64,000 nucleotides of DNA from positions 1,178,001 through 1,242,000 of the forward strand of contig NZ_CP108514.1 of assembly GCF_035989305.1 (NCBI RefSeq). The letters are read 5' to 3'. A model generated the notes under the pieces. That model ran no database searches, was not told the origin of the DNA, and worked only from the letters and a program-made list of their open reading frames with translations. The stretch is from Streptomyces sp. NBC_01233. GTDB lineage: Bacteria; Actinomycetota; Actinomycetes; Streptomycetales; Streptomycetaceae. A program made the position numbers and the translations under genes. This document shows positions 1 through 64,000 of this stretch, one piece after another. Position 1 is the first letter of the stretch; every line of letters starts with the position of its first letter.

Positions 1-1163
1 CGGTCGCGGTGCTCGACGAGACCGTCTGTGTAGAAGACCAAGGACGCGTTCGGAGGCAGGGAACAGCGGTGGTCCCGGCGGGGATGGCCCGTTTCCACGC
101 CGAGGGGCAGATCCGGGTCGCCGTGGAGGTACCGGGCGTCCTCTCCCGGGATGACGAGCGCTGGAGGCAGGTGCCCCGCGGTGCTCCAGTACGCCTCCCA
201 GGCGCGGCCCGCCGGCTCGACCAGGGCCAGGCACACCGTGGTGACCGGGTTGTCGGTGATCGCCTCCAGCGTGCGGTCCAGCTGGGTGAGCACCGCGCTG
301 GGCGGGGTGTGGCATTCGTAGAGCAGGGCACGCAGCATGTTGCGGATCTGAGCCATCGACGCCGCCGCCTTCATGTCGTGCCCGACGACGTCCCCGATGA
401 CCACCGCGCAGGCTCCCCCGGGCACGAGCACCGCGTCGTACCAGTCGCCGCCCAGTTTGGCTCCCTCGGCCGGGCGGTAGTGCGCTGCGGCGGTGAAGGG
501 AGCCAGGTCCGGCAGCGTGGGCAGCAGGAGGCGCTGAAACCGTTCGGCGCCGGCCCGGATCTGGGTGAGCAGACGTGCCTTTTCGATGGCCACCCCCGCT
601 GCGCCCGCCAGGGCGAGGACCACTGCCTGGTCATCGGCGTCGAAGGGCCTGCCGTCGCGGCGGTCGGCGAGGTACAGATCCCCGTACACCTCGCCCTGGA
701 CCCTGATCGCCGTTCCCAGCAGTGTGCGCATCGGCGGGTGTCCGGGCGGGAAGCCGGAGGAGGCCGGGTGAGCCCCGATGTCATCGACCCGCAGGGGTTC
801 GGGGTGGCGGATCACATGGCCCAGCAGGCCCCTGCCCTGCGGCTTCCCGATGCCCGCAAGGCGGCGCTTCTCCTGCTTGGTCAGTCCCAGCGTGATGAAG
901 TCCTGAAGTCCCTCGTGCCGGTCGTCGAGGATGCCGATGGCTCCGTAGCGGGCGTCGACGAGGGCCATCGCACTGGAGACGATCCTGCGCAGCACACCCG
1001 GCAGCTCTTTCTCCCCGCTGACGGCGAGCACCGCGTCGAGCAGCCCCCGAAGCCTTTCCTCGGTCTCGGCGAGAGCCCTGGCCCGGTCCGCGATACGTTC
1101 AAGAGCGATATCCATATCGAACGGATGACCGCCGGAAGCCCGAGGGACGTCCCTCGCATCCAT
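1..1163 (-). CDS. GAF-domain PP2C (SpoIIE-type) serine phosphatase, C-terminus beyond window
   Basis: A cytoplasmic PP2C-type phosphatase, truncated by the left window edge; about 387 codons are visible. A short N-terminal helix is followed by a GAF domain (about residues 50-205) containing the run HPASSGFPPGHPPMRTLLG, which closely resembles the second GAF domain of DevS/DosT sensor kinases. The SpoIIE/PP2C catalytic domain follows, with metal-binding aspartates in GGDWYD (about residue 238), IGDVVGHD (about 255) and TDG near the edge. The ATG at 1163 was chosen because a purine-rich GAGAGGGG lies upstream; an in-frame ATG at 1115 is an alternative. It is divergent from the phosphoribosyltransferase-hydrolase gene. 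By family it should dephosphorylate an anti-sigma-factor antagonist or similar partner; the partner is not in view. Confidence 0.85.
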   Translation of the reverse strand, partial: MDARDVPRASGGHPFDMDIALERIADRARALAETEERLRGLLDAVLAVSGEKELPGVLRRIVSSAMALVDARYGAIGILDDRHEGLQDFITLGLTKQEKRRLAGIGKPQGRGLLGHVIRHPEPLRVDDIGAHPASSGFPPGHPPMRTLLGTAIRVQGEVYGDLYLADRRDGRPFDADDQAVVLALAGAAGVAIEKARLLTQIRAGAERFQRLLLPTLPDLAPFTAAAHYRPAEGAKLGGDWYDAVLVPGGACAVVIGDVVGHDMKAAASMAQIRNMLRALLYECHTPPSAVLTQLDRTLEAITDNPVTTVCLALVEPAGRAWEAYWSTAGHLPPALVIPGEDARYLHGDPDLPLGVETGHPRRDHRCSLPPNASLVFYTDGLVEHRD

Positions 1164-1376
1164 CGCCACCGCCCCTCTCACCGGCCCCCGTCACCGCGGG
1201 CTCCGCTCTTCCCAGTCTGCAAGCCCGGACGAGAGTCGGACACCCGGGGATCCGTGCCCCCCGCCTGCCCGGCGCGCTCGCGACGACGCCACATGCGGAT
1301 GCGGACTTCAGGCGCCGGTACGACCCTGGAGTCAGAGGTTCTGTGCCGCGTCGGCCCTTCGGCCTCTGATGCGGCG

Positions 1377-1410
1377 GTGGCCGGGGGCCCTGGGCCCGGC
1401 CCCGGCCGCC
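1377..1410. promoter_or_regulatory. G/C-only imperfect palindrome in divergent intergenic region
   Basis: The 1164-1518 gap separates two divergent genes. It contains an almost pure G/C imperfect palindrome around GGGGGCCCTGGGCCC. It could be an operator for the divergent pair, loosely like the G-rich/C-rich half sites of DevR-type boxes, but it lacks the T/A-rich centre of the mycobacterial consensus. This is inference from position and symmetry only. Confidence 0.2.
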
Positions 1411-1518
1411 GCGGCCTGCCGGACACGCAACCGTCGGGTTCCCGCCGCCCCGTCCTTCCGGCCGCATCTTCGGCGGGCGGAAGCCGACGGGTCGAGGCCG
1501 GCGATAAGGAGGCGCGGC

Positions 1519-2859
1519 ATGTTCTTTGCCGATCGAACGGCGGCCGGAAGACAGCTGGCCGGTGAGGTGTCCCGGCTCGGCCTGGCCGAGCCGGTGGTAC
1601 TCGGGCTCCCCCGCGGCGGCGTGCCCGTGGCCGCGGAGGTGGCACGCGTCCTGGGCGCGCCGCTGGACGTGATCGTGGTCCGCAAACTCGGGGTGCCCTT
1701 CCAGCCCGAGGTGGCGTTCGGTGCCATCGGCGAGGGCGGCGTACGACTGATCAACGAGGCGACGGTCCGTGCCGCCGGCCTGGGCGAACGGGACTGCGCC
1801 AGGGTGGAGGAAGCCGAACGGGCAGAACTTCAGCGGCGTCTGACGCGCTACCGGCACGGTCGGGAGCGCACCGCGCTCACCGGACGCACGGTGGTCGTCG
1901 TGGACGACGGAATCGCCACCGGATCGACCGCGTCCGTGGCGTGCGAGGTGGCGCGGGAGCACGGAGCGGCGCAAGTGGTCCTGGCCGTCCCCGTGGCGGC
2001 TCCCCAGGCGCTGGAGCAGCTTCGGCGCGTGGCCGACGAGGTGGTGTGCCTCTCGGTACCCCGTCATTTCTCCGCAGTGGGCCAATGGTACGAGGACTTC
2101 TCGCAGGTGGAAGACGAGGAGGTTGCCGCGCTGTTGGCCACGGCGGCACGGGCCCGCCCGGCAGCGCCTGCACAGGCTTCGGGTCAGGGCCCGACACAGA
2201 CTGAAGTGGCGGTGGACGCGGGAGGCACGGCGTTGCCCGGGCTGTTGACCGTACCCGAGGGCGCGGCGGGCGTCGTCGTCTTCGTGCACGGCAGCGGCAG
2301 CAGTCGCCTCAGCCCCCGTAACCGCCACGTGGCCGAGGTCCTCAACCGTGCGGGGCTGGCGACGCTGCTCTTCGACCTCCTCACCCCATCCGAGGCGCGG
2401 GACCGGGCGAAGGTCTTCGACATACCGCTCCTGGCTCTGCGCCTGACGCAGGCCACGAGCTGGCTCCGGGCACGGGTCCCCCTACGCATCTGCTACTTCG
2501 GCGCCAGCACGGGCGCCGCGGCCGCGCTCATGGCCGCCGCCGAACCCCGCTCCGACATCACCGCGATCGTCTCCCGGGGCGGACGCCCCGACCTGGCGGT
2601 CTCCCGCCTCGCAGCCGTACGCGCTCCAACCCTGCTGATCGTCGGTGGAGCCGACCATCAGGTACTGGATCTCAACCGCCAAGCCGCCGCCCGGCTGCGC
2701 TGCGAGCACCAGGTCGGCGTGGTTCCCGGTGCGACCCACCTCTTCGAGGAACCCGGCGCCCTGGACGCCGTGGCCGACGCCGCGCTGGACTGGTTCGTCC
2801 GCCACCTTCCCCACCTCGGCGCCGCTCCCCGCAGGTCCGACGAACACCGAGAGACGTGA
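1519..2859 (+). CDS. Phosphoribosyltransferase / alpha-beta hydrolase fusion protein
   Basis: A 446-aa two-domain cytoplasmic protein. Residues 1-210 are a type I phosphoribosyltransferase with the PRPP loop VVVVDDGIATGST (about 126-138) and PRGG near residue 31. Residues 230-435 are a dienelactone-hydrolase-like alpha/beta hydrolase with oxyanion region HGSGSS (257-262), nucleophile Ser330 in GASTG, Asp379 and His407. The ATG at 1519 is set by an AAGGAGG Shine-Dalgarno at 1507-1513, although the frame is open further upstream. The same domain fusion and length are known for mycobacterial Rv0571c, a DosR-regulon member. The substrate is unknown. The fusion suggests coupled handling of a phosphoribosylated compound, but that is inference. 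Confidence 0.9.
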   Translation: MFFADRTAAGRQLAGEVSRLGLAEPVVLGLPRGGVPVAAEVARVLGAPLDVIVVRKLGVPFQPEVAFGAIGEGGVRLINEATVRAAGLGERDCARVEEAERAELQRRLTRYRHGRERTALTGRTVVVVDDGIATGSTASVACEVAREHGAAQVVLAVPVAAPQALEQLRRVADEVVCLSVPRHFSAVGQWYEDFSQVEDEEVAALLATAARARPAAPAQASGQGPTQTEVAVDAGGTALPGLLTVPEGAAGVVVFVHGSGSSRLSPRNRHVAEVLNRAGLATLLFDLLTPSEARDRAKVFDIPLLALRLTQATSWLRARVPLRICYFGASTGAAAALMAAAEPRSDITAIVSRGGRPDLAVSRLAAVRAPTLLIVGGADHQVLDLNRQAAARLRCEHQVGVVPGATHLFEEPGALDAVADAALDWFVRHLPHLGAAPRRSDEHRET

Positions 2860-2924
2860 TGGCCGCCGGTCCTGGGCGCACGGTCCCGGGCGGCCGTCCG
2901 GGACCGCTGACATCCGGTTTCACC

Positions 2925-2959
2925 GGCCTCCTCATCGGCCCGCGGCCGATGAGGAGGCC
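2925..2959. terminator. Strong bidirectional hairpin terminator
   Basis: A perfect 16-bp inverted repeat (2925-2940 pairing with 2944-2959) with a 3-nt loop CGC. It sits just after the phosphoribosyltransferase-hydrolase stop and at the 3' end of the convergent aquaporin remnant, so it would end transcription from both sides. There is no T-tract, as is common in Streptomyces. Confidence 0.7.
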
Positions 2960-3328
2960 TCCGGGCTCGGGGGGCCCGCGCAGGATCCAGGCCAGAGGCG
3001 CGGCGAGCACACGCGCCGGCCAGCGGTCCCACGATATGGATCCACAGCTGCCCCGTACTGCCGCCGACCACCGCCTGAGCGAGACTGCGAGCCGGGTTCA
3101 TCGACCCGCCGCCGGCCGGGCCCCGGAGGCCGTTCCCAGAATCACGGTCGCCGGTGCTCCGCCCATCTGCGCGAGGACATATCCAGGCACCCTGCGCCAA
3201 GGGAACGCGCCACGTGTCGCGAACGCCACCGAAACGGCCGGGTTGCGATGGGCCCCGGAGGTCTCACCGAGGGTGTAGATCAAGGCGTCACGACAGCGGC
3301 TCTCCGCGCCGAGGCGGCGGCAGCGCAC
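2960..3328 (-). pseudogene. Decayed aquaporin/glycerol facilitator (MIP family)
   Basis: Remnant of a MIP-family membrane channel. In one frame (3328 down to about 3150) there is [17 protein letters not shown] followed by [12 protein letters not shown], the first NPA half. In a second frame (about 3150-3020) there is [14 protein letters not shown] followed by HIVGPLAGA, the second NPA half. In a third frame the C-terminal tail APLAWILRGP appears. The stretch between the halves, about 100 residues in intact family members, is deleted, and at least two frame changes are present. The N-terminal helix is also missing. It lies directly downstream of the small coiled-coil gene at 3386-3577, on the same strand. 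It cannot encode a working channel. Confidence 0.75.
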
Positions 3329-3385
3329 GGCTACAACTCCGGCACTCCGTCGCCGCCCTCGGTCAGGCGGGACTTGGCCGTGGTG

Positions 3386-3577
3386 CTACAGGCCCTGGGC
3401 CAGGAGAAGTTCATGAGCGAGCCGTGCACCGCGCGCCGCGTGGGCCGACGCGTCCGTGTCCTGTGAGGGGTTGGCCTCCAGACCTTCGGCCAGTGCCCGG
3501 ACTGCCTGGGCAAGTGTCTGCACCTGTGCTTCGACGAGGGACAGACGGTCGTGCTCAGAGGGGGTGCTCTGGGTCAT
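3386..3577 (-). CDS. Small coiled-coil-like protein of unknown function
   Basis: A 63-aa hydrophilic protein with heptad-like spacing in its first half (DRLSLVEAQVQTLAQAVRAL) and an Ala-rich second helix (RGARLAHELLLAQGL). The ATG at 3577 has a clear GGAGG ribosome site about 6 nt upstream. It has no signal peptide or membrane segment. It reads into the decayed aquaporin, so the two were probably co-transcribed. A frameshifted paralogue lies at 7684-7872 and shares DRLS, VQ, AQAVR, EGLE-NP and AAR positions, which supports this being a real gene. I do not recognise a named family. Confidence 0.65.
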   Translation of the reverse strand: MTQSTPSEHDRLSLVEAQVQTLAQAVRALAEGLEANPSQDTDASAHAARGARLAHELLLAQGL

Positions 3578-4063
3578 GACAAGCCTCCGTGATCAAGACA
3601 GTGGGTGTACGGGCGTCACGTGCCACTCTGTGCCATGGCAGGGTGCGGGTCCACCGGACGCATCCGACCGGTGCCGCCTTTCGGCGGTCGAGTTGCAGAC
3701 TGGGCTGAGCGGGCCGTCCCTTCCAGCGAGCGAGGCGGCTGCCCGCGTCGCCCTGACTGTTCTCCGTCCGGCCCATTCAGGGGCGACGGAAGGCAGGGGC
3801 TTGGGCAGAGCCGTACGGGCGTACGGCCGCCTGGGCGTCACGCTGCTCCGCGGCGACCGCCTCCGTATGGAGCCGGCAGGCATCCCGGCGGAGGAATCCG
3901 CAGCCGCCGACCATGGCGAAGGCCTGCACACGCCCGAGTGAACCAACACGTCCTACGCGGCCCTGCTCGACCGCACATCCGCCCTGCGAGACCCGTGCCG
4001 GTCCGGAGGAGGGACGCGTCGGCTTGGTGCACCGGGACCCTCGGCTCCTCGCGGTGGGTCGGC
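3578..4063. other. Gene-free stretch
   Basis: About 485 bp between the start of the small coiled-coil gene and the stop of the universal stress protein gene. The frames that are open here read as low-complexity Arg/Pro/Ser protein with no family resemblance. I see no RNA gene, clear hairpin or repeat. Promoter signals for the small gene presumably lie near 3580-3650. Confidence 0.5.
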
Positions 4064-4939
4064 TCAGTCATGGGGGACTACGGCGACGGGGCAGCGCGCG
4101 TGATGAACGGCGGCGATGGCCACGGGCCCCAGACGAGGTGCCAGGGCAGGACGATGCTTGCGTCGGCCGACGACCAGCAGCCCGGCCCCCTCAGCGGCAC
4201 GCACCACGGCCTTGGCAGGGCTTTCGAGACCGAGACTGTCGGCCACCTCCACACCTGGAAACCGCTCGCGCCAGGGGCCGAGGGCCTGACTCAGGAGCTC
4301 CCGCGCTTCCTGCGCGATCTTCTCGGTCACGTCGTGGTCCACCCCCCAGGGAGCGTGCGCGTGCGCCGGCAGGGTTCGGCCGTGGACGGCCCGCAGGGGC
4401 GTTCCCCATGCCGCGGCGGTGGCGAAGGAGAATGCGAGCAGGTCGTCACACGGGCCGTGCAGCTTCACTGCCACCACTACGCCGCCTGAAGTTCCTGGAA
4501 CGGACGGCGTCCCCTCTCCGCCCGTTCCGGTACGGACCAGGACCACCGGCCGCTCGGACCGTGCCACCACGGGCATGCTGATGTCGCCCAGGAAATAGCT
4601 CTGGACGGGCTCCAGCCCCCGCGAACCGAGCACGGTCATCTCGGACTCCGCTGACGCTTTCAGCAGCGCCTCCTGGGCGTCTTCGGCGACCAGGCTGCCG
4701 ACGATCGAAAGGCCCGGGTGGCGCGCTTGGAGCTCCGCCTTCGCGTGGTCCACGATCCGCCTCGCCCAGTAGTTCTGATCCATCTCGGCGGGAACGCGGG
4801 TCGGTTCCGGCACCAGGAGGGGCCACGCGTGCAGGAGGCGCAGCGTGAGCTTGCGGCGCTCGGCTTCATCAGCCGCCCAACGGGCGGCGGCGAGACTCTC
4901 GGGTGAGCCGTCGAGGCCCACAGTGACGACTGGCTCCAT
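4064..4939 (-). CDS. Universal stress protein, two tandem Usp domains
   Basis: A 291-aa protein made of two UspA domains. The first opens with VVTVGLDGSPES (residue 4 on) and ends near VLGSRGLEPVQS and PVVLVRTG. The second begins near residue 150 (GGVVVAVKLH) and ends with LLVVGRRKH and CPVAVVPHD. The start is taken at the ATG at 4939 directly before the first beta strand; the open frame reaches 5170, but that upstream peptide does not resemble Usp. The second domain lacks a clean G-2x-G-9x-G(S/T) ATP motif, so nucleotide binding may be limited to domain one. Families of this kind are induced in hypoxia and stress; other USP genes here are at 8703 and 12518. Confidence 0.9.
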   Translation of the reverse strand: MEPVVTVGLDGSPESLAAARWAADEAERRKLTLRLLHAWPLLVPEPTRVPAEMDQNYWARRIVDHAKAELQARHPGLSIVGSLVAEDAQEALLKASAESEMTVLGSRGLEPVQSYFLGDISMPVVARSERPVVLVRTGTGGEGTPSVPGTSGGVVVAVKLHGPCDDLLAFSFATAAAWGTPLRAVHGRTLPAHAHAPWGVDHDVTEKIAQEARELLSQALGPWRERFPGVEVADSLGLESPAKAVVRAAEGAGLLVVGRRKHRPALAPRLGPVAIAAVHHARCPVAVVPHD

Positions 4940-5308
4940 GCCGACTGCTCCGTCTGATAGGTGACTGGAAGGGCGGTGAGGTGTCCGGCAGGCCGGAGCG
5001 CTGTCGTCCCCGCGCTCTCGCCGGTAACCGTGCAGCGACCGTGAGCGGATACCCGACGGAGCATCTGTGCCAACGCGCCGAGCACACGGCCGCACCTCAT
5101 TCGAGAAATACCGCACATTTCCCTGCGGCGCACGCGGACCCCGCCACGGCAGGAGCCTCGTGTCCGACAACGGGGTGCCGCTCCACCGTCTGTACGGGGT
5201 GGCGTCGAGTCACTCGGCGTGTAGCTGATCGCCGCTGCCTCGGAGCGGGCCGGGAAGGTGGTTCGATGTTCTTCGACAACGTGGAGCGGACGACCAGCGG
5301 GTCTTCCC
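4940..5308. other. Gene-free stretch upstream of the USP gene
   Basis: About 370 bp with no recognisable coding sequence. It should contain the promoter of the minus-strand USP gene. A locally A/T-richer patch (AAATGTGCGGTATTTCTCG on the minus strand, near 5100) is the best promoter candidate by composition. I could not match a specific operator. Confidence 0.35.
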
Positions 5309-5521
5309 CTACGGCGTCAGCGGGGCGTTCACCGGAGCCGCGACCGCCTTCTTCGCCGTGTTCGGGTACGACGCCATGAGCACCGCGACGATGCCGCTGC
5401 TCTGGTCGAAGCCGTCCATCTCCGCGAGGAGCTGGTTGAGGGTCTGTTCGCGCTCGTCGTTGCCGCCCAGCCGGGCGCCGCCGCGGCGGCTGCCGACGGC
5501 GTCGATCTCGTCGAGGGCGCC
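5309..5521 (-). pseudogene. Fragment of FtsH AAA protease
   Basis: The minus-strand frame holds [12 protein letters not shown] followed by [21 protein letters not shown]. This is the Walker B and following region of FtsH-type ATP-dependent metalloproteases (consensus around IDEIDAVGRQRG and [17 protein letters not shown]). About 55 residues match; before and after this the frame loses similarity. Neither the Walker A motif, the HEXXH protease motif nor the membrane segments are present nearby, so this is an internal relic. FtsH in the cell is a membrane quality-control protease. Confidence 0.75.
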
Positions 5522-5585
5522 CGCTGCACAGCGCGTGCAGTACCGCGAGCCGGCAGTAATCGCCGAACTGCGCAGGTGGGCGTTG

Positions 5586-6407
5586 TCACGTGGAGGCGGA
5601 AGGCGACTGGTCGAGGGTGAACAGGCCGCCGTCCGGGTCACTCACCGTCACCCTCAGTTTCCCCTCGCCCCACGGCGCCGCGTCGGGAACGATGCCGCCA
5701 CCGTTCTCCACTACTGCCGCCTGCGCCGCCTTCAGGTCCGGGACCTTGAAGTGGACCAGCCAGCGGGGCCGCATCTGCGGCCTGGCGGCCGCCGCCTCGA
5801 CCGGCCCGCTGTTCAGGCGCGCTACAGGCCGGCCCTCGCGCCGCAGGACGACCTGGTCCTCCTCGTAGGAGACGTCGCAGCACCCGCTGCCCTCCTCCGC
5901 CGCCCACTCCAGGACCTCACCGTAGAAGACGGCCGCGTCGAAGGCATTCTTGGTGTGCAGCTCCAGCCACGTCGGCGCCTCGCCGTCCCCGACACTCCAC
6001 TCGGACAGGACACGCCCCTCCCAGATGCCGAAACCCGCCCCCTCGGGATCGGTCGCCAGAGCTGCCCGGCCGCGCGGCGGATAGGAGACCGGGCCCACCC
6101 CGACCGTGCCCCCACGTTCCCGGATCCTGGCCACGGTGACATCGGCGTCGTCTACCGAGAAGTACACCGTCCACGCCACGGGCACTGCCAGCGCACCAGC
6201 CATCGCCCCGATCCCCGCCACCGGCACACCGTCCTGCTCCGCCACCGAGAAGGCACGCCCGAAACCACCCGTCCGGAATGTCCAACCCAGTACCGCCCCG
6301 TAGAAACGCTCCGCGGCCTGACGGTCACGTGCCATCAGACTCAGCCAGCACGGGGAACCCACCACATCCGCTGCTACGAGCACCACGATGCCGCCTCTCT
6401 TCGTCAT
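5586..6407 (-). CDS. Two-domain VOC (glyoxalase/bleomycin-resistance-like) protein
   Basis: A 273-aa protein with two vicinal-oxygen-chelate domains. Domain one runs from [11 protein letters not shown] (about residue 18) to [12 protein letters not shown] (about 130). Domain two starts near [10 protein letters not shown] and ends [11 protein letters not shown]. This is the layout of the Streptomyces VOC proteins often labelled hydroxylase or glyoxalase, for which no substrate is established. A GTG at 6386 preceded by GAGAGG is an alternative start giving a protein 7 residues shorter. It stands between the FtsH relic and a non-coding stretch, with no operon partner. Confidence 0.85.
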
Positions 6408-6828
6408 CCGGACCGCCGCCCCCGAACGGGCACGGGATCACTCGTTCCTGCCAGTCCGGCGGGCAGGTTCCCGAGTCGGCCGCGGCGGCACGAGGCGGTC
6501 ATTGCTCTGGCTCCTCCACCGTAGCCCGGCGCCTTGCACGAGGCGCAGAACAGAGAGCGCGTTGGCGCCGTCGACCAGGCCGTCTGATGAGCTTGGCCCA
6601 GGTGGGGAACGACGGATCATCAGCGAAGAGGGCCATACGGATTGGTTCTGGATCGCGCGGACCGGCACCCTCACTCTCGTGCCCTGCAGGAAGCCTGTCT
6701 GCCGTGATCGAGCGGCCGGGGCGGCCTCCATCATCATCCGCACGGCCTCGGCGACTCAGCAGCGGCTCTCGAAGCGTACTCTCGAACTGGTGGGAGGGTC
6801 GGTGAGCAACAGGCGGAGGGAGCACCCC
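6408..6828. other. Stretch with no supported gene
   Basis: About 420 bp between the VOC gene start and the DUF1918 gene start. The minus strand contains short pieces that read like protein (LFADDPSFPTWAKLI in one frame, GLVDGANALSVLRLVQ in the next), which may be a further relic with a frameshift, but I do not recognise a family. Confidence 0.35.
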
Positions 6829-7053
6829 GTGCGCGCACACGTCGGAGACTGGATCGTGGTGGAGTCCGTGCATTTGGGCGGGCAGCGCCGCCGGGGGCAG
6901 ATCTTGCGTCTTGAGCATCCGGACGGCACACCGCCATATGTCGTGCGCTGGACGGAGGATGACCGGGAGACCGTCTTCTTCCCCGGACCTGAAGCCCACA
7001 TTGAATCCGCGGACGAGCACACCGCACATAGGTCGGCTTTTCCCGACCGATAA
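6829..7053 (+). CDS. DUF1918 domain protein
   Basis: A 74-aa protein beginning with GTG at 6829, set by GGAGGG at 6815-6820. The open frame extends far upstream but only this part resembles a family. The core is AHVGDWIVVES, then RGQILRLEHPDGTPPYVVRW and PGPEAHIE, which matches DUF1918 (SH3-like small proteins). Mycobacterial Rv0569, in the DosR dormancy regulon, belongs to this family, and its gene lies close to those for the phosphoribosyltransferase-hydrolase and PncB2. The molecular function is not known. Confidence 0.85.
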   Translation: MRAHVGDWIVVESVHLGGQRRRGQILRLEHPDGTPPYVVRWTEDDRETVFFPGPEAHIESADEHTAHRSAFPDR

Positions 7054-7152
7054 CGGAGTCCGGACCCGAAGCCTGCTCCTGCGGGTACCCCCGTCAGCAG
7101 GGCGCGAGTCCCCCACATCAATGTGTGCAGCACGTTCCGGTGCTCCCCCTGA

Positions 7153-7398
7153 TCAGCCCCTGCCCGGGGCCGAACTCGACGTCCTGGAAGTCTCCTCGGA
7201 TCCGCGGGATCGTCGAGCGCGGTGGGGCAAGGGCGCGGAGGAGCGAGGGCGCTCGGCGGCCTGGACTTTGGGAAGGGTCACTGTCAACGCCCTCGCCGCC
7301 AGGTTCGCCTTGATCTGTGCGGCATGGACCCCGACGGGCAGCCGCATCCAGCACTCGAAACGGCCGGTGCGGCGCATACCCCGACGCAGGACACCGAC
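7153..7398 (-). pseudogene. C-terminal remnant of a small heat-shock protein (Hsp20/alpha-crystallin)
   Basis: The minus-strand frame reads VGVLRRGMRRTGRFECWMRL then QIKANLAARALTVTLPKVQA (about 7398-7237), matching the end of the alpha-crystallin domain of Hsp20 (typical form RRTGRFEYRVTLPG, IEAKLADGVLTVRVPK). The N-terminal two thirds of the gene is absent or unreadable upstream, and the tail has drifted. Hsp20 (HspX/Acr in mycobacteria) is a chaperone strongly induced in dormancy. The fragment cannot form a crystallin fold. Confidence 0.75.
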
Positions 7399-7683
7399 CG
7401 CGCGCCGTCGGTCGGCAGGGCCCCTCAGCCCCGGGGAAGGTCCGTTCGGCCCCCTGCGAGTCTCGGGTGGCCGAGGAAGACTGGGTGGTGGCGAGTAAGA
7501 AAGGAGCGGGCGGACCGGAGCCGAGCTCCCGGGCCCGAGAGAGGTCGATGCCACGCGGAACCGCCACACGACGGACCGTCGCCGGCCGCCCTGCACATGA
7601 TCGAACAGACACGTGGCACACAGCGTGCGCGTCTTTCCATGGCGTGTCTGTCAATGGCGTAATCCATGGGGCTGAGGTCGCCC

Positions 7684-7872
7684 ATGAGTGAGAACACATC
7701 GGACACCGAGCGGCCCGAGGACCGATTGAGCGTGCTCGGGGCATACGTCCAGGCCCCGGCACAGGCCGTGCGAATCCCCCGCCGAGGGGCTTGAGGAGAA
7801 TCCGGAGGAACAGGCACTCGACGCGCCCCAGCGAGCGGCGCGAAGCCCGAACCACGGGACCACATCTGGAGC
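7684..7872 (+). pseudogene. Frameshifted paralogue of the small coiled-coil protein at 3386-3577
   Basis: The ATG at 7684 opens a 36-codon frame, DRLSVLGAYVQAPAQAVR preceded by an acidic start, ending at a TGA near 7792. Shifting frame just before the stop continues with GLEENPEEQALDAPQRAARS. Both parts line up with the protein at 3386-3577 (DRLS, VQ, AQAVR, EGLE-NP, AAR). One small indel around 7780 therefore separates two halves of a former gene of about 60 codons. It lies immediately upstream of the CBS-BON gene, as the intact copy lies upstream of the aquaporin relic. The short first frame may still be translated. Confidence 0.55.
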
Positions 7873-7879
7873 GAGCGCC

Positions 7880-8686
7880 ATGAACGAGCGTGAGAAATAC
7901 TCAGGGGGCGCCGAGGCCCGCCGAGGCGTGCCGGGGCGCGCCTCGATGCCTGACGAGCCGCTGCGGCAGGACGCCCTCATGCGGTACCTCGGCGCGATCG
8001 CGGCCGTGTCCGCCGCGAAGGCGGCCCGGCCTGCCGCCCGGGCGCCCCGCACAGCCCTCCTCGTACGCGACCTGATGGCCGTGCCCCATCCGTCGGTCAC
8101 CGCCGACACCGCCCTCCCCGACATCGCCCGGGCCCTCTCCGAGCACGGCATCGGGTCACTGCCCGTCGTCGACACCGACGACCGGGTTCTGGGCGTGGTC
8201 TCGGAAGCCGATCTCCTCGCCGTGGTCGCCGCGCAGGCGCACCGTCCCAGCGCCGTGCGCCGGCTGCGGGAGACCGGGCCGGCGGTCGAGCCCGGCAAGG
8301 AGACGGCCGAGGCCCTGATGACCAGCCCTGCCATTACCGTCCTGGCGGACACGACGGTCCCCGAGGCGGCATGGCTGGTGGCTCTCGCCCGCCTCAAGCG
8401 CCTTCCGGTCACCGATGCGGACGGGCGGCTCGTGGGTACCGTCCAGCGGCACACCCTGCTGGACGCCCTGCTCCAGGACGACGCGGCCATCCGTGAGGGC
8501 GTGGAGGGCCGCGTCCGGGAGACATTCGCCGAGGCCGCCGACACGGTGGAGGTCACGGTCCATGACGGAGTGGTCCGTCTCCGGGGCCCCGTGGCGGGTG
8601 ACGACGCCGCGCGGCTGCTCGCCGAGGTGAAAGGGCTCGACGTGGTGACCGCCGTGATCGACGAACTGACCGTGCGGGACGGATGA
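7880..8686 (+). CDS. CBS-pair and BON domain protein
   Basis: A 268-aa soluble protein. CBS domain one starts at VRDLMAVPHPSVTADTALPD (about residue 57) and includes GIGSLPVVDTDDRVLGVVSE. CBS domain two begins at EALMTSPAITVLADTTV (about 143) and includes RLKRLPVTDADGRLVGTV. A C-terminal BON domain follows (VEVTVHDGVVRLRGPV to DVVTAVIDELTV). CBS pairs bind adenine nucleotides or related ligands; BON domains bind phospholipid or other hydrophobic partners. CBS proteins of this type (such as mycobacterial Rv2626c) are part of hypoxia responses. The ATG at 7880 has GGAGCG 6-11 nt upstream. It is followed 16 nt later by a USP gene, probably one operon. Confidence 0.9.
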   Translation: MNEREKYSGGAEARRGVPGRASMPDEPLRQDALMRYLGAIAAVSAAKAARPAARAPRTALLVRDLMAVPHPSVTADTALPDIARALSEHGIGSLPVVDTDDRVLGVVSEADLLAVVAAQAHRPSAVRRLRETGPAVEPGKETAEALMTSPAITVLADTTVPEAAWLVALARLKRLPVTDADGRLVGTVQRHTLLDALLQDDAAIREGVEGRVRETFAEAADTVEVTVHDGVVRLRGPVAGDDAARLLAEVKGLDVVTAVIDELTVRDG

Positions 8687-8702
8687 GAGGGCGGTGGCCC
8701 CG

Positions 8703-9587
8703 ATGGAACTCCCCCTGACAGTCGGCGTCGACGGCTCCGACTCCGGCTTCGAGGCACTGGACTGGGCCGTGGACGAGGCCGCGTTGCACAAGCGCTCCCT
8801 GCGGGTCGTGTACGCCTCCCGGTGGGAGCGGTACGAGACCCCGGCGCCCGGCCAGGACCGGTCGGCCGGACAGGTGGTCGGCCATGACGTCGTGGAAGTC
8901 GCCGCCAGGCGCGCCGAGCGGCGGAACCCCGACCTCACGGTGGATACCGAGGTGCTCGCCGACGACCCGGTGCACGCGCTGCTTCAGGAGAGCCGCACCT
9001 CATGGGCCCTGGTCACCGGTTCACGGGGGCGTGGCGAGATCGCGAGCCTCCTGCTGGGCTCGGTCAGTCTGTCCGTCGCCGCCCGCGCCCTGTGCCCGGT
9101 CGTCATCGTCCGCGGCGACGAGCCCGGCCTCCACGGCACGCACGACCGCATCCTGCTCGGCGTCGCCGACACCCCCGGAGGCCCGGAGGCCGTACGGTTC
9201 GCCCTGCGCGAGGCCACCACGCGCGACTGCGAGCTCCACGCGGTCCGTGCCTGGCGGTGCCCCGCACCCGAGGCCGTCGACCACCCTTCCCTCCCCGACG
9301 GCACGTGCGTCTACCACCAGGCACGTGCCGACACCGTGCTCGACGAGGCCCTCACCGGGCCGCTGCGGGACCACCCGCCGGTCCGGCTGCACAGGGCTCT
9401 GGTGGAGGGGTCCGCGCACAAGATCCTCGTCGAACGCACCGCGGCGGCCGACCTCGTGGTCGTCGGCGCACAGCGCCACGAGCACCACCTGGGTCTGCAA
9501 CTCGGCCACGTCGCCCACGCCCTGTTGCACCACGCGCTCTGCCCCGTCGCGGTCGTACCGAAGGTCGAGGGGAGCATCCGAGCATGA
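8703..9587 (+). CDS. Universal stress protein, two tandem Usp domains
   Basis: A 294-aa protein with two Usp domains: TVGVDGSDSGFEALDWA at residue 6 on, ending LVTGSRGRGEIASLLLGSVS, then a second domain from DRILLGVADTPGG with VVVGAQRHEHHLGLQLGHV near the end. Domain one keeps the G-2x-G-9x-G-S ATP-binding pattern. The ATG at 8703 is preferred over the GTG at 8694, since the AGAGGG site lies 2 nt from the GTG. It is the second gene of the CBS-BON, USP, BON-like run and its stop overlaps the next start (ATGA). Confidence 0.9.
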   Translation: MELPLTVGVDGSDSGFEALDWAVDEAALHKRSLRVVYASRWERYETPAPGQDRSAGQVVGHDVVEVAARRAERRNPDLTVDTEVLADDPVHALLQESRTSWALVTGSRGRGEIASLLLGSVSLSVAARALCPVVIVRGDEPGLHGTHDRILLGVADTPGGPEAVRFALREATTRDCELHAVRAWRCPAPEAVDHPSLPDGTCVYHQARADTVLDEALTGPLRDHPPVRLHRALVEGSAHKILVERTAAADLVVVGAQRHEHHLGLQLGHVAHALLHHALCPVAVVPKVEGSIRA

Positions 9588-9832
9588 CGTCCGCCGGCCG
9601 AACGGTGCCTCGTCAGGACAGACGTCGCGCCACGGCGACCTGCTCGGGCGAGGCCCAGGTCGTCGGCGTGGTCCTGGCCACCGGCGGGGTCCTGACCCCA
9701 TCCGGCGTGGTCCTGACCCCATCCGGCATGGTCCGAGACGGCTCCCTGATCGCGGTGGCGGAACGGCTCGCACGGGCGGTGGAGGGCGCGGTGCACGTCC
9801 CCTGCCGACTCGCGGAGCCCGAAGCCGCATGA
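9584..9832 (+). CDS. Short BON-like protein, possibly a degenerate fragment
   Basis: An 82-aa reading frame whose ATG overlaps the USP stop (ATGA), which argues for translational coupling. The C-terminal half, SGMVRDGSLIAVAERLARAV then EGAVHV, resembles the second half of a BON domain as found at the end of CBS-BON proteins. The first half is Arg-rich and unlike any family. An in-frame 21-bp tandem duplication (LTPSGVV/LTPSGMV) sits at the start of the BON part. It may be a relic of a second CBS-BON gene that lost its N-terminus; the open frame and coupling keep a functional small protein possible. Confidence 0.5.
   Translation: MTSAGRTVPRQDRRRATATCSGEAQVVGVVLATGGVLTPSGVVLTPSGMVRDGSLIAVAERLARAVEGAVHVPCRLAEPEAA
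9689..9730 (+). repeat. 21-bp tandem duplication
   Basis: Two adjacent 21-bp units (9689-9709 and 9710-9730) differing at one base. The unit adds seven residues and so preserves the reading frame of the short BON-like gene. Confidence 0.85.
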
Positions 9833-9859
9833 CGGTGGGCCCGACGCAGAGGAGGAAGC

Positions 9860-11221
9860 ATGTCCAGGGTGACGACCACGGACCTCTACGAGGTCACCAT
9901 GGCCCTGTCGTACCTCCGCGAGGGGATGCAGCAGCCGGCCACGTTCAGTCTCTTCGTACGGGATCTGCCCGAGAGCCGCGGGTTCCTGGTGGCGGCCGGG
10001 CTGGAGCCCGCGCTCGACTTCCTCTCCGGTTTCACGGTCGGCCCGGCCGACGTACGGGACTTCGCGGAGGCACTGCACCGGCGTCCGGATGAGCTCCGGC
10101 AGCTCCTCGGACTGCGGTTCGACGGGGAGGTGCGGGCGGTACCGGAGGGACGACTCGTCCTGGCCGGGGAGCCGCTGCTGGAGGTGACCGCGTCGTTGCC
10201 GCAGGCGCAGCTGGTGGAGACGTACCTGCTCACGTTGGTCTGCCACCAGACCGCGGTCGCGTCCAAGGCGGCCCGGTGCGTCCTGGCCGCCGCCGAACAC
10301 CCCGTGATCGACTTCTCGCTGCGCCGCAGCCACGGCCCCGAGGCGGGCAGGGCGTCGGCCCGGCTCAGCGCGATGGTGGGGTTCGCCGGAACGAGCAACG
10401 TGGCCGCCGCCGTGCAGTACGGCCTTCCCGCCTCCGGCACGATGGCGCACTCGTACGTCGAGTCCTTCCCCACCGAGCGCGACGCGTTCCGGGCCTTCGT
10501 CCGGGCCCACCCCGGCCCTGTCACCCTGCTCGTCGACACCTACGACACCGAGCACGGCGTCGTGGCCGCCGCGCAGATCTTCCACGAACTGGGCGACCCG
10601 GCCGGCTGCGCGGTCAGGCTCGACAGCGGGGATCTCGACGCCCTCGCCCGGCGCGCCCGCGCCCTGCTCGACGCCGAGGGGCTGCCGGGCGTGCGGATCA
10701 TCGCGAGCGGCGGCCTGGACGAGTACGCGGTCGACGTTCTCGTGCGGGCCGGGGCGCCGATCGACGTGTACGCGGTCGGTACGAAGATGGGCGTGTCCGC
10801 CGACGCCCCGTACCTCGACGCGGCGTACAAGCTCGTCGCGTACGACGGCCGCCCGGTGATGAAGCTCTCCTCCGCCAAGGCGACCGCGCCCGCCCCCAAG
10901 CAGGTCTTCCGCCGACCGGGCCTCCAGGACACCATCGGCCTGCGCGACGAGGACGTCGCCGAGGGGGCGGAGCCGCTGCTGCGGACCGTGATGCGGGGCG
11001 GGCGCAGGATCGGTCCGCACTCCTCCCTGGCGTCGGCGCGCGCCCGGTTCGAGACGGATCTCGCACAGGCGCCGGAGGCGGCACGCCGGATCGACAGCCC
11101 CCGGGCGCCGGTGGCCGCCGTGTCGCCCCGCCTGGCCGCCCTGACAGACGAGGTGAGGCGGCACATCACCGCCTCGATCGGGACTGACCTGCCATGCGGA
11201 GCCGCAGGGTCGACGAGCTGA
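9860..11221 (+). CDS. pncB: Nicotinate phosphoribosyltransferase
   Basis: A 453-aa enzyme converting nicotinate and PRPP to nicotinate mononucleotide in NAD salvage. Family motifs: TTDLYEVTMALSYL at the N-terminus (nicotinate pocket), FSLRRSHGPEAG (about 152), GFAGTSNV (about 171), GTMAHSYV (about 193), DTYDTEHGV (about 225), VRLDSGDL and VGTKMGVSADAP, with phosphate-binding ASGGLDEY. The length is normal. The ATG at 9860 has GAGGAGG just upstream. Its relation to mycobacterial PncB2 (Rv0573c), a DosR-regulon gene next to the genes for Rv0569 and Rv0571c, fits the rest of this region. Confidence 0.95.
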   Translation: MSRVTTTDLYEVTMALSYLREGMQQPATFSLFVRDLPESRGFLVAAGLEPALDFLSGFTVGPADVRDFAEALHRRPDELRQLLGLRFDGEVRAVPEGRLVLAGEPLLEVTASLPQAQLVETYLLTLVCHQTAVASKAARCVLAAAEHPVIDFSLRRSHGPEAGRASARLSAMVGFAGTSNVAAAVQYGLPASGTMAHSYVESFPTERDAFRAFVRAHPGPVTLLVDTYDTEHGVVAAAQIFHELGDPAGCAVRLDSGDLDALARRARALLDAEGLPGVRIIASGGLDEYAVDVLVRAGAPIDVYAVGTKMGVSADAPYLDAAYKLVAYDGRPVMKLSSAKATAPAPKQVFRRPGLQDTIGLRDEDVAEGAEPLLRTVMRGGRRIGPHSSLASARARFETDLAQAPEAARRIDSPRAPVAAVSPRLAALTDEVRRHITASIGTDLPCGAAGSTS

Positions 11222-11629
11222 TCACCGACCGCGGTCCTCCGCATCCACACCCCTTCGGCGTGCGGGGCCCCGCTTCGGCGGCGGGCCGCAATAGCCGGCG
11301 GTGGGCCGAAATGGCCCGGTGCCTGGTAGGAGCCGGGCGGTGCATACGGGGCCGCGCAGAGCCGGCCGGAGGCTGGGTCGGGCGGCGCCGCCTTCCGCAG
11401 GCTCACTCAAGCAGGGCGACACCCGGCAGGGTGGCCGACCCCACAGCCAAGCTCGCCGTGTGCAGCAGCTTCTCGTGGGGAGGAGAGACGGTGATCTCCG
11501 GTAGAAGGTCCGCGATCGAGACGTAGAGCGAGGGATGACCCGGAACCGCAGTCAGCGCACGGGTGCGGGATCGATACCAGCAGCCCGGCAGTCAACGCGA
11601 CGGCCTTCCCAGGCCGTTACCGGTCGCCG
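11222..11629. other. Gap with one unexplained minus-strand reading frame
   Basis: About 400 bp between pncB and the frameshifted USP. On the minus strand a frame of about 40 codons reads VSIADLLPEITVSPPHEKLL then HTASLAVGSATLPGVALLE and stops near 11404. Its composition is protein-like but it has no obvious start and I do not recognise it; it may be another relic. Confidence 0.3.
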
Positions 11630-12518
11630 TCAGCGGCGCTCGCCGGGCCTCCGCACCACGGCGACCGGGCAATGTGCGTGGTGCACCATGGCCTGGCTCA
11701 CCGATCCCAGCAGCAGGCCTGCGAAGCCACCGCGCCCCCGAGCTCCGACGACCAGGAGCTGTGCGGTGCTGCTTGCCTCGATCAGAGCCTCACGGGTGCC
11801 GCCGCGCGTCACACGGGGCTCGACCGAGACCTCCGGGTACCTCTCCCGGCGGCCCGCAAGTGCCTCGGCCATCACGGCCTCCTCGGCCTGGGCAAGCATG
11901 CCCGGTCGGCTCGCGTACGGCTCGGTAGGATCCTGCGGTGGAGGTACTGGCGCGTTCCACGGGGTCCAGGCGTGCAGGGCGAGGATTCCGACACCGCGCA
12001 GCGCGGCCTCCGCAAAGGCGAAATCGACCGCCGCCGCCCCGGCCCGGGAGCCGTCCACGCCCAGCACGATCGGCCCGGCAGGATCCGGCTGCTCCCGCAC
12101 CACAAGCACCGGGCACTTGGCCGTGAGCCGCGATCCTCACCGTCGTGGAGCCCACCAGCAGCCCGACGAAGCCTCCCATGCCCCGGGATCCGACGACCAC
12201 CAGCTCTGCGCCACGCGACTGCGCCTCCAGCACGGTCAACGGCTCCCCCGTCACCACGGCATGGGTGACGTCCACCTCCGGCGCCACCGTCCTGGCATGC
12301 TCCACCGCCTCGGCGACCAGGTTCTCGACCATGTCCCGGAACACGCGCTCCGACGGGTCCTGCGGCACGGGCCCCAACGGCACAGGCATCACCGGCCAGT
12401 GGAAGGCGTGCACCACCCGCAATCCCGCCCCACGCCATCGGGCCTCCCGGGCCGCCGTGTCCACGGCGGCCAGACTCGATGGCGAGCCATCCACTCCCAC
12501 AATCACCAGACCGCTCAC
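11630..12518 (-). pseudogene. Universal stress protein split by a single-base frameshift
   Basis: Two halves of a USP of about 295 aa in different frames. The first (from ATG 12518) runs VIVGVDGSPSSLAAVDTA to VVVGSRGMGGFVGLLVGS and leaves frame after AAHG. The second resumes with CPVLVVREQP and a full domain, IVLGVDGSRAGAAAVDFA to VVGARGRGGFAGLLLGSV, ending at 11630. At about 12119-12122 the sequence has GGCC where GCC would give an in-frame AHAKCPVLVV, so one extra G is enough to explain it. All other Usp motifs are intact, so the lesion is recent or a sequencing error. The N-terminal domain could still be made alone. Confidence 0.8.
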
Positions 12519-12630
12519 GGCGCTCCCTCACTCGGCCCCTCATGTCAAGCTTCTCCCCGGCGATGTGCCACGGCCACAGGGGTGGCAGGCGGGGCCGAGG
12601 GTCCGCAGCCCGCGGGTGGGCGCGGAGGCG

Positions 12631-12652
12631 GCCGGTGAGGCGCCTCACCGGC
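12631..12652. repeat. 22-bp perfect palindrome
   Basis: A fully self-complementary 22-bp sequence centred on GGCGCC, between the divergent-side end of the USP gene and the stop of 5-oxoprolinase. With no loop, it is better as a protein-binding dyad than as a terminator. It lies about 110 bp upstream of the frameshifted USP start, where an operator would be expected. Confidence 0.5.
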
Positions 12653-12705
12653 ATGAGGTTCTGTGCCGATGAGGACCCCGCCTACGGCAGGAGACACCAG
12701 GCGGT

Positions 12706-15700
12706 TCAGGAGGGCTTGCCGTAGCCGCCTCCGCCCGGTGTCTCGATGACCAGCAGGTCGCCGGGCTGCACGGCGACGGAGTCGCATGCGGCCATTGGCG
12801 TGGTGGTGCCGTCGGCCCTCTCCACGTGGTTGGTGCCCAGTGCGCCGGGGTCACCGCCGGCCATGCCGTACGGCGGGATCCGGCGGTGACCGGACAGGGT
12901 GCTGACCGTCATGGGTTCACGGAAGCGGATCTTGCGTACGGTGCCGTCGCCGCCCCGCCAGCGTCCCGCGCCGCCACTGCCGGTACGAACGGAGAATTCC
13001 TGCACGAGGACGGGTAGGCGCAGTTCAAGGATTTCGGGATCGGTGAGGCGGGAGTTGGTCATGTGGGTCTGCACGGCTGACGCGCCGTCGAACCCCGGTC
13101 CGGCGCCGGAGCCCGAGGCCACGGTTTCGTAGTACTGGTGCCGGTCGTTCCCGAAGGTCACGTTGTTCATGGTGCCGCTCCCCTCGGCCTGCGAGCCCAG
13201 GGCGGCGTAGAGGGCCCCGGTGATCGCCTGGGACGTCTCGACGTTCCCGGCCACTACGGCGGCGGGATGGACCGGCGCGAGCATGGACCCGGGCGGGACG
13301 ATGATCCGCAGGGGCCTGAGGCAGCCGTCGTTGAGCGGGATGTCCTCGGCGAGCAGGGTGCGGAAGACGTACAGCACAGCCGCGTTCACCACGGATGTGG
13401 GCGCATTGAAGTTGGTGCTCAACTGGGCCGATGTACCGGTGAAGTCGATCGTCGCCGACCGTTCCTGGCGGTCCACCGTCACCCGTACGGAGATGACCGC
13501 CCCGGAGTCCATCTCGTAGCGGCATTCGCCGTCGGCGAGGGTCACGACCGCTCTGCGGACGGCCTCCTCCGCGTTGTCCTGGACGTGACGCATGTACGCC
13601 CGCACCACGTCCAGCCCGAAGTGGTCGATCATCTTGCCGACTTCCTCGACGCCCTTGCGATTGGCGGCGATCTGGGCCCGCAGGTCGGCGAGGTTGGTCG
13701 CCGGGGCGCGCGACGGGTATCTCGCCCGGGCCAGGAGCGCGAGGGTCTCGGCCTCCCGCAGCCTGCCGCCCTCGACGAGCAGCCAGTTGTCGAAGAGGAC
13801 GCCCTCCTCGTCGATCTCCCGGCTGTCGGCCGGCATGGACCCCGGCGTCAGACCGCCGATCTCGGCATGGTGGCCCCGTGAGGCGACGAAGAACAGGATC
13901 TCCCCACCGGGCACTTCGCCCCGCTCGTCGAAGACCGGGGTCACCACGGTGATGTCGGGCAGGTGGGTGCCGCCGTGGTACGGGTCGTTGACCGCGTAGG
14001 CCTCGCCGGGCCGCATCGTCCCGGACCGACGTCGGACGACCTCCCTGACGGCGGTGCCCATGGAGCCCAGGTGCACCGGGATGTGCGGTGCGTTGGCGAC
14101 CAGGTTGCCGTCGGGGTCGAACAGCGCGCAGGAGAAGTCCAGCCGTTCCTTGATGTTGACGGACTGCGCCGTCGAAGCCAGCCGTGCTCCCATTTGCTCG
14201 GCGATCGACACGAAGAGGCTGTTGAAGATCTCCAGCATGACGGGGTCGGCCGCGGTCTCCACGTCGGCCCCGGCCGGCACGGTGACGCGTTCGACGAGCA
14301 GATGCCCGGTGCCGTTCACGGTCGCCCGCCAGCCGGAGTCCACGACCGTGGTCGCGTTGGTTTCGGTGATCACGGCGGGGCCGGTCACGACGGCGCCCGG
14401 GCGCAGGAGTTCACGCCGCCGCAGGGACACCTCGCGCCACGCGCCGTTGGTGTAGAGGGGCACGGTGTCCGGGGAAACGTCCTCGCCCGCCGGGCCGCTC
14501 TCGGCGAGATGGCTCAGGTCGGGTTGCGGGGTGAGACCCGTTGCTTCGACCGAGAGGGCTTCGATGATGACGGGGCGGTCCATGAGGAACGAGTACATCG
14601 CCCGGTGGCTCGCCTCGAATGCCTCGGTCATGGCCGGGGCGTCGGCCAGTGCCACCGTGACCGCCGTGTCGGTGCCGTCGTACCGCAGCCGTGCGGTCTG
14701 CGTGACCAGGATGCGTTCGGCAGGGACGTCCTCCGCGTGCAGCACGGCGCGTGCTGCGGTCTCCAGTTCGTCGGCGACGACGTGGATCCGCTGCATGCTC
14801 GCCTCTTCCAGGGGCAGTTCGACCGACCGCTCGCGCACGGTGACGGTGTCGGCGAGACCGATGCCCAACGCGGAGAGCACCCCGGCCATGGGGGGTACGA
14901 GGACGGTGCGGATCCCCAGGGCATCGGCGACGGCGCACGCGTGCTGGCCGCCGGCCCCGCCGAAGGAGGTCAGTGCGTACCGCGTGACGTCGTGCCCCCG
15001 CTGCACGGAGATCCGCTTGACGGCGGCCGCCATGTTCGCCACCGCTACCTGCAGAAAGCCTTCGGCCACCTGCTCGGGCGATCGCCGGTCGCCGGTGCGC
15101 GAGCGGATCTGCCCGGCGAGTTCGGCGAACCCCCGCCGTACGACGTGATGGTCGATGGGCTGATGTCCGTCCGGTCCGAAAACGCTGGGGAACTGAGCCG
15201 GCTGGATGCGGCCGAGCATCACATTGGCGTCGGTCACCGTCAGCGGACCCTGCGCGCGGTAGCACGCAGGGCCGGGGTCCGCCCCGGCGGAGTCGGGGCC
15301 GACGCGGTAGCGGCTGCCGTCGAAGTGCAGGATGGACCCGCCTCCCGCCGCGACGGTGTGGATGTCGAGCATGGGCGCCTGGAGACGGACTCCCGCCACC
15401 TGGGAGGTGGACACCCGCTCATAGGTTCCCGCGAAGTGGGACACGTCGGTGGAGGTACCGCCCATGTCGAAGCCGATGACCTTGTCGAATCCGGCCAGCT
15501 GCGACAGGCGTGCCATCCCGACGATGCCACCGGCCGGACCGGACAGGATGGCGTCCTTGCCCCGGAAGTGCCCCGCCTCGGCCAGACCGCCGTTGGACTG
15601 CATGAACATCAGCCGCACGCCGCCCATCCGGTCCGCGACCTGCCGGACGTAGCGGCGCAGGACGGGGGAAAGATAGGCGTCGACGACCGCGGTGTCTCCC

Positions 15701-16326
15701 CGGGGCACCAGCTTCACCAGGGGGCTCACTTCGCTGGACAGCGAGATCTGGGGAAACCCGATGCGCTCGGCCAGTTCGCCGATCGCCCGCTCGTGACCCG
15801 GATGCAGCGCGCTGTGCAGGCACACCACCGCGACGGCGCGGATGCCGTCGTCGTACGCGCGTCTCAGCTCGACGGCGAGGCCGTCCAGATCGGGCGGGCT
15901 CAGCACCGTACCGTCGCCGGTGATGCGTTCGGCGACCTCGATGACCCTCTCGTGGAGGGCTTCGGGGAGGAGGATCTGCCGGTCGAAGAGGCGGGGGCGG
16001 TTCTGGTAACCGATGCGCAGAGCGTCGCGGAAGCCACGCGTGATGATCAGCGCGGTGCGCTCGCCGGTGCGTTCCAGCAGGGCGTTGGTGGCCACCGTGG
16101 TACCCATCCGCACGGCGTCGATCGCGGCACGCGGCATCTCTCCGCCCTGCTTCAGCCCCAGCAGCATGCGGATCCCCGCAATGGCCGCGTCGCGATAGCG
16201 GGCCGGGTTCTCGGACAGGAGCTTGTGGGACAGGAGGCGACCGTCCGGGGTCCGGGCGACGATGTCGGTGAAGGTGCCACCCCGGTCGATCCAGAACTGC
16301 CAGCCGTGACCGGTGCCGGAAGCCAT
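12706..16326 (-). CDS. oplAH: 5-oxoprolinase, ATP-dependent (hydantoinase A/B fusion)
   Basis: A 1206-aa cytosolic enzyme of the OplAH type, which hydrolyses 5-oxo-L-proline to glutamate using ATP. The HyuA half comes first, with [17 protein letters not shown] (about residue 13), [37 protein letters not shown] and [10 protein letters not shown]. The HyuB half (from about residue 690) includes [61 protein letters not shown] and [13 protein letters not shown], ending [11 protein letters not shown]. The length is close to the usual 1200-1290. The ATG at 16326, after GAAGGGA, places the protein start just before the ATP-binding strand; 16374 is an alternative. It is divergent from the transhydrogenase pseudogene. 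Confidence 0.93.
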
Positions 16327-16462
16327 CGCGCGCTGTCCCTTCGTGCCTGAGCCGAGCCGCAGGCGTCCCAGCATGACCCTATGCGCTCATCCGGTGACGG
16401 CGCGACTCGCGGTGCATGAGATTCATACGGGGAGTGGAACGCCTTCGGGCGGAGGTGGGCCA

Positions 16463-17538
16463 GTGGTGATTCCCCTGACGGTGGGCATCTTCCGGGAGAC
16501 AGCGCCGGGCGAGAAGCGGGTCGCCTTCGTGCCCGATCTCGTCGGCGCGGCACGGACGCTGGGGATCGATGTGCTGGTGGAGGCCGGCGCCGGCACATCG
16601 GCCCGGATGCCTGACCGCCTCTACCGGGAGGCAGGTGCCGGCGTCACCACGCGCGAGGAACTCTTTGCCCGGTGCGACATCCTCGTGGGCGTACGGCCGC
16701 CCATCCTCCCGGCAGGCTGCCGGTCCCGGCGGGGGCAGGTGCTGATCGCGCTCCTGGACCCGCTGAGCATCCCCTTCCAGGTCCGGCGGTGGGCTGATGA
16801 GGGGCTCACCACGATCGGCCTGGATCTCGCGCCGACCGCGCTGGTGGCGGCCGACCCGGTGGGTGCTGCCGCCTCCCAGGACCGGCTCGCCGGCTACAAA
16901 GCGGCGCTCCTCGCGGCCGACCACTTCGGGCGTCCCCTGTCGGGTACGCCCGGACCTGGCTCCCCGGGGGTGGCGCGGGCCTGCGTCATCGGCTCCGGTG
17001 CCGCGGCACGGCAGGCGGCCGAAACCCTCCGCCGACTCGGGGCCCAGGTGCACGTCGTCGACGACGCAGCGGGCAGGCAGGTGCCACCGTTCCTGCTCAG
17101 GGACGTCGACATCGTCGTTGCCGCCGCCCCGCCCCGCCCCGCCCTGCCCCGCCCCGCCCCGGGGGAAGATCGCCGGTCCTGGTGACCGCCCGAGCCATGG
17201 CCGCCATGCGTCCCGGTTCCGTCGTCGTCGATACGGCCGCTGGACCGGACGACGGAAATGTCGAGGGCGTACGACCCGAGAGCACGTCGACCGTGGGCCC
17301 CGGAGTCACCGTCATCGGTGCGGGCCGACTCCCCGCGCACTTCCCCCGAGCAGCCTCCACGGCGTAAGCACGGAACGTCACCGCGGTGCTTGAGCGCATC
17401 GTGCGAGACGGCAAACTGCAGATGGACCCGGCCGACCCGGTCCTGGCCGTCATGGTCGTCACCCACGGCGGCCTCGTCCTCCACAGAGCCGTGTGGCAGC
17501 TGATCCTCGACCAAACCGCCCTGGCAGGCCTGCCCTGA
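16463..17538 (+). pseudogene. NAD(P) transhydrogenase alpha subunit / alanine dehydrogenase-like, disrupted
   Basis: The first frame, from GTG 16463 or 16466 (after GGAGGTGGG), reads VGIFRETAPGEKRVAFVPD, AGYKAALLAADHFGRPL and VIGSGAAARQAAETLRRLG, the PntA/Ald N-terminal and NAD-binding domains. It continues to DVDIVVAAA and then enters a GCCCC repeat, leaving frame and stopping at 17185. The second frame resumes with PVLVTARAMAAMRPGSVVVD and VTVIGAGRLPAHFPRAASTA, then a TAA at 17365-17367 where homologues have Tyr, then ARNVTAVLERIVRDGKLQMD to 17538. Removing one 5-bp repeat unit would restore the frame at the first lesion. No PntB follows. The enzyme would move hydride between NADH and NADP+, or interconvert alanine and pyruvate. 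Confidence 0.85.
17126..17160 (+). repeat. Pentanucleotide tandem repeat (GCCCC)7
   Basis: Seven consecutive 5-bp units, the fourth reading GCCCT. It lies inside the transhydrogenase-like gene exactly where the reading frame is lost. A 5-bp unit cannot preserve frame, so slippage would switch the frame on or off. Confidence 0.9.
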
Positions 17539-17556
17539 CACCCTCGGGCGTACTCG

Positions 17557-18285
17557 TCACCGCCCAGGCGTGGTCTCCCTCAGCAGGGCCGCGTGGCGGG
17601 CCACGGCGACGGCCCGGTACGCGCACTCCTCGTAGCAGCGGCCGATCACCGCCGCGTCGACGGCATCCGCCACTGCGATCGCCTGCTCCCTCTCCAGCAG
17701 CAGGCGGCCCAGCGCTTGCTGGCGACGGCTGATGTCCGCCAGTTCCCTGCCGACGACCGTATGGGGCGCGGAGAGCGCGACGACGTCGCTCGTCCGGCCG
17801 ATCAACGTGAGACAGACCTCGCCGATCTCTCGAACGGGGAGCCGCAACTCCTCCGGGAGCGGCCGCATCGACCGCCGCTCCCAGGCGATATCACCCACCT
17901 GCCGGGTCAACAGGTCGATACGGCCCACATCCTGACCGACATACAGGCCCGTGAGGACGGAGCGCAGATCTGCAACCTCATTGGTCGCGGCGAGGTCGTC
18001 CGCACCGCTGCCCAGTTCGGTCAGGGCTCTCCCGAGCGCGGTCATCTCCCGCTCCGCGCCAGGCCCGCTCCCCACGAGAACGGCCGTGGCCAAGCGCAAC
18101 GCGTCGTGAGCCAGCCGAAGCACGTGCGCCACACCCCCGACGGTCCGGTCCGTCTCCACCCGGCCTCTTTCACCCACGTCGAGCTCCTGCATCCACAGCC
18201 GAACGTCCGCCCCCGCGTCCTCGTCTACGGCAGAAGGAGGCGCCACGGCGGTCTTCGCAACCGCAGAAGCATGGCAGAGGACCAC
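17557..18285 (-). CDS. PhoU-like phosphate-response protein
   Basis: A 242-aa all-helical protein. From about residue 40 it has the two-repeat helical pattern of PhoU-like proteins: HVLRLAHDALRLATAVLVG, VADLRSVLTGLYVGQDVGRI, LPVREIGEVCLTLIGRTSDV and LLLEREQAIAVADAVDAAV. Canonical PhoU proteins are about 220 aa and regulate phosphate uptake and PhoR signalling. Similarity here is by pattern rather than by strict motif, so the call is moderate. The first 31 residues look unstructured and the true start may be the ATG at residue 32 (18192). No pst genes are nearby. Confidence 0.6.
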   Translation of the reverse strand: MVLCHASAVAKTAVAPPSAVDEDAGADVRLWMQELDVGERGRVETDRTVGGVAHVLRLAHDALRLATAVLVGSGPGAEREMTALGRALTELGSGADDLAATNEVADLRSVLTGLYVGQDVGRIDLLTRQVGDIAWERRSMRPLPEELRLPVREIGEVCLTLIGRTSDVVALSAPHTVVGRELADISRRQQALGRLLLEREQAIAVADAVDAAVIGRCYEECAYRAVAVARHAALLRETTPGR

Positions 18286-18356
18286 GTGACCGTGAGGAGC
18301 GGCGCGCCGCTCACCGAAGCAGCCAGGCGCCAGCCACCGGGCAGGAAGGGAGAGGT

Positions 18357-18704
18357 CTGACGAGCACCTCGGCGGCGTCGGCCTCGTCGCACCCGCTCCT
18401 CGGCCGGCAGTCTCTGCCTCCCGCTACAGAGCGTGTTCACGAGCGCGACTTCTTCCTCCGGTTCGGCGATCAGCTCTCCCTCAACGCCGGAACGCTCGCG
18501 GCCATCGAACGCACCGCCATCCACAGCGCCCACATCGAGTCCGCCTGGTCGATCTTCGACGTATTGGCACCTGAGGGAGAAGCCGCTCCGATTCACGCAA
18601 ACGTGCCCGAGCCCGAACACAGGCGGCCGCCTCGAGGCCGTCCAGGACGCCGGGCGCACCTCCGCGCGAAGGCTCCTCCGCGGCCTCCGGCAAGCGCGCC
18701 GTGA
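18357..18704 (+). pseudogene. Unrecognised gene, start codon degraded and probably frameshifted
   Basis: A 115-codon frame whose middle reads ERVHERDFFLRFGDQLSL then NAGTLAAIERTAIHSAHIES with strong G/C third-position bias. It has a good ribosome site (GGAAGGGAGAGG) but the codon at the expected start is CTG (18357). After about 18600 the frame becomes Arg/Pro-rich, while the neighbouring frame continues with protein-like GGRLEAVQDAGRTSARRLLR, suggesting an indel. I do not recognise the family. Confidence 0.35.
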
Positions 18705-18752
18705 CCCCACACCGTCGGTGCCGAATGGCAGCCCCCGCCGTGCACCCTCGAT

Positions 18753-19331
18753 TCAGACGCTCGCCCCGCCGCCCAGCAGCCGGGCGAGCGTGCTCACCGC
18801 CCCGTCGATCTCGCGGGCGCACTCGTACAGCACAGGGTGGGGCCTCCCCCACGGGTCTGCGACGTCGTCCTCGACTGGCGGGACCGGGGCGGCGGCACCC
18901 CGACGGCCGGCCGCAGCCGCGACGACGACGTCGAAACCGTCCACGTCCCGCGGGCCTTCCCGGCCCGCTCCCCCGCCCCGCACTCCTCCCGCGGCGAGAC
19001 GCACGAATTCCTTCAGGGTGAAGCAGCGCCGCATCGCCGACGGCGCAAGCCGCACGGCCGCCTCCCTGTGCTCGATGGCAAGCCCGAGGACCAGCGCCGC
19101 TCCCACGACGAGCTGCGCGGTGAGCGGGCGGGCCGCGAAGCCGGAGCCGTCACCTCCCCGCTTCTCCAGCACCGCCCTGGTGGAGCTCTCCATACCGGGC
19201 CGGGGCCACGCCTCGGTGCCGGCGCTCTCCGGCCGCACGGCCGAGCCGGGCGGTAGCTTCGCGGCCAGCAGCCGCTCGGCAAGCACCGAGCGGTGCACGT
19301 TGCCCGTGCAGACGAACAGGACACAGGTCAT
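18753..19331 (-). CDS. Low-molecular-weight protein tyrosine phosphatase (Wzb-like)
   Basis: A 192-aa cytoplasmic phosphatase. The catalytic P-loop is at the N-terminus: FVCTGNVHRS (C8 to R14, the C-x5-R pattern). The general-acid aspartate loop is DPWGRPH near residue 159. It starts at ATG 19331, overlapping the last codons of the tyrosine autokinase, so the two are translationally coupled. In Wzx/Wzy-type polysaccharide systems this phosphatase removes phosphate from the tyrosine tail of the autokinase and resets chain-length control. It is slightly longer than typical LMW-PTPs (about 150 aa) because of Gly/Ala-rich insertions near residues 120-150. Confidence 0.85.
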   Translation of the reverse strand: MTCVLFVCTGNVHRSVLAERLLAAKLPPGSAVRPESAGTEAWPRPGMESSTRAVLEKRGGDGSGFAARPLTAQLVVGAALVLGLAIEHREAAVRLAPSAMRRCFTLKEFVRLAAGGVRGGGAGREGPRDVDGFDVVVAAAAGRRGAAAPVPPVEDDVADPWGRPHPVLYECAREIDGAVSTLARLLGGGASV

Positions 19332-20779
19332 TTCTCGCCCGCGAGATGCGTCGCCGCAGCGGCCTCCCTCCGGCGTTCCGCCCCACGGGGAGCGGGCAGC
19401 TCGCCGTACGACCCGTAGGCACCGTAGCGGTCGCCCCTGGGCACCGGAGCCATATTGAGGACGGTGCCGAGGACGCGGACACCCACGCGGTCCAGCGATT
19501 CCGCAGCAGTGTGGACCTGTTCCCGGCTGGTCTTGGCGGCGCGGACGACGAGCAGTGCGCCATGGGCGAGCGGAGCGAGTCCGACGGTGTCGGCGACAGG
19601 CAGCAGCGGCGCGCTGTCGACGATCACGACCTCGTAGGTGTCCGCCAGGTCGCGCAGCACCGCTTCCATCCGCGCCGAGGCGAGCAGCACCGTGGGATTC
19701 GGTGGTACGGCGCCGCTGGCAAGCACCGAGAGTCCGCCGCCGACCTGCTGCATCACGTCCTCGATGCGGGCCTGTCCAATGAGCACCGTGGTCAGACCGG
19801 CGTCCTGGACGAGACCGAAGGTCGAGGCCACACTCGGACGGCGCAGGTCGCCGTCCACGAGACAGGTGGAGACACCTGCCTCGGCGAGCGAGAGGGCAAG
19901 ATTCACCGCGGTGCTGGTCTTGCCCTCACCGGGCACCGAACTCGTCACCACGATGATCCGGGGCGGGTCGTCGACCTGCGAGAACTGCAGGTTGGTGCGC
20001 AGCTTGCGGAAGGCCTCGACGCGGTTGGATCGCCCATCGGCGCTGACGAGCGGTTGCCCGGGGGCGTTCCTGTCGTACGGGATGGTGCCGAGACCCGGCA
20101 GCGCGGTGAACTCGCCCAGCGCCTCGCTCGTCTTGAGCGTGGTGTCGAGGTTCTCGCGCAGGGCGACGATTCCGGCACCGAGCAGCAGGCCGCCGAGCAC
20201 TCCTGCGGCCAGGTTCAGCAGCGGGCGGGGCGAGACGGGACCGATGGGGGCGACGGCCTCCTGGGTGACGCCCAGGGAGACGGGTGAGGCACCGTCGCCC
20301 GTACGGCTGCTTCGGAACCGCTCCGAGTCGGGCGCGTACTTGGGCGCCTCCAGTCGCTCGACGACCGCGCTGAACCGCCGCGCCACGGCGTTGGCGATGC
20401 GCGCCGCACGCTTGGGCTCGGTGTCCCGGACGGTGATGTCGATGAGCACGGTGTTGAGCGGGGCGACGGCGGTGATCCGGGACGCTAGTTCCTCCGGGGT
20501 GGTGCGCAGCCGCAGCTCCTTCACCACGGGCCGGGTCACCTGACGGGTGGCCACGATCGCGGCGTACGACTGCACGCGCGCCTGCGAGAAGCTCTGACCC
20601 TGGTTCAGTTGGGCGGTGTCCTCACCGGTGCGGGTGGCGACGAAGAGCTGGGTCCTCGCCTCGTAGACGGGTGTGCTCAAGCTCGTCGCGGCGAGCGCCG
20701 CCCCGATCGCGAGAACCAGACAGACCACGACGGTCGGCCAGCGTCTGGCAAGAGCCTTCAGAAATCGGTGGAGATCCAA
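19328..20779 (-). CDS. Polysaccharide co-polymerase / tyrosine autokinase (Wzc/CapAB-like)
   Basis: A 483-aa membrane protein. The Wzz chain-length domain spans two transmembrane helices (about 15-34 and 185-207) with an external loop between them. The BY-kinase domain has Walker A SSVPGEGKTS (280-289), Walker A' CLVDGDLRRP (306-315) and Walker B VVIVDSAPLL (384-393). A C-terminal tyrosine cluster RYGAYGSYG (Tyr 452, 455, 458) is the likely autophosphorylation site. The start is TTG at 20779 after GAGGGGTGAAG. It should control polymer length and export with the flippase and polymerase further along the locus; the coupled phosphatase follows. A divergent 330-bp region separates it from the secreted protein gene. 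Confidence 0.92.
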   Translation of the reverse strand: MDLHRFLKALARRWPTVVVCLVLAIGAALAATSLSTPVYEARTQLFVATRTGEDTAQLNQGQSFSQARVQSYAAIVATRQVTRPVVKELRLRTTPEELASRITAVAPLNTVLIDITVRDTEPKRAARIANAVARRFSAVVERLEAPKYAPDSERFRSSRTGDGASPVSLGVTQEAVAPIGPVSPRPLLNLAAGVLGGLLLGAGIVALRENLDTTLKTSEALGEFTALPGLGTIPYDRNAPGQPLVSADGRSNRVEAFRKLRTNLQFSQVDDPPRIIVVTSSVPGEGKTSTAVNLALSLAEAGVSTCLVDGDLRRPSVASTFGLVQDAGLTTVLIGQARIEDVMQQVGGGLSVLASGAVPPNPTVLLASARMEAVLRDLADTYEVVIVDSAPLLPVADTVGLAPLAHGALLVVRAAKTSREQVHTAAESLDRVGVRVLGTVLNMAPVPRGDRYGAYGSYGELPAPRGAERRREAAAATHLAGEK

Positions 20780-21111
20780 GCTTCACCCCTCATGGAACCG
20801 AGGGAACCACCCAAAATGGAATGTTGTGTTCCCTATGTATGCAGCCGACGATAGGGACTCGCGCGTTTCAACCGGGGGAGACACCCCCATCTCAGCCAGT
20901 CGAACGACCCTGGCGTCACGCCGTCCGGCCACCCCGTCGGGGTGGCAGCGTGGGCCATCGGGGAGCGGACACTGCACCATCCGGTGACTTCTGGGCAACA
21001 CACCGTCAACCAACGCCCTAATGTCCCTTTTCTCATATATCCACGTATCTGGATCTTGATGACGGCCGACGCTGCAGCCTGGCCCAGATTGAAGTCGAGG
21101 AGAGTGAGAAG
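20780..21111. promoter_or_regulatory. Divergent promoter region of the polysaccharide locus
   Basis: About 330 bp between divergently transcribed autokinase and secreted-protein genes, A/T-richer than its surroundings on both sides (near 20815-20870 and 21015-21065). A short dyad, ATCCA-6-TGGAT, lies at about 21039-21054, upstream of the plus-strand gene. No specific regulator site could be assigned. Confidence 0.45.
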
Positions 21112-21744
21112 ATGACGACATCACCCAGATGGCGGGTTTGCCTGACATCGGCAGCATCGGCTGTCGTGCTCGTCGTCGCACCGTTGGTGGGGGCGCAGAC
21201 CGCCCATGCGCAGTACCCGCCGCCACCGTACCCGCCGCCACCCCCATGCCTCACCCTGGGCGCCACCACGGCAACGGCCGGAGGTACCGTGAACTTCAGG
21301 GCTACGGGGTTCGCCCCCCGGCAGCCTGTCACGGCGTTGCTGGCATCGGACCCGATCGTCCTCGGCCGGTACCGGGCCGACGCCGGCGGGACGGCGTATG
21401 CGACCGTGACCATCCCGAACAGGGTCCGCGCCGGCTGGCACACCTTCAAGGTCACCGCGCGCAATCCCAACCTCACCTGCTCCGCTCGCATCAAGGTGCG
21501 GGCCGCGGTCGGTTGGCCAGATCACGACAGACACGACGGACACAGAGATGGCGGAAATAACGGACACGGGCATGACGGAGACGACGGACGGAACGGACAC
21601 AACGAGCCGGGGCGCCCCGACCGCAGCCCGGACCTCGCGGACACCGCCAGTGAACAGGCTCTGGCAGCGAGCGGCAGCGCAGCCGGCCTGATTGCGGCCG
21701 GCGGGGGCACGATGCTGGCCGTGCGCCGTCGCCGCAGTGCATGA
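21112..21744 (+). CDS. Secreted Pro-rich, His/Asp/Gly-rich protein with sortase-like C-terminus
   Basis: A 210-aa exported protein. It has a Sec signal peptide with hydrophobic core SAVVLVVAPLVGA and cleavage after AHA (about residue 33). A proline stretch YPPPPYPPPPP comes next, then an Ig-like beta domain (TLGATTATAGGTVNFRATGF, about 47-130) and a His/Asp/Gly-rich low-complexity segment (about 135-175). The tail is LAASG followed by a hydrophobic stretch and RRRR, arranged like a class E sortase signal (LAXTG) but with Ser for Thr. It probably sits at the cell wall or membrane next to the glycan made by the adjacent genes. Ribosome site GAGGAG upstream of ATG 21112. Confidence 0.8.
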   Translation: MTTSPRWRVCLTSAASAVVLVVAPLVGAQTAHAQYPPPPYPPPPPCLTLGATTATAGGTVNFRATGFAPRQPVTALLASDPIVLGRYRADAGGTAYATVTIPNRVRAGWHTFKVTARNPNLTCSARIKVRAAVGWPDHDRHDGHRDGGNNGHGHDGDDGRNGHNEPGRPDRSPDLADTASEQALAASGSAAGLIAAGGGTMLAVRRRRSA

Positions 21745-22306
21745 CGGAGCACGACATCAGCACGGCGGTACCACGGCGTCCCGGCCCCGGCCGAAACGCC
21801 TTCCGCATGCGCAGGCCCGGCCGCTCCCGCGAGGGGGCACCGGGCCGCCGTCGCGCGCTCAGGAACACACCGCTGGCCGCCGCGTACGCGGCCGACCGGC
21901 TGGTCGGCGACGTGCTGTCCCCGCTGGTGCGAGCCCTGCCCCCGCCCACGCCGGACAGCCGCGTTGACGGGGTGTCCGAGGCCCTCTACGACCTTGCAGC
22001 AAGCACGCGCCGGAACTCGTCCGGGCCGCCCGCGTCGCGGTCGAGGCGCAGGCCGACGTGCACGGGCTGCCCCGGTGCACCTGGCTGCCGGCGGCCGACC
22101 GGGCCCGGACCGGGCTCGCGCGGCAGATCGACCGCCTCACCCCGGAGATGACCGACGCTTCCCTGGCAGCCCGCGTCACGCTGAGCCGTTTCCTGCGCGT
22201 CACCGACCCGGCCCGCATGGTCAACGGCATTGAGCTCACCGCCGACAACGTCGTGGACCACACCGAACGGGCCAGCTACGCGATGTACGACTGGGCGGTT
22301 CCTGCC
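21741..22306 (+). pseudogene. DUF4012 protein fragment with frameshift and internal deletion
   Basis: The frame from ATG 21741 (overlapping the previous stop) reads AAAYAADRLVGDVLSPLVRA, then leaves frame near 22003. The next frame continues ELVRAARVAVEAQADVHGLP, CTWLPAADRARTGLARQIDR and jumps to VTLSRFLRVTDPARMVNGIE, then ADNVVDHTERASYAMYDWA. Each piece lines up in order with the intact DUF4012 protein at 46197-48038 (SAADRLTRDVLPPFVRIAP, TTWLPAADHARAQLLGLLDR, LGRLLRVAGPGRLPDG, DNMLDLTERTGYARY). Several hundred residues present in the intact protein are missing between them. It is non-functional. Confidence 0.8.
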
Positions 22307-23315
22307 GTGTCTGAGCGCCCGCGCCACACCGGGGCGGCCGTGCTCTTGGGTGTGCTGCTGCTCGCGTCGTGCGCGACGGGAGAGCGCGCCCTGGACGATC
22401 CGGCAGGCCGGGCCTCGGGTGGGCAGCGGTTCGCCGCGCACCGGGTCGAGCACCTGCGGGTCAAGGGCCGGTCCTCGGTACGGGCAGGGCGTCCGGGCAA
22501 GAAGTCCACGGTCCGCGCGGCACTCCCCGCGCCCTTGTTCGGTGAGGGCATCACCGTGCTCGGCCGAACCCTGTGGCAGCTCACCCGGCGGAACCGGACC
22601 GCCGTCGAGCGCGATGCCAGGATGCTCGCGGAGCTGCGTCGCGTCCCGTACCCGGACGACGGCTGGGGCGTGTGCCTCCAGCGGACCCGGCACCGGCTGG
22701 TGACCAGCGGCGGCTCGTCACGGCTGACGTTCCGCGACCCCGGGACGCTCGCGAAGACGGGCGAGGTCGCCGTGGCCGAAGGGGGCCGGCCGGTGACGGG
22801 GCTGAACGAGTTGGAGTGCGTCGGCGGCGCCGTGTACGCCAACGTGCTCTTCACCAACCGGATCATGCTCATCGACCCCGCCACCGGAGCGGTGACGGCG
22901 AGCATCGACGCCTCGGGCCTGCTGCGCGACGAACTCGTCCCGGGATCGACGCTGAACGGGATCGCGGCCATCCCCGAAACGGACCAGTTCCTGGTCACGG
23001 GGAAGTCCTGGCCCAGAATGTTCCGCTCCGCGTGCTGTTCGTCCCGGCGGGAGGCAAGCCACACTGCGACGCAGATCACCGGCCTCGCGATAACGACGCT
23101 GCCCAGCCTGGATGCGCCCTGCACACCTGGTCATGCCGACCGACTCGGTCAACGGCGAGAAGGCTGCATCCGAAAGCGTCACCGTCGCGGGCGGCAAGGC
23201 CAAGGACTCCATCCAGGTCGTGGGCGTCGCCCAGCTGCTCCTCGACTCCGTCAGGACGCCGATCGACCCGGTGGGCGAAGCGGATGCAAAGAGCGAGCCG
23301 GAGCCGGTGAAGTAA
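22307..23315 (+). pseudogene. Glutaminyl-peptide cyclotransferase lipoprotein, disrupted
   Basis: From GTG 22307 there is a lipoprotein signal with lipobox LASC (AAVLLGVLLLASCATGE). A degraded stretch follows, then clear glutamine cyclotransferase blocks: LPAPLFGEGITVLGRTLWQL, ELRRVPYPDDGWGVC, SRLTFRDPGTLAKTGEVAV, LNELECVGGAVYANVLFTNR and STLNGIAAIPETDQFLVTGK. After WPRMFR the frame changes (VLFVPAGGK continues in another frame). The last 200 bp (23112-23315) encode SVNGEKAASESVTVAGGKAK and QVVGVAQLLLDSVRTPIDPV, which I cannot assign. Intact enzymes form N-terminal pyroglutamate on exported proteins; this copy is broken in the first beta-propeller blade and near the end. Confidence 0.75.
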
Positions 23316-23334
23316 CCGGCGTTCGTACGCCGCC

Positions 23335-23353
23335 GAGGGGCCGAGGTCGCGCA
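23335..23353 (+). terminator. Left arm of a hairpin split by the IS insertion
   Basis: This sequence and 24902-24918 are complementary over about 16 positions (GAGGGGCCGAGGTCGC against GAGGGGCCGGGGTCGC). Without the IS and one target duplication they would form a stem with a loop of about 16 nt, just after the stop of the unassigned tail at 23315. The IS therefore inserted in the loop of a former terminator hairpin. Confidence 0.6.
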
Positions 23354-23359
23354 CCTTGG

Positions 23360-23369
23360 GTTCTAGGAG
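23360..23369 (+). repeat. Target-site duplication, left copy
   Basis: GTTCTAGGAG immediately before the left inverted repeat, identical to 24892-24901. Confidence 0.95.
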
Positions 23370-23388
23370 CAATACCAGTGACTTAAGG
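23370..23388 (+). repeat. IS terminal inverted repeat, left
   Basis: CAATACCAGTGACTTAAGG, matching the reverse complement of 24873-24891 at 18 of 19 positions. Confidence 0.95.
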
Positions 23389-23425
23389 ATCTCGGCTGGT
23401 AGGGTGTTGGCCAGGAGGTGTCTGG

Positions 23426-24878
23426 ATGCCACGCCCTGGACAGGTCAAGCCGGAGACGGACGAGCGGTTGTCGGATCGGATCGCGATCGGACTGCTGACG
23501 CGGACGTTCCCGCCGGAGCTGGTGGACCGGGTCGTGGAGGAATCCGGGAAGGCCGGGCAGCGCAACCGGCTGCTGCCTCCACGGGTGGTCGTCTACTTCG
23601 TGCTGGCGATGTGCTTGTTCTCCGGTCAGGGCTACGAAGAGGTCGCACGGCTGCTCACTCAGGGTCTGGCCTGGGCCAAGCACTGGTCGGGTTCGTGGCA
23701 GGTGCCTACGCCCGGTGCGGTTTCCCGGGCCCGGGCCAGGCTCGGGCCCGAGCCGCTCAAGGCTCTCTTCGAGCAGTCCGCCGGGCCTGTGGCGACCGAG
23801 TCCACTCCCGGTGCGTGGTACGGGTGTTGGCGTCTGATGGCGGTCGACGGGACCACGTTCGACGTGCCGGACAGTGAGGAGAACGACGCCCGGTTCGGTC
23901 GTCCCGCCACCCACCGGGGCGAGCGGACCGCGTTCCCGCAGGTGCGGGTGGTGGCGCTGGCGGAGTGCGGCACGCACGCCATCACCCGCGCGGCTCTGGG
24001 GCCGTTCACCACCGCGGAGTCCGTGATCGCGCGGGAGCTGTTCGACGCCCTTGGACCGGATGACCTGCTGATGGCCGACCGGGGCTTCGCCGGGCTGGAG
24101 CAGTGGCGAGCGGCATCGGCCGAGCGGTGCGGACCTGCTCTGGCGCATCAAGTCCAACGCCGTCCTGCCCGTGCGGCGCGAGCTCCCCGACGGGTCCTAC
24201 CTCTCCGACATCGTGGCGGCCAAGGACCACCGCAAACGCACCGATCCCACCGTGGTGCGGGTCATCGAGTACACCCTGGACGACCCCGGACGCCCGCAGC
24301 ACGACGCCCCGTACCGGCTGATCACCACCATCCTCGACCACGAAGCCGCACCCGCGGCGGAGTTGGCGGCCCTCTACAACGAGCGATGGGAGATCGAGAC
24401 CACACTGGACGAGCTGAAGACCCACCAACGCGGCCCCGCCCAGGTCCTGCGCTCCCGATCGCCCGACGGCGTCGAACAGGAGGTCTGGGCCCACCTCCTC
24501 GTCCATCACGCGATCCGCCAGCTCATGCACACCGCCGCCCGGGACACCGACACCGATACCGACCGGCTTTCCTTCACCCGCACCCTCCGCCTCGCCCGAC
24601 GCCAGGTCACCGCGCAGGCGGCCTTTTCCCCTGACCGCCTGGCCACAGCCCTCACCGACGGGATACGAGAGATAGCCCGTCACCTCCTGCCACCGCGACG
24701 ACAGCGGTCGAACGCCCGCGTCGTCAAACGCAAGATGTCCAACTTCGGCGTCAAGCGCACCGCACACCGGCTCTGGCCACAGCCGACACTCGACCCAGCC
24801 CGAGCCGTGGCCATCGCCCCACACCACAAAACGGCCCCGACCAACCCACCGAAGACCCCAGGCACCCCGGACCCTTAA
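23426..24878 (+). pseudogene. IS4-family DDE transposase, frameshifted
   Basis: The start ATG 23426 follows AGGAGGTG. The first frame carries the N-terminal domain (FPPELVDRVVEESGKAGQRN, PRVVVYFVLAMCLFSGQGY) and the catalytic block LMAVDGTTFDVPDS, and then GPDDLLMADRGFAGLEQW. At about 24130-24140 the frame shifts by one; the next frame continues DLLWRIKSNAVLPVRRELPD and the Y-x2-R-W-x-I-E block YNERWEIETTLDELKTHQRG, ending at TAA 24876-24878 inside the right inverted repeat. Together they would make a protein of about 480 aa, normal for the family. IS4 transposases are read from one frame, so this copy is probably dead. Confidence 0.92.
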
Positions 24879-24891
24879 ATCACTGGTATTG
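24873..24891 (-). repeat. IS terminal inverted repeat, right
   Basis: Reverse complement reads CAATACCAGTGATTTAAGG. It contains the transposase stop codon. Confidence 0.95.
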
Positions 24892-24901
24892 GTTCTAGGA
24901 G
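24892..24901 (+). repeat. Target-site duplication, right copy
   Basis: GTTCTAGGAG, identical to 23360-23369. Confidence 0.95.
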
Positions 24902-25126
24902 TGCGACCCCGGCCCCTCGCCTGTGCGTATCTGGTACCCGAGCCTGCGCCGCGTGGCCCCTTCACTGGTCCTTTCCGGTGAGGATCGGCGAGGCGAACGG
25001 CAGGCAGCACGCTGTGCCGCGATCCTTCGGTGACATTCGATGCGCACCAGGTCGCGGGCGGCCGTCAGTAGTGACGGCAACGGTGGTCACGTGACGAGCC
25101 GACACGCGAGGTGGAGTAACACGACG

Positions 25127-26245
25127 ATGCACATCGTGCGGGTGAGCTACCGGGTCCCCCCAATGCCGGGAGGAATGGAACGCCATGTCGAATACCTGAC
25201 GCGTCATCAGGTCAATGGCGGAAACCGGGTGACGATGTCGTTCCGGCACGGGGCGACGGTACCGGTCGGAGCCACGCGACTGCCGCTCCGAAGGATCCCC
25301 CGGTCCCGGATGCTCGGGCCGGTGTCCGACCGGCTCGCTTTCGCGGCGGAAGCCGCTGCGGCGATCAAGGACCTCTGCGCCGCCCGACGCAACGTGGACG
25401 TTGTGCATCTCCACGGCGACCACATCGAGGCCGCCGGGCTGGGTCCCGTGTGCCGACGCCTGGGAATTCCGCTGTTCCTGACGGTGCATGCGGCACTCAC
25501 CGACCGGCATCAGTGGCTCGCACGGCACGCTTTCCGGCATGTGAGGGCCTTCATCGCCCTGGGGTCGGCGACCGCTGCCGACCTCGCGGCGCGTGGCGTG
25601 GACCGGGAACGCATCCTCACCATGTCCAGCGGCCTGGAGTTGTCCGCCATGCCGTCCCCCATCGATGCTCTGGCCCGTGAGCCCGGCCTGATCGTCAGCG
25701 TCGGCGCGCTGAACCCGATGAAGAACCACCATCTGCTCATCGAGGCGTTCCACGAACTGGCGCACAGTCGGCCGGGCATGCGTCTGGTGATCGCGGGAGA
25801 AGGCCCGGAGCGGGACCGCCTCAACCGGCTCGCAGCGGCGGGTCCGGGAGTCGAACTGGTCGGTCCGCTGCGCCGACAGAAGGTCTACGACCTGGTCCGG
25901 CGAGCCGAAGTGTTCGTCCTCGCGTCACGCAGACTCTCCGGGAAGGGCGAAGGCGTGCCCACGGCGGCGCTGGAGGCGCTCGCGCTGGGCACGCCCGTCG
26001 TGGTGTCCTCGGACGCCTCGCTCGATCCGGTGGTCACCGACCGCGAGGCCTATCGGGTCTTCCCATCAGGCTCGAAGGCGGACCTGGTGCATGTTCTGAG
26101 AACCGTGCTCGACGACGGACCGGGCCGCAACCGGATGAGTGAGCTCGGGGTACGTGCGGCCGCGGAGCTGGACTGGTCCCGGGTCGCAAAGCGCGTCGAG
26201 AAGTGGTACCGAGCAGCGCCGGAACAGCTGCACTCCTTCGCATGA
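25127..26245 (+). CDS. Glycosyltransferase family 4
   Basis: A 372-aa retaining GT-B glycosyltransferase. The N-terminal acceptor domain starts MHIVRVSYRVPPMPGGMERH; the donor domain has LIVSVGALNPMKNHHLLIEA, VIAGEGPERDRLNRL and the nucleotide-sugar motif GVPTAALEALALGTPVVVSS (about residue 280). ATG 25127 is set by GAGGTGGAG; the open frame begins earlier but that part is not conserved-looking. It is the first gene of a plus-strand run (GT4, FkbM, epimerase, FkbM) and its promoter would lie in the 200 bp after the IS. The sugar transferred is unknown. Confidence 0.9.
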   Translation: MHIVRVSYRVPPMPGGMERHVEYLTRHQVNGGNRVTMSFRHGATVPVGATRLPLRRIPRSRMLGPVSDRLAFAAEAAAAIKDLCAARRNVDVVHLHGDHIEAAGLGPVCRRLGIPLFLTVHAALTDRHQWLARHAFRHVRAFIALGSATAADLAARGVDRERILTMSSGLELSAMPSPIDALAREPGLIVSVGALNPMKNHHLLIEAFHELAHSRPGMRLVIAGEGPERDRLNRLAAAGPGVELVGPLRRQKVYDLVRRAEVFVLASRRLSGKGEGVPTAALEALALGTPVVVSSDASLDPVVTDREAYRVFPSGSKADLVHVLRTVLDDGPGRNRMSELGVRAAAELDWSRVAKRVEKWYRAAPEQLHSFA

Positions 26246-26269
26246 CGGGCGCTGAAAGGGAGCAAACGA

Positions 26270-27154
26270 ATGCCGACGACAATTCATGGCATGGCCAAAA
26301 TGGTCTGGGAACATCCCGCCAACCGTGGGCGGCGGGCTCAGGCCTTCGCCGCCATGGCGGGATGGCAAGCCTGGAAGAGGATGATCGGGCAGCCACTGGA
26401 ATTGTCCGTATACGGCGACATGTCGTTCCGCGCCTATCCTGACAGCACGCAGCCGGGTCGTTTCGTCTATTTCGGCGGGCTTCCGGATTACGAAGAAATG
26501 ACTTTCATGAAGCGATATCTCCGGCCTGGAGACGGGTTTATCGACGGCGGTGCCAACGAAGGAATGTTCACCTTGCTCGCCGCCCAGCTCGTGGGGCCGA
26601 ACGGAGCCGTACACGCCTTCGAGGCCGTGCCCGCGTTTGTGAAACGGCTGCAGGACAACGTCGGCGTGAATTCCCTGCGTTGTGTGACGGTCCATGAAAT
26701 GGCGATCGGGGCCGAGCAGGGCACCGTGTCGTTCGTTGTGAGGGGCTCTGGTTCACGCATCCGGACCGAGGCCGACAGCGACAGCGACAGCGCCGTGCAG
26801 GTGAGGCTCGGCCGGCTCGACGAGACCCTGCCCGAACGCTCCTTCGCGATGGGCAAGCTCGACGTCGAAGGCACGGAACACCTGGCCCTCCGTGGTGCAG
26901 ACCGACTCATCGCCCGGGGCGAGCCGGCGGTGTGGATGCTCGAACTCGTCGACAAGTTCCTCCACCGCTTCGGCTCCACGGCCCGTGAGGTCCGTCGATG
27001 GCTCGGTGACCACGATTACGACATGGTGCTCTACGACCCGGACCGCAACCGGCTCGTCCCAGCGCCGGATCAGCTCTCCGCGGGGCCCGATGTACTGGCT
27101 GTGTGCCGCCGCCGACGGCCGGATGTGGAAGCGCGGCTCGCCGCTGCGGTCTGA
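26270..27154 (+). CDS. FkbM family methyltransferase
   Basis: A 294-aa SAM-dependent methyltransferase. The SAM motif I equivalent is GDGFIDGGANEGMFTLLAA (about residue 88), followed by VHAFEAVPAFVKRLQDNV, and later AMGKLDVEGTEHLALRGAD, the hallmark K-x-D-x-E-G block of FkbM proteins. By family it O-methylates a sugar hydroxyl. The ATG at 26270 has GAAAGGGAG upstream and lies 24 nt after the GT4 stop, so it is in the same operon. A short Asp/Ser repeat (DSDSDS) lies near residue 167. Confidence 0.88.
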   Translation: MPTTIHGMAKMVWEHPANRGRRAQAFAAMAGWQAWKRMIGQPLELSVYGDMSFRAYPDSTQPGRFVYFGGLPDYEEMTFMKRYLRPGDGFIDGGANEGMFTLLAAQLVGPNGAVHAFEAVPAFVKRLQDNVGVNSLRCVTVHEMAIGAEQGTVSFVVRGSGSRIRTEADSDSDSAVQVRLGRLDETLPERSFAMGKLDVEGTEHLALRGADRLIARGEPAVWMLELVDKFLHRFGSTAREVRRWLGDHDYDMVLYDPDRNRLVPAPDQLSAGPDVLAVCRRRRPDVEARLAAAV

Positions 27155-27343
27155 CACGGAAAGGGGAGAACTCGAATCCAGTATTGCCGCTTCGCTCCAC
27201 CCTGCGGACGCATCACGAAGTTCCCGAGAATGTCTAAACCGGAAAAGTAGCCCAGGTCGGCAAGAATGGGGTGTCTAATTCACTGGTGACGGCCCGCAAC
27301 TGCCCGGCGCAGTGCGAGCTGTGGCGACGGAAAGGAATCCGTG

Positions 27344-28345
27344 ATGAGTGCGGCTCATTGCATCGAACGCGCTGTTGTGACCGGGGCGGCGGGCTTCATC
27401 GGCTCCCATGTCGTAGAGGCCCTGCTGCAACGCGGGGCCACCGTTCTCGGCATCGACCGGCGCTCGCCCCGCGACAACACCTTGGCGGCGGAGAACCTCA
27501 AGGGCGTAATGGGACACCCAGGTTTCCGCCTGGTCCAGGGCGACCTCGTGACAGACGAGCTCAAGCCCTGGGTCCACGCCGCGGACGCCGTGTTTCACCT
27601 CGCGGCCATTCCGGGCGTCCGGCCGTCGTGGGGGGACGGCTTCGGCGAGTACCTCGCGTGCAACGTACTGGCGACGCAGCGGTTGATGGACGCATGCCAG
27701 TCCTCGGGTGTCCGCCGCCTCGTCCTCGCCTCGTCCTCCAGCGTCTACGGGGACGCCGTCGGCAGGGGCCCCCTGCGCGAGGAGGACGCCACCGCTCCTC
27801 TGTCACCGTACGGGGTGACCAAGCTCGCGGCCGAACGTCTTGCTCTCGCCTACGCGCTCGCCCCGGCAAGCCCCACGAGCGTGGTCGCGCTGCGTTACTT
27901 CACGGTGTACGGCCCCCGGCAGCGGCCGGACATGGCTATCGGCCGGATGTTGCGCGGAATCCTCACGGGAGAGCCGCTGCAGCTTTACGGGGACGGCCAC
28001 CAGCGCCGGGACTTCACCTTCGTCACGGACGCCGTGGCAGCCACTGTCGCCGCAGCGACCGCAGATGCGACCGCGGAGGCGGTCAACGTGGGCGGAGGGG
28101 ACAGCGTTTCGGTGCTCGACGTGCTGAGGAGGATCGGCGACATCACCGGGGCGAAGGTTCCGGTGCGCGACGACATCCACCAGCCAGGCGATGTGCAGGT
28201 GACCGAAGCGAATCTCACGAAGGCACGTGAGCTGCTCGGTTACGTCCCCTCGATCACGTTGACCGAGGGGATCGAGCGCCAGTGGAAATGGCTGTCCACC
28301 CGTTCCCGCGGCCCTCTCCACGACGCGGCTGCCGTGACGGCGTGA
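27344..28345 (+). CDS. NAD-dependent nucleotide-sugar epimerase/dehydratase
   Basis: A 333-aa extended SDR enzyme. It has the Rossmann motif VVTGAAGFIGSHVVEALL near the N-terminus, LAAIPGVRPSWG, catalytic SSSSVYG and Y-x3-K (SPYGVTKLAAERLALAY), then RYFTVYGPRQRPDMAI and GDGHQRRDFTFV. This set is typical of UDP-glucose or UDP-glucuronate 4-epimerases. It provides an epimerised nucleotide sugar for the glycan. ATG 27344 is preferred to GTG 27341 because AAAGGA lies 8 nt upstream. About 190 bp separate it from the FkbM gene, enough for a promoter. Confidence 0.9.
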   Translation: MSAAHCIERAVVTGAAGFIGSHVVEALLQRGATVLGIDRRSPRDNTLAAENLKGVMGHPGFRLVQGDLVTDELKPWVHAADAVFHLAAIPGVRPSWGDGFGEYLACNVLATQRLMDACQSSGVRRLVLASSSSVYGDAVGRGPLREEDATAPLSPYGVTKLAAERLALAYALAPASPTSVVALRYFTVYGPRQRPDMAIGRMLRGILTGEPLQLYGDGHQRRDFTFVTDAVAATVAAATADATAEAVNVGGGDSVSVLDVLRRIGDITGAKVPVRDDIHQPGDVQVTEANLTKARELLGYVPSITLTEGIERQWKWLSTRSRGPLHDAAAVTA

Positions 28346-28365
28346 CACGGAGAGCGGTGGGCGGC

Positions 28366-29118
28366 ATGCGCGTCTTCCTTGATGTCGGCGGACACTACGG
28401 CGAGTCCCTCGACGTTGCCCTCGACCCCCGCTGGGGCTTCGAGAGGATCTACTCGTTCGAGCCGGCGGAACCCTGCCAGCGCATTCTCCGGGGGTTCCGC
28501 GACTCCCGGGTGCACATCGTGCCGGCCGGCCTGTCCAGCAGGACAGGGCGGGCGACCCTGTTCGGGGCGGGTCTGCTCGGAGCGAGTGTGTATGCCGACA
28601 AGGGTGAGTTGGGCGACGGGCACGTCCGGGCGGAGACCATCGCCCTGCTGCGTGCCACGGACTGGCTGCGGGCGAACACGTCGGCCCACGACGAGATCTA
28701 CCTCAAGCTCAACTGCGAAGGCAGTGAGTGCGACGTGCTCGAGGATCTCCTGGACAGCGGCGTGATCAGCCGGCTGCGGAGCATCTACGTCGACTTCGAC
28801 GTCCGCAAGATCCCCAGCCAGGCCCATCGGCACGCGATCGTGGAGGACAGACTGCGACACCACAGCCAGAGGTTCGTCACGCCCGATTCCCTGAAGAGTC
28901 ACGGAGGCGGCGCCGCGGTGCGGGAGTGGCTCGTCCTGGTGAGCCCGCATTCACCCGCCGCGGCGAGCACGGTGCGCTACCGTCTCGGACTCCACCGCCC
29001 GCCCTACATCTGGGCCACGCACGCCGCGCGGGCCGCGCTGCCGCGACCCATCTACGCGCTCGCAGCGCGCCGCTTCGGCGCCCAGGCCCGGCAACGGACC
29101 GGGGCCGACCGCGGCTGA
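28366..29118 (+). CDS. FkbM family methyltransferase
   Basis: A 250-aa methyltransferase. It opens with MRVFLDVGGHYGESLDVAL (SAM motif), then RIYSFEPAEPCQRILRGF and EIYLKLNCEGSECDVLEDLL, the FkbM K-x-N-x-E-G block. The C-terminus (PPYIWATHAARAALPRPIYA then RRFGAQARQR) is a basic amphipathic tail. ATG 28366 is chosen because the protein fold begins there; a GTG overlapping the previous stop is possible. A remnant of a close paralogue's C-terminus is at 31623-31922. It ends at a shared terminator. Confidence 0.87.
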   Translation: MRVFLDVGGHYGESLDVALDPRWGFERIYSFEPAEPCQRILRGFRDSRVHIVPAGLSSRTGRATLFGAGLLGASVYADKGELGDGHVRAETIALLRATDWLRANTSAHDEIYLKLNCEGSECDVLEDLLDSGVISRLRSIYVDFDVRKIPSQAHRHAIVEDRLRHHSQRFVTPDSLKSHGGGAAVREWLVLVSPHSPAAASTVRYRLGLHRPPYIWATHAARAALPRPIYALAARRFGAQARQRTGADRG

Positions 29119-29125
29119 TCCGGCC

Positions 29126-29161
29126 GGGTGCGCCGCCACGCATGTGGCCGGCGGCGCACCC
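29126..29161. terminator. Bidirectional hairpin between convergent genes
   Basis: A perfect 12-bp stem (29126-29137 with 29150-29161) and a 12-nt loop, placed in the 43 bp between convergent FkbM and GT4 genes. Confidence 0.7.
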
Positions 29162-30364
29162 TCACAGTAGCGCGTGGAGCATCGCGGCCACGCGCTCGGG
29201 GGAGAATTCACTCTGCGCCCGGTGCCGCAACCGCAGCCCCAGCTCGCACCGGTCGGCACGGGGAACAGCCGCCAGAGACCGAAGGTGCCCGGCCAGCGCG
29301 TCGAGGTCACCGACCGGCGCCACATAGGGGTAGTCGGCACCCACCACGTCCACCGAACCGCCTGCATCGGTCGTCACCACCGGTGTGCCCGAGGCCATCG
29401 CCTCCAGCAGCACCCGCGGGAAGCCCTCCTCGTAGCTCGGCATGACGACGACGTCCGCCGCCGCGTACAGCCGGGGCAGGTCGCGATTGGGAACGGCGCC
29501 CATCAGCTGCATGCGTCCGCTCCTCGCCGGGTCGGCCGCCTCGCGTTCCAGGCGGGGCCGATCCGGGCCGTCCCCGGCGACCACGAGCCGGACCCGGAGG
29601 CCGCAGTCACGGACCTGCGGGGCCGAAGCGACCGCGTCCAGCAGGGGTGCGAGGAGGGTGACTCCCTTGCGATACGACAGCCGGTGCACGAAGAGCACGA
29701 TGAACTCCTGCTCATCCCAGCCGAGTTCGGTTCGCGCCCCGTCGCGTGCGGCCTCGTCCAGGGGGGCGAAGCGCTCGGCGTCGATGTCGTTGTAGAGCAG
29801 CCGCATCCGTTGGCTCGGCACGCCCCACACCCCGGCCATCAGCGGCACCATGGTCTCCGGGCCGGTCACCAGGCAGTGCACGAGCCGCGCCGTCAGCAGG
29901 TTGACGAACTCGTGGGCCCTGAGCCGCAGGGTCCTGGGTTGCTCCGGACTCCGTACGTCGGGCAGACCGCTGCGCCAGAGCAGGATGCGGTGGCGGTACA
30001 GCGGGTAGGTCAGGATCAGGACGATAACGAAGAGGGTGGAGTAGCGCAGGAAGTAGGTCCGGTAGCCGGCGCGGGACAGGCGGTGGACCGTGAGCGCGGT
30101 GCCCAGCATCCGGCCGATCCGGTGCCGGCCGGGTACGCGCATCAGGAGACGGACCCCGGCGAGTTGCGCCGGAGGATTGCCGCGCTCCACAGCGGCCGCG
30201 ACGTCGACACGCTGTCCCAGAGCCGCCAGCAACGCCGGGATGTGCGCGAAGTGTTCGGACTCGTCTTCAGACAGGTGGGGCACCACATAGACGAGCCGCG
30301 GGCACGAACCGGGCTGGGCGGAGTCCGGTTCGCTGTGTGTCCTGCCCTGCATCACGTCGGCCAT
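29162..30364 (-). CDS. Glycosyltransferase family 4
   Basis: A 400-aa GT-B enzyme. It begins LVYVVPHLSEDESEHFAHIP (about residue 24), has a hydrophobic stretch TLFVIVLILTYPLY (about 110-124) that may touch the membrane, then the donor domain with VLFVHRLSYRKGVTLLAPLL, LVVAGDGPDRPRLERE and SYEEGFPRVLLEAMASGTPV. The start abuts the upstream methyltransferase stop, so it is the second gene of a two-gene minus-strand operon. The donor and acceptor are not predictable from sequence. Confidence 0.9.
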   Translation of the reverse strand: MADVMQGRTHSEPDSAQPGSCPRLVYVVPHLSEDESEHFAHIPALLAALGQRVDVAAAVERGNPPAQLAGVRLLMRVPGRHRIGRMLGTALTVHRLSRAGYRTYFLRYSTLFVIVLILTYPLYRHRILLWRSGLPDVRSPEQPRTLRLRAHEFVNLLTARLVHCLVTGPETMVPLMAGVWGVPSQRMRLLYNDIDAERFAPLDEAARDGARTELGWDEQEFIVLFVHRLSYRKGVTLLAPLLDAVASAPQVRDCGLRVRLVVAGDGPDRPRLEREAADPARSGRMQLMGAVPNRDLPRLYAAADVVVMPSYEEGFPRVLLEAMASGTPVVTTDAGGSVDVVGADYPYVAPVGDLDALAGHLRSLAAVPRADRCELGLRLRHRAQSEFSPERVAAMLHALL

Positions 30365-31195
30365 CTAGCCCACCTGCTGCTGGAGTTGTTCAGCGCGCCG
30401 CTGCGGAACGCCCGGCAACCGCACCGCGCCCGTGATCTTTCTGGAGTCGAACAGGAAGACCGGGCGTTGACGGCGGCGCCCGCAGAAGTCCAAGAAGGCC
30501 CTGCTGCAGTTGACGTCGTCGCTGGCGAAGATGCCGCTCTGGGTCATCCTGGGCCAGGCCTGCCCGTACTCGAACATCTGCGGAAGATACAGATGGTCGC
30601 TGTCGTGGAAGAACAAATCGATGGACCCCACGCGCTCCAGCGCCCGGCTGAAGCATGCCGCGAGGTCCTTCGGGTCGAGGATCTCCAGCTGCCACTGCGG
30701 GTGTTCGCCGACCAGTCGGCCTGCGGTGTGGTTGACGTCGAAGCTGTGCAGCACCCCTGAGCCATTGCGCTCGAGTGCGGCGAGGATCAGCCATGAGGAT
30801 CGGCCGTCGGCCACACCGGTCTCCACCACCGACTGAGGCTTGAGCAGCCGGCTCAGTCCGTACAGCACCGCGCTGGTCTCCGCTTCCACGCCGTGAGTCC
30901 GGGGGTAGCAGAGCGCCGTGTCGGCGTAGCGGGCGGTCAGTTCTTCGGTGACCTCCTGGTACTCGCCCAGGACGCGCTCGATCTCTGTCGTTTCCCAGCC
31001 CAGTTCCCGCAGAAATCCCGGCGCCGATGTGGTCAGCTTCCCTCCGGAGCGGGTGAAGTCCATGATGCTCGGCGCCGTGTACCGCCGGATGCCGGTTCCG
31101 AGGGTACGCATGGCGACGTACCCGCCCAGCACTGACGCCACAGGCCTCATTCCAGAGTGCCTGACCCAACGACGAACGGTCGATACCCGACTCAC
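30365..31195 (-). CDS. Class I SAM-dependent methyltransferase (Methyltransf_24-like)
   Basis: A 276-aa methyltransferase. The SAM motif is SVVETGVADGRSSWLILAAL (about residue 120), then GVLHSFDVNHTAGRLVGEHP, and an acidic block SIDLFFHDSDHLYLPQMFEY. The fold resembles cephalosporin hydroxylase/Methyltransf_24 proteins of glycan clusters, including macrocin-O-methyltransferase-like enzymes. GTG 31195 is chosen because GAGGAGGG precedes it by a few bases; the open frame continues to 31231. The upstream A/T-richer region 31200-31285 is the likely promoter. Confidence 0.85.
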   Translation of the reverse strand: MSRVSTVRRWVRHSGMRPVASVLGGYVAMRTLGTGIRRYTAPSIMDFTRSGGKLTTSAPGFLRELGWETTEIERVLGEYQEVTEELTARYADTALCYPRTHGVEAETSAVLYGLSRLLKPQSVVETGVADGRSSWLILAALERNGSGVLHSFDVNHTAGRLVGEHPQWQLEILDPKDLAACFSRALERVGSIDLFFHDSDHLYLPQMFEYGQAWPRMTQSGIFASDDVNCSRAFLDFCGRRRQRPVFLFDSRKITGAVRLPGVPQRRAEQLQQQVG

Positions 31196-31285
31196 GGCGC
31201 CCTCCTCAGTGTTACCTGGTGTCTGCGCCACCTAACGTATCGGGTCATACCGGGTTTATCCCCTACAACACGGGGCGTTGGATGG

Positions 31286-31553
31286 TCAGTCGGCGCTGAT
31301 GTCCCGGAAAAGTGCGGCCAGCACGCCGATGTTGGTGTCGAAGCCATGGGTCGCCAGGACGCGGTCGCGTACCAAGGCCAGTTGAGCTGCGCCGCGAGCA
31401 GCAGGCCGAAGCCTCCGAGGGGATGAGCCGACGCGCGTCAGAAGCCGGGGACGGCGTTCCCGGCGTCGGCCGGTCACGCTTCAGCGGCTCTTCCCAGACC
31501 GTGAGCAGCTGCGGCGGAATCCAGACGGAACGAAGGCCGCGCTCCTTCAGCGC
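31286..31553 (-). pseudogene. GT4 glycosyltransferase remnant
   Basis: Two pieces in different frames: ALKERGLRSVWIPPQLLTVW then EEPLKRDRP (31553 on), and at the end VRDRVLATHGFDTNIGVLAA. They match the intact GT4 at 32499-33671 in order (FSQRGIPSALVPPRLQPVWE and VRRKVLAVHAFSTNIEELGL). The entire donor-sugar domain between them is deleted. It is a leftover of a duplicated glycosyltransferase gene. Confidence 0.7.
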
Positions 31554-31622
31554 GCCGCGTCCCGGCACGGATTGCCCCTTCTCAGCATGTCTGAACCGGA
31601 TATATCGCATCGAGAGTTAAGA

Positions 31623-31922
31623 ATGGGGCTGATCCTCGTCACCGAAGACCTGAAGAGCTGGGTAAACGACGGCCCCCGCCCGAGAACGGAGGTCCGGGTG
31701 CACGAGGACGTGGAACGCTCGACCCGGTGGGCCGGCCACGCCCGGCCGCGCCCCGGCTGGTGGCGGCATGAGAGCAGGAGCGGCAACGGACATCCTTATC
31801 TTCGCCGTCGTGCGTGGGCGGCCTCCGTTGCCCGAATGGCACTGCCGGTGTCCGTCTACGAGCAGGCCGCACGACGTGTCGGCGTCCAAGCGCGCAGGCG
31901 CGCCCGGACACACAGTGCCTGA
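31623..31922 (+). pseudogene. FkbM methyltransferase C-terminal remnant
   Basis: The plus frame reads LILVTEDLKSW near its start and ends ASVARMALPVSVYEQAARRV, GVQARRRAR. This matches the tail of the FkbM protein at 28366-29118 (RFVTPDSLKS, THAARAALPRPIYALAARRF, GAQARQR). The catalytic part is missing. The match supports a former second copy of the FkbM gene located here. Confidence 0.65.
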
Positions 31923-31972
31923 GACCACCAAAGGAAGCAGCAGGCCGTGGCGATTCATAAGGGGCTGGTGCC

Positions 31973-32527
31973 GTGAGGTGGCTACGGGCATGCGCCAACA
32001 TTCCCCCTCGGCTGCGCGGCGCGCGCATCGGAACCGGGTCGTACATCTCTCCGCGGGCAGTGATCCAGGAGCATGCCCGCATCGCCATCGGGCAGCGGAC
32101 CCTGGTCGGCCGCCACGTGGAGCTGGTCCCGCAGGGCGGCTCCATCACGATCGGCAGCGATTGCTCACTGAACAACCACGTCGTCCTCTACGGCGCCGGC
32201 GGGATCACCGTGCAGGACGGGTGCCGCATCGCGACCGGCGTCGTCATCGTCGCCTTCAACCACGGGGTCGACGACCTCGCCCTCCCTATCCGCTGCCAGC
32301 CGATCACGGCCCGAGGCGTCGTCGTCGGGAACGACGTGTGGATCGGGGCACACTCGGTCCTGCTGGACGGGGTGACCGTCGGGTCGGGCAGCGTGATCGG
32401 AGCGGGGTCGGTCGTCACGCGCGACGTCCCCGAGTACGCCGTCGTGGCCGGCAACCCCGCGCGCGTGCTGCGTCGCCGCGGGGTCTCGCAGCGGACGGCT
32501 ATTGCAACCGCGGAGCCCGCGCCGTGA
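31973..32527 (+). CDS. Hexapeptide-repeat (LbH) acyltransferase
   Basis: A 184-aa left-handed beta-helix acyltransferase. It shows repeated hexapeptide turns (ISPRAVIQEHARIAIGQRTL, ITIGSDCSLNNHVVLYGAGG), the catalytic-loop region IVAFNHGVDD (His), and GVVVGNDVWIGAHSVLLDGV with GSGSVIGAGSVVTRDVPEYA and the end motif VVAGNPARVLRRRG. By family it O- or N-acetylates a sugar residue. It starts at GTG 31973 after AAGGGG. Its 3' end overlaps the convergent GT4 gene by 29 bp. Confidence 0.9.
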   Translation: MRWLRACANIPPRLRGARIGTGSYISPRAVIQEHARIAIGQRTLVGRHVELVPQGGSITIGSDCSLNNHVVLYGAGGITVQDGCRIATGVVIVAFNHGVDDLALPIRCQPITARGVVVGNDVWIGAHSVLLDGVTVGSGSVIGAGSVVTRDVPEYAVVAGNPARVLRRRGVSQRTAIATAEPAP

Positions 32528-33671
32528 CACGGCGATAGAGGAGGCCGAGCTCCTCGATGTTGGTGGAGAAGGCGTGGACCGCGAGGACTTTTCGGCGTAC
32601 GGCGGCCAGGTCCTCGGGCCGGGGCGGGAACGCCGCCACCTGGCGCAGACCCTCGGCGAGTGCCCCGGCGCCGGGCGGAACCAGCATGATGCCGGGCCAG
32701 CCGGACACGGCAGCCGGAATGCCCCCGACACGGGTCGCCACGACGGGAAGGGCCGCAGACGCCGCTTCCAGCAGGGTTCTCGGCAGCCCTTCGTCCCTCG
32801 ACGAGATGACGAAGAGGTCGGCACGCGCGTACTCCTTCCGCACCTCGTCGATGTCGCGTGCTCCGAGGAAGGTGACCTTGTCGGCCAGGCCGAGCCGTTC
32901 AGCAAGGTCCACGAGCCTCGCCTTCTCGGGACCGTCACCGACGATGCGCAGCCGGGCCGTCGGGACCGTCTCGAGCAGCGTGGCCAGCGCCGTCAGGAGG
33001 ATGTCGTACCCCTTGGACGGTACGAGCCGGCCAACCGCGAGGAGGGACAGACCGGGTCCGGCCAGCGGCGGGACGGTGCGGACCGGCGGATCCTCCCAGA
33101 CAGGCTGGAGCCGCGGCGGCACGAGAGCGGACGGGATGCCGCGCTGCGAGAACGCGTCGGCCATCGACTGGGCCACCACTCTGCGCTCGGTGGCTCGTCG
33201 GGCGAACGCGACGACGGACCGTTCGAGGACGGCCTTGCGCCATCGGCCGAGTGAGGCGACCGGCAGGCCGAGATAGTCGCCGTGGACGTCCATGAGCCAG
33301 GGACGCCTGACGACCAGCGACACGGTCCAGGCCGCCAGCCAGCCCCACGGCTCCGCCCCGTTGAGGACGACGGTCTCGCCCCTGCGGGCTGCCGCACGCG
33401 CGAGGCGCACCCCGAGGCGGACCGAGCCGGCGGCCCACAGCAGGGACTGCGGCCCCGGGCGGCGCGGGTGCCGTACCACGTGCATCGAGCCGCGGTCGCA
33501 CTCCAGGTGCGGGCCCGCCCAGATGCACCAGGCGTGACCGAGCCGGTCGGCCAGCGCGTTCCACGACCGGAAGTCGGCGGAGTCCTCGACGTCGCGCTGC
33601 CGGTGGCCCGAGATGGTCACGACGGTGATGCGCTGCCGTTCCACGGGGGCGGTGGAGTGTGTGGTCATCAC
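32499..33671 (-). CDS. Glycosyltransferase family 4
   Basis: A 390-aa GT-B glycosyltransferase. Acceptor domain includes VVLNGAEPWGWLAAWTVSLV and WLMDVHGDYLGLP; donor domain includes LLAVGRLVPSKGYDILLTAL, LRIVGDGPEKARLVDLAERL and SSRDEGLPRTLLEAASAALP. It is the last gene of the coupled minus-strand run GNAT, PIG-L, WbqC, GT4; its start overlaps the WbqC stop. The sugar it adds is probably the one tailored by the three upstream enzymes, which is inference from coupling. Confidence 0.9.
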   Translation of the reverse strand: MMTTHSTAPVERQRITVVTISGHRQRDVEDSADFRSWNALADRLGHAWCIWAGPHLECDRGSMHVVRHPRRPGPQSLLWAAGSVRLGVRLARAAARRGETVVLNGAEPWGWLAAWTVSLVVRRPWLMDVHGDYLGLPVASLGRWRKAVLERSVVAFARRATERRVVAQSMADAFSQRGIPSALVPPRLQPVWEDPPVRTVPPLAGPGLSLLAVGRLVPSKGYDILLTALATLLETVPTARLRIVGDGPEKARLVDLAERLGLADKVTFLGARDIDEVRKEYARADLFVISSRDEGLPRTLLEAASAALPVVATRVGGIPAAVSGWPGIMLVPPGAGALAEGLRQVAAFPPRPEDLAAVRRKVLAVHAFSTNIEELGLLYRRVTARAPRLQ

Positions 33672-34366
33672 ACGGCCTGGAGCCGGTAGCGGGTCAGCAG
33701 GGACGCCAGCTCGGCCGGGGGGACCCTCGACCAGGCGTCGACGGCCGACAGACGCGGTACGAAGGGTTCGCAGCCCTGGGCGTACGTCGGGTGGTCGAAG
33801 TCGAAGAAGCGCACGGTGATCCCGTGCTCGGCGAAGGCGTCAAGGTCCAGGTAGTCGCGCCCCGAGGGCCCGGCGAGGTACTCGTCGGCGCCTACCGCCC
33901 GGCACAGATTGAGGATCAGTTCGGACTTGGTCCCGGTGGCGTCGAGCTCGGAAGAACGAGCCGTCGGCACCTTGACGTCGAACTGTGACAGCATCCAGTC
34001 CGCGAGGTCGAGGTTGAGGTCGGCCAGGGAGCCGCCGGGCGGTGCCGCATCGATCACCGATAGCAGGTCGTCGATACGGTCCACGCCCCGGGTCCCGGAC
34101 ACCGCCTGGATCAGGCGGCCACGGTAGCGACGCCGCCAGGATGGCATCTCGCAGATCCGCACATCGCAGATCCGCGTGCCGAACGGGGCGGTCACCGGAA
34201 CCGTCAACCAGGTGGGCCGGCCGTCCAGCATGACCCGGTTGCGGTTCTGGAAGTAGTTCTTCCGGTACGGCACGGCGTCGAGAACGATCCACAGGTCCGA
34301 CGCGGCGACCTTGGCCAGGAGGCCGAGCCACGGCAGGTGCTCGGGCTGGTGGATGGTGACCCTCAT
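33668..34366 (-). CDS. WbqC-like family protein
   Basis: A 232-aa protein opening MRVTIHQPEHLPWLGLLAKV, the signature of the WbqC-like family, followed by DAVPYRKNYFQNRNRVML and LTVPVTAPFGTRICDVRICE. Later it has LILNLCRAVGADEYLAGPSG. These proteins are found in O-antigen and capsule clusters and their reaction is not established; a role in acyl or amino-sugar tailoring is often guessed. Its start (ATG 34366) overlaps the stop of the PIG-L gene, and its stop overlaps the GT4 start, so all are translated together. Confidence 0.88.
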   Translation of the reverse strand: MRVTIHQPEHLPWLGLLAKVAASDLWIVLDAVPYRKNYFQNRNRVMLDGRPTWLTVPVTAPFGTRICDVRICEMPSWRRRYRGRLIQAVSGTRGVDRIDDLLSVIDAAPPGGSLADLNLDLADWMLSQFDVKVPTARSSELDATGTKSELILNLCRAVGADEYLAGPSGRDYLDLDAFAEHGITVRFFDFDHPTYAQGCEPFVPRLSAVDAWSRVPPAELASLLTRYRLQAV

Positions 34367-35031
34367 GCAAGCACGCCTTCCAGGCGGGACACCTCGAACG
34401 CCTCGCCGTACCGGGCACGCATCTCGTAGCCGCGGTATCGGGAGCGGGCCTCGACGCCTTCGATCCACTGCTCCCCGTACTTGGTGTATTCGGACTTGTG
34501 CTGACGCAGGGCCTGCAACTTCTTCTCGATGGTGTCGTCGATGTTGATGTACAGCTGCGGGCGGAAACCGACGTAGCTGCGCCCCGACGGGGTGATGGGC
34601 TCGTACATGACGACGGAGTTGTAGTACCGGCTCGCCGCGATGGTGGCGAGCGCGGTGTTGGCATGAGACCGATGGGTGTCGAACGGCCAGTGTGTGAAGA
34701 CCATCGTCGGGTGGAAGTCGTCGACGACCTTGTTGATCGACTCCACGACGGTCGAGTGGTTCTCCACGTCCTTGGCGGGGAACGACAGAACGTCGATCTC
34801 CTTGACCCCGAGAGTGGCGGCGGCTTCCCGGCCCTCTGTGACCGCCACGTCGGCGTCGCGGAAGTGGCTCCCGTCGTAGCTGGTGTAGTCCGATGGGCTC
34901 ATCACCAGGAAACGCACCCGTGCTCCTGCCTCCACGAGACGAGCGGCGGTCCCTCCGGCCGCCAGCTCGATGTCGTCGAGGTGAGCCCCCACGAACAGGC
35001 TGCGCTCAAACATCGGGTTGCTACAGAACAT
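34363..35031 (-). CDS. PIG-L/LmbE family de-N-acetylase
   Basis: A 222-aa zinc-dependent deacetylase. The metal-binding motif is GAHLDDIELAAGG near residue 15 (usual form AHPDDxE; here Leu replaces Pro). A second metal-ligand block is FDTHRSHANTALATIAA (about 122-138). By family it removes an N-acetyl group from a GlcNAc-like sugar or glycoconjugate. ATG 35031 is chosen because GAGAGGA precedes it; GTG 35058 gives a nine-residue extension. It is followed by WbqC with a 4-nt overlap. Confidence 0.9.
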   Translation of the reverse strand: MFCSNPMFERSLFVGAHLDDIELAAGGTAARLVEAGARVRFLVMSPSDYTSYDGSHFRDADVAVTEGREAAATLGVKEIDVLSFPAKDVENHSTVVESINKVVDDFHPTMVFTHWPFDTHRSHANTALATIAASRYYNSVVMYEPITPSGRSYVGFRPQLYINIDDTIEKKLQALRQHKSEYTKYGEQWIEGVEARSRYRGYEMRARYGEAFEVSRLEGVLA

Positions 35032-35054
35032 CACGTCGTCCTCTCGGGAAACAG

Positions 35055-35540
35055 TCACCGATGGAGTGGGGTGCCGGCCGCCAGTGACAGCTTGCCTTCC
35101 GGCGTGGTGCCGGTCACGCGGAAGCCCGCACGTGCGTACAGGTCAAGTGCCGGCTGGTTGCGGGGGTCGCAGATGAGAGTGACGATGCCGGGCGTTCGCG
35201 CCAGGAGGAGGGCGAGCAGCCGAGAAGCGATACCGGTGCCCTGGTGACGAGGGTCGGTGGCCACGCGGTGAATGTGCGCGCCCTCGGGACGCCGGGAGGC
35301 AATCACGAATCCGACCGGCTTCCCGCGCAGGGTCGCGACGAGGCTCAGCTCGCGCTTTCCGGGAAGGTGCCGGGCGAAGTTCTCGGCCTGCCACGGACCG
35401 GTGTCGTAGTGGCTGCTTGCCCGGTGCACGCGCTGTTCCAACTCGACGAGCGGGTCGAGCAGTTTGTCGACGACATCGCCCAGGCGATGCAGGTCTCGGG
35501 CGGGCTGCCGGACGGCTGTCTTCCCCTTCGTACTGTGCAT
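35055..35540 (-). CDS. GNAT family N-acetyltransferase
   Basis: A 161-aa acetyl-CoA-dependent transferase. The acetyl-CoA binding motif A is IHRVATDPRHQGTGIASRLL (R/Q-x-x-G-x-G/A form), preceded by ELSLVATLRGKPVGFVIASR and followed by LICDPRNQPALDLYARAGFR. ATG 35540 is chosen because GAGGGA lies 6 nt upstream; the open frame continues 44 codons further without family resemblance. It lies 23 nt before the PIG-L gene and is the first gene of that minus-strand operon. It could acylate the amino group freed by the PIG-L enzyme; this is inference. Confidence 0.87.
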   Translation of the reverse strand: MHSTKGKTAVRQPARDLHRLGDVVDKLLDPLVELEQRVHRASSHYDTGPWQAENFARHLPGKRELSLVATLRGKPVGFVIASRRPEGAHIHRVATDPRHQGTGIASRLLALLLARTPGIVTLICDPRNQPALDLYARAGFRVTGTTPEGKLSLAAGTPLHR

Positions 35541-35729
35541 CCAAGTCCCTCGAGGTCGCGGCTTTCGCATGAGCGTCCCAGGGCGGAGGCCGCAGGAGGC
35601 TTCGGCGAGCCGATCCGGGCACATCAGTACCTCCGACGGCGTATTGGGGACGCGGGCTCCCGCGTGCCGCATACACAGTGCCGCGTCGGCGCGGCCACAC
35701 TCGGCCCGGTGACATTGCCAAGGACGCGA

Positions 35730-37091
35730 ATGAAGCTGCTGCTCGTGGTCAGCGCCGCCGCCGCGATTTCCGCGCCAGTGATCAGCGCGGACCTCGGGGG
35801 GCCTCCAGGGGCTGCGCCGGACGGCACCTCACTGGCGGACGTCATGGGCTCGGCATGGCTGGTGGCGGCGACGTTGGTGGCCCTGGCCACGCTCGGGATG
35901 CTCCTGCCGCCCGAGCTCCTGCTGACCGGTGCCGTCGTGCTGGGCCATGGGTTCGGAATCGCCGCTGTGCAAGTCCCGGTGGCGGGGCCGCTGCTCATCA
36001 GCGACGTGCTATTGCTTGTCTACCTGCTTCGCGTTGTCGCAGAGCGTGGTACGTCAGCGGAACGCAATGGATCGGTCAACCTGTGGCTCGCACTGTTCCT
36101 GGGCTGGTCGTTTCTGGCCACTCTCTACGCAGGCTTGACCGTCACACCCTTGCTCCGGATCGCCGCCTACTGTGCGGTGTTCGCCCTCCTTTCGCGCCGG
36201 TGGGTGGATCGGAGACTCGTGTACTACGGCGTACTGTGCTACGCCCTCGCCAACCTTGTTGGCGGCGTGCTGCTGGGGCAACCGCGGCTCCTCGGGGTGG
36301 ACATCGGCGACCCCTCTCAGACCGGCGCACTTCTGCTGGCCGCACTGTGCCCACTGCTCACATCCGAACTGCGGTTCAGGGGAAGGTGGTTCGTCGGCGC
36401 GGTGCTTTTTTGCGGGATCTTCCTGACGCAGACGCGCGGCGTGTGGTTCGCCACGGTCGTCGTGCTGGTCGTGTGGGCGCAGAAGAAGCTTTCAGCAGTC
36501 AGGATCGCCGCCATTCTCGCGGGTCTCGGACTGGCAGGGCTGCAGATGGTCGGCTTGGTCACCCAGTGGTTGGGCCTCAACAGCTTCAGCGAGGTTCTCC
36601 GTACGCAGAGCGTCGTCAACGGAATCCGCTCCGGCCTGGAGAATCCCGTCTTCGGGAGCGGATGGGGACACGTGTCGTCCATGGACCATTTCCAGGTAGC
36701 CGGCTGGAACCCAATCCGACATGTCATGCCGTACAACCTGTTCGTCAATGTGTTTACCTCGGTGGGTCTGCCCGCACTGCTGGCGCTCGCGTTGTTCCTG
36801 GGAGCGCTGCTCCGGCGCCTGGCATGCCGACGTGACACACCTTTGCTGTTCACGGTCGCCGTACTCGCCATGTCCTTGACGGAAATGACCCTGTACGCGG
36901 GGTCGACGCTGACGCTGATTTTCTTCGTCTATGCGGGCATGGGGCTCGGCCCGGCAGTGCCGGCGGATAGGGGCATCGTCAGGATGCTAAACCCCACCAC
37001 TGGGCACCGGCTGACCGCACTCAGGACCGACAGACCGGGAGAGCTCCGTACGGAGGCCGGTGTCAGGCGCAAAGCATCGGCCACGATGTGA
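35730..37091 (+). CDS. O-antigen polymerase/ligase-like membrane protein (Wzy/WaaL fold)
   Basis: A 453-aa integral membrane protein with about ten to twelve hydrophobic helices (for example LLLVVSAAAAISAPVIS, MGSAWLVAATLVALATLGML, AILAGLGLAGLQMVGLVTQW). The large periplasmic-type loop before the last helices contains VVNGIRSGLENPVFGSGWGH and MPYNLFVNVFTSVGLPALLA, which matches the Wzy_C pattern (N-P-hydrophobic-G-x-G, then H-N-x-hydrophobic). It would polymerise or ligate lipid-linked repeat units outside the membrane. ATG 35730 follows AAGGA; GTG 35709 is possible. Divergent from the GNAT gene. Confidence 0.87.
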   Translation: MKLLLVVSAAAAISAPVISADLGGPPGAAPDGTSLADVMGSAWLVAATLVALATLGMLLPPELLLTGAVVLGHGFGIAAVQVPVAGPLLISDVLLLVYLLRVVAERGTSAERNGSVNLWLALFLGWSFLATLYAGLTVTPLLRIAAYCAVFALLSRRWVDRRLVYYGVLCYALANLVGGVLLGQPRLLGVDIGDPSQTGALLLAALCPLLTSELRFRGRWFVGAVLFCGIFLTQTRGVWFATVVVLVVWAQKKLSAVRIAAILAGLGLAGLQMVGLVTQWLGLNSFSEVLRTQSVVNGIRSGLENPVFGSGWGHVSSMDHFQVAGWNPIRHVMPYNLFVNVFTSVGLPALLALALFLGALLRRLACRRDTPLLFTVAVLAMSLTEMTLYAGSTLTLIFFVYAGMGLGPAVPADRGIVRMLNPTTGHRLTALRTDRPGELRTEAGVRRKASATM

Positions 37092-37237
37092 CGGATGTGT
37101 AGGCCATAGGTGTCTCCCTCGCCGTGCAGGCGGCGCGTCGTCGTCGTCGCTTCCTCCTGTCGGGTCACCATCAGTGCGCGTCGCGAGCACGTATCAGTGC
37201 CCGACTCAGCGATCGGCCAGGAACGCGGTGAGGCTGA

Positions 37238-38428
37238 ATGGTGATTGCCCGAGGTCACACCCACGATGCCGCTCCCTCCCGAATCCGGGTGATGAGGGTC
37301 ATCGCCCGGATGAACGTGGGCGGTCCGGCCCTCCAGGTCTCCACACTCATGGGGGGGCTCGACAGCGAGCTTTTCGACCACCGGCTCTTCGCAGGCTTCG
37401 TGGGCCCGGACGAGGCCGATTACGTGGAGCAGCGGGCCCCGCATGTACAGGTCTGCCCGGTGCCAACCCTGGGCCGCGCCGTACGGCCCACCGATGATCT
37501 GCGTGCCCTGTCGGCACTGACCGCCGCCATGCGCCGGTTCCGGCCGCACATCGTTCACACGCACACCGCCAAGGCGGGAGCACTCGGACGTATGGCGGCC
37601 GTGCTCGCGCGGGTGCCGGTACGCGTGCACACCTTCCACGGCCACCTCCTGCAGGGCTACTTCTCACCGGCGAAGACCCGCCTGGTGGTGCAGGCCGAGC
37701 GCAGCCTTGCGACCGTCACCGACCGGCTGGTGGCGGTGGGACGCAGCGTGCGCGACGACCTCCTGGCCGCCGGCATCGGCCGACCCGGGCAGTACGCCGT
37801 GGTTCCGCCTGGCACCACGCCGGCCGCTGCTCCGGGCCGCTCGGAGGCGCGCAAACAGCTCGGCCTCCCGGGGGACAGCCTCGTCGTGGCCTATGTCGGG
37901 CGGGTGACCAGGATCAAACGGCCCGACCGGTTCCTGTCGGTGGCCCGAGAGGTGCGTCACGCGTTTCCGGCCGCTCGATTCCTGGTGTGCGGGGACGGAG
38001 ACCTGCACGGCGATCTGGAAGCGGCCGGCGATCTGCGCGACTCGCTCCACCTGCTGGGCTGGCGCGCCGACGTGGAGACCGTCTACGCCGCCTCGGACAT
38101 GGTGCTGCTCACATCGGACAACGAGGGTATGCCGGTCAGTCTCATTGAGGCGGGGCTGGCGGGGGTGCCGGCCGTGGCAACGAACGTGGGCAGCGTGGCA
38201 GAGGTGGTCCAGGACGGGCGGACCGGGCTTCTGGCCCGGCGCGACGCCGACGAGCTCACCCGCCACACCGTGAGGCTCCTTGGCGACGACTCGCTCCGCC
38301 GCCGGATGGGCGAGGAGGCCCGCGCCTGGACAGCGCGGCAGTTCGGGGCCGAGCGCCTGGTACAGGACACCCACGACCTTTATGCCTCCATCGCCGTGGA
38401 GCACGGCTGGTGGCCGAGCCCCCACTGA
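37238..38428 (+). CDS. Glycosyltransferase family 4
   Basis: A 396-aa GT-B enzyme. It has the N-terminal RVIARMNVGGPALQVSTLMG, acceptor strand HIVHTHTAKAGALGRMAAVL with VRVHTFHGHLLQGYFSPAKT, and donor domain VVAYVGRVTRIKRPDRFLSV, LVCGDGDLHGDLEAAGDL and SDNEGMPVSLIEAGLAGVPA. The HTHTAKAG plus FHGH pattern is common in GT4 enzymes adding GlcNAc, QuiNAc or FucNAc-type sugars to polyprenyl carriers, but donor choice cannot be assigned. It lies 13 nt before a TTG-started epimerase gene. Confidence 0.9.
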   Translation: MVIARGHTHDAAPSRIRVMRVIARMNVGGPALQVSTLMGGLDSELFDHRLFAGFVGPDEADYVEQRAPHVQVCPVPTLGRAVRPTDDLRALSALTAAMRRFRPHIVHTHTAKAGALGRMAAVLARVPVRVHTFHGHLLQGYFSPAKTRLVVQAERSLATVTDRLVAVGRSVRDDLLAAGIGRPGQYAVVPPGTTPAAAPGRSEARKQLGLPGDSLVVAYVGRVTRIKRPDRFLSVAREVRHAFPAARFLVCGDGDLHGDLEAAGDLRDSLHLLGWRADVETVYAASDMVLLTSDNEGMPVSLIEAGLAGVPAVATNVGSVAEVVQDGRTGLLARRDADELTRHTVRLLGDDSLRRRMGEEARAWTARQFGAERLVQDTHDLYASIAVEHGWWPSPH

Positions 38429-38441
38429 AAGGTGCGAACCG

Positions 38442-39380
38442 TTGAACGTCGTAGTGACCGGAGGCGCCGGGTTCATCGGAGCGAACCTGTGCCGTGAACT
38501 GACCTCCCGCCCTTCCGTCGGCAGGGTCGTCGCCCTGGACGACCTGAGTACCGGTACAGCGGCCAATCTCGCGGGTACGGACGTGGAGCTGGTCGAGGGC
38601 AGCATCCTCGACCGCGACCTGCTCGAGGGCGTGGTGGCCGGGGCCGACGCCGTGGTCCATCTGGCCGCGCGGCCGTCCGTGCCCCGTTCCCTGGTGGATC
38701 CGTTCGCCAGCCACGAAGTCAACGCCACCGGAACCATGCGCGTCCTCGAAGCGTGCCGCCGCGGGAACACCCACCTGGTCGCCGCGTCCTCGTCGTCGGT
38801 GTACGGCTCGGTCGCCGACCTGCCCAAGCACGAGGGCCTGCCGACGCGTCCCCTCAGCCCGTACGCCGCCAGCAAGCTCGCCACCGAGGCCTACGCGCTC
38901 GCCTACGGATCGGCTTTCGGCCTTCCGGCCCTCGTTTTCCGCTTCTTCAATGTCTACGGCCCGCTGCAGCCTGCCGGGCACGCCTACGCAGCCGTCGTTC
39001 CGGCCTTCATCGACGCCGCGCTGCGCGGTCAGTCTCTGACGGTCTTCGGCGACGGCCACCAGACCCGCGACTTCACCTACGTCGGAACGGTCGCCCGGGT
39101 ACTCGCAGACGCCGTCCTGGGGAAGGTCACGAGTACGAGCCCCGTCAACCTGGCCTTCGGCACCCGGATCAGCGTCCTGGAGCTCGCCCATCACCTCGCC
39201 AAGACGCTGGAGCTGGCGATCGACATCCGCCACGAGGACCCCCGCCGCGGCGACGTGCGCGACTCGCAGGCCGACGACGGACTGCTCCGCAGTCTCTTCC
39301 CGGCTCTCGCGGCGGTTCCGCTGGAGGAGGGACTGGCCGAGACCGTCCGGTGGTTCCGCTCCCTGCCGGCGTACGCGTAG
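38442..39380 (+). CDS. NAD-dependent nucleotide-sugar epimerase
   Basis: A 312-aa SDR epimerase starting with TTG 38442 (AAAGGTG is 8-14 nt upstream and the protein fold begins at once: NVVVTGGAGFIGANLCREL). Catalytic features are SSSSVYGS and SPYAASKLATEAYALAYGS, then FRFFNVYGPLQPAGHAYAAV and GDGHQTRDFTYVGTVA. This is the UDP-glucose 4-epimerase/UDP-GlcNAc 4-epimerase (WbpP-like) group. It shares an operon with the preceding GT4 and ends convergently with the flippase gene. Confidence 0.9.
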   Translation: MNVVVTGGAGFIGANLCRELTSRPSVGRVVALDDLSTGTAANLAGTDVELVEGSILDRDLLEGVVAGADAVVHLAARPSVPRSLVDPFASHEVNATGTMRVLEACRRGNTHLVAASSSSVYGSVADLPKHEGLPTRPLSPYAASKLATEAYALAYGSAFGLPALVFRFFNVYGPLQPAGHAYAAVVPAFIDAALRGQSLTVFGDGHQTRDFTYVGTVARVLADAVLGKVTSTSPVNLAFGTRISVLELAHHLAKTLELAIDIRHEDPRRGDVRDSQADDGLLRSLFPALAAVPLEEGLAETVRWFRSLPAYA

Positions 39381-39415
39381 CGGAGCCGATGCGCGGCGGC
39401 CTCGCGGGCGGGAAC

Positions 39416-40885
39416 TCAGTGGTCTCCGCCGCAGGCCGCGCCGACCGCATGGACTCGGGAGCCAGTCCCCACCGGACCCCGCCCGGCCTGGACACCCGGA
39501 TCCGGCATCGACCGGGTGAGGCACCTCAGCACGATGAACCAGCCGGCCGTGCTCAGGACCATGAGGCCCAGATTTCCCCATGCCCAGGCCAGTGCCCTGC
39601 CCGACGCACCGGCACAGAAGTGAATGACGGCGGCCAGCATCCCGAGCTGACAGACGCCCTCGGCGGTGAGAAAGACCAGCCTGACACCGGGGAAGCCCAG
39701 AGCCGAGGGCAGAACTTTGGACCAGATCGCCGTGCCACGCAGCGCGGCCCCCGCCAGCATGACCACCGCCGCCGTGGACAGAATCGTGTACTGGGGGCCG
39801 TACATCAGGCCGATCAGCAGGCCGAGGAGGAAAACCGCGACCACCACCGCGACCAGTCCGATGGCGCCGACGAGTGCACTGCAGCGGCGGACGTCGCGCA
39901 CCACCGCCCATCGGCGCCCATCGGCTCCGGCCCGTGCAAGACGCGGGTAGAGCTGTGACGCCACTGGGTTGACGGCGCTCCCGAAGAGACGGCCCGGAGC
40001 GCCGGCGATTTTCAGGTACGTCACCAGGGTGGGGCCACCGAGCAGTCCGGCCAGAAGGGAGACGCCGCTGTCCGAAGCCAGGGAGACGGACTGGGTCGCC
40101 GAACTCTTCACCAGGAAGGGCAACAGGCCTGCCGGCATCGGAGCGGGGCCGTCAGCGGGAGGGCCGCACGCCTGCCTCACCTGCCGCCAGGCGATCACGG
40201 TGACGGATACGGTGGAAACCAGGCCGGTGATCACGGTGGCCACCAGGTAGCCGCCCGTGCCGGCCGTCATCAATGCCGTCAGCGTCACCAGGAAGCCGAA
40301 GACGGCGAGCGCCACGCGGATCACTCCGAGCCGCTCAAGTCGGTCGGAGATCGCGAAACCGGCCGATGCACTGCCCCAGGGCGTGGCCGCTCCTGCCGCC
40401 AGCACGGCAGGCACGAGCAGCGACAGCCGTTCGGCGGGGATCCATCCGAGGGCCGCGGCGGCCAGCGCCGCCGCCACGCCCAGGACCGTGGCCAGCAGCC
40501 CGGCCCCGATGTCCAGCCGGAGAAGCCGGCAGTACAGCCGGGTTCCGCAACCGGGGCCGCGACGTTGTTCCATGGGAACGAACCGCTGCTGCGCGTCCTC
40601 GAAGCGCGGATCCCCCAGCAGGAACCAGACCGCTGCCATGGCCTGGGCCAGAAGCACCTCCCCCGCCGCAGTGCTCCCGACCAGCCGGACCAGTGTGACG
40701 GTGGTGGCGAACGAGAGTGCCGCCTCGATCTGGCTGGCGGCGGTGAGCGAGCCGAAGGTCCTCAGATGCCGTTGCCAGGGCAGGCGCCTCGCCAAGCGCC
40801 TCACCCACCTCCCGGGGTCGGTCCCGGCGCCTGTGGCATCCAGCGGCGCCGCCGTTGACGGTGTACCTCTCACCTGCTGCTGCAC
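39416..40885 (-). CDS. Polysaccharide flippase (Wzx-like, MOP superfamily)
   Basis: A 489-aa membrane protein with about twelve to fourteen hydrophobic helices, for example LLATVLGVAAALAAAALGW, VALAVFGFLVTLTALMTAG, VGAIGLVAVVVAVFLLGLLI and TAAVVMLAGAALRGTAIW. The N-terminal TFGSLTAASQIEAALSFATT and the central KIAGAPGRLFGSAVNPVASQ patterns are like lipopolysaccharide translocases. It would flip the lipid-linked repeat unit made by the glycosyltransferases. Its start is preceded by GAGGAGGTGCAGCAGCAGG-type purine sequence. About 160 bp with a hairpin separates it from the upstream dehydrogenase. Confidence 0.88.
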   Translation of the reverse strand: MQQQVRGTPSTAAPLDATGAGTDPGRWVRRLARRLPWQRHLRTFGSLTAASQIEAALSFATTVTLVRLVGSTAAGEVLLAQAMAAVWFLLGDPRFEDAQQRFVPMEQRRGPGCGTRLYCRLLRLDIGAGLLATVLGVAAALAAAALGWIPAERLSLLVPAVLAAGAATPWGSASAGFAISDRLERLGVIRVALAVFGFLVTLTALMTAGTGGYLVATVITGLVSTVSVTVIAWRQVRQACGPPADGPAPMPAGLLPFLVKSSATQSVSLASDSGVSLLAGLLGGPTLVTYLKIAGAPGRLFGSAVNPVASQLYPRLARAGADGRRWAVVRDVRRCSALVGAIGLVAVVVAVFLLGLLIGLMYGPQYTILSTAAVVMLAGAALRGTAIWSKVLPSALGFPGVRLVFLTAEGVCQLGMLAAVIHFCAGASGRALAWAWGNLGLMVLSTAGWFIVLRCLTRSMPDPGVQAGRGPVGTGSRVHAVGAACGGDH

Positions 40886-40988
40886 CTCCTCGTCACTCGG
40901 CGCGTGTGGCGGGCATCGGTTGTCTTCCTACCGCAACCGCCCAACGGCCGGTCTGACCTGGCGAAGTCGTCCCGGCCTCGGCGGATCA

Positions 40989-41015
40989 GGAGGATCCGGT
41001 CGGCACGGATCCTCC
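40989..41015 (-). terminator. Hairpin downstream of the nucleotide-sugar dehydrogenase
   Basis: A perfect 10-bp stem (GGAGGATCCG with CGGATCCTCC) and a 7-nt loop, 32 bp after the dehydrogenase stop and upstream of the flippase start, so the flippase is probably transcribed from its own promoter. Confidence 0.6.
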
Positions 41016-41046
41016 CCGGCCCGGGAAGGGCGCGGACGTGCGCGGG

Positions 41047-42333
41047 TCAGAGGATCTCGACACGCTCACCCCGGCAGCGATTCCGCGAGTCGAAAACGTA
41101 GGCACCGGCCTCTTCGACGAGTGCGTAGTCGAAGGCATCGTGATCGGTCGCCACGACGACCACGTCGGCCGCCCGGACCTCCGCCTCGGTGAGTTCGACC
41201 CGGGTGATCTGCGGAGGAACTAGGTACGAGTCGGTGTGCGGCTCCACCACCACCAGCCGGGCGCCGAGAGCGAGCAGCGACCGGGCGATGGCGAGGGCCG
41301 GCGACTCACGGATGTCGCCCGTGTTCTTCTTGTAGGCCAGACCGAGTTGCAGTACGCGCGAGCCCTTGACCGACTTACCGCGTTCGTTCAGTCCGCGGGT
41401 GATCCGCCAGACGGCATGGGACGGCATGTGATCGTTGATCTCATTGGCCAGGGAGATGAATCGGAGATCCTGTTTCAGCAGCCTCTTGACCTGCCACGAC
41501 AGATAGGACGGGTCCACCGGCAGGCAGTGTCCGCCCACGCCGGGACCTGGTCGGAACGGCATGAAGCCGAACGGCTTGCTGCTGGCGGCCTCCACGGCCT
41601 CCCAGATGTCGGCACCCAACTGTCGGGACACCATGGCCATTTCGTTGACCATCGCAATGTTGACGTGCCGGTAGGTGTTCTCCAGCAGCTTGGTCAGCTC
41701 GGCAGTTCGGCACGAACTCACCGGCACAGTCCGCTCCACGATGTCGCCGTAGAATTTCCGGACGTTGCGCAGGGACGCGGCGTCGATCCCGGAGACCACC
41801 TTGGGTGTGTTCTCCAGGTGCCAGTCGGGGTTGCCCGGGTCGATGCGCTCGGGGCTGTAGCCGAGGTGGAAATCCGCTCCGGCCCTCAGTCCGCTGCCCG
41901 CTTCCAGCAGCGGCAGCAGCAGGCTCTCGGTCGTCCCGGGATACGTGGTGGACTCGAGGACCACGGTGGCGCCGGGTGAGATGTGGGGGGCGATGCTCCG
42001 ACCGGCGCACTCCACGAAACTCAGATCGGGGACGCCCTCACGCAGGGGTGTCGGCACGGTGATGACGCATACGTCGAAACCGTCGATCCCGTCGTAGTCG
42101 GTGGCGGCACGGAAGTGGCCGCTGTCCGTGATGGCCATGAGGCGTGCGTCGTCGACGCCTTCGATGTAGGAGTCGCAGGCGCCCAGGCGTTTGACACGCA
42201 ACTCGTCGGTATCCACGCCGACGACGGAATATCCCGCCTCGACCGCCCGGACGGCCAGCGGAAGGCCTACGTAGCCCAAGCCTACGACGATCAGGTTGCG
42301 CCTGTCGGCGACGCTGCTCTGACGCACCCTCAT
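41047..42333 (-). CDS. Nucleotide-sugar 6-dehydrogenase (UDP-GlcNAc/ManNAc type)
   Basis: A 428-aa UDP-sugar dehydrogenase that oxidises C6 of a UDP-sugar to a uronic acid. It has NAD motif LIVVGLGYVGLPLAVRAVEA, VPTPLREGVPDLSFV, STTYPGTTESLLLP, YSPERIDPGNPDW, the helix block KLLENTYRHVNIAMVNEMA, the catalytic cysteine in GPGVGGHCLPVDP and LAYKKNTGDIRESPALAI. These features match the WecC/TviB/WbpA branch rather than UDP-glucose dehydrogenase. ATG 42333 is chosen because GGAG lies just upstream; ATG 42360 has no ribosome site and falls in a small palindrome. It supplies an acidic sugar. Confidence 0.9.
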   Translation of the reverse strand: MRVRQSSVADRRNLIVVGLGYVGLPLAVRAVEAGYSVVGVDTDELRVKRLGACDSYIEGVDDARLMAITDSGHFRAATDYDGIDGFDVCVITVPTPLREGVPDLSFVECAGRSIAPHISPGATVVLESTTYPGTTESLLLPLLEAGSGLRAGADFHLGYSPERIDPGNPDWHLENTPKVVSGIDAASLRNVRKFYGDIVERTVPVSSCRTAELTKLLENTYRHVNIAMVNEMAMVSRQLGADIWEAVEAASSKPFGFMPFRPGPGVGGHCLPVDPSYLSWQVKRLLKQDLRFISLANEINDHMPSHAVWRITRGLNERGKSVKGSRVLQLGLAYKKNTGDIRESPALAIARSLLALGARLVVVEPHTDSYLVPPQITRVELTEAEVRAADVVVVATDHDAFDYALVEEAGAYVFDSRNRCRGERVEIL

Positions 42334-42591
42334 CACTCCGGTTTTTTGAGGAATCGGCATATGCCAAAGCTAATTGACGCATGCGCGGCAGCTCCGACGC
42401 GCACCTTCGGGATGTGTCCGACCGACATCACCCTGATTCCGTAACGGCAGACTCGCCGAGCGTTCCGTCATCACCTGACGAACTTCCAATATCCGCTATT
42501 CATCGCATAGGTGAACGTTGGCTCGGCACTGTGATCGAGCTCCTCGGAACCGCGACCCGCCCACACCACCCGAACCGGAGTGAAGCCGCAC
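42334..42591. promoter_or_regulatory. Divergent promoter region
   Basis: About 260 bp between divergent dehydrogenase and epimerase genes, A/T-richer than surroundings. It contains a 10-bp perfect palindrome GGCATATGCC at 42356-42365 and an A-tract (CAAAAAACC on the minus strand) before the dehydrogenase start. It probably holds both promoters. Confidence 0.4.
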
Positions 42592-43662
42592 ATGGATCGT
42601 TGTTCGAAGTACCTGGTCACCGGCGGAGCCGGCTTCATCGGCTCCCATCTCGTGGACGCACTGCTGGCTGACGGAAACAGCGTGGTGGTCCTCGACAACC
42701 TCACCACCGGCCGGCAGGAAAACCTCACCCAGGCGCGAGCGAACCCATGCTTCCGCTTCGTCCACGGGTCCGTGCTGGATGCGCCGCTCGTCGACGAGCT
42801 GGTGCAGGAATGCAAGATTGTCATCCATTTGGCTGCCGCCGTAGGGGTCAAACTCATCGTCGAGCAGCCGTTGAGGTCGTTCATCACGAACACAAAAGGC
42901 ACCGAGACCGTCATCGAGTCCGCGCAGCGCCACGATCGCAGGATTCTCATCGCCAGCACCTCGGAAATCTACGGGAAGAATTCCTCCGGACCGCTCAGCG
43001 AGACCTCCGACCGCATCCTGGGCAGCCCGTCCGTGGCCCGGTGGTCGTACAGCACCGCCAAGGCGGTGGACGAGATCATGGCCTGCCTCTACCACCGCGA
43101 GCGAGGGCTGAGGTCGACGGTGGTCCGGTTCTTCAACACCGTGGGACCCCGCCAGAGCCCGGCGTACGGAATGGTCATTCCGCGATTCGCCCGGCAGGCA
43201 GTGCTCGGGGAACCCCTCACGATCCATGCGGACGGCCGCCAGAGACGCTGCTTTCTGCATGTCGCCGATGCCGTCTCGGCGCTGCTGCTCCTGCTGGAAC
43301 AGCCCGAGGCGGTGGGAGAGACCTTCAATATCGGCGTGGACGACGAGATCGGCATCCTCGAGCTCGCCAACCGGATCATCGCCGAGACCGGAAGCATCTC
43401 ACGGGTGGAACATCTGTCGTACGCCGAGGCATACGGAGCGGACTTCGAGGACATGGAACGACGAGTCCCCGACACCACGAAACTCCGCGCAGTGACGGGC
43501 TGGCAGCCCCGGCACAGCCTCGCCGACGTGCTCGCGGACGCGATCGCGGACGCCCGTGCCGCATGGCGCGACAACCCGTCGGCACACGTGCCGGGCGCCC
43601 CGGAGCAACTTCTCCCAGTGACCGACGGGCCCGTTTCCGGAATCGCTCTGGCGGGACGGTGA
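42592..43662 (+). CDS. NAD-dependent nucleotide-sugar epimerase/dehydratase
   Basis: A 356-aa SDR enzyme. It has YLVTGGAGFIGSHLVDALLA at the N-terminus, VVVLDNLTTGRQENL, HLAAAVGVKLIVEQPLRSF, catalytic STSEIYGK and WSYSTAKAVDEIMACLYHRE, then VRFFNTVGPRQSPAYGMVIP. The HLAAAVGV and STSEIYG signatures match UDP-glucuronate decarboxylase/4-epimerase-like proteins. ATG 42592 is chosen (GGAG 11 nt upstream). Its stop overlaps the GTG of the priming transferase. Together with the dehydrogenase across the promoter it may convert an oxidised sugar onward, which is inference. Confidence 0.88.
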   Translation: MDRCSKYLVTGGAGFIGSHLVDALLADGNSVVVLDNLTTGRQENLTQARANPCFRFVHGSVLDAPLVDELVQECKIVIHLAAAVGVKLIVEQPLRSFITNTKGTETVIESAQRHDRRILIASTSEIYGKNSSGPLSETSDRILGSPSVARWSYSTAKAVDEIMACLYHRERGLRSTVVRFFNTVGPRQSPAYGMVIPRFARQAVLGEPLTIHADGRQRRCFLHVADAVSALLLLLEQPEAVGETFNIGVDDEIGILELANRIIAETGSISRVEHLSYAEAYGADFEDMERRVPDTTKLRAVTGWQPRHSLADVLADAIADARAAWRDNPSAHVPGAPEQLLPVTDGPVSGIALAGR

Positions 43663-44867
43663 CCGGCATCAGCGCAGCGGTGCCGATGGCGGGAGCAGGC
43701 GTCGCGGCCCTGCTGATCGGAGGGCTGCTGACGGAACCAATGCGGCGCTTCGCCCTTCGCCATGGGATCACCGACCGTCCCAGCGCCCGTAAGGCGCACA
43801 CCAGGCCCACGCCCTATCTCGGCGGTGTCGCCGTCGCGCTCGCCACCCTTGCCGCGGGTACGGCCGTCGCGCTCGCCCGGGGTGTCTTCGACCCGCTTCT
43901 CGGGGTGCTGCTCGGCGGCGCGGCAATCGTGTGCGTCCTCGGGCTCATCGACGATCTGCGCCAGCTGGGCCCAAAGATCCGGCTGTTCGTCGAGACGTCG
44001 ACCGCCACGCTGGTGGTAGCGGCAGGGGGGCATCCGACCGTCTTCGGCGGCGCGGTCGACGCGGTGCTCGCCGTCCTCTGGATCGTCTTCATCACGAATG
44101 CGTTCAACCTGCTGGACAACATGGACGGCGCAGCGTCATCGCTGTGTGTCGTCATCGGCGGATTCGTCTGCCTGACTGCCCTGCCAGGCGATCCAGACGG
44201 CCTGGGTGTGGTGATGGCGGCCCTGACCGGGGCCTGTCTCGGCTTCCTGTTCCACAACAGGAATCCGGCACGGATCTTTCTCGGTGACGCGGGCTCACTC
44301 TTCCTCGGCTTCACGCTGGCCTCCGCGATGATGGTGCGCCACGATGGCGCCGCCGGCCTGTCCGGACCCGCCAGTCTGCTGCTCGCCACCCTGGTTCCGA
44401 CGTTGGACACCACGCTGGTGATGCTGTCCCGCTACCGGGAGTCGAGGCCCCTGCTGCAAGGCGGCACGGACCACATCGCTCACCGGTTGCGGCGCATGGG
44501 GTTGACAGTGCCGCAGGTCGTCCGGACACTCAGCGCCTTCGCTGTGGTGGGCTGCTTGGCCGCCATGCTGGTGACCTACGGGTTGCTTGCTTCCGGCATT
44601 GCGCTCCTCGCCGTCTCCGCGGTGGGGATCGGGGCGGTGTGGCTGCTACTCAAAGTCCCCGCTGTGGCCACCGCTTCGCCGCGCGTCGCGGTCCCGGCCG
44701 GGGCCCTGGCCGACGGGGCCGCTCGTACAGCACTCCGGTTGAGGCACAGTGGTGGGTCCGGACGCCGCCACAGGGCGGTCCGGCCGATGGGTGTGCCGCA
44801 TTCACGGGGAGCCCGGAAGGCCACCGCATTGTCCCCGCCAGCGGGCACTCCGGTCGCACCGCAGTGA
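43659..44867 (+). CDS. Undecaprenyl-phosphate sugar-1-phosphate transferase (WecA/MraY family)
   Basis: A 402-aa polytopic membrane enzyme that primes glycan assembly by moving a sugar-1-phosphate from a UDP-sugar to undecaprenyl phosphate. Motifs are HTRPTPYLGGVAVALATLA (about residue 46), IDDLRQLGPKIRLFVE, the active-site NAFNLLDNMDGAASSLCVV, NRNPARIFLGDAGSLFLGFT and the loop GGTDHIAHRLRRMGL. About ten helices. The GTG 43659 overlaps the epimerase stop (GTGA), so the two are coupled. After about residue 340 there is a non-conserved basic/Ala tail of about 60 residues. Confidence 0.92.
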   Translation: MTGISAAVPMAGAGVAALLIGGLLTEPMRRFALRHGITDRPSARKAHTRPTPYLGGVAVALATLAAGTAVALARGVFDPLLGVLLGGAAIVCVLGLIDDLRQLGPKIRLFVETSTATLVVAAGGHPTVFGGAVDAVLAVLWIVFITNAFNLLDNMDGAASSLCVVIGGFVCLTALPGDPDGLGVVMAALTGACLGFLFHNRNPARIFLGDAGSLFLGFTLASAMMVRHDGAAGLSGPASLLLATLVPTLDTTLVMLSRYRESRPLLQGGTDHIAHRLRRMGLTVPQVVRTLSAFAVVGCLAAMLVTYGLLASGIALLAVSAVGIGAVWLLLKVPAVATASPRVAVPAGALADGAARTALRLRHSGGSGRRHRAVRPMGVPHSRGARKATALSPPAGTPVAPQ

Positions 44868-44946
44868 TGTCGTGGAAGAGGCGCATTCGGGTGATGCTTC
44901 CGCGAAAAACGCGCGACCGAACCAAGGCCTCGTGTTCGGGCGCCAC

Positions 44947-44965
44947 TCAGCACCTATGGTGCTGA
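44947..44965. terminator. Small hairpin between priming transferase and GT4 genes
   Basis: Perfect 8-bp stem TCAGCACC / GGTGCTGA with loop TAT, 80 bp after the transferase stop. It may end that transcript or attenuate read-through into the next gene; no T-tract follows. Confidence 0.4.
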
Positions 44966-45008
44966 CCCGCGACGGCGCAAGGCCTCGTCGGCATCGGAAG
45001 GCGGCTCG

Positions 45009-46151
45009 ATGACCATGACGCGTATCTGCGAAGTGATCAAGACCCTCGACGTCGGCGGTGCCGAGGTCCTTCTGGTCGAACGCCTGCGCAGGGCGCCCCG
45101 GTCCGATCGTGACTACACCGTGGTCTTCCTCCAAGCCGAGACGCAGGAACTGGTGGATGCACTCCGGGACTGCGGAGTGACACTCGTCGATCTCCGGTCC
45201 TGTCCGCGGAGGCTGCGCTACCTCGGGCTGCTCCGTGCCGTGCGGCGCCTGGCCCCGGACGTGGTCAATGTTCACTCCCCGTTGCCCGCTGCGGTGCTGC
45301 GCCCCGCCCTGCATTTGATGCGCCCGCGCCCGGCACTGATCTCCACGGTGCACTATGTGCGGTGTCACCCGCTGACGAGGCTGCTCGAACGGCCGACGCG
45401 GCGCCTTGACGATCTAACGGTGGCCGTCTCACCACAGGTGGCCGCCTCCGGATCCGTGCGGGGCGCTCGCCAGGTCCGTACGCGCATCCACGGGGTGGAC
45501 GTGGCCGCGCAGCGCAGCTGGGCGCAACGAGCGGACCAGGTGCGGGAGGAGTTCGGGATCCCGGCGGAGGCCTTCATACTGGCTTTCGTGGCCAACTTCC
45601 GTCCGGTGAAGAACCACGCGCTGCTGGTCGAAGCAGCCGCTCTGGTACTCGAGCGGCGTCCTGACGCGCTGTTCGTCCTGGCCGGGGACGGCCCTCTGCG
45701 CGAGCAGGTGCTCGCGGACATCCGCCGACGCGGGCTACAGGACCGGATGCCGTATCTGGGACGGATTCAGCAGGCTGGCCGGCTGGTGGCGGCTGCCGAC
45801 ATCCTGGTTCTGGCATCCCACTACGAAGCGATGCCCGTGGTCGTCATGGAGGCACTGGCATCCGCTGTGCCGGTGGTGGCCACCAGGGTAGGGGGAATCC
45901 CCGACCTGGTCCGCGACGGCGACAACGGCGTCCTCGTCCAGCCCGGTTCACCACAACGGCTGGCGGAAGGCATCCTGCGCGCCATGCGGCCCGAGGTTCA
46001 TTCCGCGCTCGCCGCCCGAGCGCTCGCCGACACCACCTCGGTGGACGTTGCCTCCACCGCGGCATGGTTCGACAACGTCTACGCCGCCTTGGCGAGCGGA
46101 GTCCGGGAAAGCCGAAGAGAACCCGTCCCGGGAGGAGCACAGGTCCGCTGA
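45009..46151 (+). CDS. Glycosyltransferase family 4
   Basis: A 380-aa GT-B enzyme. N-terminal ICEVIKTLDVGGAEVLLVER, acceptor region VVNVHSPLPAAVLRPALHL and STVHYVRCHPLTRLLERPTR, donor domain LAFVANFRPVKNHALLVEAA, FVLAGDGPLREQVLADIRRR and SHYEAMPVVVMEALASAVPV with GDNGVLVQPGSPQRLAEGI. It ends 45 bp before the convergent DUF4012 gene. Start ATG 45009 sits after GGAAGGCGG. The sugar donor is unknown. Confidence 0.9.
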   Translation: MTMTRICEVIKTLDVGGAEVLLVERLRRAPRSDRDYTVVFLQAETQELVDALRDCGVTLVDLRSCPRRLRYLGLLRAVRRLAPDVVNVHSPLPAAVLRPALHLMRPRPALISTVHYVRCHPLTRLLERPTRRLDDLTVAVSPQVAASGSVRGARQVRTRIHGVDVAAQRSWAQRADQVREEFGIPAEAFILAFVANFRPVKNHALLVEAAALVLERRPDALFVLAGDGPLREQVLADIRRRGLQDRMPYLGRIQQAGRLVAAADILVLASHYEAMPVVVMEALASAVPVVATRVGGIPDLVRDGDNGVLVQPGSPQRLAEGILRAMRPEVHSALAARALADTTSVDVASTAAWFDNVYAALASGVRESRREPVPGGAQVR

Positions 46152-46196
46152 CTCCTCCGCGTCCTCGGTCGCCGCTGCCTTCTGTGGTGCCCGGCG

Positions 46197-48038
46197 TCAG
46201 TCGCCGCACGCCGGGTAGGGCTCCACATGAGCCCGCAGCGGTGTGACCAGCGGCTGGCGCCACAGCACGGGCGCATGGTCGCTGACCGGCTCCAGGAGCT
46301 GGAGCGTCAGGGTACGGGCGCGCTGCGCGGGCAGTTCCAGGTCCAGCGTGTAGACCGGGTGTCGGAGTTCCTCGCCGACGCCCACCAAGGCGGTCCGGCC
46401 GTCGAGGGCCGCACCGGTGAGTTGTGCGCCCGTGCTGGCGTAGTAGGAAACCAGCACCCGGTTGTCCCCCGGCCGGGTGGGGTACGCCGGTTTGTCGCCT
46501 CGCTGGGTGACGTAGGGAGGAAGCCCCGACCTCGGCGCCCGGTTGGTGAGAGTGATCCGCGCGGTGACGAGCCGACCTTCCGGTGTACAGCGGCCCGGAA
46601 CCCAGCTCAGCTCTCGCTCCAGGTAGTAATCCAGCTTCCCGCCCGCAGCGTTGTTGACGACGAGTCCGGCGAAGGGACCGGTCTCCTGGGGAAACGTGCC
46701 GCTCAACGGACGGGTCGACAGCAGACGTTGCTCGTTCTCCCGGGCGCTCCACACCTTCAGCCGTCCTGTCGCCGCGTCACCGTACGCCGCCTTGAGCAGT
46801 CCGGGAATCCGTCGCGGCCCGTGGAAGGCGTCCACCAGGGTGGTGACTGCCGTGCGCGCCACCCCGAGGAGGAACGCCTTGCGCGCCGCGTCGTCGGAGT
46901 AGCGTGCGTAGCCCGTGCGCTCCGTGAGGTCCAGCATGTTGTCGCCGGTGAGCGCCGCGCCGTCGGGCAGTCGTCCCGGGCCCGCCACTCGCAGCAATCG
47001 GCCCAGGGTGGTGGGGTCCAGGGCGATGACCCCGTCCACCCTCTTGCCGCTGCGCTGGCGCCAGGTTGCCGCCCAGATACGGGCGGCGTAGGGGAAATGC
47101 GGGCTGAGATTGGAGTTGGCCCAGAAGCGGGTGGGCTCGTACCGGGCATAGCGGGCGGTGTATTCGGATCCCAGATCGACCGAAGGACTGCCACCCGTCA
47201 CCCCGTCGTCATTGTCGAAGGTCTCGAAGTGCAGTTTTCCCCGTTCTGCGGTGAGCACGGCGAAGGCCCCCGGCATGCCGCCGGTGCCGCGGGCTTCCGC
47301 CGTGTTCTGGACGCCGACGAAATACCGTCGAGGACCCTGTTCCCCCAGCATCGCCGGCAGCACACGGGCGGCCACAGCGGCATCAGACGTGACAGGGGCG
47401 ATCCGGTCGAGCAACCCCAACAGTTGCGCGCGTGCGTGGTCGGCCGCCGGCAGCCAGGTGGTACGGGGAAGACGGCCGGCCTCCGCGCGCGTCTCGGCGA
47501 CCACCCGCGCCGCCCGCTCGAGAGCCGGAGCCTTGCCGCCGAAGGCGGACAGCAGGGCTCCCCTCCCGCCCTCACTGGAGTCATCGGCGAGTTCGGGAGC
47601 GATGCGCACGAACGGCGGAAGTACGTCGCGAGTCAACCGGTCGGCGGCGCTCGCCGCGCCGCGAACCGTTTCCGCGGGTCGGCCGAAGAACGGCACCTGC
47701 GCGAAGAGATACCAGGCGGGCCCGGTGGTCAGGCGATGCGCCCGGGCGGCGTGCACCGCCGCAGAGCTCATCGCTGCCCCCGAGGCAGCGTTCCCCGTCG
47801 TATCCACGACCGAGTGCCGCAGCGTATCCAGCGACCGCTGAGCGGCCAGCAACTCCGTCCGGGCAAGCAGACCGGTGCCCACGATCCAACCCGCCAGGGC
47901 AAGACACAGGACGGCGACGGCCGACAGCACGTGCCGGGCACGAGGCCGTGGGAATCGGCAACGCGCCGGCTCCGTCCCTGAAGACCGCCCCGTGTTTTCG
48001 ATGAACTTGAGACGCTCACGCAGGTGTCGCAGCCGCAC
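46197..48038 (-). CDS. DUF4012 membrane-anchored protein
   Basis: A protein of about 613 aa with one N-terminal transmembrane helix (VLSAVAVLCLALAGWIVGTG) and a large external part. Conserved DUF4012 blocks include GPAWYLFAQVPFFGRPAETV, RRYFVGVQNTAEARGTGGMP with GAFAVLTAERGKLHFE, and DGVIALDPTTLGRLLRVAG. The domain's function is not known; it is repeatedly associated with surface glycan loci in actinobacteria. The open frame reaches 48335, but the upstream 99 residues are Cys/Arg-rich and do not look like the family; GTG 48038 is the most likely start although its ribosome site is weak. A partial paralogue is at 21741-22306. Confidence 0.82.
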   Translation of the reverse strand: MRLRHLRERLKFIENTGRSSGTEPARCRFPRPRARHVLSAVAVLCLALAGWIVGTGLLARTELLAAQRSLDTLRHSVVDTTGNAASGAAMSSAAVHAARAHRLTTGPAWYLFAQVPFFGRPAETVRGAASAADRLTRDVLPPFVRIAPELADDSSEGGRGALLSAFGGKAPALERAARVVAETRAEAGRLPRTTWLPAADHARAQLLGLLDRIAPVTSDAAVAARVLPAMLGEQGPRRYFVGVQNTAEARGTGGMPGAFAVLTAERGKLHFETFDNDDGVTGGSPSVDLGSEYTARYARYEPTRFWANSNLSPHFPYAARIWAATWRQRSGKRVDGVIALDPTTLGRLLRVAGPGRLPDGAALTGDNMLDLTERTGYARYSDDAARKAFLLGVARTAVTTLVDAFHGPRRIPGLLKAAYGDAATGRLKVWSARENEQRLLSTRPLSGTFPQETGPFAGLVVNNAAGGKLDYYLERELSWVPGRCTPEGRLVTARITLTNRAPRSGLPPYVTQRGDKPAYPTRPGDNRVLVSYYASTGAQLTGAALDGRTALVGVGEELRHPVYTLDLELPAQRARTLTLQLLEPVSDHAPVLWRQPLVTPLRAHVEPYPACGD

Positions 48039-48437
48039 GGAGAACTCGGTGATCAACGGTTCTCGAGCCACGAGGCTGCGCCACCCGTATCGCCTCCGGG
48101 CGGGACCACTCCTGTCGCCCCGCGAAGAGCGTGGCCGGGCCAGTCGCCCAGACGATGGGACACAGCGACGGCAGCGGAGGCTGTGCCGGCAGCCCGCGCG
48201 CCACGCCACATCGACGACGTCCCCAAATTCTCCACACTCCTGACATGAGTCCAGGCCCGAACGGGCGGGGCAAAGTGGCTCTACACACTCATACATGTCG
48301 CCGGGTAGCGTCCGATAACGCCGTTGAATACCCAAATCACTGGATGGCCCAATAAATCATTCTTATTTTGCTGGCTGCGCGTGCCGCCCATAGCCCCGCG
48401 CCCCGCTACGCGCAGCACGCACCACAGGACGGGGGGG
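48039..48437. other. Low-coding stretch before the mobile-element junction
   Basis: Contains the open but unconvincing upstream extension of the DUF4012 frame and an A/T-rich patch at about 48335-48370 (AATCACTGG to TTCTTATTTTG), the lowest-GC stretch in this part. I see no supported gene. It separates the glycan locus from the IS and integrase remnants. Confidence 0.4.
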
Positions 48438-48545
48438 CGGGCCAAGATGAGGGCTGCGGCTATGCCGACGAAGGCGAGGGAGTGTTCTGCGTTGCGTTCG
48501 TAGCGTCGGTGGAGCCGGCGAGGCAGGACACGGTCCTCTCAACGA
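48438..48545 (-). pseudogene. Transposase C-terminal remnant (IS5-like)
   Basis: The minus strand reads ERTVSCLAG in one frame and RRLHRRYERNAEHSLAFVGI, AAALILARP in the next. This resembles the C-terminus of IS5-type transposases (pattern VERTxSWL...RRLxxRYER, then a hydrophobic helix). Only about 35 residues remain, with a frameshift. Confidence 0.55.
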
Positions 48546-48591
48546 CCCTTCTGTGGCGGGGGGACACTGGCGCCCCCCATGGCGCACGGTC

Positions 48592-48741
48592 CTGCGCAAG
48601 ATCGCCAGGCACGGTTCACTGACGACCACGCAGCGCTACCTGAACCCTCGGGAATTGCATCAGGCGGGCGAGAACCTGCAGGTCGCCAGGTCGCGGCGAG
48701 GTATGGAAGGACTCCGGAGCTACTACGAGATAGCGGCCTGA
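48592..48741 (+). pseudogene. C-terminal remnant of a tyrosine recombinase
   Basis: The plus frame reads LRKIARHGSLTTTQRYLNP then 30 further residues to TGA 48741. The H-G-S-L-T-T-T-x-R-Y-L block, with catalytic His and Tyr, is the end of a phage-type integrase. No N-terminal or R/HxxR part is present upstream. Its type differs from the complete integrase that follows (which ends GHECDSSLAIYTHV), so it marks an older, separate element. Confidence 0.65.
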
Positions 48742-48761
48742 CCTGGCATGTTGCCGAGGAG

Positions 48762-48818
48762 ATCCCTTCTGATGCATGACTTGCTCTCCAGAAGGGATGG
48801 TCTGGAGTGGTGCATCAG
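48762..48818 (+). repeat. Nested inverted repeats at the integrase start
   Basis: Several arms pair across one centre: ATCCCTTCT (48762-48770) with AGAAGGGAT (48790-48798); CTGATGCA (48769-48776) with TGCATCAG (48811-48818); CTCCAG (48785-48790) with CTGGAG (48801-48806). The last two nest into one long imperfect hairpin that covers the start codon; the first is an alternative pairing. It could be a recombination site or a structure controlling integrase translation. Confidence 0.55.
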
Positions 48819-49910
48819 CGCGAGGTGGCCCTGGCTGGGTCGGCTCATCTGGAGCTGGTCTCCGGGGTGGTCCAGCTGCGTCCGGAGGACGCGATGTTCG
48901 ACGCGATGTTGCGGGGCTGGCGTGCTCAGCAGAAGTCGCGGGGGCTGAGGGACGAAACGGTCGACGACCGGGAACGGCTCATACGGCGGTTCCTGGCGTT
49001 CGCGAACGAGTACCCGTGGCAGTGGACACCGGCCCACGTGGACGAGTGGTCGCTCTCTTTGACGAGCGAGAAGCACCTGGCGCCGTCCACCATCCGCAGC
49101 TATCAGGGCGACGTCCGCATGTTCAGCGAGTTCCTCATAGACGGGCGCTACGGCTGGGGGCCGGCCTGTGAGGAAGCCTTCGGAACGTTCCCGGTGGCCA
49201 TCTGTCACGAGTGGAACACCATCGCCCACCTCAACGACTACGAAGGCGGCCCGGAGGCGAAGCCTTTCACCCGGGAACAGTTGCAGCTCTTCCTCGACTA
49301 CACCGACGACCAGGTCGAACGAGCGGTACGGGCGAAACGCAAGGGCGCCCTGGCGGCCTACCGTGACGCCACTCTTTTCAAGGTGATCTACGGGTGGGGC
49401 CTGCGCCGGACCGAGACTTCCAAGCTCGATCTGGTCGACTTCGGCCGCAATCCGCAGGCCCGGCAGTTCGGCCGGTACGGCACGCTCAACGTCCGCTACG
49501 GCAAGGCCAAGAAGGGCCAGCCACCGCGGCGTCGGAACGTGTTGTCGGTGATGGACCGGGCCGTCGACGCAGTCGCTGACTACGTCGAGAACGTCCGGCC
49601 GCGCTTCGGGTTCCCCGACCATCCGGCTCTGTGGATCACCGAACGCGGTGGCCGCCTGCAGCCCGGCTCGATCAACGACCGGTTCGAGGCATACCGAGAC
49701 GCCCTCAAGCTGCCCAAAGAGCTGGTCCCACACAGTCTTCGGCATTCGTACGTCACTCACCTGACCGAGGACGGGGTGGACCGGAGGTTCATCCAGCAGC
49801 AGGTCGGCCACGAGTGCGACAGCTCCCTGGCCATCTACACGCACGTCAGCGACGACTTCATGAACACTTCCCTGCACAAGGCACTGGCGCCGGCGTTCGC
49901 CGGGGCCTGA
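48807..49910 (+). CDS. Tyrosine-type site-specific recombinase/integrase
   Basis: A 367-aa integrase. An N-terminal SAM-like DNA-binding domain (AMFDAMLRGWRAQQKSRGLR to SEFLIDGRYGWGPACEEAFG) precedes the catalytic domain with Arg in YGWGLRRTETSKLDLVDFG, H-x-x-R in VPHSLRHSYVTHLTEDGV, His in IQQQVGHECD and nucleophile Tyr in SSLAIYTHVSDD. GTG 48807 or 48810 begins the frame; ATG 48894, with GGAGG 5 nt upstream, is an alternative with a better ribosome site. It is followed 16 nt later by an HTH gene, a pairing often found in Streptomyces mobile units. It is intact. Confidence 0.93.
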   Translation: MVHQREVALAGSAHLELVSGVVQLRPEDAMFDAMLRGWRAQQKSRGLRDETVDDRERLIRRFLAFANEYPWQWTPAHVDEWSLSLTSEKHLAPSTIRSYQGDVRMFSEFLIDGRYGWGPACEEAFGTFPVAICHEWNTIAHLNDYEGGPEAKPFTREQLQLFLDYTDDQVERAVRAKRKGALAAYRDATLFKVIYGWGLRRTETSKLDLVDFGRNPQARQFGRYGTLNVRYGKAKKGQPPRRRNVLSVMDRAVDAVADYVENVRPRFGFPDHPALWITERGGRLQPGSINDRFEAYRDALKLPKELVPHSLRHSYVTHLTEDGVDRRFIQQQVGHECDSSLAIYTHVSDDFMNTSLHKALAPAFAGA

Positions 49911-49926
49911 CAGGAGGGATTCGGCG

Positions 49927-50277
49927 ATGGCCGCCAAGCTCGACTACCACTGGCACCTGCGCAAGGTCATGGCGGACCGCGGGATGTTCTCCACCACCGA
50001 CCTGATTCCGCCGCTTGCCGAGCGCGGGATCACGTTGTCGTCGAGCCAGGTCTACCGGCTCGTCGTCGAACGGCCCGAGCGGCTTAGCCTGAAGATCCTG
50101 ATGTCCCTCCTCGACATCCTGGACTGCACCATGGACGACCTCATCGAGCCCATCGCGGCGGCCGGGGCCGCGACGAAGCCGAAGAAGGCCGCCGCCGGAG
50201 GCTCGGCGCCCGACACGGAAGGGCTCGGCGGGCTACGGCCGAAGCGAGCCCGGATCAGGGGTGTCGACCGGCCGTGA
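49927..50277 (+). CDS. Cro/C1-type HTH regulator (integrase partner)
   Basis: A 116-aa protein. Residues 1-75 form an HTH domain: YHWHLRKVMADRGMFSTTDL, ERGITLSSSQVYRLVVERPE and SLKILMSLLDILDCTMDDLI, of the HTH_26/XRE type. The tail is Lys/Ala/Gly-rich and basic (KPKKAAAGG to RPKRARIRG), probably nonspecific DNA contact. It lies 16 nt after the integrase with GGAGGGA as ribosome site, so both come from one transcript. It may act as a recombination directionality or regulatory factor; the sequence does not decide. Confidence 0.88.
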   Translation: MAAKLDYHWHLRKVMADRGMFSTTDLIPPLAERGITLSSSQVYRLVVERPERLSLKILMSLLDILDCTMDDLIEPIAAAGAATKPKKAAAGGSAPDTEGLGGLRPKRARIRGVDRP

Positions 50278-50322
50278 CCACCTCTCACTCCCTCGACCCC
50301 AACTGGTCCCCAAAAACGATCA

Positions 50323-50356
50323 AGGGGCCGTTTTGGATTGCTCCAAAACGGCCCCT
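50323..50356 (-). terminator. Rho-independent terminator of the tRNA-Pro gene
   Basis: A perfect 15-bp stem (50323-50337 with 50342-50356) and a 4-nt loop. On the minus strand it is followed by GATCGTTTTTGG, with a run of five T, 20 bp beyond the tRNA 3' end. It may also stop plus-strand transcripts from the HTH gene. Confidence 0.85.
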
Positions 50357-50375
50357 GATCTGCGACTCTTTCGAG

Positions 50376-50449
<74 letters not shown>

Positions 50450-50602
50450 ATACCCGCTGACCTGGGGTTTCCCCTGGCCGAACGCGCATGAGAACGATAC
50501 CGCATTTCTGTGGGTGGTCGCGCGCACCTTTTCCGCTACCGGTTCCAGGGGGCCGGGGCGCCACGGCCGCCGGTCCCCTCGCCGTACGGCGGCGCCGCGC
50601 GC

Positions 50603-50965
50603 TCAGCCCGCGTCGCCGGACAGCTCCGGATGGGCCGCGACCAGCCGCTTCGGGGCCGCCTGGAGCCAGGAGTCGGTCAGGATGGAACGCAGCTCGGCCG
50701 CGTCCCCCACGGCTTCCAGGCGGACCCGGATCCAGGCGTAGTTGTCGTCGTGGCCCGGACGTACGAAGAACTTCTCCGGCTCCGCCGCGATCAGCTCGGC
50801 CCGGTCCTCCTTGGGGCATTTCACCCCGATCGAGGTATCGTCGTCGGCCAGCGCGACGAAGATCTTCCCTCCCACCCGGAAGGTCGGCATGCCCCAGGCG
50901 AGCTTCTCGCTGCTGTCCGGGAGCGACAGCGCGATCAGGCGGACGTCCTGCGCGGTCGTGGCCAT
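50603..50965 (-). CDS. MmcQ/YjbR family protein
   Basis: A 120-aa protein with the YjbR/CyaY-like fold. It reads ATTAQDVRLIALSLPDSSEK, WGMPTFRVGGKIFVALADDD, SIGVKCPKEDRAELIAAEPE, PGHDDNYAWIRVRLEAVGDA and ends LVAAHPEL. This order is typical of MmcQ/YjbR proteins, whose exact role (suspected DNA binding) is not settled. ATG 50965 is the family start; the longer open frame to 51181 is Gly/Arg-rich. It stands alone between tRNA-Pro and the conservon. Confidence 0.9.
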   Translation of the reverse strand: MATTAQDVRLIALSLPDSSEKLAWGMPTFRVGGKIFVALADDDTSIGVKCPKEDRAELIAAEPEKFFVRPGHDDNYAWIRVRLEAVGDAAELRSILTDSWLQAAPKRLVAAHPELSGDAG

Positions 50966-51042
50966 CCCCGAGACTCCTCTCCAGCCACCGGTGAACCCGA
51001 ACCCTCGTCCGACGACCGTAGCGCCCGCTACTGACACGGCCC

Positions 51043-51612
51043 TCACCCCCGCCGGTCCGCCGCGCGGGCCTCCGCCCGGTCCTCGCGTTCGTGCACCAGC
51101 GCCACCAGTTCCGCGGCCAGCGCCTTGACGGTGGCGAGCCCCTCCGTCCCCCACCGCCGCGGCACCACGTCCACCGCGCACACCGTGCCCAGGACGATCC
51201 CGCGCCGGTCCGTCAGCGGCGCGCCCGCGTACGAGCGCACCCCGCTCTCGTCCACGACCGCGTTGCCCGCGAAGCGCGCGAAGTCCCGTACGTCTTCCAG
51301 CACCAGCGCGCGCCGCCGGACCACCACGTGCGGGCAGTAGCCGTGGTCGCGGGCCAGGACCCGCGCCGGGTACCCGCAGGCCGGGGCCTCGGCCGCGTGG
51401 TGCAGCCCGGCGAAGAACTGACGTTGCTCACCGACGAAGTTGACCCCCGTGTACGGGGCGTCGAGCACGTCGGCGACCCGCCTCGCGAAGGCGTCCAGTT
51501 CGGCGTCCGTCCGCTCCCCCAGACCCAGCTCGCGCAGCCGGACGACGCGCGCGGGCGCCTCCCGGTCCACCGGCGTGAGCAGCAGGTGTCCGGTCGATTC
51601 GTAGTACGTCAT
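51043..51612 (-). CDS. GAF domain protein attached to the conservon
   Basis: A 189-aa protein with a single GAF domain. From YYESTGHLLLTPVDREAPAR and LDAFARRVADVLDAPYTGVN it runs through FVGEQRQFFAGLHHAAEAPA, ARDHGYCPHVVVRRRALVLE and FAGNAVVDESGVRSYAGAPL to GTVCAVDVVPRRWG. These blocks are shared by GAF proteins near actinobacterial signalling clusters. ATG 51612 overlaps the stop of the GTPase gene, so it is the fifth gene of the conservon operon. It may sense a ligand or redox state; two cysteines (CGY and GYC) are visible but no ligand can be named. Confidence 0.87.
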   Translation of the reverse strand: MTYYESTGHLLLTPVDREAPARVVRLRELGLGERTDAELDAFARRVADVLDAPYTGVNFVGEQRQFFAGLHHAAEAPACGYPARVLARDHGYCPHVVVRRRALVLEDVRDFARFAGNAVVDESGVRSYAGAPLTDRRGIVLGTVCAVDVVPRRWGTEGLATVKALAAELVALVHEREDRAEARAADRRG

Positions 51613-52235
51613 GGCGGTTCCCCCGACTCCGAAGACGAAGAGCTGACTGTGGCAGTGGCCGTGGACCTGCACAGGAGGTGCCGGACGAGGGCGGCCAGCG
51701 TCCCCGTACCGGAACTGGTCAGGCGCGCGTCGCACCGTACGACGGGCACCCCGGGCCCGAGCCCCACCGCTTCGCGGACCTCGTCGGCCGTGTAGCGGTG
51801 GGCTTGGCCGAACTCGTTGACGGCGACGATGAAGCCGATCCCGCGCCGTTCGAAGAAGTCCACGGCGGGGAAGCAGTCGGCGAGGCGGCGGGTGTCGGCG
51901 AGCACCACCGCCCCGAGCGCGCCCGCGCACAGTTCCTCCCACAGGAACCAGAAGCGGTGCTGTCCGGGCGTGCCGAAGAGGTAGAGCACGTGGCGCTCGT
52001 CCAGGGTGATCCGGCCGAAGTCGAGGGCCACGGTCGTGGTGGTCTTCGCCTCGACGCCGTGCAGCGGGTCGGCGGCCGCGCTCAGATCGCTGAGCAGTTC
52101 CTCGGTGCTCAGCGGCTCGATCTCGCTCACCGCGCCCACGAAGGTGGTCTTGCCCGCGCCGAAACCGCCCGCGACCAGGATCTTCAGGGTCGCGGGGGCG
52201 GGCGCGGGGGCTTCACAGTCGTTTGCGCAGGCCAT
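51609..52235 (-). CDS. cvnD: Conservon Ras-like ATP/GTP-binding protein
   Basis: A 208-aa small GTPase of the MglA/CvnD type. P-loop ILVAGGFGAGKTTFVGAVSE (about residue 19), switch region KTTTTVALDFGRI, G3-like YLFGTPGQHRFWF, and an N-x-x-x base-recognition region VAVNEFGQAHRYT in place of NKxD. Conservons encode a membrane-linked complex comparable to a G-protein-coupled receptor system. The gene overlaps cvnC by 23 bp and the GAF gene by 4 bp. Confidence 0.92.
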   Translation of the reverse strand: MACANDCEAPAPAPATLKILVAGGFGAGKTTFVGAVSEIEPLSTEELLSDLSAAADPLHGVEAKTTTTVALDFGRITLDERHVLYLFGTPGQHRFWFLWEELCAGALGAVVLADTRRLADCFPAVDFFERRGIGFIVAVNEFGQAHRYTADEVREAVGLGPGVPVVRCDARLTSSGTGTLAALVRHLLCRSTATATVSSSSSESGEPP

Positions 52236-52632
52236 CGAGCACCGCCCTCAGCAGTGACTGGTCGGTGGCGGCGAACGCGTCGCCGCCGATGCCGGGGAAC
52301 CTCGGCGCCTGCACCATGACGGCCCCGTGTTCCATCAGGTCGGACAGCAGCACCTTCACCACCGCGGCCGGCAGCCGCAGCTGCCCGGCCACCTCGGCGA
52401 CGGTGACCGCCACGGCGCCCGCGCACAGCCGCAGCACAAGGGTGTGCTCGGCCCCGAACGGGATGCGCGGGCGCACCCCGGTCGCGGTCACCAGCGAGAG
52501 CAGGTCGAGCGAGACGCCCGGCCGGGTCCGCCCGCCGCTGGCGGTGTACGGGCGCATCACCCGGCCCGCCGAGTCGTCGAGCCACGGCGTGTCCCGCCCC
52601 TTCGCGTACGCCCCCGTACCGCGTGCCCTCAT
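52213..52632 (-). CDS. cvnC: Conservon DUF742 protein
   Basis: A 139-aa DUF742 protein. It has RVMRPYTASGGRTRPGVSLD, SLVTATGVRPRIPFGAEHTL and a winged-helix-like end AEVAGQLRLPAAVVKVLLSD, LMEHGAVMVQAP. In conservons, CvnC bridges the roadblock protein and the GTPase. It overlaps both neighbours, which suggests fixed stoichiometry. Confidence 0.92.
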   Translation of the reverse strand: MRARGTGAYAKGRDTPWLDDSAGRVMRPYTASGGRTRPGVSLDLLSLVTATGVRPRIPFGAEHTLVLRLCAGAVAVTVAEVAGQLRLPAAVVKVLLSDLMEHGAVMVQAPRFPGIGGDAFAATDQSLLRAVLDGLRKRL

Positions 52633-53063
52633 CGCTCCGGGTCGGCGGTGGGCCGCCGCGGCGGGGCCGCCAGGTACGGACGTACGCTCTTGACCAGCAT
52701 CGCCATCTCGTAGCCGAGCACCCCGGCGTCCGCCTCGCGGTCGGCGAGGACGGCCAGGCAGGTCCCGGATCCGGCCGCCGAGACGAAGACGAGCGCGGTG
52801 TCGAGTTCGACGACGACCTGGCGCACCTCGGCGCCGTCCCCGAAGCGGGAGCCGGCACTGCGGCCCAGCGAGTACAGGCCGGACGCGAGGGCCGCCAGGT
52901 GGTCGGCGCTGTCGGCGTCCAGGCCGTGCACGCAGGTGACGAGCCCGTCGGCGGTGAGGAGTACGGCGCTGCGCGTGTACGGCACGCGCTGCACCAGGCC
53001 GCTGAGCAGCCAGTCGAGGTCCGAGAGCCGGCTGCCGGTCTTCGTCGCCACTTCGCCGCCCAT
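52629..53063 (-). CDS. cvnB: Conservon roadblock/LC7 protein
   Basis: A 144-aa roadblock/LC7 domain protein: LSDLDWLLSGLVQRVPYTRS, AVLLTADGLVTCVHGLDADS, DHLAALASGLYSLGRSAGSR, VVVELDTALVFVSAAGSG. It acts as a GTPase-interacting partner. ATG 53063 is chosen because AAGGAG lies 9 nt upstream; ATG 53102, overlapping the cvnA stop, gives 13 more residues. Confidence 0.92.
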   Translation of the reverse strand: MGGEVATKTGSRLSDLDWLLSGLVQRVPYTRSAVLLTADGLVTCVHGLDADSADHLAALASGLYSLGRSAGSRFGDGAEVRQVVVELDTALVFVSAAGSGTCLAVLADREADAGVLGYEMAMLVKSVRPYLAAPPRRPTADPER

Positions 53064-53098
53064 GGGGGTGCGCTCCTTGCTGAGGTGGGTGGTCGGGG

Positions 53099-55315
53099 TC
53101 ATAGCTGGTTCTCCGACTGGGCGAGGCCGAAGCCCCGCCGGAAGGCGGCCATCAGGCCGGGATCGTGCAGCGGCTGTTCGGTGTCCGTGGCCGGGCGCGG
53201 CACGGGCGCCTCGCGCAGTTGCGGCGCCAGATGCTGCTGCGCCCGCCGCCGGGGCAGCGCGGGCCGCTCCTCCTCGTCCCCGGGCTCGCCGGGCAGGCCC
53301 GCGCCATCCGCCCAGGGGTCCCCCTCACCCGTCTCGCCGGCCCGCTGAAGGGGCAGCGCCGGGCCCCCGGCCCCGCCGGAGGCCGACGGCACCCCTCGCC
53401 CCGGCAGGACCGGGGCTCCGGACCAGGACTCGGCCACCGGACCGATCGCGGGGGCGGCGGAATCCGTGTCCCGCGGCCGGGGAGCAGGCGTCGGCGCAGG
53501 CGCCAGGGCCGCGGCCCCGTCGGCGGCAGCCGGGAACCCGACTCGCGCGGCTGCTGCGTCCCCGGGCTCGGGCCCGGACCAGAGCCCGGCCTCCGCCCCG
53601 CGCAGGGGCCCGGCCGGGGCTCCGGCCCACGGCTCGGCCGGAAGCCCGGCCCGTGGAGCGCCCTCCAGCCACACCAACGGCCCGTCCCCGGTCGCGGGCC
53701 CGGACCCGGTCTCCGGCCCCGGCGGGGGGCCGGCCGGAGCCCCGGCCCATGGCCCGGGCGCCGTACCGGGCACGGGCTCGGCCGGAGCCCCGGCTCGCGG
53801 GCCGGGGCCGGTCGTGGTCGGGGCGTCGGCCCAGGGGGCGGGGGCCGGAGCGGCCGTGGGGGCGGCGGGAGACGGTGGAACGGATCGCGGCGCGGGGGCG
53901 GCCGGGGCCTCGGAGCCGGTCCGGGGTGCGGGGAGAGGGGAGGCTGCGGAGCCGGGATGGGGGCGCGGGGCGGAGCGCGGGTCAGGGAACGGGGTGGGGC
54001 CGCGCTGCGGGGCCGGCTGCCAGGGCACCGGCACGGGGACCGGTTCCAGGTGGGGGATCGACGGGGCCTCGCCCGTGCCCCACGAGGTGGACCGGGAGCC
54101 ACCCGCCGCGTCGGCGGCGCTCGGCGCCTCCGCGCCCAGCAGCTCCTGCGGCAGCACGAGCACGGCGAGCACGCCACCGTAGATGTTGGACTTGAGCTCG
54201 ACGGCGATCCCGTGCCGGCGGGCCAGGGCCGCGACGACGAACAGCCCGATCCGCCCGTCCGCCAGCAGGTGCCGGACGCTGATCTGGTCGGGGTCGCCGA
54301 GCAGGGCGTTCATCCGGTGCTGTTCCTCCACCGGCATGCCCAGCCCCCGGTCCTCCACCTCGACCGCGATCCCCGCGGTGACCCGCTCGGCGCGCAGCAC
54401 CACATCGGTGTCGGGGGCGGAGAAGACCGTGGCGTTCTCGACCAGTTCGGCCAGCAGGTGCGCCACGTCGGCGACGGCGTGCCCGCGGACGCTGCCGCCG
54501 GCCGGGGGCACGACCTTGACCCGGGTGTACTGCTCGACCTCCGCGACCGAGGAGCGGAGCACCTCGCTCAGGTCGATCGGACGGGTCCACTGGCGGCGGG
54601 AGGCGGCCCCGCCCAGCACGGCGAGGTTCTCGGCGTGCCGGCGGATCCGGGTGGCGAGGTGGTCGACGTGGAAGAGCTCCTTGAGCAGGTCCGGGTCCTC
54701 GACCGTGTCCTCCAGGTCGTCGAGGAGCGAGATCTCCCGGTGCACCAGGGACTGCAGGCGACGCGCGAGGTTGACGAAGACCTCGACCTTGCGCTCGCTG
54801 TCGGACGGGGTGGCGGGGCCGGCCAGCCGGATGAGGGTGGCGTGCGCCTGTTCGCGGGCGCCGCGCAGCTCCTGGGAGAGCAGCCAGAACTCGTCCACCC
54901 CGGACGGGTCGCCGCCGGGCGCCGGCTCGCCCCGTACCGGGCGGGGCGGGGCCTCGCCCCGTTCCAGCCGGTCGGCGGCGGTGCGCAGCTCCTGGCGGCC
55001 GCGCACGCTGGAGCGGCGCAGCGCCTCGCACCGGTCCCGTACGGCCTTGGCGGCGCGCTGGGCCCCGAGCAGGGCTGCGGCGAGGGCGCCGACCACGAGC
55101 AGGGCGCAGCCGGTGAGCACCGGCCACAGCCGGGCGTCGCGGTCGCCCGCGCCGCCGCCGAGCTGGAGGGTGAAGATCACTGCGGCGGCGCCGCTGAGCG
55201 CGGCGGCGAGCGTCGGCAGGACGGCTGCGCGCACCAGCTGGGGGCGCAGCTGCCGGCCGGGACCGGTGACGGCATGTCTCGACGGGGAGTGGCGGGCGGC
55301 GCGGAGTCCGGACAT
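53099..55315 (-). CDS. cvnA: Conservon sensor histidine-kinase-like protein with Pro/Ala/Gly-rich tail
   Basis: A 738-aa membrane sensor. Two transmembrane helices (about 30-52 and 63-85) are followed by a coiled linker, a dimerisation-like region (RRLQSLVHREISLLDDLEDT, LFHVDHLATRIRRHAENLAV) and an HATPase_c domain with HLLAELVENATVFSAPDTDV (N box) and GIAVEVEDRGLGMPVEEQHR (G1). From about residue 400 the protein is a low-complexity Pro/Ala/Gly tail of some 300 residues. The phosphoacceptor His is in HLATRIRRHAENL by position. It is the first gene of cvnABCD. Confidence 0.92.
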   Translation of the reverse strand: MSGLRAARHSPSRHAVTGPGRQLRPQLVRAAVLPTLAAALSGAAAVIFTLQLGGGAGDRDARLWPVLTGCALLVVGALAAALLGAQRAAKAVRDRCEALRRSSVRGRQELRTAADRLERGEAPPRPVRGEPAPGGDPSGVDEFWLLSQELRGAREQAHATLIRLAGPATPSDSERKVEVFVNLARRLQSLVHREISLLDDLEDTVEDPDLLKELFHVDHLATRIRRHAENLAVLGGAASRRQWTRPIDLSEVLRSSVAEVEQYTRVKVVPPAGGSVRGHAVADVAHLLAELVENATVFSAPDTDVVLRAERVTAGIAVEVEDRGLGMPVEEQHRMNALLGDPDQISVRHLLADGRIGLFVVAALARRHGIAVELKSNIYGGVLAVLVLPQELLGAEAPSAADAAGGSRSTSWGTGEAPSIPHLEPVPVPVPWQPAPQRGPTPFPDPRSAPRPHPGSAASPLPAPRTGSEAPAAPAPRSVPPSPAAPTAAPAPAPWADAPTTTGPGPRAGAPAEPVPGTAPGPWAGAPAGPPPGPETGSGPATGDGPLVWLEGAPRAGLPAEPWAGAPAGPLRGAEAGLWSGPEPGDAAAARVGFPAAADGAAALAPAPTPAPRPRDTDSAAPAIGPVAESWSGAPVLPGRGVPSASGGAGGPALPLQRAGETGEGDPWADGAGLPGEPGDEEERPALPRRRAQQHLAPQLREAPVPRPATDTEQPLHDPGLMAAFRRGFGLAQSENQL

Positions 55316-55579
55316 CGGCGTCCTCGGTACGTGGGGCCCGGCCCCCAGCGTTCCCGGGGCCCGGTGTTGATCACCGGATACCCACGCTAGACCCCGCCAT
55401 CCCGCCCCGGAACGCCAGTTGGGGAACTTCGAGGGGGTGCTTCCCGCTCCCGGTGGAGCGCTCGCACAACCGCCCGAATGCGCCTGGCGGTCCCGGGCGG
55501 CGACAGCCGCCGGCCCCGCGCGCCCTCACCCCCGGGGCGCCGCCACCCGCCCCGGGGCCCCGCGGTGGGCGGCGGGACG

Positions 55580-56782
55580 TCAGGACCCGACGGCCTCGGG
55601 TTCCTCGCGGATCACGGCCTGCGGCCGCTCCGCGGTGACGGGGCCCGGGGTCGCGGCCGGGGCGATGGCCCCGCCGCCCGCGACGAACGGCCGCCACCAG
55701 GGCTCCGCCGGGGCCTCGCTGGACCCCGGCTCGAACGGCTGGCCCGGGATCGGCAGCGCGATGGCCGCCCCGGCGCCCTCGGCTGCGGTCAGCGTGCCCT
55801 CGCCCGGCTCGTCCCACGGGTGCAGGGCCAGGTTGAAGGTGCCCCAGTGGATCGGCAGCATCGTGCCGTGCGCGGTGCCGCCCTGCAGGTCGAGGTGGGC
55901 GCGCATGCCTTCCTCGGGGGTCATGTGGATGTCGGGCCAGTACTCGGAGTACGCCCCGATCTGGATCATCGTGGCGTCGAAGGGCCCGTGTTCGGCGCCG
56001 ATCTCCTTGAAACCGGGGAAGTAGCCGGTGTCCCCGCTGTGGTAGATCCGGTGCTCGTCGCCCGCGACGACCCAGGAGGCCCACAGGGTGTGCTGCTGGT
56101 TGCGCAGGCCGCGTCCGCAGAAGTGCCGGGCGGGGGTGGCCGTCAGGGAGAGCCCGGCGATCTTGGTGCTCTCGTTCCAGTCCAGCTCGCGCAGCCGGTC
56201 GGCGGACACGCCCCAGCGTTCCAGGTGCGCGCCCACGCCCAGCGGGACGGCGAAGACCGTGTCCGTGCCGGCCAGGGCCTTGACGGTGGGCAGGTCGAGG
56301 TGGTCGTAGTGGTCGTGCGAGATGACCACGACGTCGACCTCGCCCAGCGAGGCCAGCGGGACGGGCACCGGGTGCAGTCGCCTGGGGCCGGCGAAGGGGA
56401 AGGGGGAGCACCGCTCGCCCCACACCGGGTCGAACAGCACCCGGCGGCCGTCGATCTCCGCGAGCACGCTGGAGTGGCCCATCCAGGTCAGCCGCAGACC
56501 GCTCGCGGGCGGCTTCGCCAGCTCCGCCAGGGTCGTCGGGTACACGGGGATGGGCGCGGCGGGACTGCGCCGTACCCGCTGCTCCCGGTGGAAGTAGATC
56601 TTGGCGAACTCCGCCATCGACCCCGAGGGCCTGTTCCGGGCCCCGACCGGGTTCTGGAAGACGCCGTCGGCGAAGTTCGGCGAGCGGCGGATGCGGTCCA
56701 GCCGGGCACCGGACGGGTCCGCGCCGAAGGCTTCGGGCCGCAGGGCGCGCAGCCGGGGACGCAGGGGACGGGAGCCGGTCAA
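55580..56782 (-). CDS. MBL-fold metallo-hydrolase (UlaG/NAPE-PLD-like)
   Basis: A 400-aa hydrolase. N-terminal TGSRPLRPRLRALRPEAFG and FADGVFQNPVG lead to RLTWMGHSSVLAEIDGRRVL and the metal motif VVVISHDHYDHLDLPTVKAL (H-x-H-x-D-H). Further ligands are in ATPARHFCGRG, IYHSGDTGYFPGFKEIG and MLPIHWGTFNLALHPWDEP. The substrate is not known; the family includes phospholipase-like and lactonase-like enzymes. TTG 56782 is preferred because GGAGG lies 5 nt upstream; ATG 56842 opens a longer frame. The last 60 residues are Pro/Ala-rich. Confidence 0.88.
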   Translation of the reverse strand: MTGSRPLRPRLRALRPEAFGADPSGARLDRIRRSPNFADGVFQNPVGARNRPSGSMAEFAKIYFHREQRVRRSPAAPIPVYPTTLAELAKPPASGLRLTWMGHSSVLAEIDGRRVLFDPVWGERCSPFPFAGPRRLHPVPVPLASLGEVDVVVISHDHYDHLDLPTVKALAGTDTVFAVPLGVGAHLERWGVSADRLRELDWNESTKIAGLSLTATPARHFCGRGLRNQQHTLWASWVVAGDEHRIYHSGDTGYFPGFKEIGAEHGPFDATMIQIGAYSEYWPDIHMTPEEGMRAHLDLQGGTAHGTMLPIHWGTFNLALHPWDEPGEGTLTAAEGAGAAIALPIPGQPFEPGSSEAPAEPWWRPFVAGGGAIAPAATPGPVTAERPQAVIREEPEAVGS

Positions 56783-56974
56783 AGCGCCTCCAGGGAGGAT
56801 GGAGTGAGGGGTGGTCGTCTCTCTACGACCATCCCAACGCACACCGGCCCCGAAGGATTCCGCTTACGGCCCGCGTCCCCTTCCGTGCCCCGTCCCCCGC
56901 TGGGCCCCCGTGCCCCCGTCCCCTCCTGTGTCCCGCCCGGGGCTCCCGCGCCCCCGCCGCCCCGGGCCGTACGC

Positions 56975-57760
56975 CTACAGCGGCAGCAGGTCGGGCCGCT
57001 TCGCCTCGACGTGGTCCCCGGAGGACTCGCCGCGCAGCCGCCGGCCGATCCACGGCACGAGGTGGTCGCGCGCCCACTGGATGTTGTCGCGGGTCACGTC
57101 CACCGAGCCGCGCGGCCGCTGCGGCGGCCACGGCTGGTCGGGGTCGGTCGGCACGTCCAGCCCGAGCACCTGAGCCGACCGCAGCGCGACCCGCGTGTGC
57201 CCCTCGGGCGAGAGGTGCAGCCGGTCCGCGTCCCATGCCCGCCGGTCCTGTACGGACTTCAGCGACCAGAGGTCGAGCACCGGGCAGTCGTAGCGGTCGG
57301 CGATGGCGCGCACGTGCGCGCTGTAGGTCGCCACCTTGCCCCGGAGGTGCTTGAGGACCGGCACGCCCCGGGTGTCGAAGCCGGTCGTGATCATGACCTG
57401 GCCGACCGCGCCGGAGAGGTCGGCCACGGCCGCCTCGAACCGCTCGGCCACGTCGTCCGGGTCGCTGCCGGGCCGGATGATGTCGTTGCCGCCCGCGCAG
57501 AAGCTGACCAGGTCCGGTGCGAGGGCCTTGGCCCTCGGAAGCTGGTCGGCCACGATCTGGTCGAGGAGCTTTCCGCGCACCGCCAGATTCGCATAACGGA
57601 AGTCGTGCTCGTCGCGCTGATCGGCCAGGAGTACGGCGAGCCGGTCCGCCCAGCCGAGATACGAATCCCCGGGTCCCGGGTCCCCCACGCCTTCGGTGAA
57701 GCTGTCCCCGATCGCCGCGTACGAGCCGATGGTCTTGAGTTTCGTCGTCGTCGCTGCCAC
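56975..57760 (-). CDS. SGNH/GDSL hydrolase
   Basis: A 261-aa esterase/lipase-like enzyme. Block I is YAAIGDSFTEGVGDPGPGDS (nucleophile Ser in GDS), block II glycine in NLAVRGKLL, block III VSFCAGGNDIIRPGSDPDDV (Asn in GGND) and block V DRLHLSPEGHTRVALRSAQV (Asp-x-x-His). It has no signal peptide, so it is cytoplasmic unless exported otherwise. The ester hydrolysed is not known. It stands alone between the MBL-fold gene and the terminator of the M23 gene. Confidence 0.92.
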   Translation of the reverse strand: MAATTTKLKTIGSYAAIGDSFTEGVGDPGPGDSYLGWADRLAVLLADQRDEHDFRYANLAVRGKLLDQIVADQLPRAKALAPDLVSFCAGGNDIIRPGSDPDDVAERFEAAVADLSGAVGQVMITTGFDTRGVPVLKHLRGKVATYSAHVRAIADRYDCPVLDLWSLKSVQDRRAWDADRLHLSPEGHTRVALRSAQVLGLDVPTDPDQPWPPQRPRGSVDVTRDNIQWARDHLVPWIGRRLRGESSGDHVEAKRPDLLPL

Positions 57761-57858
57761 GGGACACCATCCTTCACTCCCGTAACCAACCTACGCCAAC
57801 GTAATGAGGGGTTGACGGACCGTGATCTCTACCACGTGGGGGATAAGGAATAAGTACA

Positions 57859-57895
57859 CGTGAGGCCGGGACCCCCCTCGGGTCCCGGCCTCACG
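57859..57895 (-). terminator. Terminator of the M23 peptidase gene
   Basis: A perfect 16-bp stem (57859-57874 with 57880-57895) and a 5-nt loop, 29 bp beyond the peptidase stop on the minus strand, followed by TGTACTTATTCC. Confidence 0.85.
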
Positions 57896-57923
57896 CGTGT
57901 CCGTACTCCGGCGGCGGGTGCCG

Positions 57924-58910
57924 TCAGATGCTGACGCCCTTGGAGCGGAGGTAGGCCAGCGGGTCGATGTCGGAGCCGTACGAGGGGCCGGTGCGGATCT
58001 CGAAGTGGAGGTGCGGGCCGGTGGAGTTGCCCGTGGAGCCGGAGAGGCCGAGGGTCTGGCCGGCGGTGACGCTCTGGCCGGAGGAGACGGACAGCTGGGA
58101 CAGGTGGGCGTACTGGGAGTACCTGCCGTCCGCGTGCCGGATGACGACCTCGTTGCCGTACGCGCCGCCCCAGCCGGCGGAGACCACGGTGCCCGCACCG
58201 ACGGCCCTGACGGTGGTACCGGAGCTCGCGATGAAGTCGACGCCGGTGTGGTAACCGGAGGACCACATGCTGCCCGCGACCTTGTACTGGGTGGAGATGC
58301 CGCCGCCGAGCGGGGCGACGAAGCCGGAGGCCGACTGCTGCCCGGCGGGAGCCTCGGCGGCGGAGTCCTGCTGCGCCGGGGCCTTCGCGGCCGGCTTCGC
58401 GGCCGGCTTCGGGGCCGCCTTCGGGGCTGCCTTCGGGGCTGCCTTCGGGGCTGCCTTCGGAGCCGCCTCGGGGGCGGACTCCGGAGCGGCCTCGGCCTCG
58501 GGGGCGGATTCCACCGGAGCCGCCTCGGCCGCACCACCGAGGTTCAGCTTCAGGCCGGGGTGGATCAGCGACGGGTTGGTGCCGACCGCCTCGCGGTTGT
58601 CGGCGTACAGCTGCTCCCAGCCGCCGGACAGGTGGCGCTCGGCGGCGATCTTGGAGAGGTAGTCGCCCGGCACGACCGTGTAGACGCTCGGCGCGGTCTG
58701 CACGGCGGCGGGCGCGGCCTGCAGCGGAGCGGGGAGCTGCGGGGCCACGGCGGGGGCCACCGCGGTCGCCGCGGCCGGGACGCCGGCCGCGTGGGCGCCG
58801 GCCGCGCCGATCAGCGGCAAGGCGAGGGCCGCGCCACCGGTGCCTGCGACGGCGAGACCGCGCGATATCGAAAGGGACTTGGGACGGCGGTGCTTACCCT
58901 TTGCAGGCAT
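57924..58910 (-). CDS. Secreted LysM/M23 cell-wall peptidase
   Basis: A 328-aa exported cell-wall hydrolase. A signal peptide with core LAVAGTGGAALALPLIGAAG and AHA cleavage site is followed by a LysM domain (YTVVPGDYLSKIAAERHLSG to SLIHPGLKLNL, about 77-124). A repetitive AAPK linker (about 125-190) leads to an M23 metallopeptidase domain with the zinc ligands in YHTGVDFIASSGT and GPHLHFEIRTG, ending DIDPLAYLRSKGV. It cleaves peptidoglycan cross-links or stems. Expression is probably under the c-di-AMP riboswitch just upstream. Confidence 0.93.
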   Translation of the reverse strand: MPAKGKHRRPKSLSISRGLAVAGTGGAALALPLIGAAGAHAAGVPAAATAVAPAVAPQLPAPLQAAPAAVQTAPSVYTVVPGDYLSKIAAERHLSGGWEQLYADNREAVGTNPSLIHPGLKLNLGGAAEAAPVESAPEAEAAPESAPEAAPKAAPKAAPKAAPKAAPKPAAKPAAKAPAQQDSAAEAPAGQQSASGFVAPLGGGISTQYKVAGSMWSSGYHTGVDFIASSGTTVRAVGAGTVVSAGWGGAYGNEVVIRHADGRYSQYAHLSQLSVSSGQSVTAGQTLGLSGSTGNSTGPHLHFEIRTGPSYGSDIDPLAYLRSKGVSI

Positions 58911-58924
58911 GGCGAATTCCTCTC

Positions 58925-59125
58925 CGGCGCCTGCGAGGTGAGCTGTCGGGTTCGGACTGGAGATGTCCGGCCGTACATGAACGGCGCATGCACGTCTTCA
59001 CCCCGAGCCGTTCCGGCGAAAAGATCTCCGGAACAGCGGCTTACCTGGTTCCCCCGCTCCTGCCGCACGAATGGTCGAGTGCGGTTTCCGGGCGGCGGCA
59101 GGATTCGGCGATCCACCCGGATCGA
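58925..59125 (-). ncRNA. ydaO/yuaA-type cyclic-di-AMP riboswitch
   Basis: In the leader of the M23 peptidase, reading on the minus strand, the conserved ydaO elements occur in order: CCGAATCCTGCCGCC (about 59110), GGGGGAACCAGG (about 59050), CTCGGGGTGAAGACG (about 59010), CCGAACCCGACAGCTCACC and CCTCGCAGGC (about 58930). In actinobacteria this riboswitch precedes resuscitation factors and cell-wall hydrolases and turns expression off when c-di-AMP is bound. The spacing to the start codon is about 20 nt. Confidence 0.85.
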
Positions 59126-59402
59126 TCGCGAACGTAATCCCTTGCGCCAGCAGGGAACAAGCCACGAATTTCCTGACGGAATCACAGGGATGAGGAATCG
59201 GCGGAATTCCGGTCACCCTCCGTCCATTACCCGCCGTCAACAACCGCTCCGACGAGGCCATTCGGCATTCGTGATCAGGCACTCACCGTCACCGTATGAT
59301 CTGGCTCACGGGGACGTGCCCGATCTCGCCTCCGGATATGGCAAGTTGGCGCCAAACAGTTCAATTCGGACAGACGTCCCATCATGAAGCGGAGGAGTTC
59401 CC
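59126..59402. promoter_or_regulatory. Divergent promoter region
   Basis: About 280 bp between the riboswitch 5' end and the tyrosine phosphatase start. It is A/T-richer than the coding parts and should contain the promoter of the riboswitch transcript and that of the phosphatase gene. The latter has GGAGG 7 nt before its GTG. I cannot fix promoter hexamers. Confidence 0.4.
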
Positions 59403-60194
59403 GTGACCCAGCAGATACAGGAGCCGGGGCTGACCGGAGTGCGCAATTTCCGTGATGTGGGCGGATTGCCGACTTCTGATGGACGAAGGGTCAGAGCAGG
59501 ACGACTCTTCCGAAGCGGACATCTCGCACATGCCACCGAAACCGATGCAGAGTTCCTCGCCTCGCTCGGCCTCCACACCGTCTTCGACTTCCGCAACGGC
59601 GCCGACCACGCGCTGGAGGGGCCGGACGTGGAACTGCCCGGCGTACGGAACGTGAACATCCCGCTCTCGGATCCGGCCGACGGCCGGGAGTTCTGGCGGC
59701 TGGTGCGCGACGGCGACCTCGACCAGCTGCGCGCGATCCTGGGCGACGGCAAGGCCGCGGCCCGGATGACGAACTCGTACCGCAGGATCATCGAGCAGCG
59801 CACCGCCGAGCACAGCCGGGTCGTGCACGCGCTCGCCGAGGACAGCGTCCCCGCCCTCCTGCACTGCGCGGCCGGCAAGGACCGGGCCGGCCTCTCGATC
59901 GCCGTGACCCTGCTCGCGCTGGGCGTCGAGCGCGAGGCGATCGTGGCGGACTACCTGGAGTCGAACGCCCCGCACCGCCGCTACCGGGTGCGCCGCAGCG
60001 GCGCGTCCGACGAGGCCCGCTCCCCCGAGGTGATGGAGCTGCTCGCGCCGCTCTTCGACGCCCGCGCCGAGTACCTGGTCGCCGCGTTCGAGACCATCGA
60101 CGAGACCTGGGGCGGGGTGGACCCCTACCTGGCGGAGGGCCTCGGGCTGATCCCCGAGACCCTCGGCCGGCTGCGTGACCGGCTGCTGGAATAG
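59403..60194 (+). CDS. Tyrosine/serine protein phosphatase (PTP, DSP-like)
   Basis: A 263-aa phosphatase starting with GTG 59403. It has TGVRNFRDVGGLPTSDGRRV at the N-terminus, VFDFRNGADHALEGPD, and the catalytic P-loop LLHCAAGKDRAGLSIAVTLL (Cys-x5-Arg, with the K-D-R-x-G form typical of bacterial MptpB-like phosphatases). The product length fits the family. The substrate may be phosphotyrosine, phosphoserine or phosphoinositide. It converges with the hopanoid operon end, 18 bp away. Confidence 0.92.
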   Translation: MTQQIQEPGLTGVRNFRDVGGLPTSDGRRVRAGRLFRSGHLAHATETDAEFLASLGLHTVFDFRNGADHALEGPDVELPGVRNVNIPLSDPADGREFWRLVRDGDLDQLRAILGDGKAAARMTNSYRRIIEQRTAEHSRVVHALAEDSVPALLHCAAGKDRAGLSIAVTLLALGVEREAIVADYLESNAPHRRYRVRRSGASDEARSPEVMELLAPLFDARAEYLVAAFETIDETWGGVDPYLAEGLGLIPETLGRLRDRLLE

Positions 60195-60212
60195 ACCGCC
60201 CGGAGCGGGCCG

Positions 60213-61628
60213 TCAGCGCTGGGCGACGGCCTGCTTCACCAGCGTCCTGCCGAAGTCCCACATCAGCCCGGACCCGCCGTGCGCCTCGTCCATGACCGCG
60301 CGGAAGGCGCCGACGAACCGGTCGACGTCCCGCTCGTCCACGACCAGCGGCGGAATGAGCTTGATGACCTCCAGGTGGTCCCCGGAGACCTGGGTGAGGA
60401 TCCGGTGCTTCTGGAGCAACGGCACCACAACCATCTGGGCGAAGAGCCCCTTGCGGGCCGCCTGCAGCATCGTCCACCGGCTGCGCAGGCCCAGCGAGGA
60501 AGGCCGGCCGAACTCGATGCCGATCATCAGCCCGCGCCCCCGCACCTCGTGCAGCAGCTCGTACTCGTCCACCATGGCCGCGAGCCGCCCGCGCAGCAGG
60601 TCACCCGTGGCCCGGGCGTGCGCGACGAGCTCCTCGTCCTCCATGACCGACAGCACCGCCAGCCCGGCCGCCATCGCCTGCGCGTTGGACCCGAAGCTCG
60701 CGGAGTGCACGAGCACCCGGTCCATGGACGAGTAGACCTTCTTGAAGATCCAGTCCTTGCCCAGGGTCGCGCCGACCGGCACGTAGCCGCCCGACAGCGC
60801 CTTGGCCACGCACACCAGGTCCGGTTCCACGCCCGGCTCGTGCTGGTACGCGTAGAAGTCCCCGGTACGTCCGAGGCCCGTCTGCACCTCGTCCGCGATC
60901 AGCAGCGCCTTGTGCCGGTGCAGCAGTTCCTGCGCGGCGAGCAGGAATCCCGGCGGGGTCTCGAGGACCCCCTTGCCCTGGATCGGCTCCACGACGAAGG
61001 CGGCGACGTCGCCCTTGCGGAGCTCCTGCTCCAGGGCGCCCAGGTCCCCCAGGGCGATCTTCGTGTCGGGGAGGAGGGGGGCGAAGCCGTCGCGGAACCC
61101 GCCCTCCCCGTTCACCGACAACGAGCCCGTGGTCAGGCCGTGGAAGGCGTGGTCGCAGTAGAGGATCCTGGGCCTCCCGGTGGCGAACCGGGCGAACTTC
61201 AGGGCCGTCTCCACCGCCTCGGTGCCGCTGTTCCCGAAGAAGACCCGGTCCAGGTGCGGGCTGTACGAGAGCAGCTTCTCCGCCAGCAGCCCCGGCAGCG
61301 GCTGGCAGTCGAAACGCGTGAGGTCGGCGAGCTGCGCGTCCAGGACGTCGTGCAGGGCGCGACGGACGACCGGGTGGTGGCGGCCCAGGCCCATCACCCC
61401 GAAGCCGGCCAGCATGTCCAGGTAGTCGTTGCCCTCGGCGTCCCAGAAGTGGGCGCCCTCGGCCCGCTCGTAGACCTTGTCGAAGCCGATGGTGCGCAGC
61501 ATCCGGGGCAGTTGGTGGTTGAGGTGCCGGGCGTGCAGCTCGTACCGCTCCCCTCCGCGCGCGGCGAGCAGGGCGCCGAGGTCGAAGCCCTTGCCCCGGG
61601 CGCCCGCTCCTTCCTCCGCCGGGGTCAT
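60213..61628 (-). CDS. Class III aminotransferase of the hopanoid operon (HpnO-like)
   Basis: A 471-aa PLP-dependent aminotransferase. It has FFGNSGTEAVETALKFARFA (phosphate-binding), HAFHGLTTGSLSVNG, VVEPIQGKGVLETPPGFLLA, LIADEVQTGLGRTGDFYAYQ (Asp to PLP nitrogen), the Schiff-base lysine in VCVAKALSGGYVPVGA and VRGRGLMIGIEFGRPS. Its place right after hpnH suggests it makes the amino group of aminobacteriohopanetriol. Start ATG 61628 overlaps the hpnH stop. In the Streptomyces hopanoid cluster I know, ispG and dxs lie between these two genes; here they do not. Confidence 0.88.
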   Translation of the reverse strand: MTPAEEGAGARGKGFDLGALLAARGGERYELHARHLNHQLPRMLRTIGFDKVYERAEGAHFWDAEGNDYLDMLAGFGVMGLGRHHPVVRRALHDVLDAQLADLTRFDCQPLPGLLAEKLLSYSPHLDRVFFGNSGTEAVETALKFARFATGRPRILYCDHAFHGLTTGSLSVNGEGGFRDGFAPLLPDTKIALGDLGALEQELRKGDVAAFVVEPIQGKGVLETPPGFLLAAQELLHRHKALLIADEVQTGLGRTGDFYAYQHEPGVEPDLVCVAKALSGGYVPVGATLGKDWIFKKVYSSMDRVLVHSASFGSNAQAMAAGLAVLSVMEDEELVAHARATGDLLRGRLAAMVDEYELLHEVRGRGLMIGIEFGRPSSLGLRSRWTMLQAARKGLFAQMVVVPLLQKHRILTQVSGDHLEVIKLIPPLVVDERDVDRFVGAFRAVMDEAHGGSGLMWDFGRTLVKQAVAQR

Positions 61629-62656
61629 GCCGACGCGTCCCGGTTGCCGCCGATCGTCTCCCGGGCCGCTCGCAGGGATTCCTTGAGGGAGCCCATGGTG
61701 GCGAGGACGGCGGTGGGCTCGTAGCCGCAGTGCGCCATGCAGTTCGCGCAGCGCGGGTCCTTTCCGCGGCCGTACTTGCTCCAGTCGGTGTCGTTGATCA
61801 GCTCCCGGTACGTCGGTACGTAGCCGTCGCTCATCAGATAGCAGGGGCGCTGCCAGCCGAAGAGGGAGTAATTCGGAATGGCCCAGGCCGTGCAGGGGAA
61901 ATCGGCTTTCCCTTCCAGGAAGTCCAGGAAGAGCGGCGAGTGATTGAGCCGCCAGCGCCGCCGGTTGCCGCCCGCGAAGGCCTTCCTGAAGAGTTCCCTC
62001 GTCTGTTCGACCCCGAGGAAGTGTTCCTGGTCGGGAGCCTTTTCGTAGGCGTAGGCGGGCGAGATCATCATCTCGTCGACCTGCAGGTCGTCATTGAGGT
62101 AGTTGAGCACCTCGATGATCGTCTGCGGAGTGTCCGTGTTGAAGAACGTGGAGTTGGTGGTCACCCGGAACCCGCGCTTCTTCGCCTCCTTGATGGCCGC
62201 GACCGCCTCGTCGAAGACGCCTTCCTTGGCCACGGACTCGTCGTGGCGCTCGCGCAGGCCGTCGATGTGCACGGCGAAGGCGAAATAGGGGGAAGGGGTG
62301 AACTTCTCGATCTTCTTGCGCAGGAGCATCGCATTGGTGCAGAGGAAGACGTACTTCCGCCTCGCCACCAACTGTCGGACGATCTCGTGGATCTGCGGGT
62401 GCATCAAGGGCTCGCCGCCCGCGATGGACACCATCGGCGCGCCGGACTCCAGCACGGCGCCGACCGCCTGGGCGACCGGCATGCGCTGCTTGAGCACCCC
62501 GGCCGGATGCTGGATCTTTCCGCAGCCCTCACAGGCCAGGTTGCAGGCGTAGAGCGGCTCCAGCTCGACGATCAGCGGGAACTTCTCACGCTTGCGGAGC
62601 TTCTGTTCGAGAAGATAGGTCCCGACCCTGATGGACTGGCGCAGCGGCATGGCCAT
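61625..62656 (-). CDS. hpnH: Adenosyl-hopene transferase, radical SAM
   Basis: A 343-aa radical SAM enzyme adding adenosine to a hopene side chain, the first step of extended hopanoids. The cluster motif is YACNLACEGCGKIQHPAGVL (C-x3-C-x2-C), followed by VSIAGGEPLMHPQIHEIVRQ (SAM binding), then NSTFFNTDTPQTI and MMISPAYAYEKAPDQEHF. The C-terminal cysteines are in DPRCANCMAHCGYEP, typical of the family. ATG 62656 has a full AGGAGGTG ribosome site; the longer frame to 62695 is less likely. It lies 5 bp after hpnG. Confidence 0.94.
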   Translation of the reverse strand: MAMPLRQSIRVGTYLLEQKLRKREKFPLIVELEPLYACNLACEGCGKIQHPAGVLKQRMPVAQAVGAVLESGAPMVSIAGGEPLMHPQIHEIVRQLVARRKYVFLCTNAMLLRKKIEKFTPSPYFAFAVHIDGLRERHDESVAKEGVFDEAVAAIKEAKKRGFRVTTNSTFFNTDTPQTIIEVLNYLNDDLQVDEMMISPAYAYEKAPDQEHFLGVEQTRELFRKAFAGGNRRRWRLNHSPLFLDFLEGKADFPCTAWAIPNYSLFGWQRPCYLMSDGYVPTYRELINDTDWSKYGRGKDPRCANCMAHCGYEPTAVLATMGSLKESLRAARETIGGNRDASA

Positions 62657-62661
62657 CTGGC

Positions 62662-63345
62662 TCACCTCCTGGGGAGCAGCAAAGAACGGTGCCATTCGTA
62701 AAACGCGGGCACTACGGCACGCAGAACACGGAAGGCCGATATTCCCCCGCGAACCGTGCCGATACGGACGAGCTCATGCTCCGGAGCGTCCACGATCACC
62801 CGGACGGCCGCAACCGGGCGGCGGCCGCCGCCCGGGGAAGGGCCGCCGCGCGTGGCGGTCCACAGGGTGGCCGCGGACTCCATGTCGACCGCGATGGCGC
62901 CGGTGGCGCGCAGCTGCGCGCGCTCCTGGCCGCGGACGACGTGGTCGGATCCGGTCAGTGCGCCGGTGTGCACGGTCCGGCCCGGTGCGGCCCGGGCCAG
63001 TGCCGCGGCGAGCAGGGCGGTGCCGGTGCAGGTGACGGCCCCCTGCAGGTCCCGGGTCTCCTCGGCGACGACCAGGTCGCCGGGGTGCATGCCGGGGACC
63101 AGTCCGGCGCAGAATCCCGTGGCGAGGACGGCGGCCCGGTCCATCCCGGGCCGGTCCAGTGCCCGGGCGACGGCCCGCTCGGCCGCGCGCGGGCCCATCC
63201 CGGTACGCAGCAGGGAGTGGCCCCGGACCGCCCCGGGCCCGGCGCTGCGCAGCGCCGCCTGCTCGATGCGCAGTGCGCAGGCGACCAGCAGCGGGTCGGG
63301 GTTCTGGGCCCGGTCCCCCTTGGTCCGCTCCGGCTCGGCGGACAT
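62662..63345 (-). CDS. hpnG: Hopanoid-associated phosphorylase
   Basis: A 227-aa protein of the nucleoside phosphorylase fold that acts on adenosylhopane (adenine release). Blocks: LLVACALRIEQAALRSAGPG, LATGFCAGLVPGMHPGDLVV, AIAVDMESAATLWTA (the conserved DMES) and VRVIVDAPEHELVRIGTVRG. ATG 63345 overlaps the stop of the cyclase gene (TGATG), so the two are coupled. The size is normal for HpnG. Confidence 0.92.
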   Translation of the reverse strand: MSAEPERTKGDRAQNPDPLLVACALRIEQAALRSAGPGAVRGHSLLRTGMGPRAAERAVARALDRPGMDRAAVLATGFCAGLVPGMHPGDLVVAEETRDLQGAVTCTGTALLAAALARAAPGRTVHTGALTGSDHVVRGQERAQLRATGAIAVDMESAATLWTATRGGPSPGGGRRPVAAVRVIVDAPEHELVRIGTVRGGISAFRVLRAVVPAFYEWHRSLLLPRR

Positions 63346-64000
63346 CAGACGCCCCCGCCCGCGGCGAACGGTTCCCCGTACAGGTAGCGGCCGAGCGCGG
63401 TCAGCGGGAACACCTGCCGGTACAGGTGGTAGTTGATGGAGAAGTCCCAGGGGAAGCCGGTGCCCGTGAAGTACGGCTCGTCCCAGGAGCCGTCCGCCCG
63501 CTGCGTCTCCATCAGGTAGCCGATGCCCCGTTCGACGGCCTTGCCGTCCCGCTCGCCGGCCGACAGGAGGGCCATCAGCGCCCACGCGGTCTGCGAGGCG
63601 GTGGAGGCCCCCTTCCCGGCCCAGGACGGGTCCTTGTAGGAGCGCTGGTCCTCGCCCCACCCGCCGTCCTCGTTCTGTACGGTCTCCAGCCAGCGCACGG
63701 CCCGGCGGATCGCGGGATGACCCGGGGCGATGCCGGCGGCGGTGAGCGCCGGGAGCACCGAACCTGTGCCGTAGACGTAGTTGGTGCCCCAGCGGCCGAA
63801 CCAGGCGCCGTTCGGTTCCTGTTCGGCGAGCAGCCAGGCAATGCCGCGCCGGGTCCGGGCGTCGCCCGCCCGTCCCTCGAAGGCGAGCATCTCCACGACG
63901 TGGGCGGTGACGTCGGCCGAGGGCGGGTCGATGACCTCGCCGAAGTCGCAGAAGGGCAGCCGGTTCGGGAAGGGGCTGGTGTTGTCGGCGTCGAAGGCGC
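63345..64000 (-). CDS. shc: Squalene-hopene cyclase, C-terminal part
   Basis: The last 218 residues of squalene-hopene cyclase; the N-terminal part, with the catalytic DXDD, lies beyond the right window edge. Visible QW repeats are EQEPNGAWFGRWG, VQNEDGGWGED and TQRADGSWDEPYF, followed by FPWDFSINYHLYRQVFPLTA and LGRYLYGEPF, the typical C-terminus. The enzyme cyclises squalene to hopene at the membrane. First visible gene of shc, hpnG, hpnH, aminotransferase. Confidence 0.94.
   Translation of the reverse strand, partial: AFDADNTSPFPNRLPFCDFGEVIDPPSADVTAHVVEMLAFEGRAGDARTRRGIAWLLAEQEPNGAWFGRWGTNYVYGTGSVLPALTAAGIAPGHPAIRRAVRWLETVQNEDGGWGEDQRSYKDPSWAGKGASTASQTAWALMALLSAGERDGKAVERGIGYLMETQRADGSWDEPYFTGTGFPWDFSINYHLYRQVFPLTALGRYLYGEPFAAGGGV

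Follow-up and report, generated by a model that had tools for sequence, protein, structure and literature searches.

Surface glycans of Streptomyces are relevant to differentiation, to the aggregation of mycelium and to sensitivity to phages; to our knowledge, members of this genus have no LPS. The related actinomycete loci include the Wzx/Wzy clusters wps-1, wps-2 and wps-3 of Actinoplanes missouriensis, according to the accessible part of the report (PMC13390465), and the 27-ORF ste cluster for Ebosin in Streptomyces sp. 139, where the available excerpts name the galactosyltransferase ste5 and the Wzz protein ste8 (PMC4347597, PMC8902715). The window considered here is the entire analysed stretch of 64,000 nt from Streptomyces sp. 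NBC_01233 (NZ_CP108514.1, 1,178,001-1,242,000, forward strand). Its positions 18753..48038 had been assigned in a preliminary description to a Wzx/Wzy-type surface polysaccharide locus, and this assignment is well supported: the PNPT, the MOP-fold Wzx, the Wzy_C protein and the Wzz/BY-kinase were all matched. The likening to Gram-negative loci was half apt: the Wzx/Wzy logic is present, but actinomycete Wzx/Wzy clusters had already been described (PMC13390465, PMC5412050). The view that the polymer is not a described one agrees with our searches of the open-access literature. The distinctive part of the locus, which had been missed, is the combination of a DUF4012 protein, a small surface protein and a glutaminyl cyclotransferase (QC).

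Genes for repeat-unit synthesis and polymerisation

The following genes encode the regulatory pair, the enzymes of the sugar cassette and the priming, flipping and polymerisation proteins.

18753..19331, minus: low-molecular-weight protein tyrosine phosphatase (PF01451, 59.2 bits)
19328..20779, minus: fused Wzz/BY-kinase with C-terminal tyrosine cluster RYGAYGSYG (PF02706, TIGR01007)
25127..26245, plus: GT4 glycosyltransferase 1 (PF00534, 105 bits)
26270..27154, plus: FkbM-type methyltransferase 1 (PF05050)
27377..28345, plus: NAD-dependent sugar epimerase/dehydratase 1 (PF01370)
28357..29118, plus: FkbM-type methyltransferase 2 (TIGR01444, 42.7 bits, cut-off 37.7; under the Pfam cut-off)
29162..30364, minus: GT4 glycosyltransferase 2 (PF00534, 110 bits)
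30365..31141, minus: Methyltransf_24 methyltransferase (PF13578)
31973..32527, plus: hexapeptide-repeat acyltransferase (PF00132)
32499..33671, minus: GT4 glycosyltransferase 3 (PF00534, 114 bits)
33668..34366, minus: WbqC-family protein (PF08889, 169.5 bits)
34363..35034, minus: PIG-L-type de-N-acetylase (PF02585)
35055..35672, minus: GNAT N-acetyltransferase, start uncertain (PF00583)
35730..37091, plus: Wzy_C-type polymerase/ligase (PF04932)
37238..38428, plus: GT4 glycosyltransferase 4 (PF00534, 101 bits)
38454..39380, plus: NAD-dependent sugar epimerase/dehydratase 2 (PF01370)
39416..40804, minus: Wzx flippase, MOP fold
41047..42327, minus: nucleotide-sugar 6-dehydrogenase, nearest to UDP-HexNAc types (TIGR03026, 386 bits, cut-off 189.8)
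42592..43662, plus: NAD-dependent sugar epimerase/dehydratase 3 (PF01370)
43659..44867, plus: polyprenyl-phosphate HexNAc-1-phosphate transferase, WecA/MraY-like, priming (PF00953, 106 bits)
45009..46151, plus: GT4 glycosyltransferase 5 (PF00534, 126 bits)

The kinase exceeds the cut-offs of both its families. The priming transferase exceeds that of PF00953 and is under that of TIGR02380, its substrate being predicted; a PF02397-type priming enzyme was considered and rejected, as this family has no match anywhere in the window. The flippase has the MOP fold, and by sequence alone neither it nor the WbqC protein has a convincing PDB match. The Wzy protein (453 aa, 12 hydrophobic 19-mers) scores 40.2 bits against a cut-off of 31.7 with PF04932, a family that also includes O-antigen ligases. 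Epimerase/dehydratase 1 is below every equivalog cut-off tried, and the hexapeptide acyltransferase reaches the equivalog cut-off of none among the best 25 of 48 families.

With these families and predicted folds, the product is very probably a Wzx/Wzy polymer. The WecA-like PNPT would prime the polyprenyl carrier, the GT4 enzymes would assemble the repeat unit, the MOP-fold Wzx would flip it and the Wzy_C protein would polymerise the units, the process being governed by the fused Wzz/BY-kinase and the phosphatase; each of these steps is supported by families and folds. The repeat unit may hold a sugar of the HexNAc-uronic type, decorated with methyl and N/O-acyl groups. An acidic sugar, O-methylation and acylation had also been predicted in the preliminary description; we infer them from family names.

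Conserved core and probably exchangeable cassette

The census comprised 45 DUF4012 loci (the NBC_01233 locus and sets of 8, 8 and 28) with about 20 kb on each side, shorter in G125, G126, G147 and G185. Two further genomes were dropped, G381 with DUF4012 cut at the contig end and G390 with the same contig and position as G127. Genome G105 has a weak second DUF4012 match. The kinase is present at 43 loci and the phosphatase at 42; among the 43 kinases, all 35 C-terminal tails that were parsed contain tyrosine. The PIG-L-type de-N-acetylase is 81-96% identical in nine relatives. Wzy is 56-69% identical in six of nine cassette relatives and has no match in the other three. The apparent status of wzy as the least conserved gene was an artefact of a wrong-frame query (35678-36835) and was discarded.

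The repeat-unit cassette very likely exchanges between strains, judging by sequence comparisons, against a conserved core of kinase, phosphatase, small surface protein, DUF4012 and often QC, a mosaicism in Streptomyces resembling capsule switching. The exchange would be occasional, since the cassette label is clustered on the kinase tree and not random (none of 500 shuffles was as low); this tree carries a long-branch warning and lacks G126.

The right end contains an integrase, an HTH gene and tRNA-Pro.

48807-49910: integrase
50375-50449, minus: tRNA-Pro

An island inserted in tRNA-Pro was considered and rejected: no 14-mer of 50201-50470 recurs elsewhere within the window.

DUF4012 and the fate of the polymer

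46197..47981, minus: intact DUF4012 protein, start uncertain (up to 48038)

Among the Actinomycetota, 49 of the 149 genomes sampled encode a DUF4012 domain, which the open-access literature that we found describes only as unknown or auxiliary. The intact protein has an N-terminal membrane helix, an LCP-like domain at approximately residues 207-425 and a C-terminal beta domain. Its predicted structure has the LCP domain fold, and an LCP-like fold is likely. With Foldseek alone, the best E-value was 1.8e-03 and nothing passed the limit of 0.001, and the family profile has no convincing PDB match by sequence alone. For the profile comparison, the filter retained 34 of 36 loci for DUF4012 and 36 of 38 for LCP. 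The hhalign probabilities against LCP were weak (0.2%, 4.5% and 13% in three comparisons), but in the third of these the score was higher than in all 100 column shuffles.

Given its predicted fold, DUF4012 would take the finished lipid-linked polymer and fix it to the cell envelope, and the product would therefore be wall-attached and capsule-like rather than a free exopolysaccharide. This attachment step is proposed tentatively; for the model as a whole, a mosaic Wzx/Wzy-dependent locus with a wall-attached capsule-like product, we consider the case reasonably good. DUF4012 would thereby gain a testable role.

One alternative is that the polymer is released like Ebosin, with DUF4012 serving as an accessory of polymerisation or export, such as a lipid-pyrophosphate-binding co-polymerase, rather than as a ligase. 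It is consistent with the recovery of Ebosin from culture supernatants, given in the accessible part of the report (PMC4347597), and with the canonical LCP arginines not being evident in DUF4012: the SIPRD-type catalytic arginine has no evident DUF4012 counterpart at the aligned site, and the second catalytic site has no arginine at 80% conservation, the alignment being too weak for certainty. It also agrees with the absence of any PF03816 LCP gene from the window. The genome has ten ordinary LCP matches elsewhere, and these could carry out the attachment in place of DUF4012. However, the E-x-R motif is kept in all 34 DUF4012 domains, and the matched region is the lipid-pyrophosphate-binding domain of LCP. 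We regard release as rather improbable.

The left side of the locus suggests another fate of the polymer.

21112..21744, plus: small surface protein, secreted; its signal peptide ends in AxA|Q, and its C-terminus resembles a sorting signal in which LADTA replaces LAxTG
21741..22300, plus: decayed DUF4012 remnant that lacks the core of its LCP-like domain and has a broken frame
22300..23070, plus: truncated QC, N-terminal part missing (PF05096)
23370..24890, plus: IS4-type insertion sequence, transposase frame broken (PF13006/PF01609)

In a manner resembling LcpA/GspA, DUF4012 could glycosylate the small protein, which would be anchored by sortase and have its N-terminal Gln cyclised by QC. Orthologues of this protein, which has a single copy in the NBC_01233 genome, occur at 38 of the 45 loci, 30 of them with LAxTG. 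The AxA|Q site was found in 33/38 against 19/319 background ORFs, both searched alike in the stretch after the hydrophobic core; the test misses G101, where an internal hydrophobic stretch was picked, and takes alternative upstream sites in G358, G262 and G147. A stricter count, with YP following the site, gives 30/38. QC and DUF4012 occur together in 27 of 392 genomes against 4.1 expected (counts uncorrected for relatedness), at most 40 kb apart in 23 of the 27, and the accessible text on Actinomyces oris reports that LcpA glycosylates the sortase-anchored GspA (PMC6381275). On the other hand, the small protein is not detectable at seven loci, QC with at least 150 aligned residues is missing from the fetched stretch at 20, and 14 of the 41 QC-bearing genomes have no DUF4012. 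In NBC_01233 itself, LADTA stands where LADTG is expected, the QC is broken and so is one DUF4012 gene. We consider a protein-linked polymer unlikely. Also improbable is a fuller proposal, in which DUF4012 represents a diverged lineage of glycopolymer transferases with the LCP fold and E-x-R-x-T-G-G as active site. In Streptomyces, it would pass the Wzx/Wzy capsule to a dedicated small surface protein, anchored by sortase and capped with pyroglutamate by the glutaminyl cyclase of the locus; the capsule would thus be tethered to protein, and its sugar cassette would be swapped among strains. The findings suggest a rationale for a glutaminyl cyclase within polysaccharide loci.

In view of this decay, the locus might be no more than an inactive relic in NBC_01233. 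The remnant pieces are 78% and 62% identical to the DUF4012 of G101, which has an intact copy at that position. The QC, the only PF05096 match in the genome, aligns to positions 58-246 of 249 only, its truncation being judged also against G101. The IS4-type element has a second transposase frame (24171-24878), terminal inverted repeats and the direct repeat GTTCTAGGAG on both sides. With the mutated sorting motif, these features favour inactivity; yet the frames of PNPT, Wzx, Wzy, the five GT4 enzymes, kinase, phosphatase and right-hand DUF4012 are open and full-length, and we consider inactivity quite improbable. A teichuronic-acid-like wall polymer, grown on the lipid carrier as a single long chain and not polymerised by Wzx/Wzy, would agree with the WecA/TagO-type priming enzyme and the NDP-sugar dehydrogenase but is highly improbable given the Wzx fold and Wzy_C protein within one cassette.

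Comparison with known systems

Pneumococcal-type cps loci resemble the model proposed here: a BY-kinase controls their Wzx/Wzy capsule, an LCP protein attaches it, and the cassettes between their conserved genes are exchanged; however, their kinase and Wzz are split and their LCP protein is canonical. The Actinoplanes clusters share with this locus the actinomycete Wzx/Wzy system with a flippase, an O-antigen-ligase-like protein and a Wzz-type protein, whereas the accessible part of that report mentions no DUF4012, QC or LAxTG partner; wps-1 has sulfotransferases, and wps-2 has a PF02397-type sugar transferase instead of the WecA-like PNPT (PMC13390465). The ste cluster, compared by description only from excerpts, is also a Streptomyces set of repeat-unit polysaccharide genes with Wzz, but Ebosin is secreted into the medium and ste2-4 are ABC transporter genes (PMC4347597, PMC8902715). 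In the CPS/EPS locus of Bifidobacterium longum 105-A, as far as the available text describes it, a priming transferase, DUF4012 and wzz adjoin, together with glycosyltransferases; its priming gene is named as undecaprenyl-phosphate galactose phosphotransferase, and its DUF4012 is termed an auxiliary protein (PMC5412050). Finally, in the LcpA/GspA pair of A. oris an LCP-fold enzyme is genetically linked to a sortase-anchored protein, comparable to the predicted LCP-like DUF4012 and the putative sortase substrate of this locus; according to the portion of the report seen, LcpA is a canonical LCP protein with R149 and R266, whereas DUF4012 keeps the E-x-R motif instead (PMC6381275).

Pathway genes and the DUF4012 core

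The window encodes a Wzx/Wzy pathway (priming transferase PNPT, GT4 glycosyltransferases, Wzx, Wzy and a fused Wzz/BY-kinase), an assignment that is secure by family and fold. Wzx/Wzy clusters are already known in Actinoplanes (PMC13390465), and Ebosin of Streptomyces sp. 139 is encoded by the ste cluster (PMC4347597, PMC8902715).

DUF4012 genes were found in 39 of 392 and, in another sample, 9 of 121 Streptomyces genomes; among sampled Actinomycetota, the figure is 49 of 149 genomes. Of 45 Streptomyces DUF4012 loci (the window's own, 8, 8 and 28 others), 43 have the fused kinase, 42 the phosphatase and 38 the small secreted protein; 25, counting the window with its truncated copy, have a glutaminyl cyclotransferase (QC) that aligns over at least 150 residues. 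WbqC, a gene of the repeat-unit cassette, occurs in only 9 of these 45 stretches; in G125 it lies on a different contig from the DUF4012 stretch. The core thus defined appears to outlive the cassette. QC and DUF4012 occur together in 27 of 392 genomes vs 4.1 expected (Fisher p 2e-22, relatedness ignored), less than 40 kb apart in 23 of them, the exceptions being G105, G136, G237 and G262.

The priming transferase and wzz adjoin DUF4012 in Bifidobacterium (PMC5412050). DUF4012 is mentioned in three papers of the open-access library that was searched; passages from them term it unknown or auxiliary, and the word 'LytR' is absent from the two that were searched for it. No description of the core was found in open-access literature on Streptomyces Wzx/Wzy, sortase/LAXTG/polysaccharide or kinase/QC combinations.

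The cassette and its relatives

A scan of the genome collection with WbqC yielded 46 loci, eight of them from Streptomyces (71-84% identity): sp. Y2F8-2, olindensis, dysideae, sp. MUM 178J, sp. 8K308 (two contigs), cavernae, luteolifulvus and sp. AC555_RSS877. A large part of the cassette is present in these eight and in G105, the nine cassette relatives; gene order is often preserved, and blocks are inverted or relocated. Single genes are absent in some: neither MUM 178J nor cavernae has the methyltransferase MT24 or epimerase 1, for example. Judged by sequence, the cassette is a conserved unit.

PIG-L is 81-96% identical across all nine. The window's Wzy is matched in six (56-69% identity) and unmatched in olindensis, cavernae and luteolifulvus (G122, G126 and G127; loci L081-L082 and L087-L090), and therefore the polymerase may be swapped separately from other cassette genes; the latter three probably have a different polymerase and linkage.

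PIG-L and WbqC may form a de-N-acetylation/acylation module. PIG-L also adjoins or lies near WbqC in distant loci, among them L040 and L050 from Anaerolineae/Anaerolineales MAGs and L058 from Cyanobacteria MAGs; L040 and L050 also contain an NDP-sugar dehydrogenase. This pairing suggests a deacetylation/re-acylation step.

Probable cassette exchange and proposed locus history

On a tree of 42 kinases, which carries a long-branch warning, the cassette label (nine rows) needs four changes, four being forced by well-supported branches. It is nonetheless clustered (0 of 500 shuffles equally low). The sister of the window's kinase is that of G378 (98/82), a genome that gave no match to WbqC. In G378, G101, G117, G248, G177, G294 and G242 alike, the genes run phosphatase, kinase, small protein, DUF4012, QC. 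The window's locus starts likewise, with decayed DUF4012 and QC, followed by an IS4-type element; a second, intact DUF4012 follows the cassette, as at the cassette's far end in G121. The GC content of the cassette is 68.5% vs 71.4% and 73.0% in the flanks.

23370-24890: IS4-type element, near-perfect terminal inverted repeats, direct repeat GTTCTAGGAG at either side, transposase frame broken
48807-50449: tyrosine integrase, HTH gene and tRNA-Pro(ggg), adjoining the right end of the locus

Apparent transposase/integrase scraps lie at about 48440-48740. No repeat was found within the window for the tRNA-Pro end.

In the simplest history, a G378-like resident core would have acquired the cassette along with the cassette's own DUF4012, whereupon the resident DUF4012 and QC would have decayed.

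The small surface protein and possible polymer attachment

21112-21744, + strand: small surface protein, signal peptide, one Ig-like stretch, sorting-signal-like C-terminus

LAxTG is present in 30 of 38 homologues and LVATG in one; the window's copy has LADTA. In two cassette-bearing loci, G105 (L026) and G125 (L093), the C-terminus has lost any LAxTG motif that could be recognised. The weakest matches (G030, G262, G147, G358; 32-35% identity) could instead represent different surface proteins with Ig-like stretches. Sortases are matched 11 times in the window's genome, and the small protein was found there only once.

Among the small proteins, 33 of 38 have an AxA|Q site after the hydrophobic core, vs 19 of 319 other ORFs of the same loci; with a cruder signal-peptide cutter the small-protein count was lower. 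The substrate of glutaminyl cyclase is a mature N-terminal Gln. Cleavage at AxA|Q would produce such a terminus and so account for QC in these loci.

The mechanism we prefer, at about even odds and resting on the predicted fold, is that DUF4012 attaches the polymer to the envelope. The boldest reading is that the small protein would be the acceptor. The protein branch looks impaired in the window's strain, which argues for either direct wall attachment or lost function there. A precedent for a protein acceptor is found in A. oris, where the LCP enzyme LcpA glycosylates the sortase-anchored protein GspA (PMC6381275).
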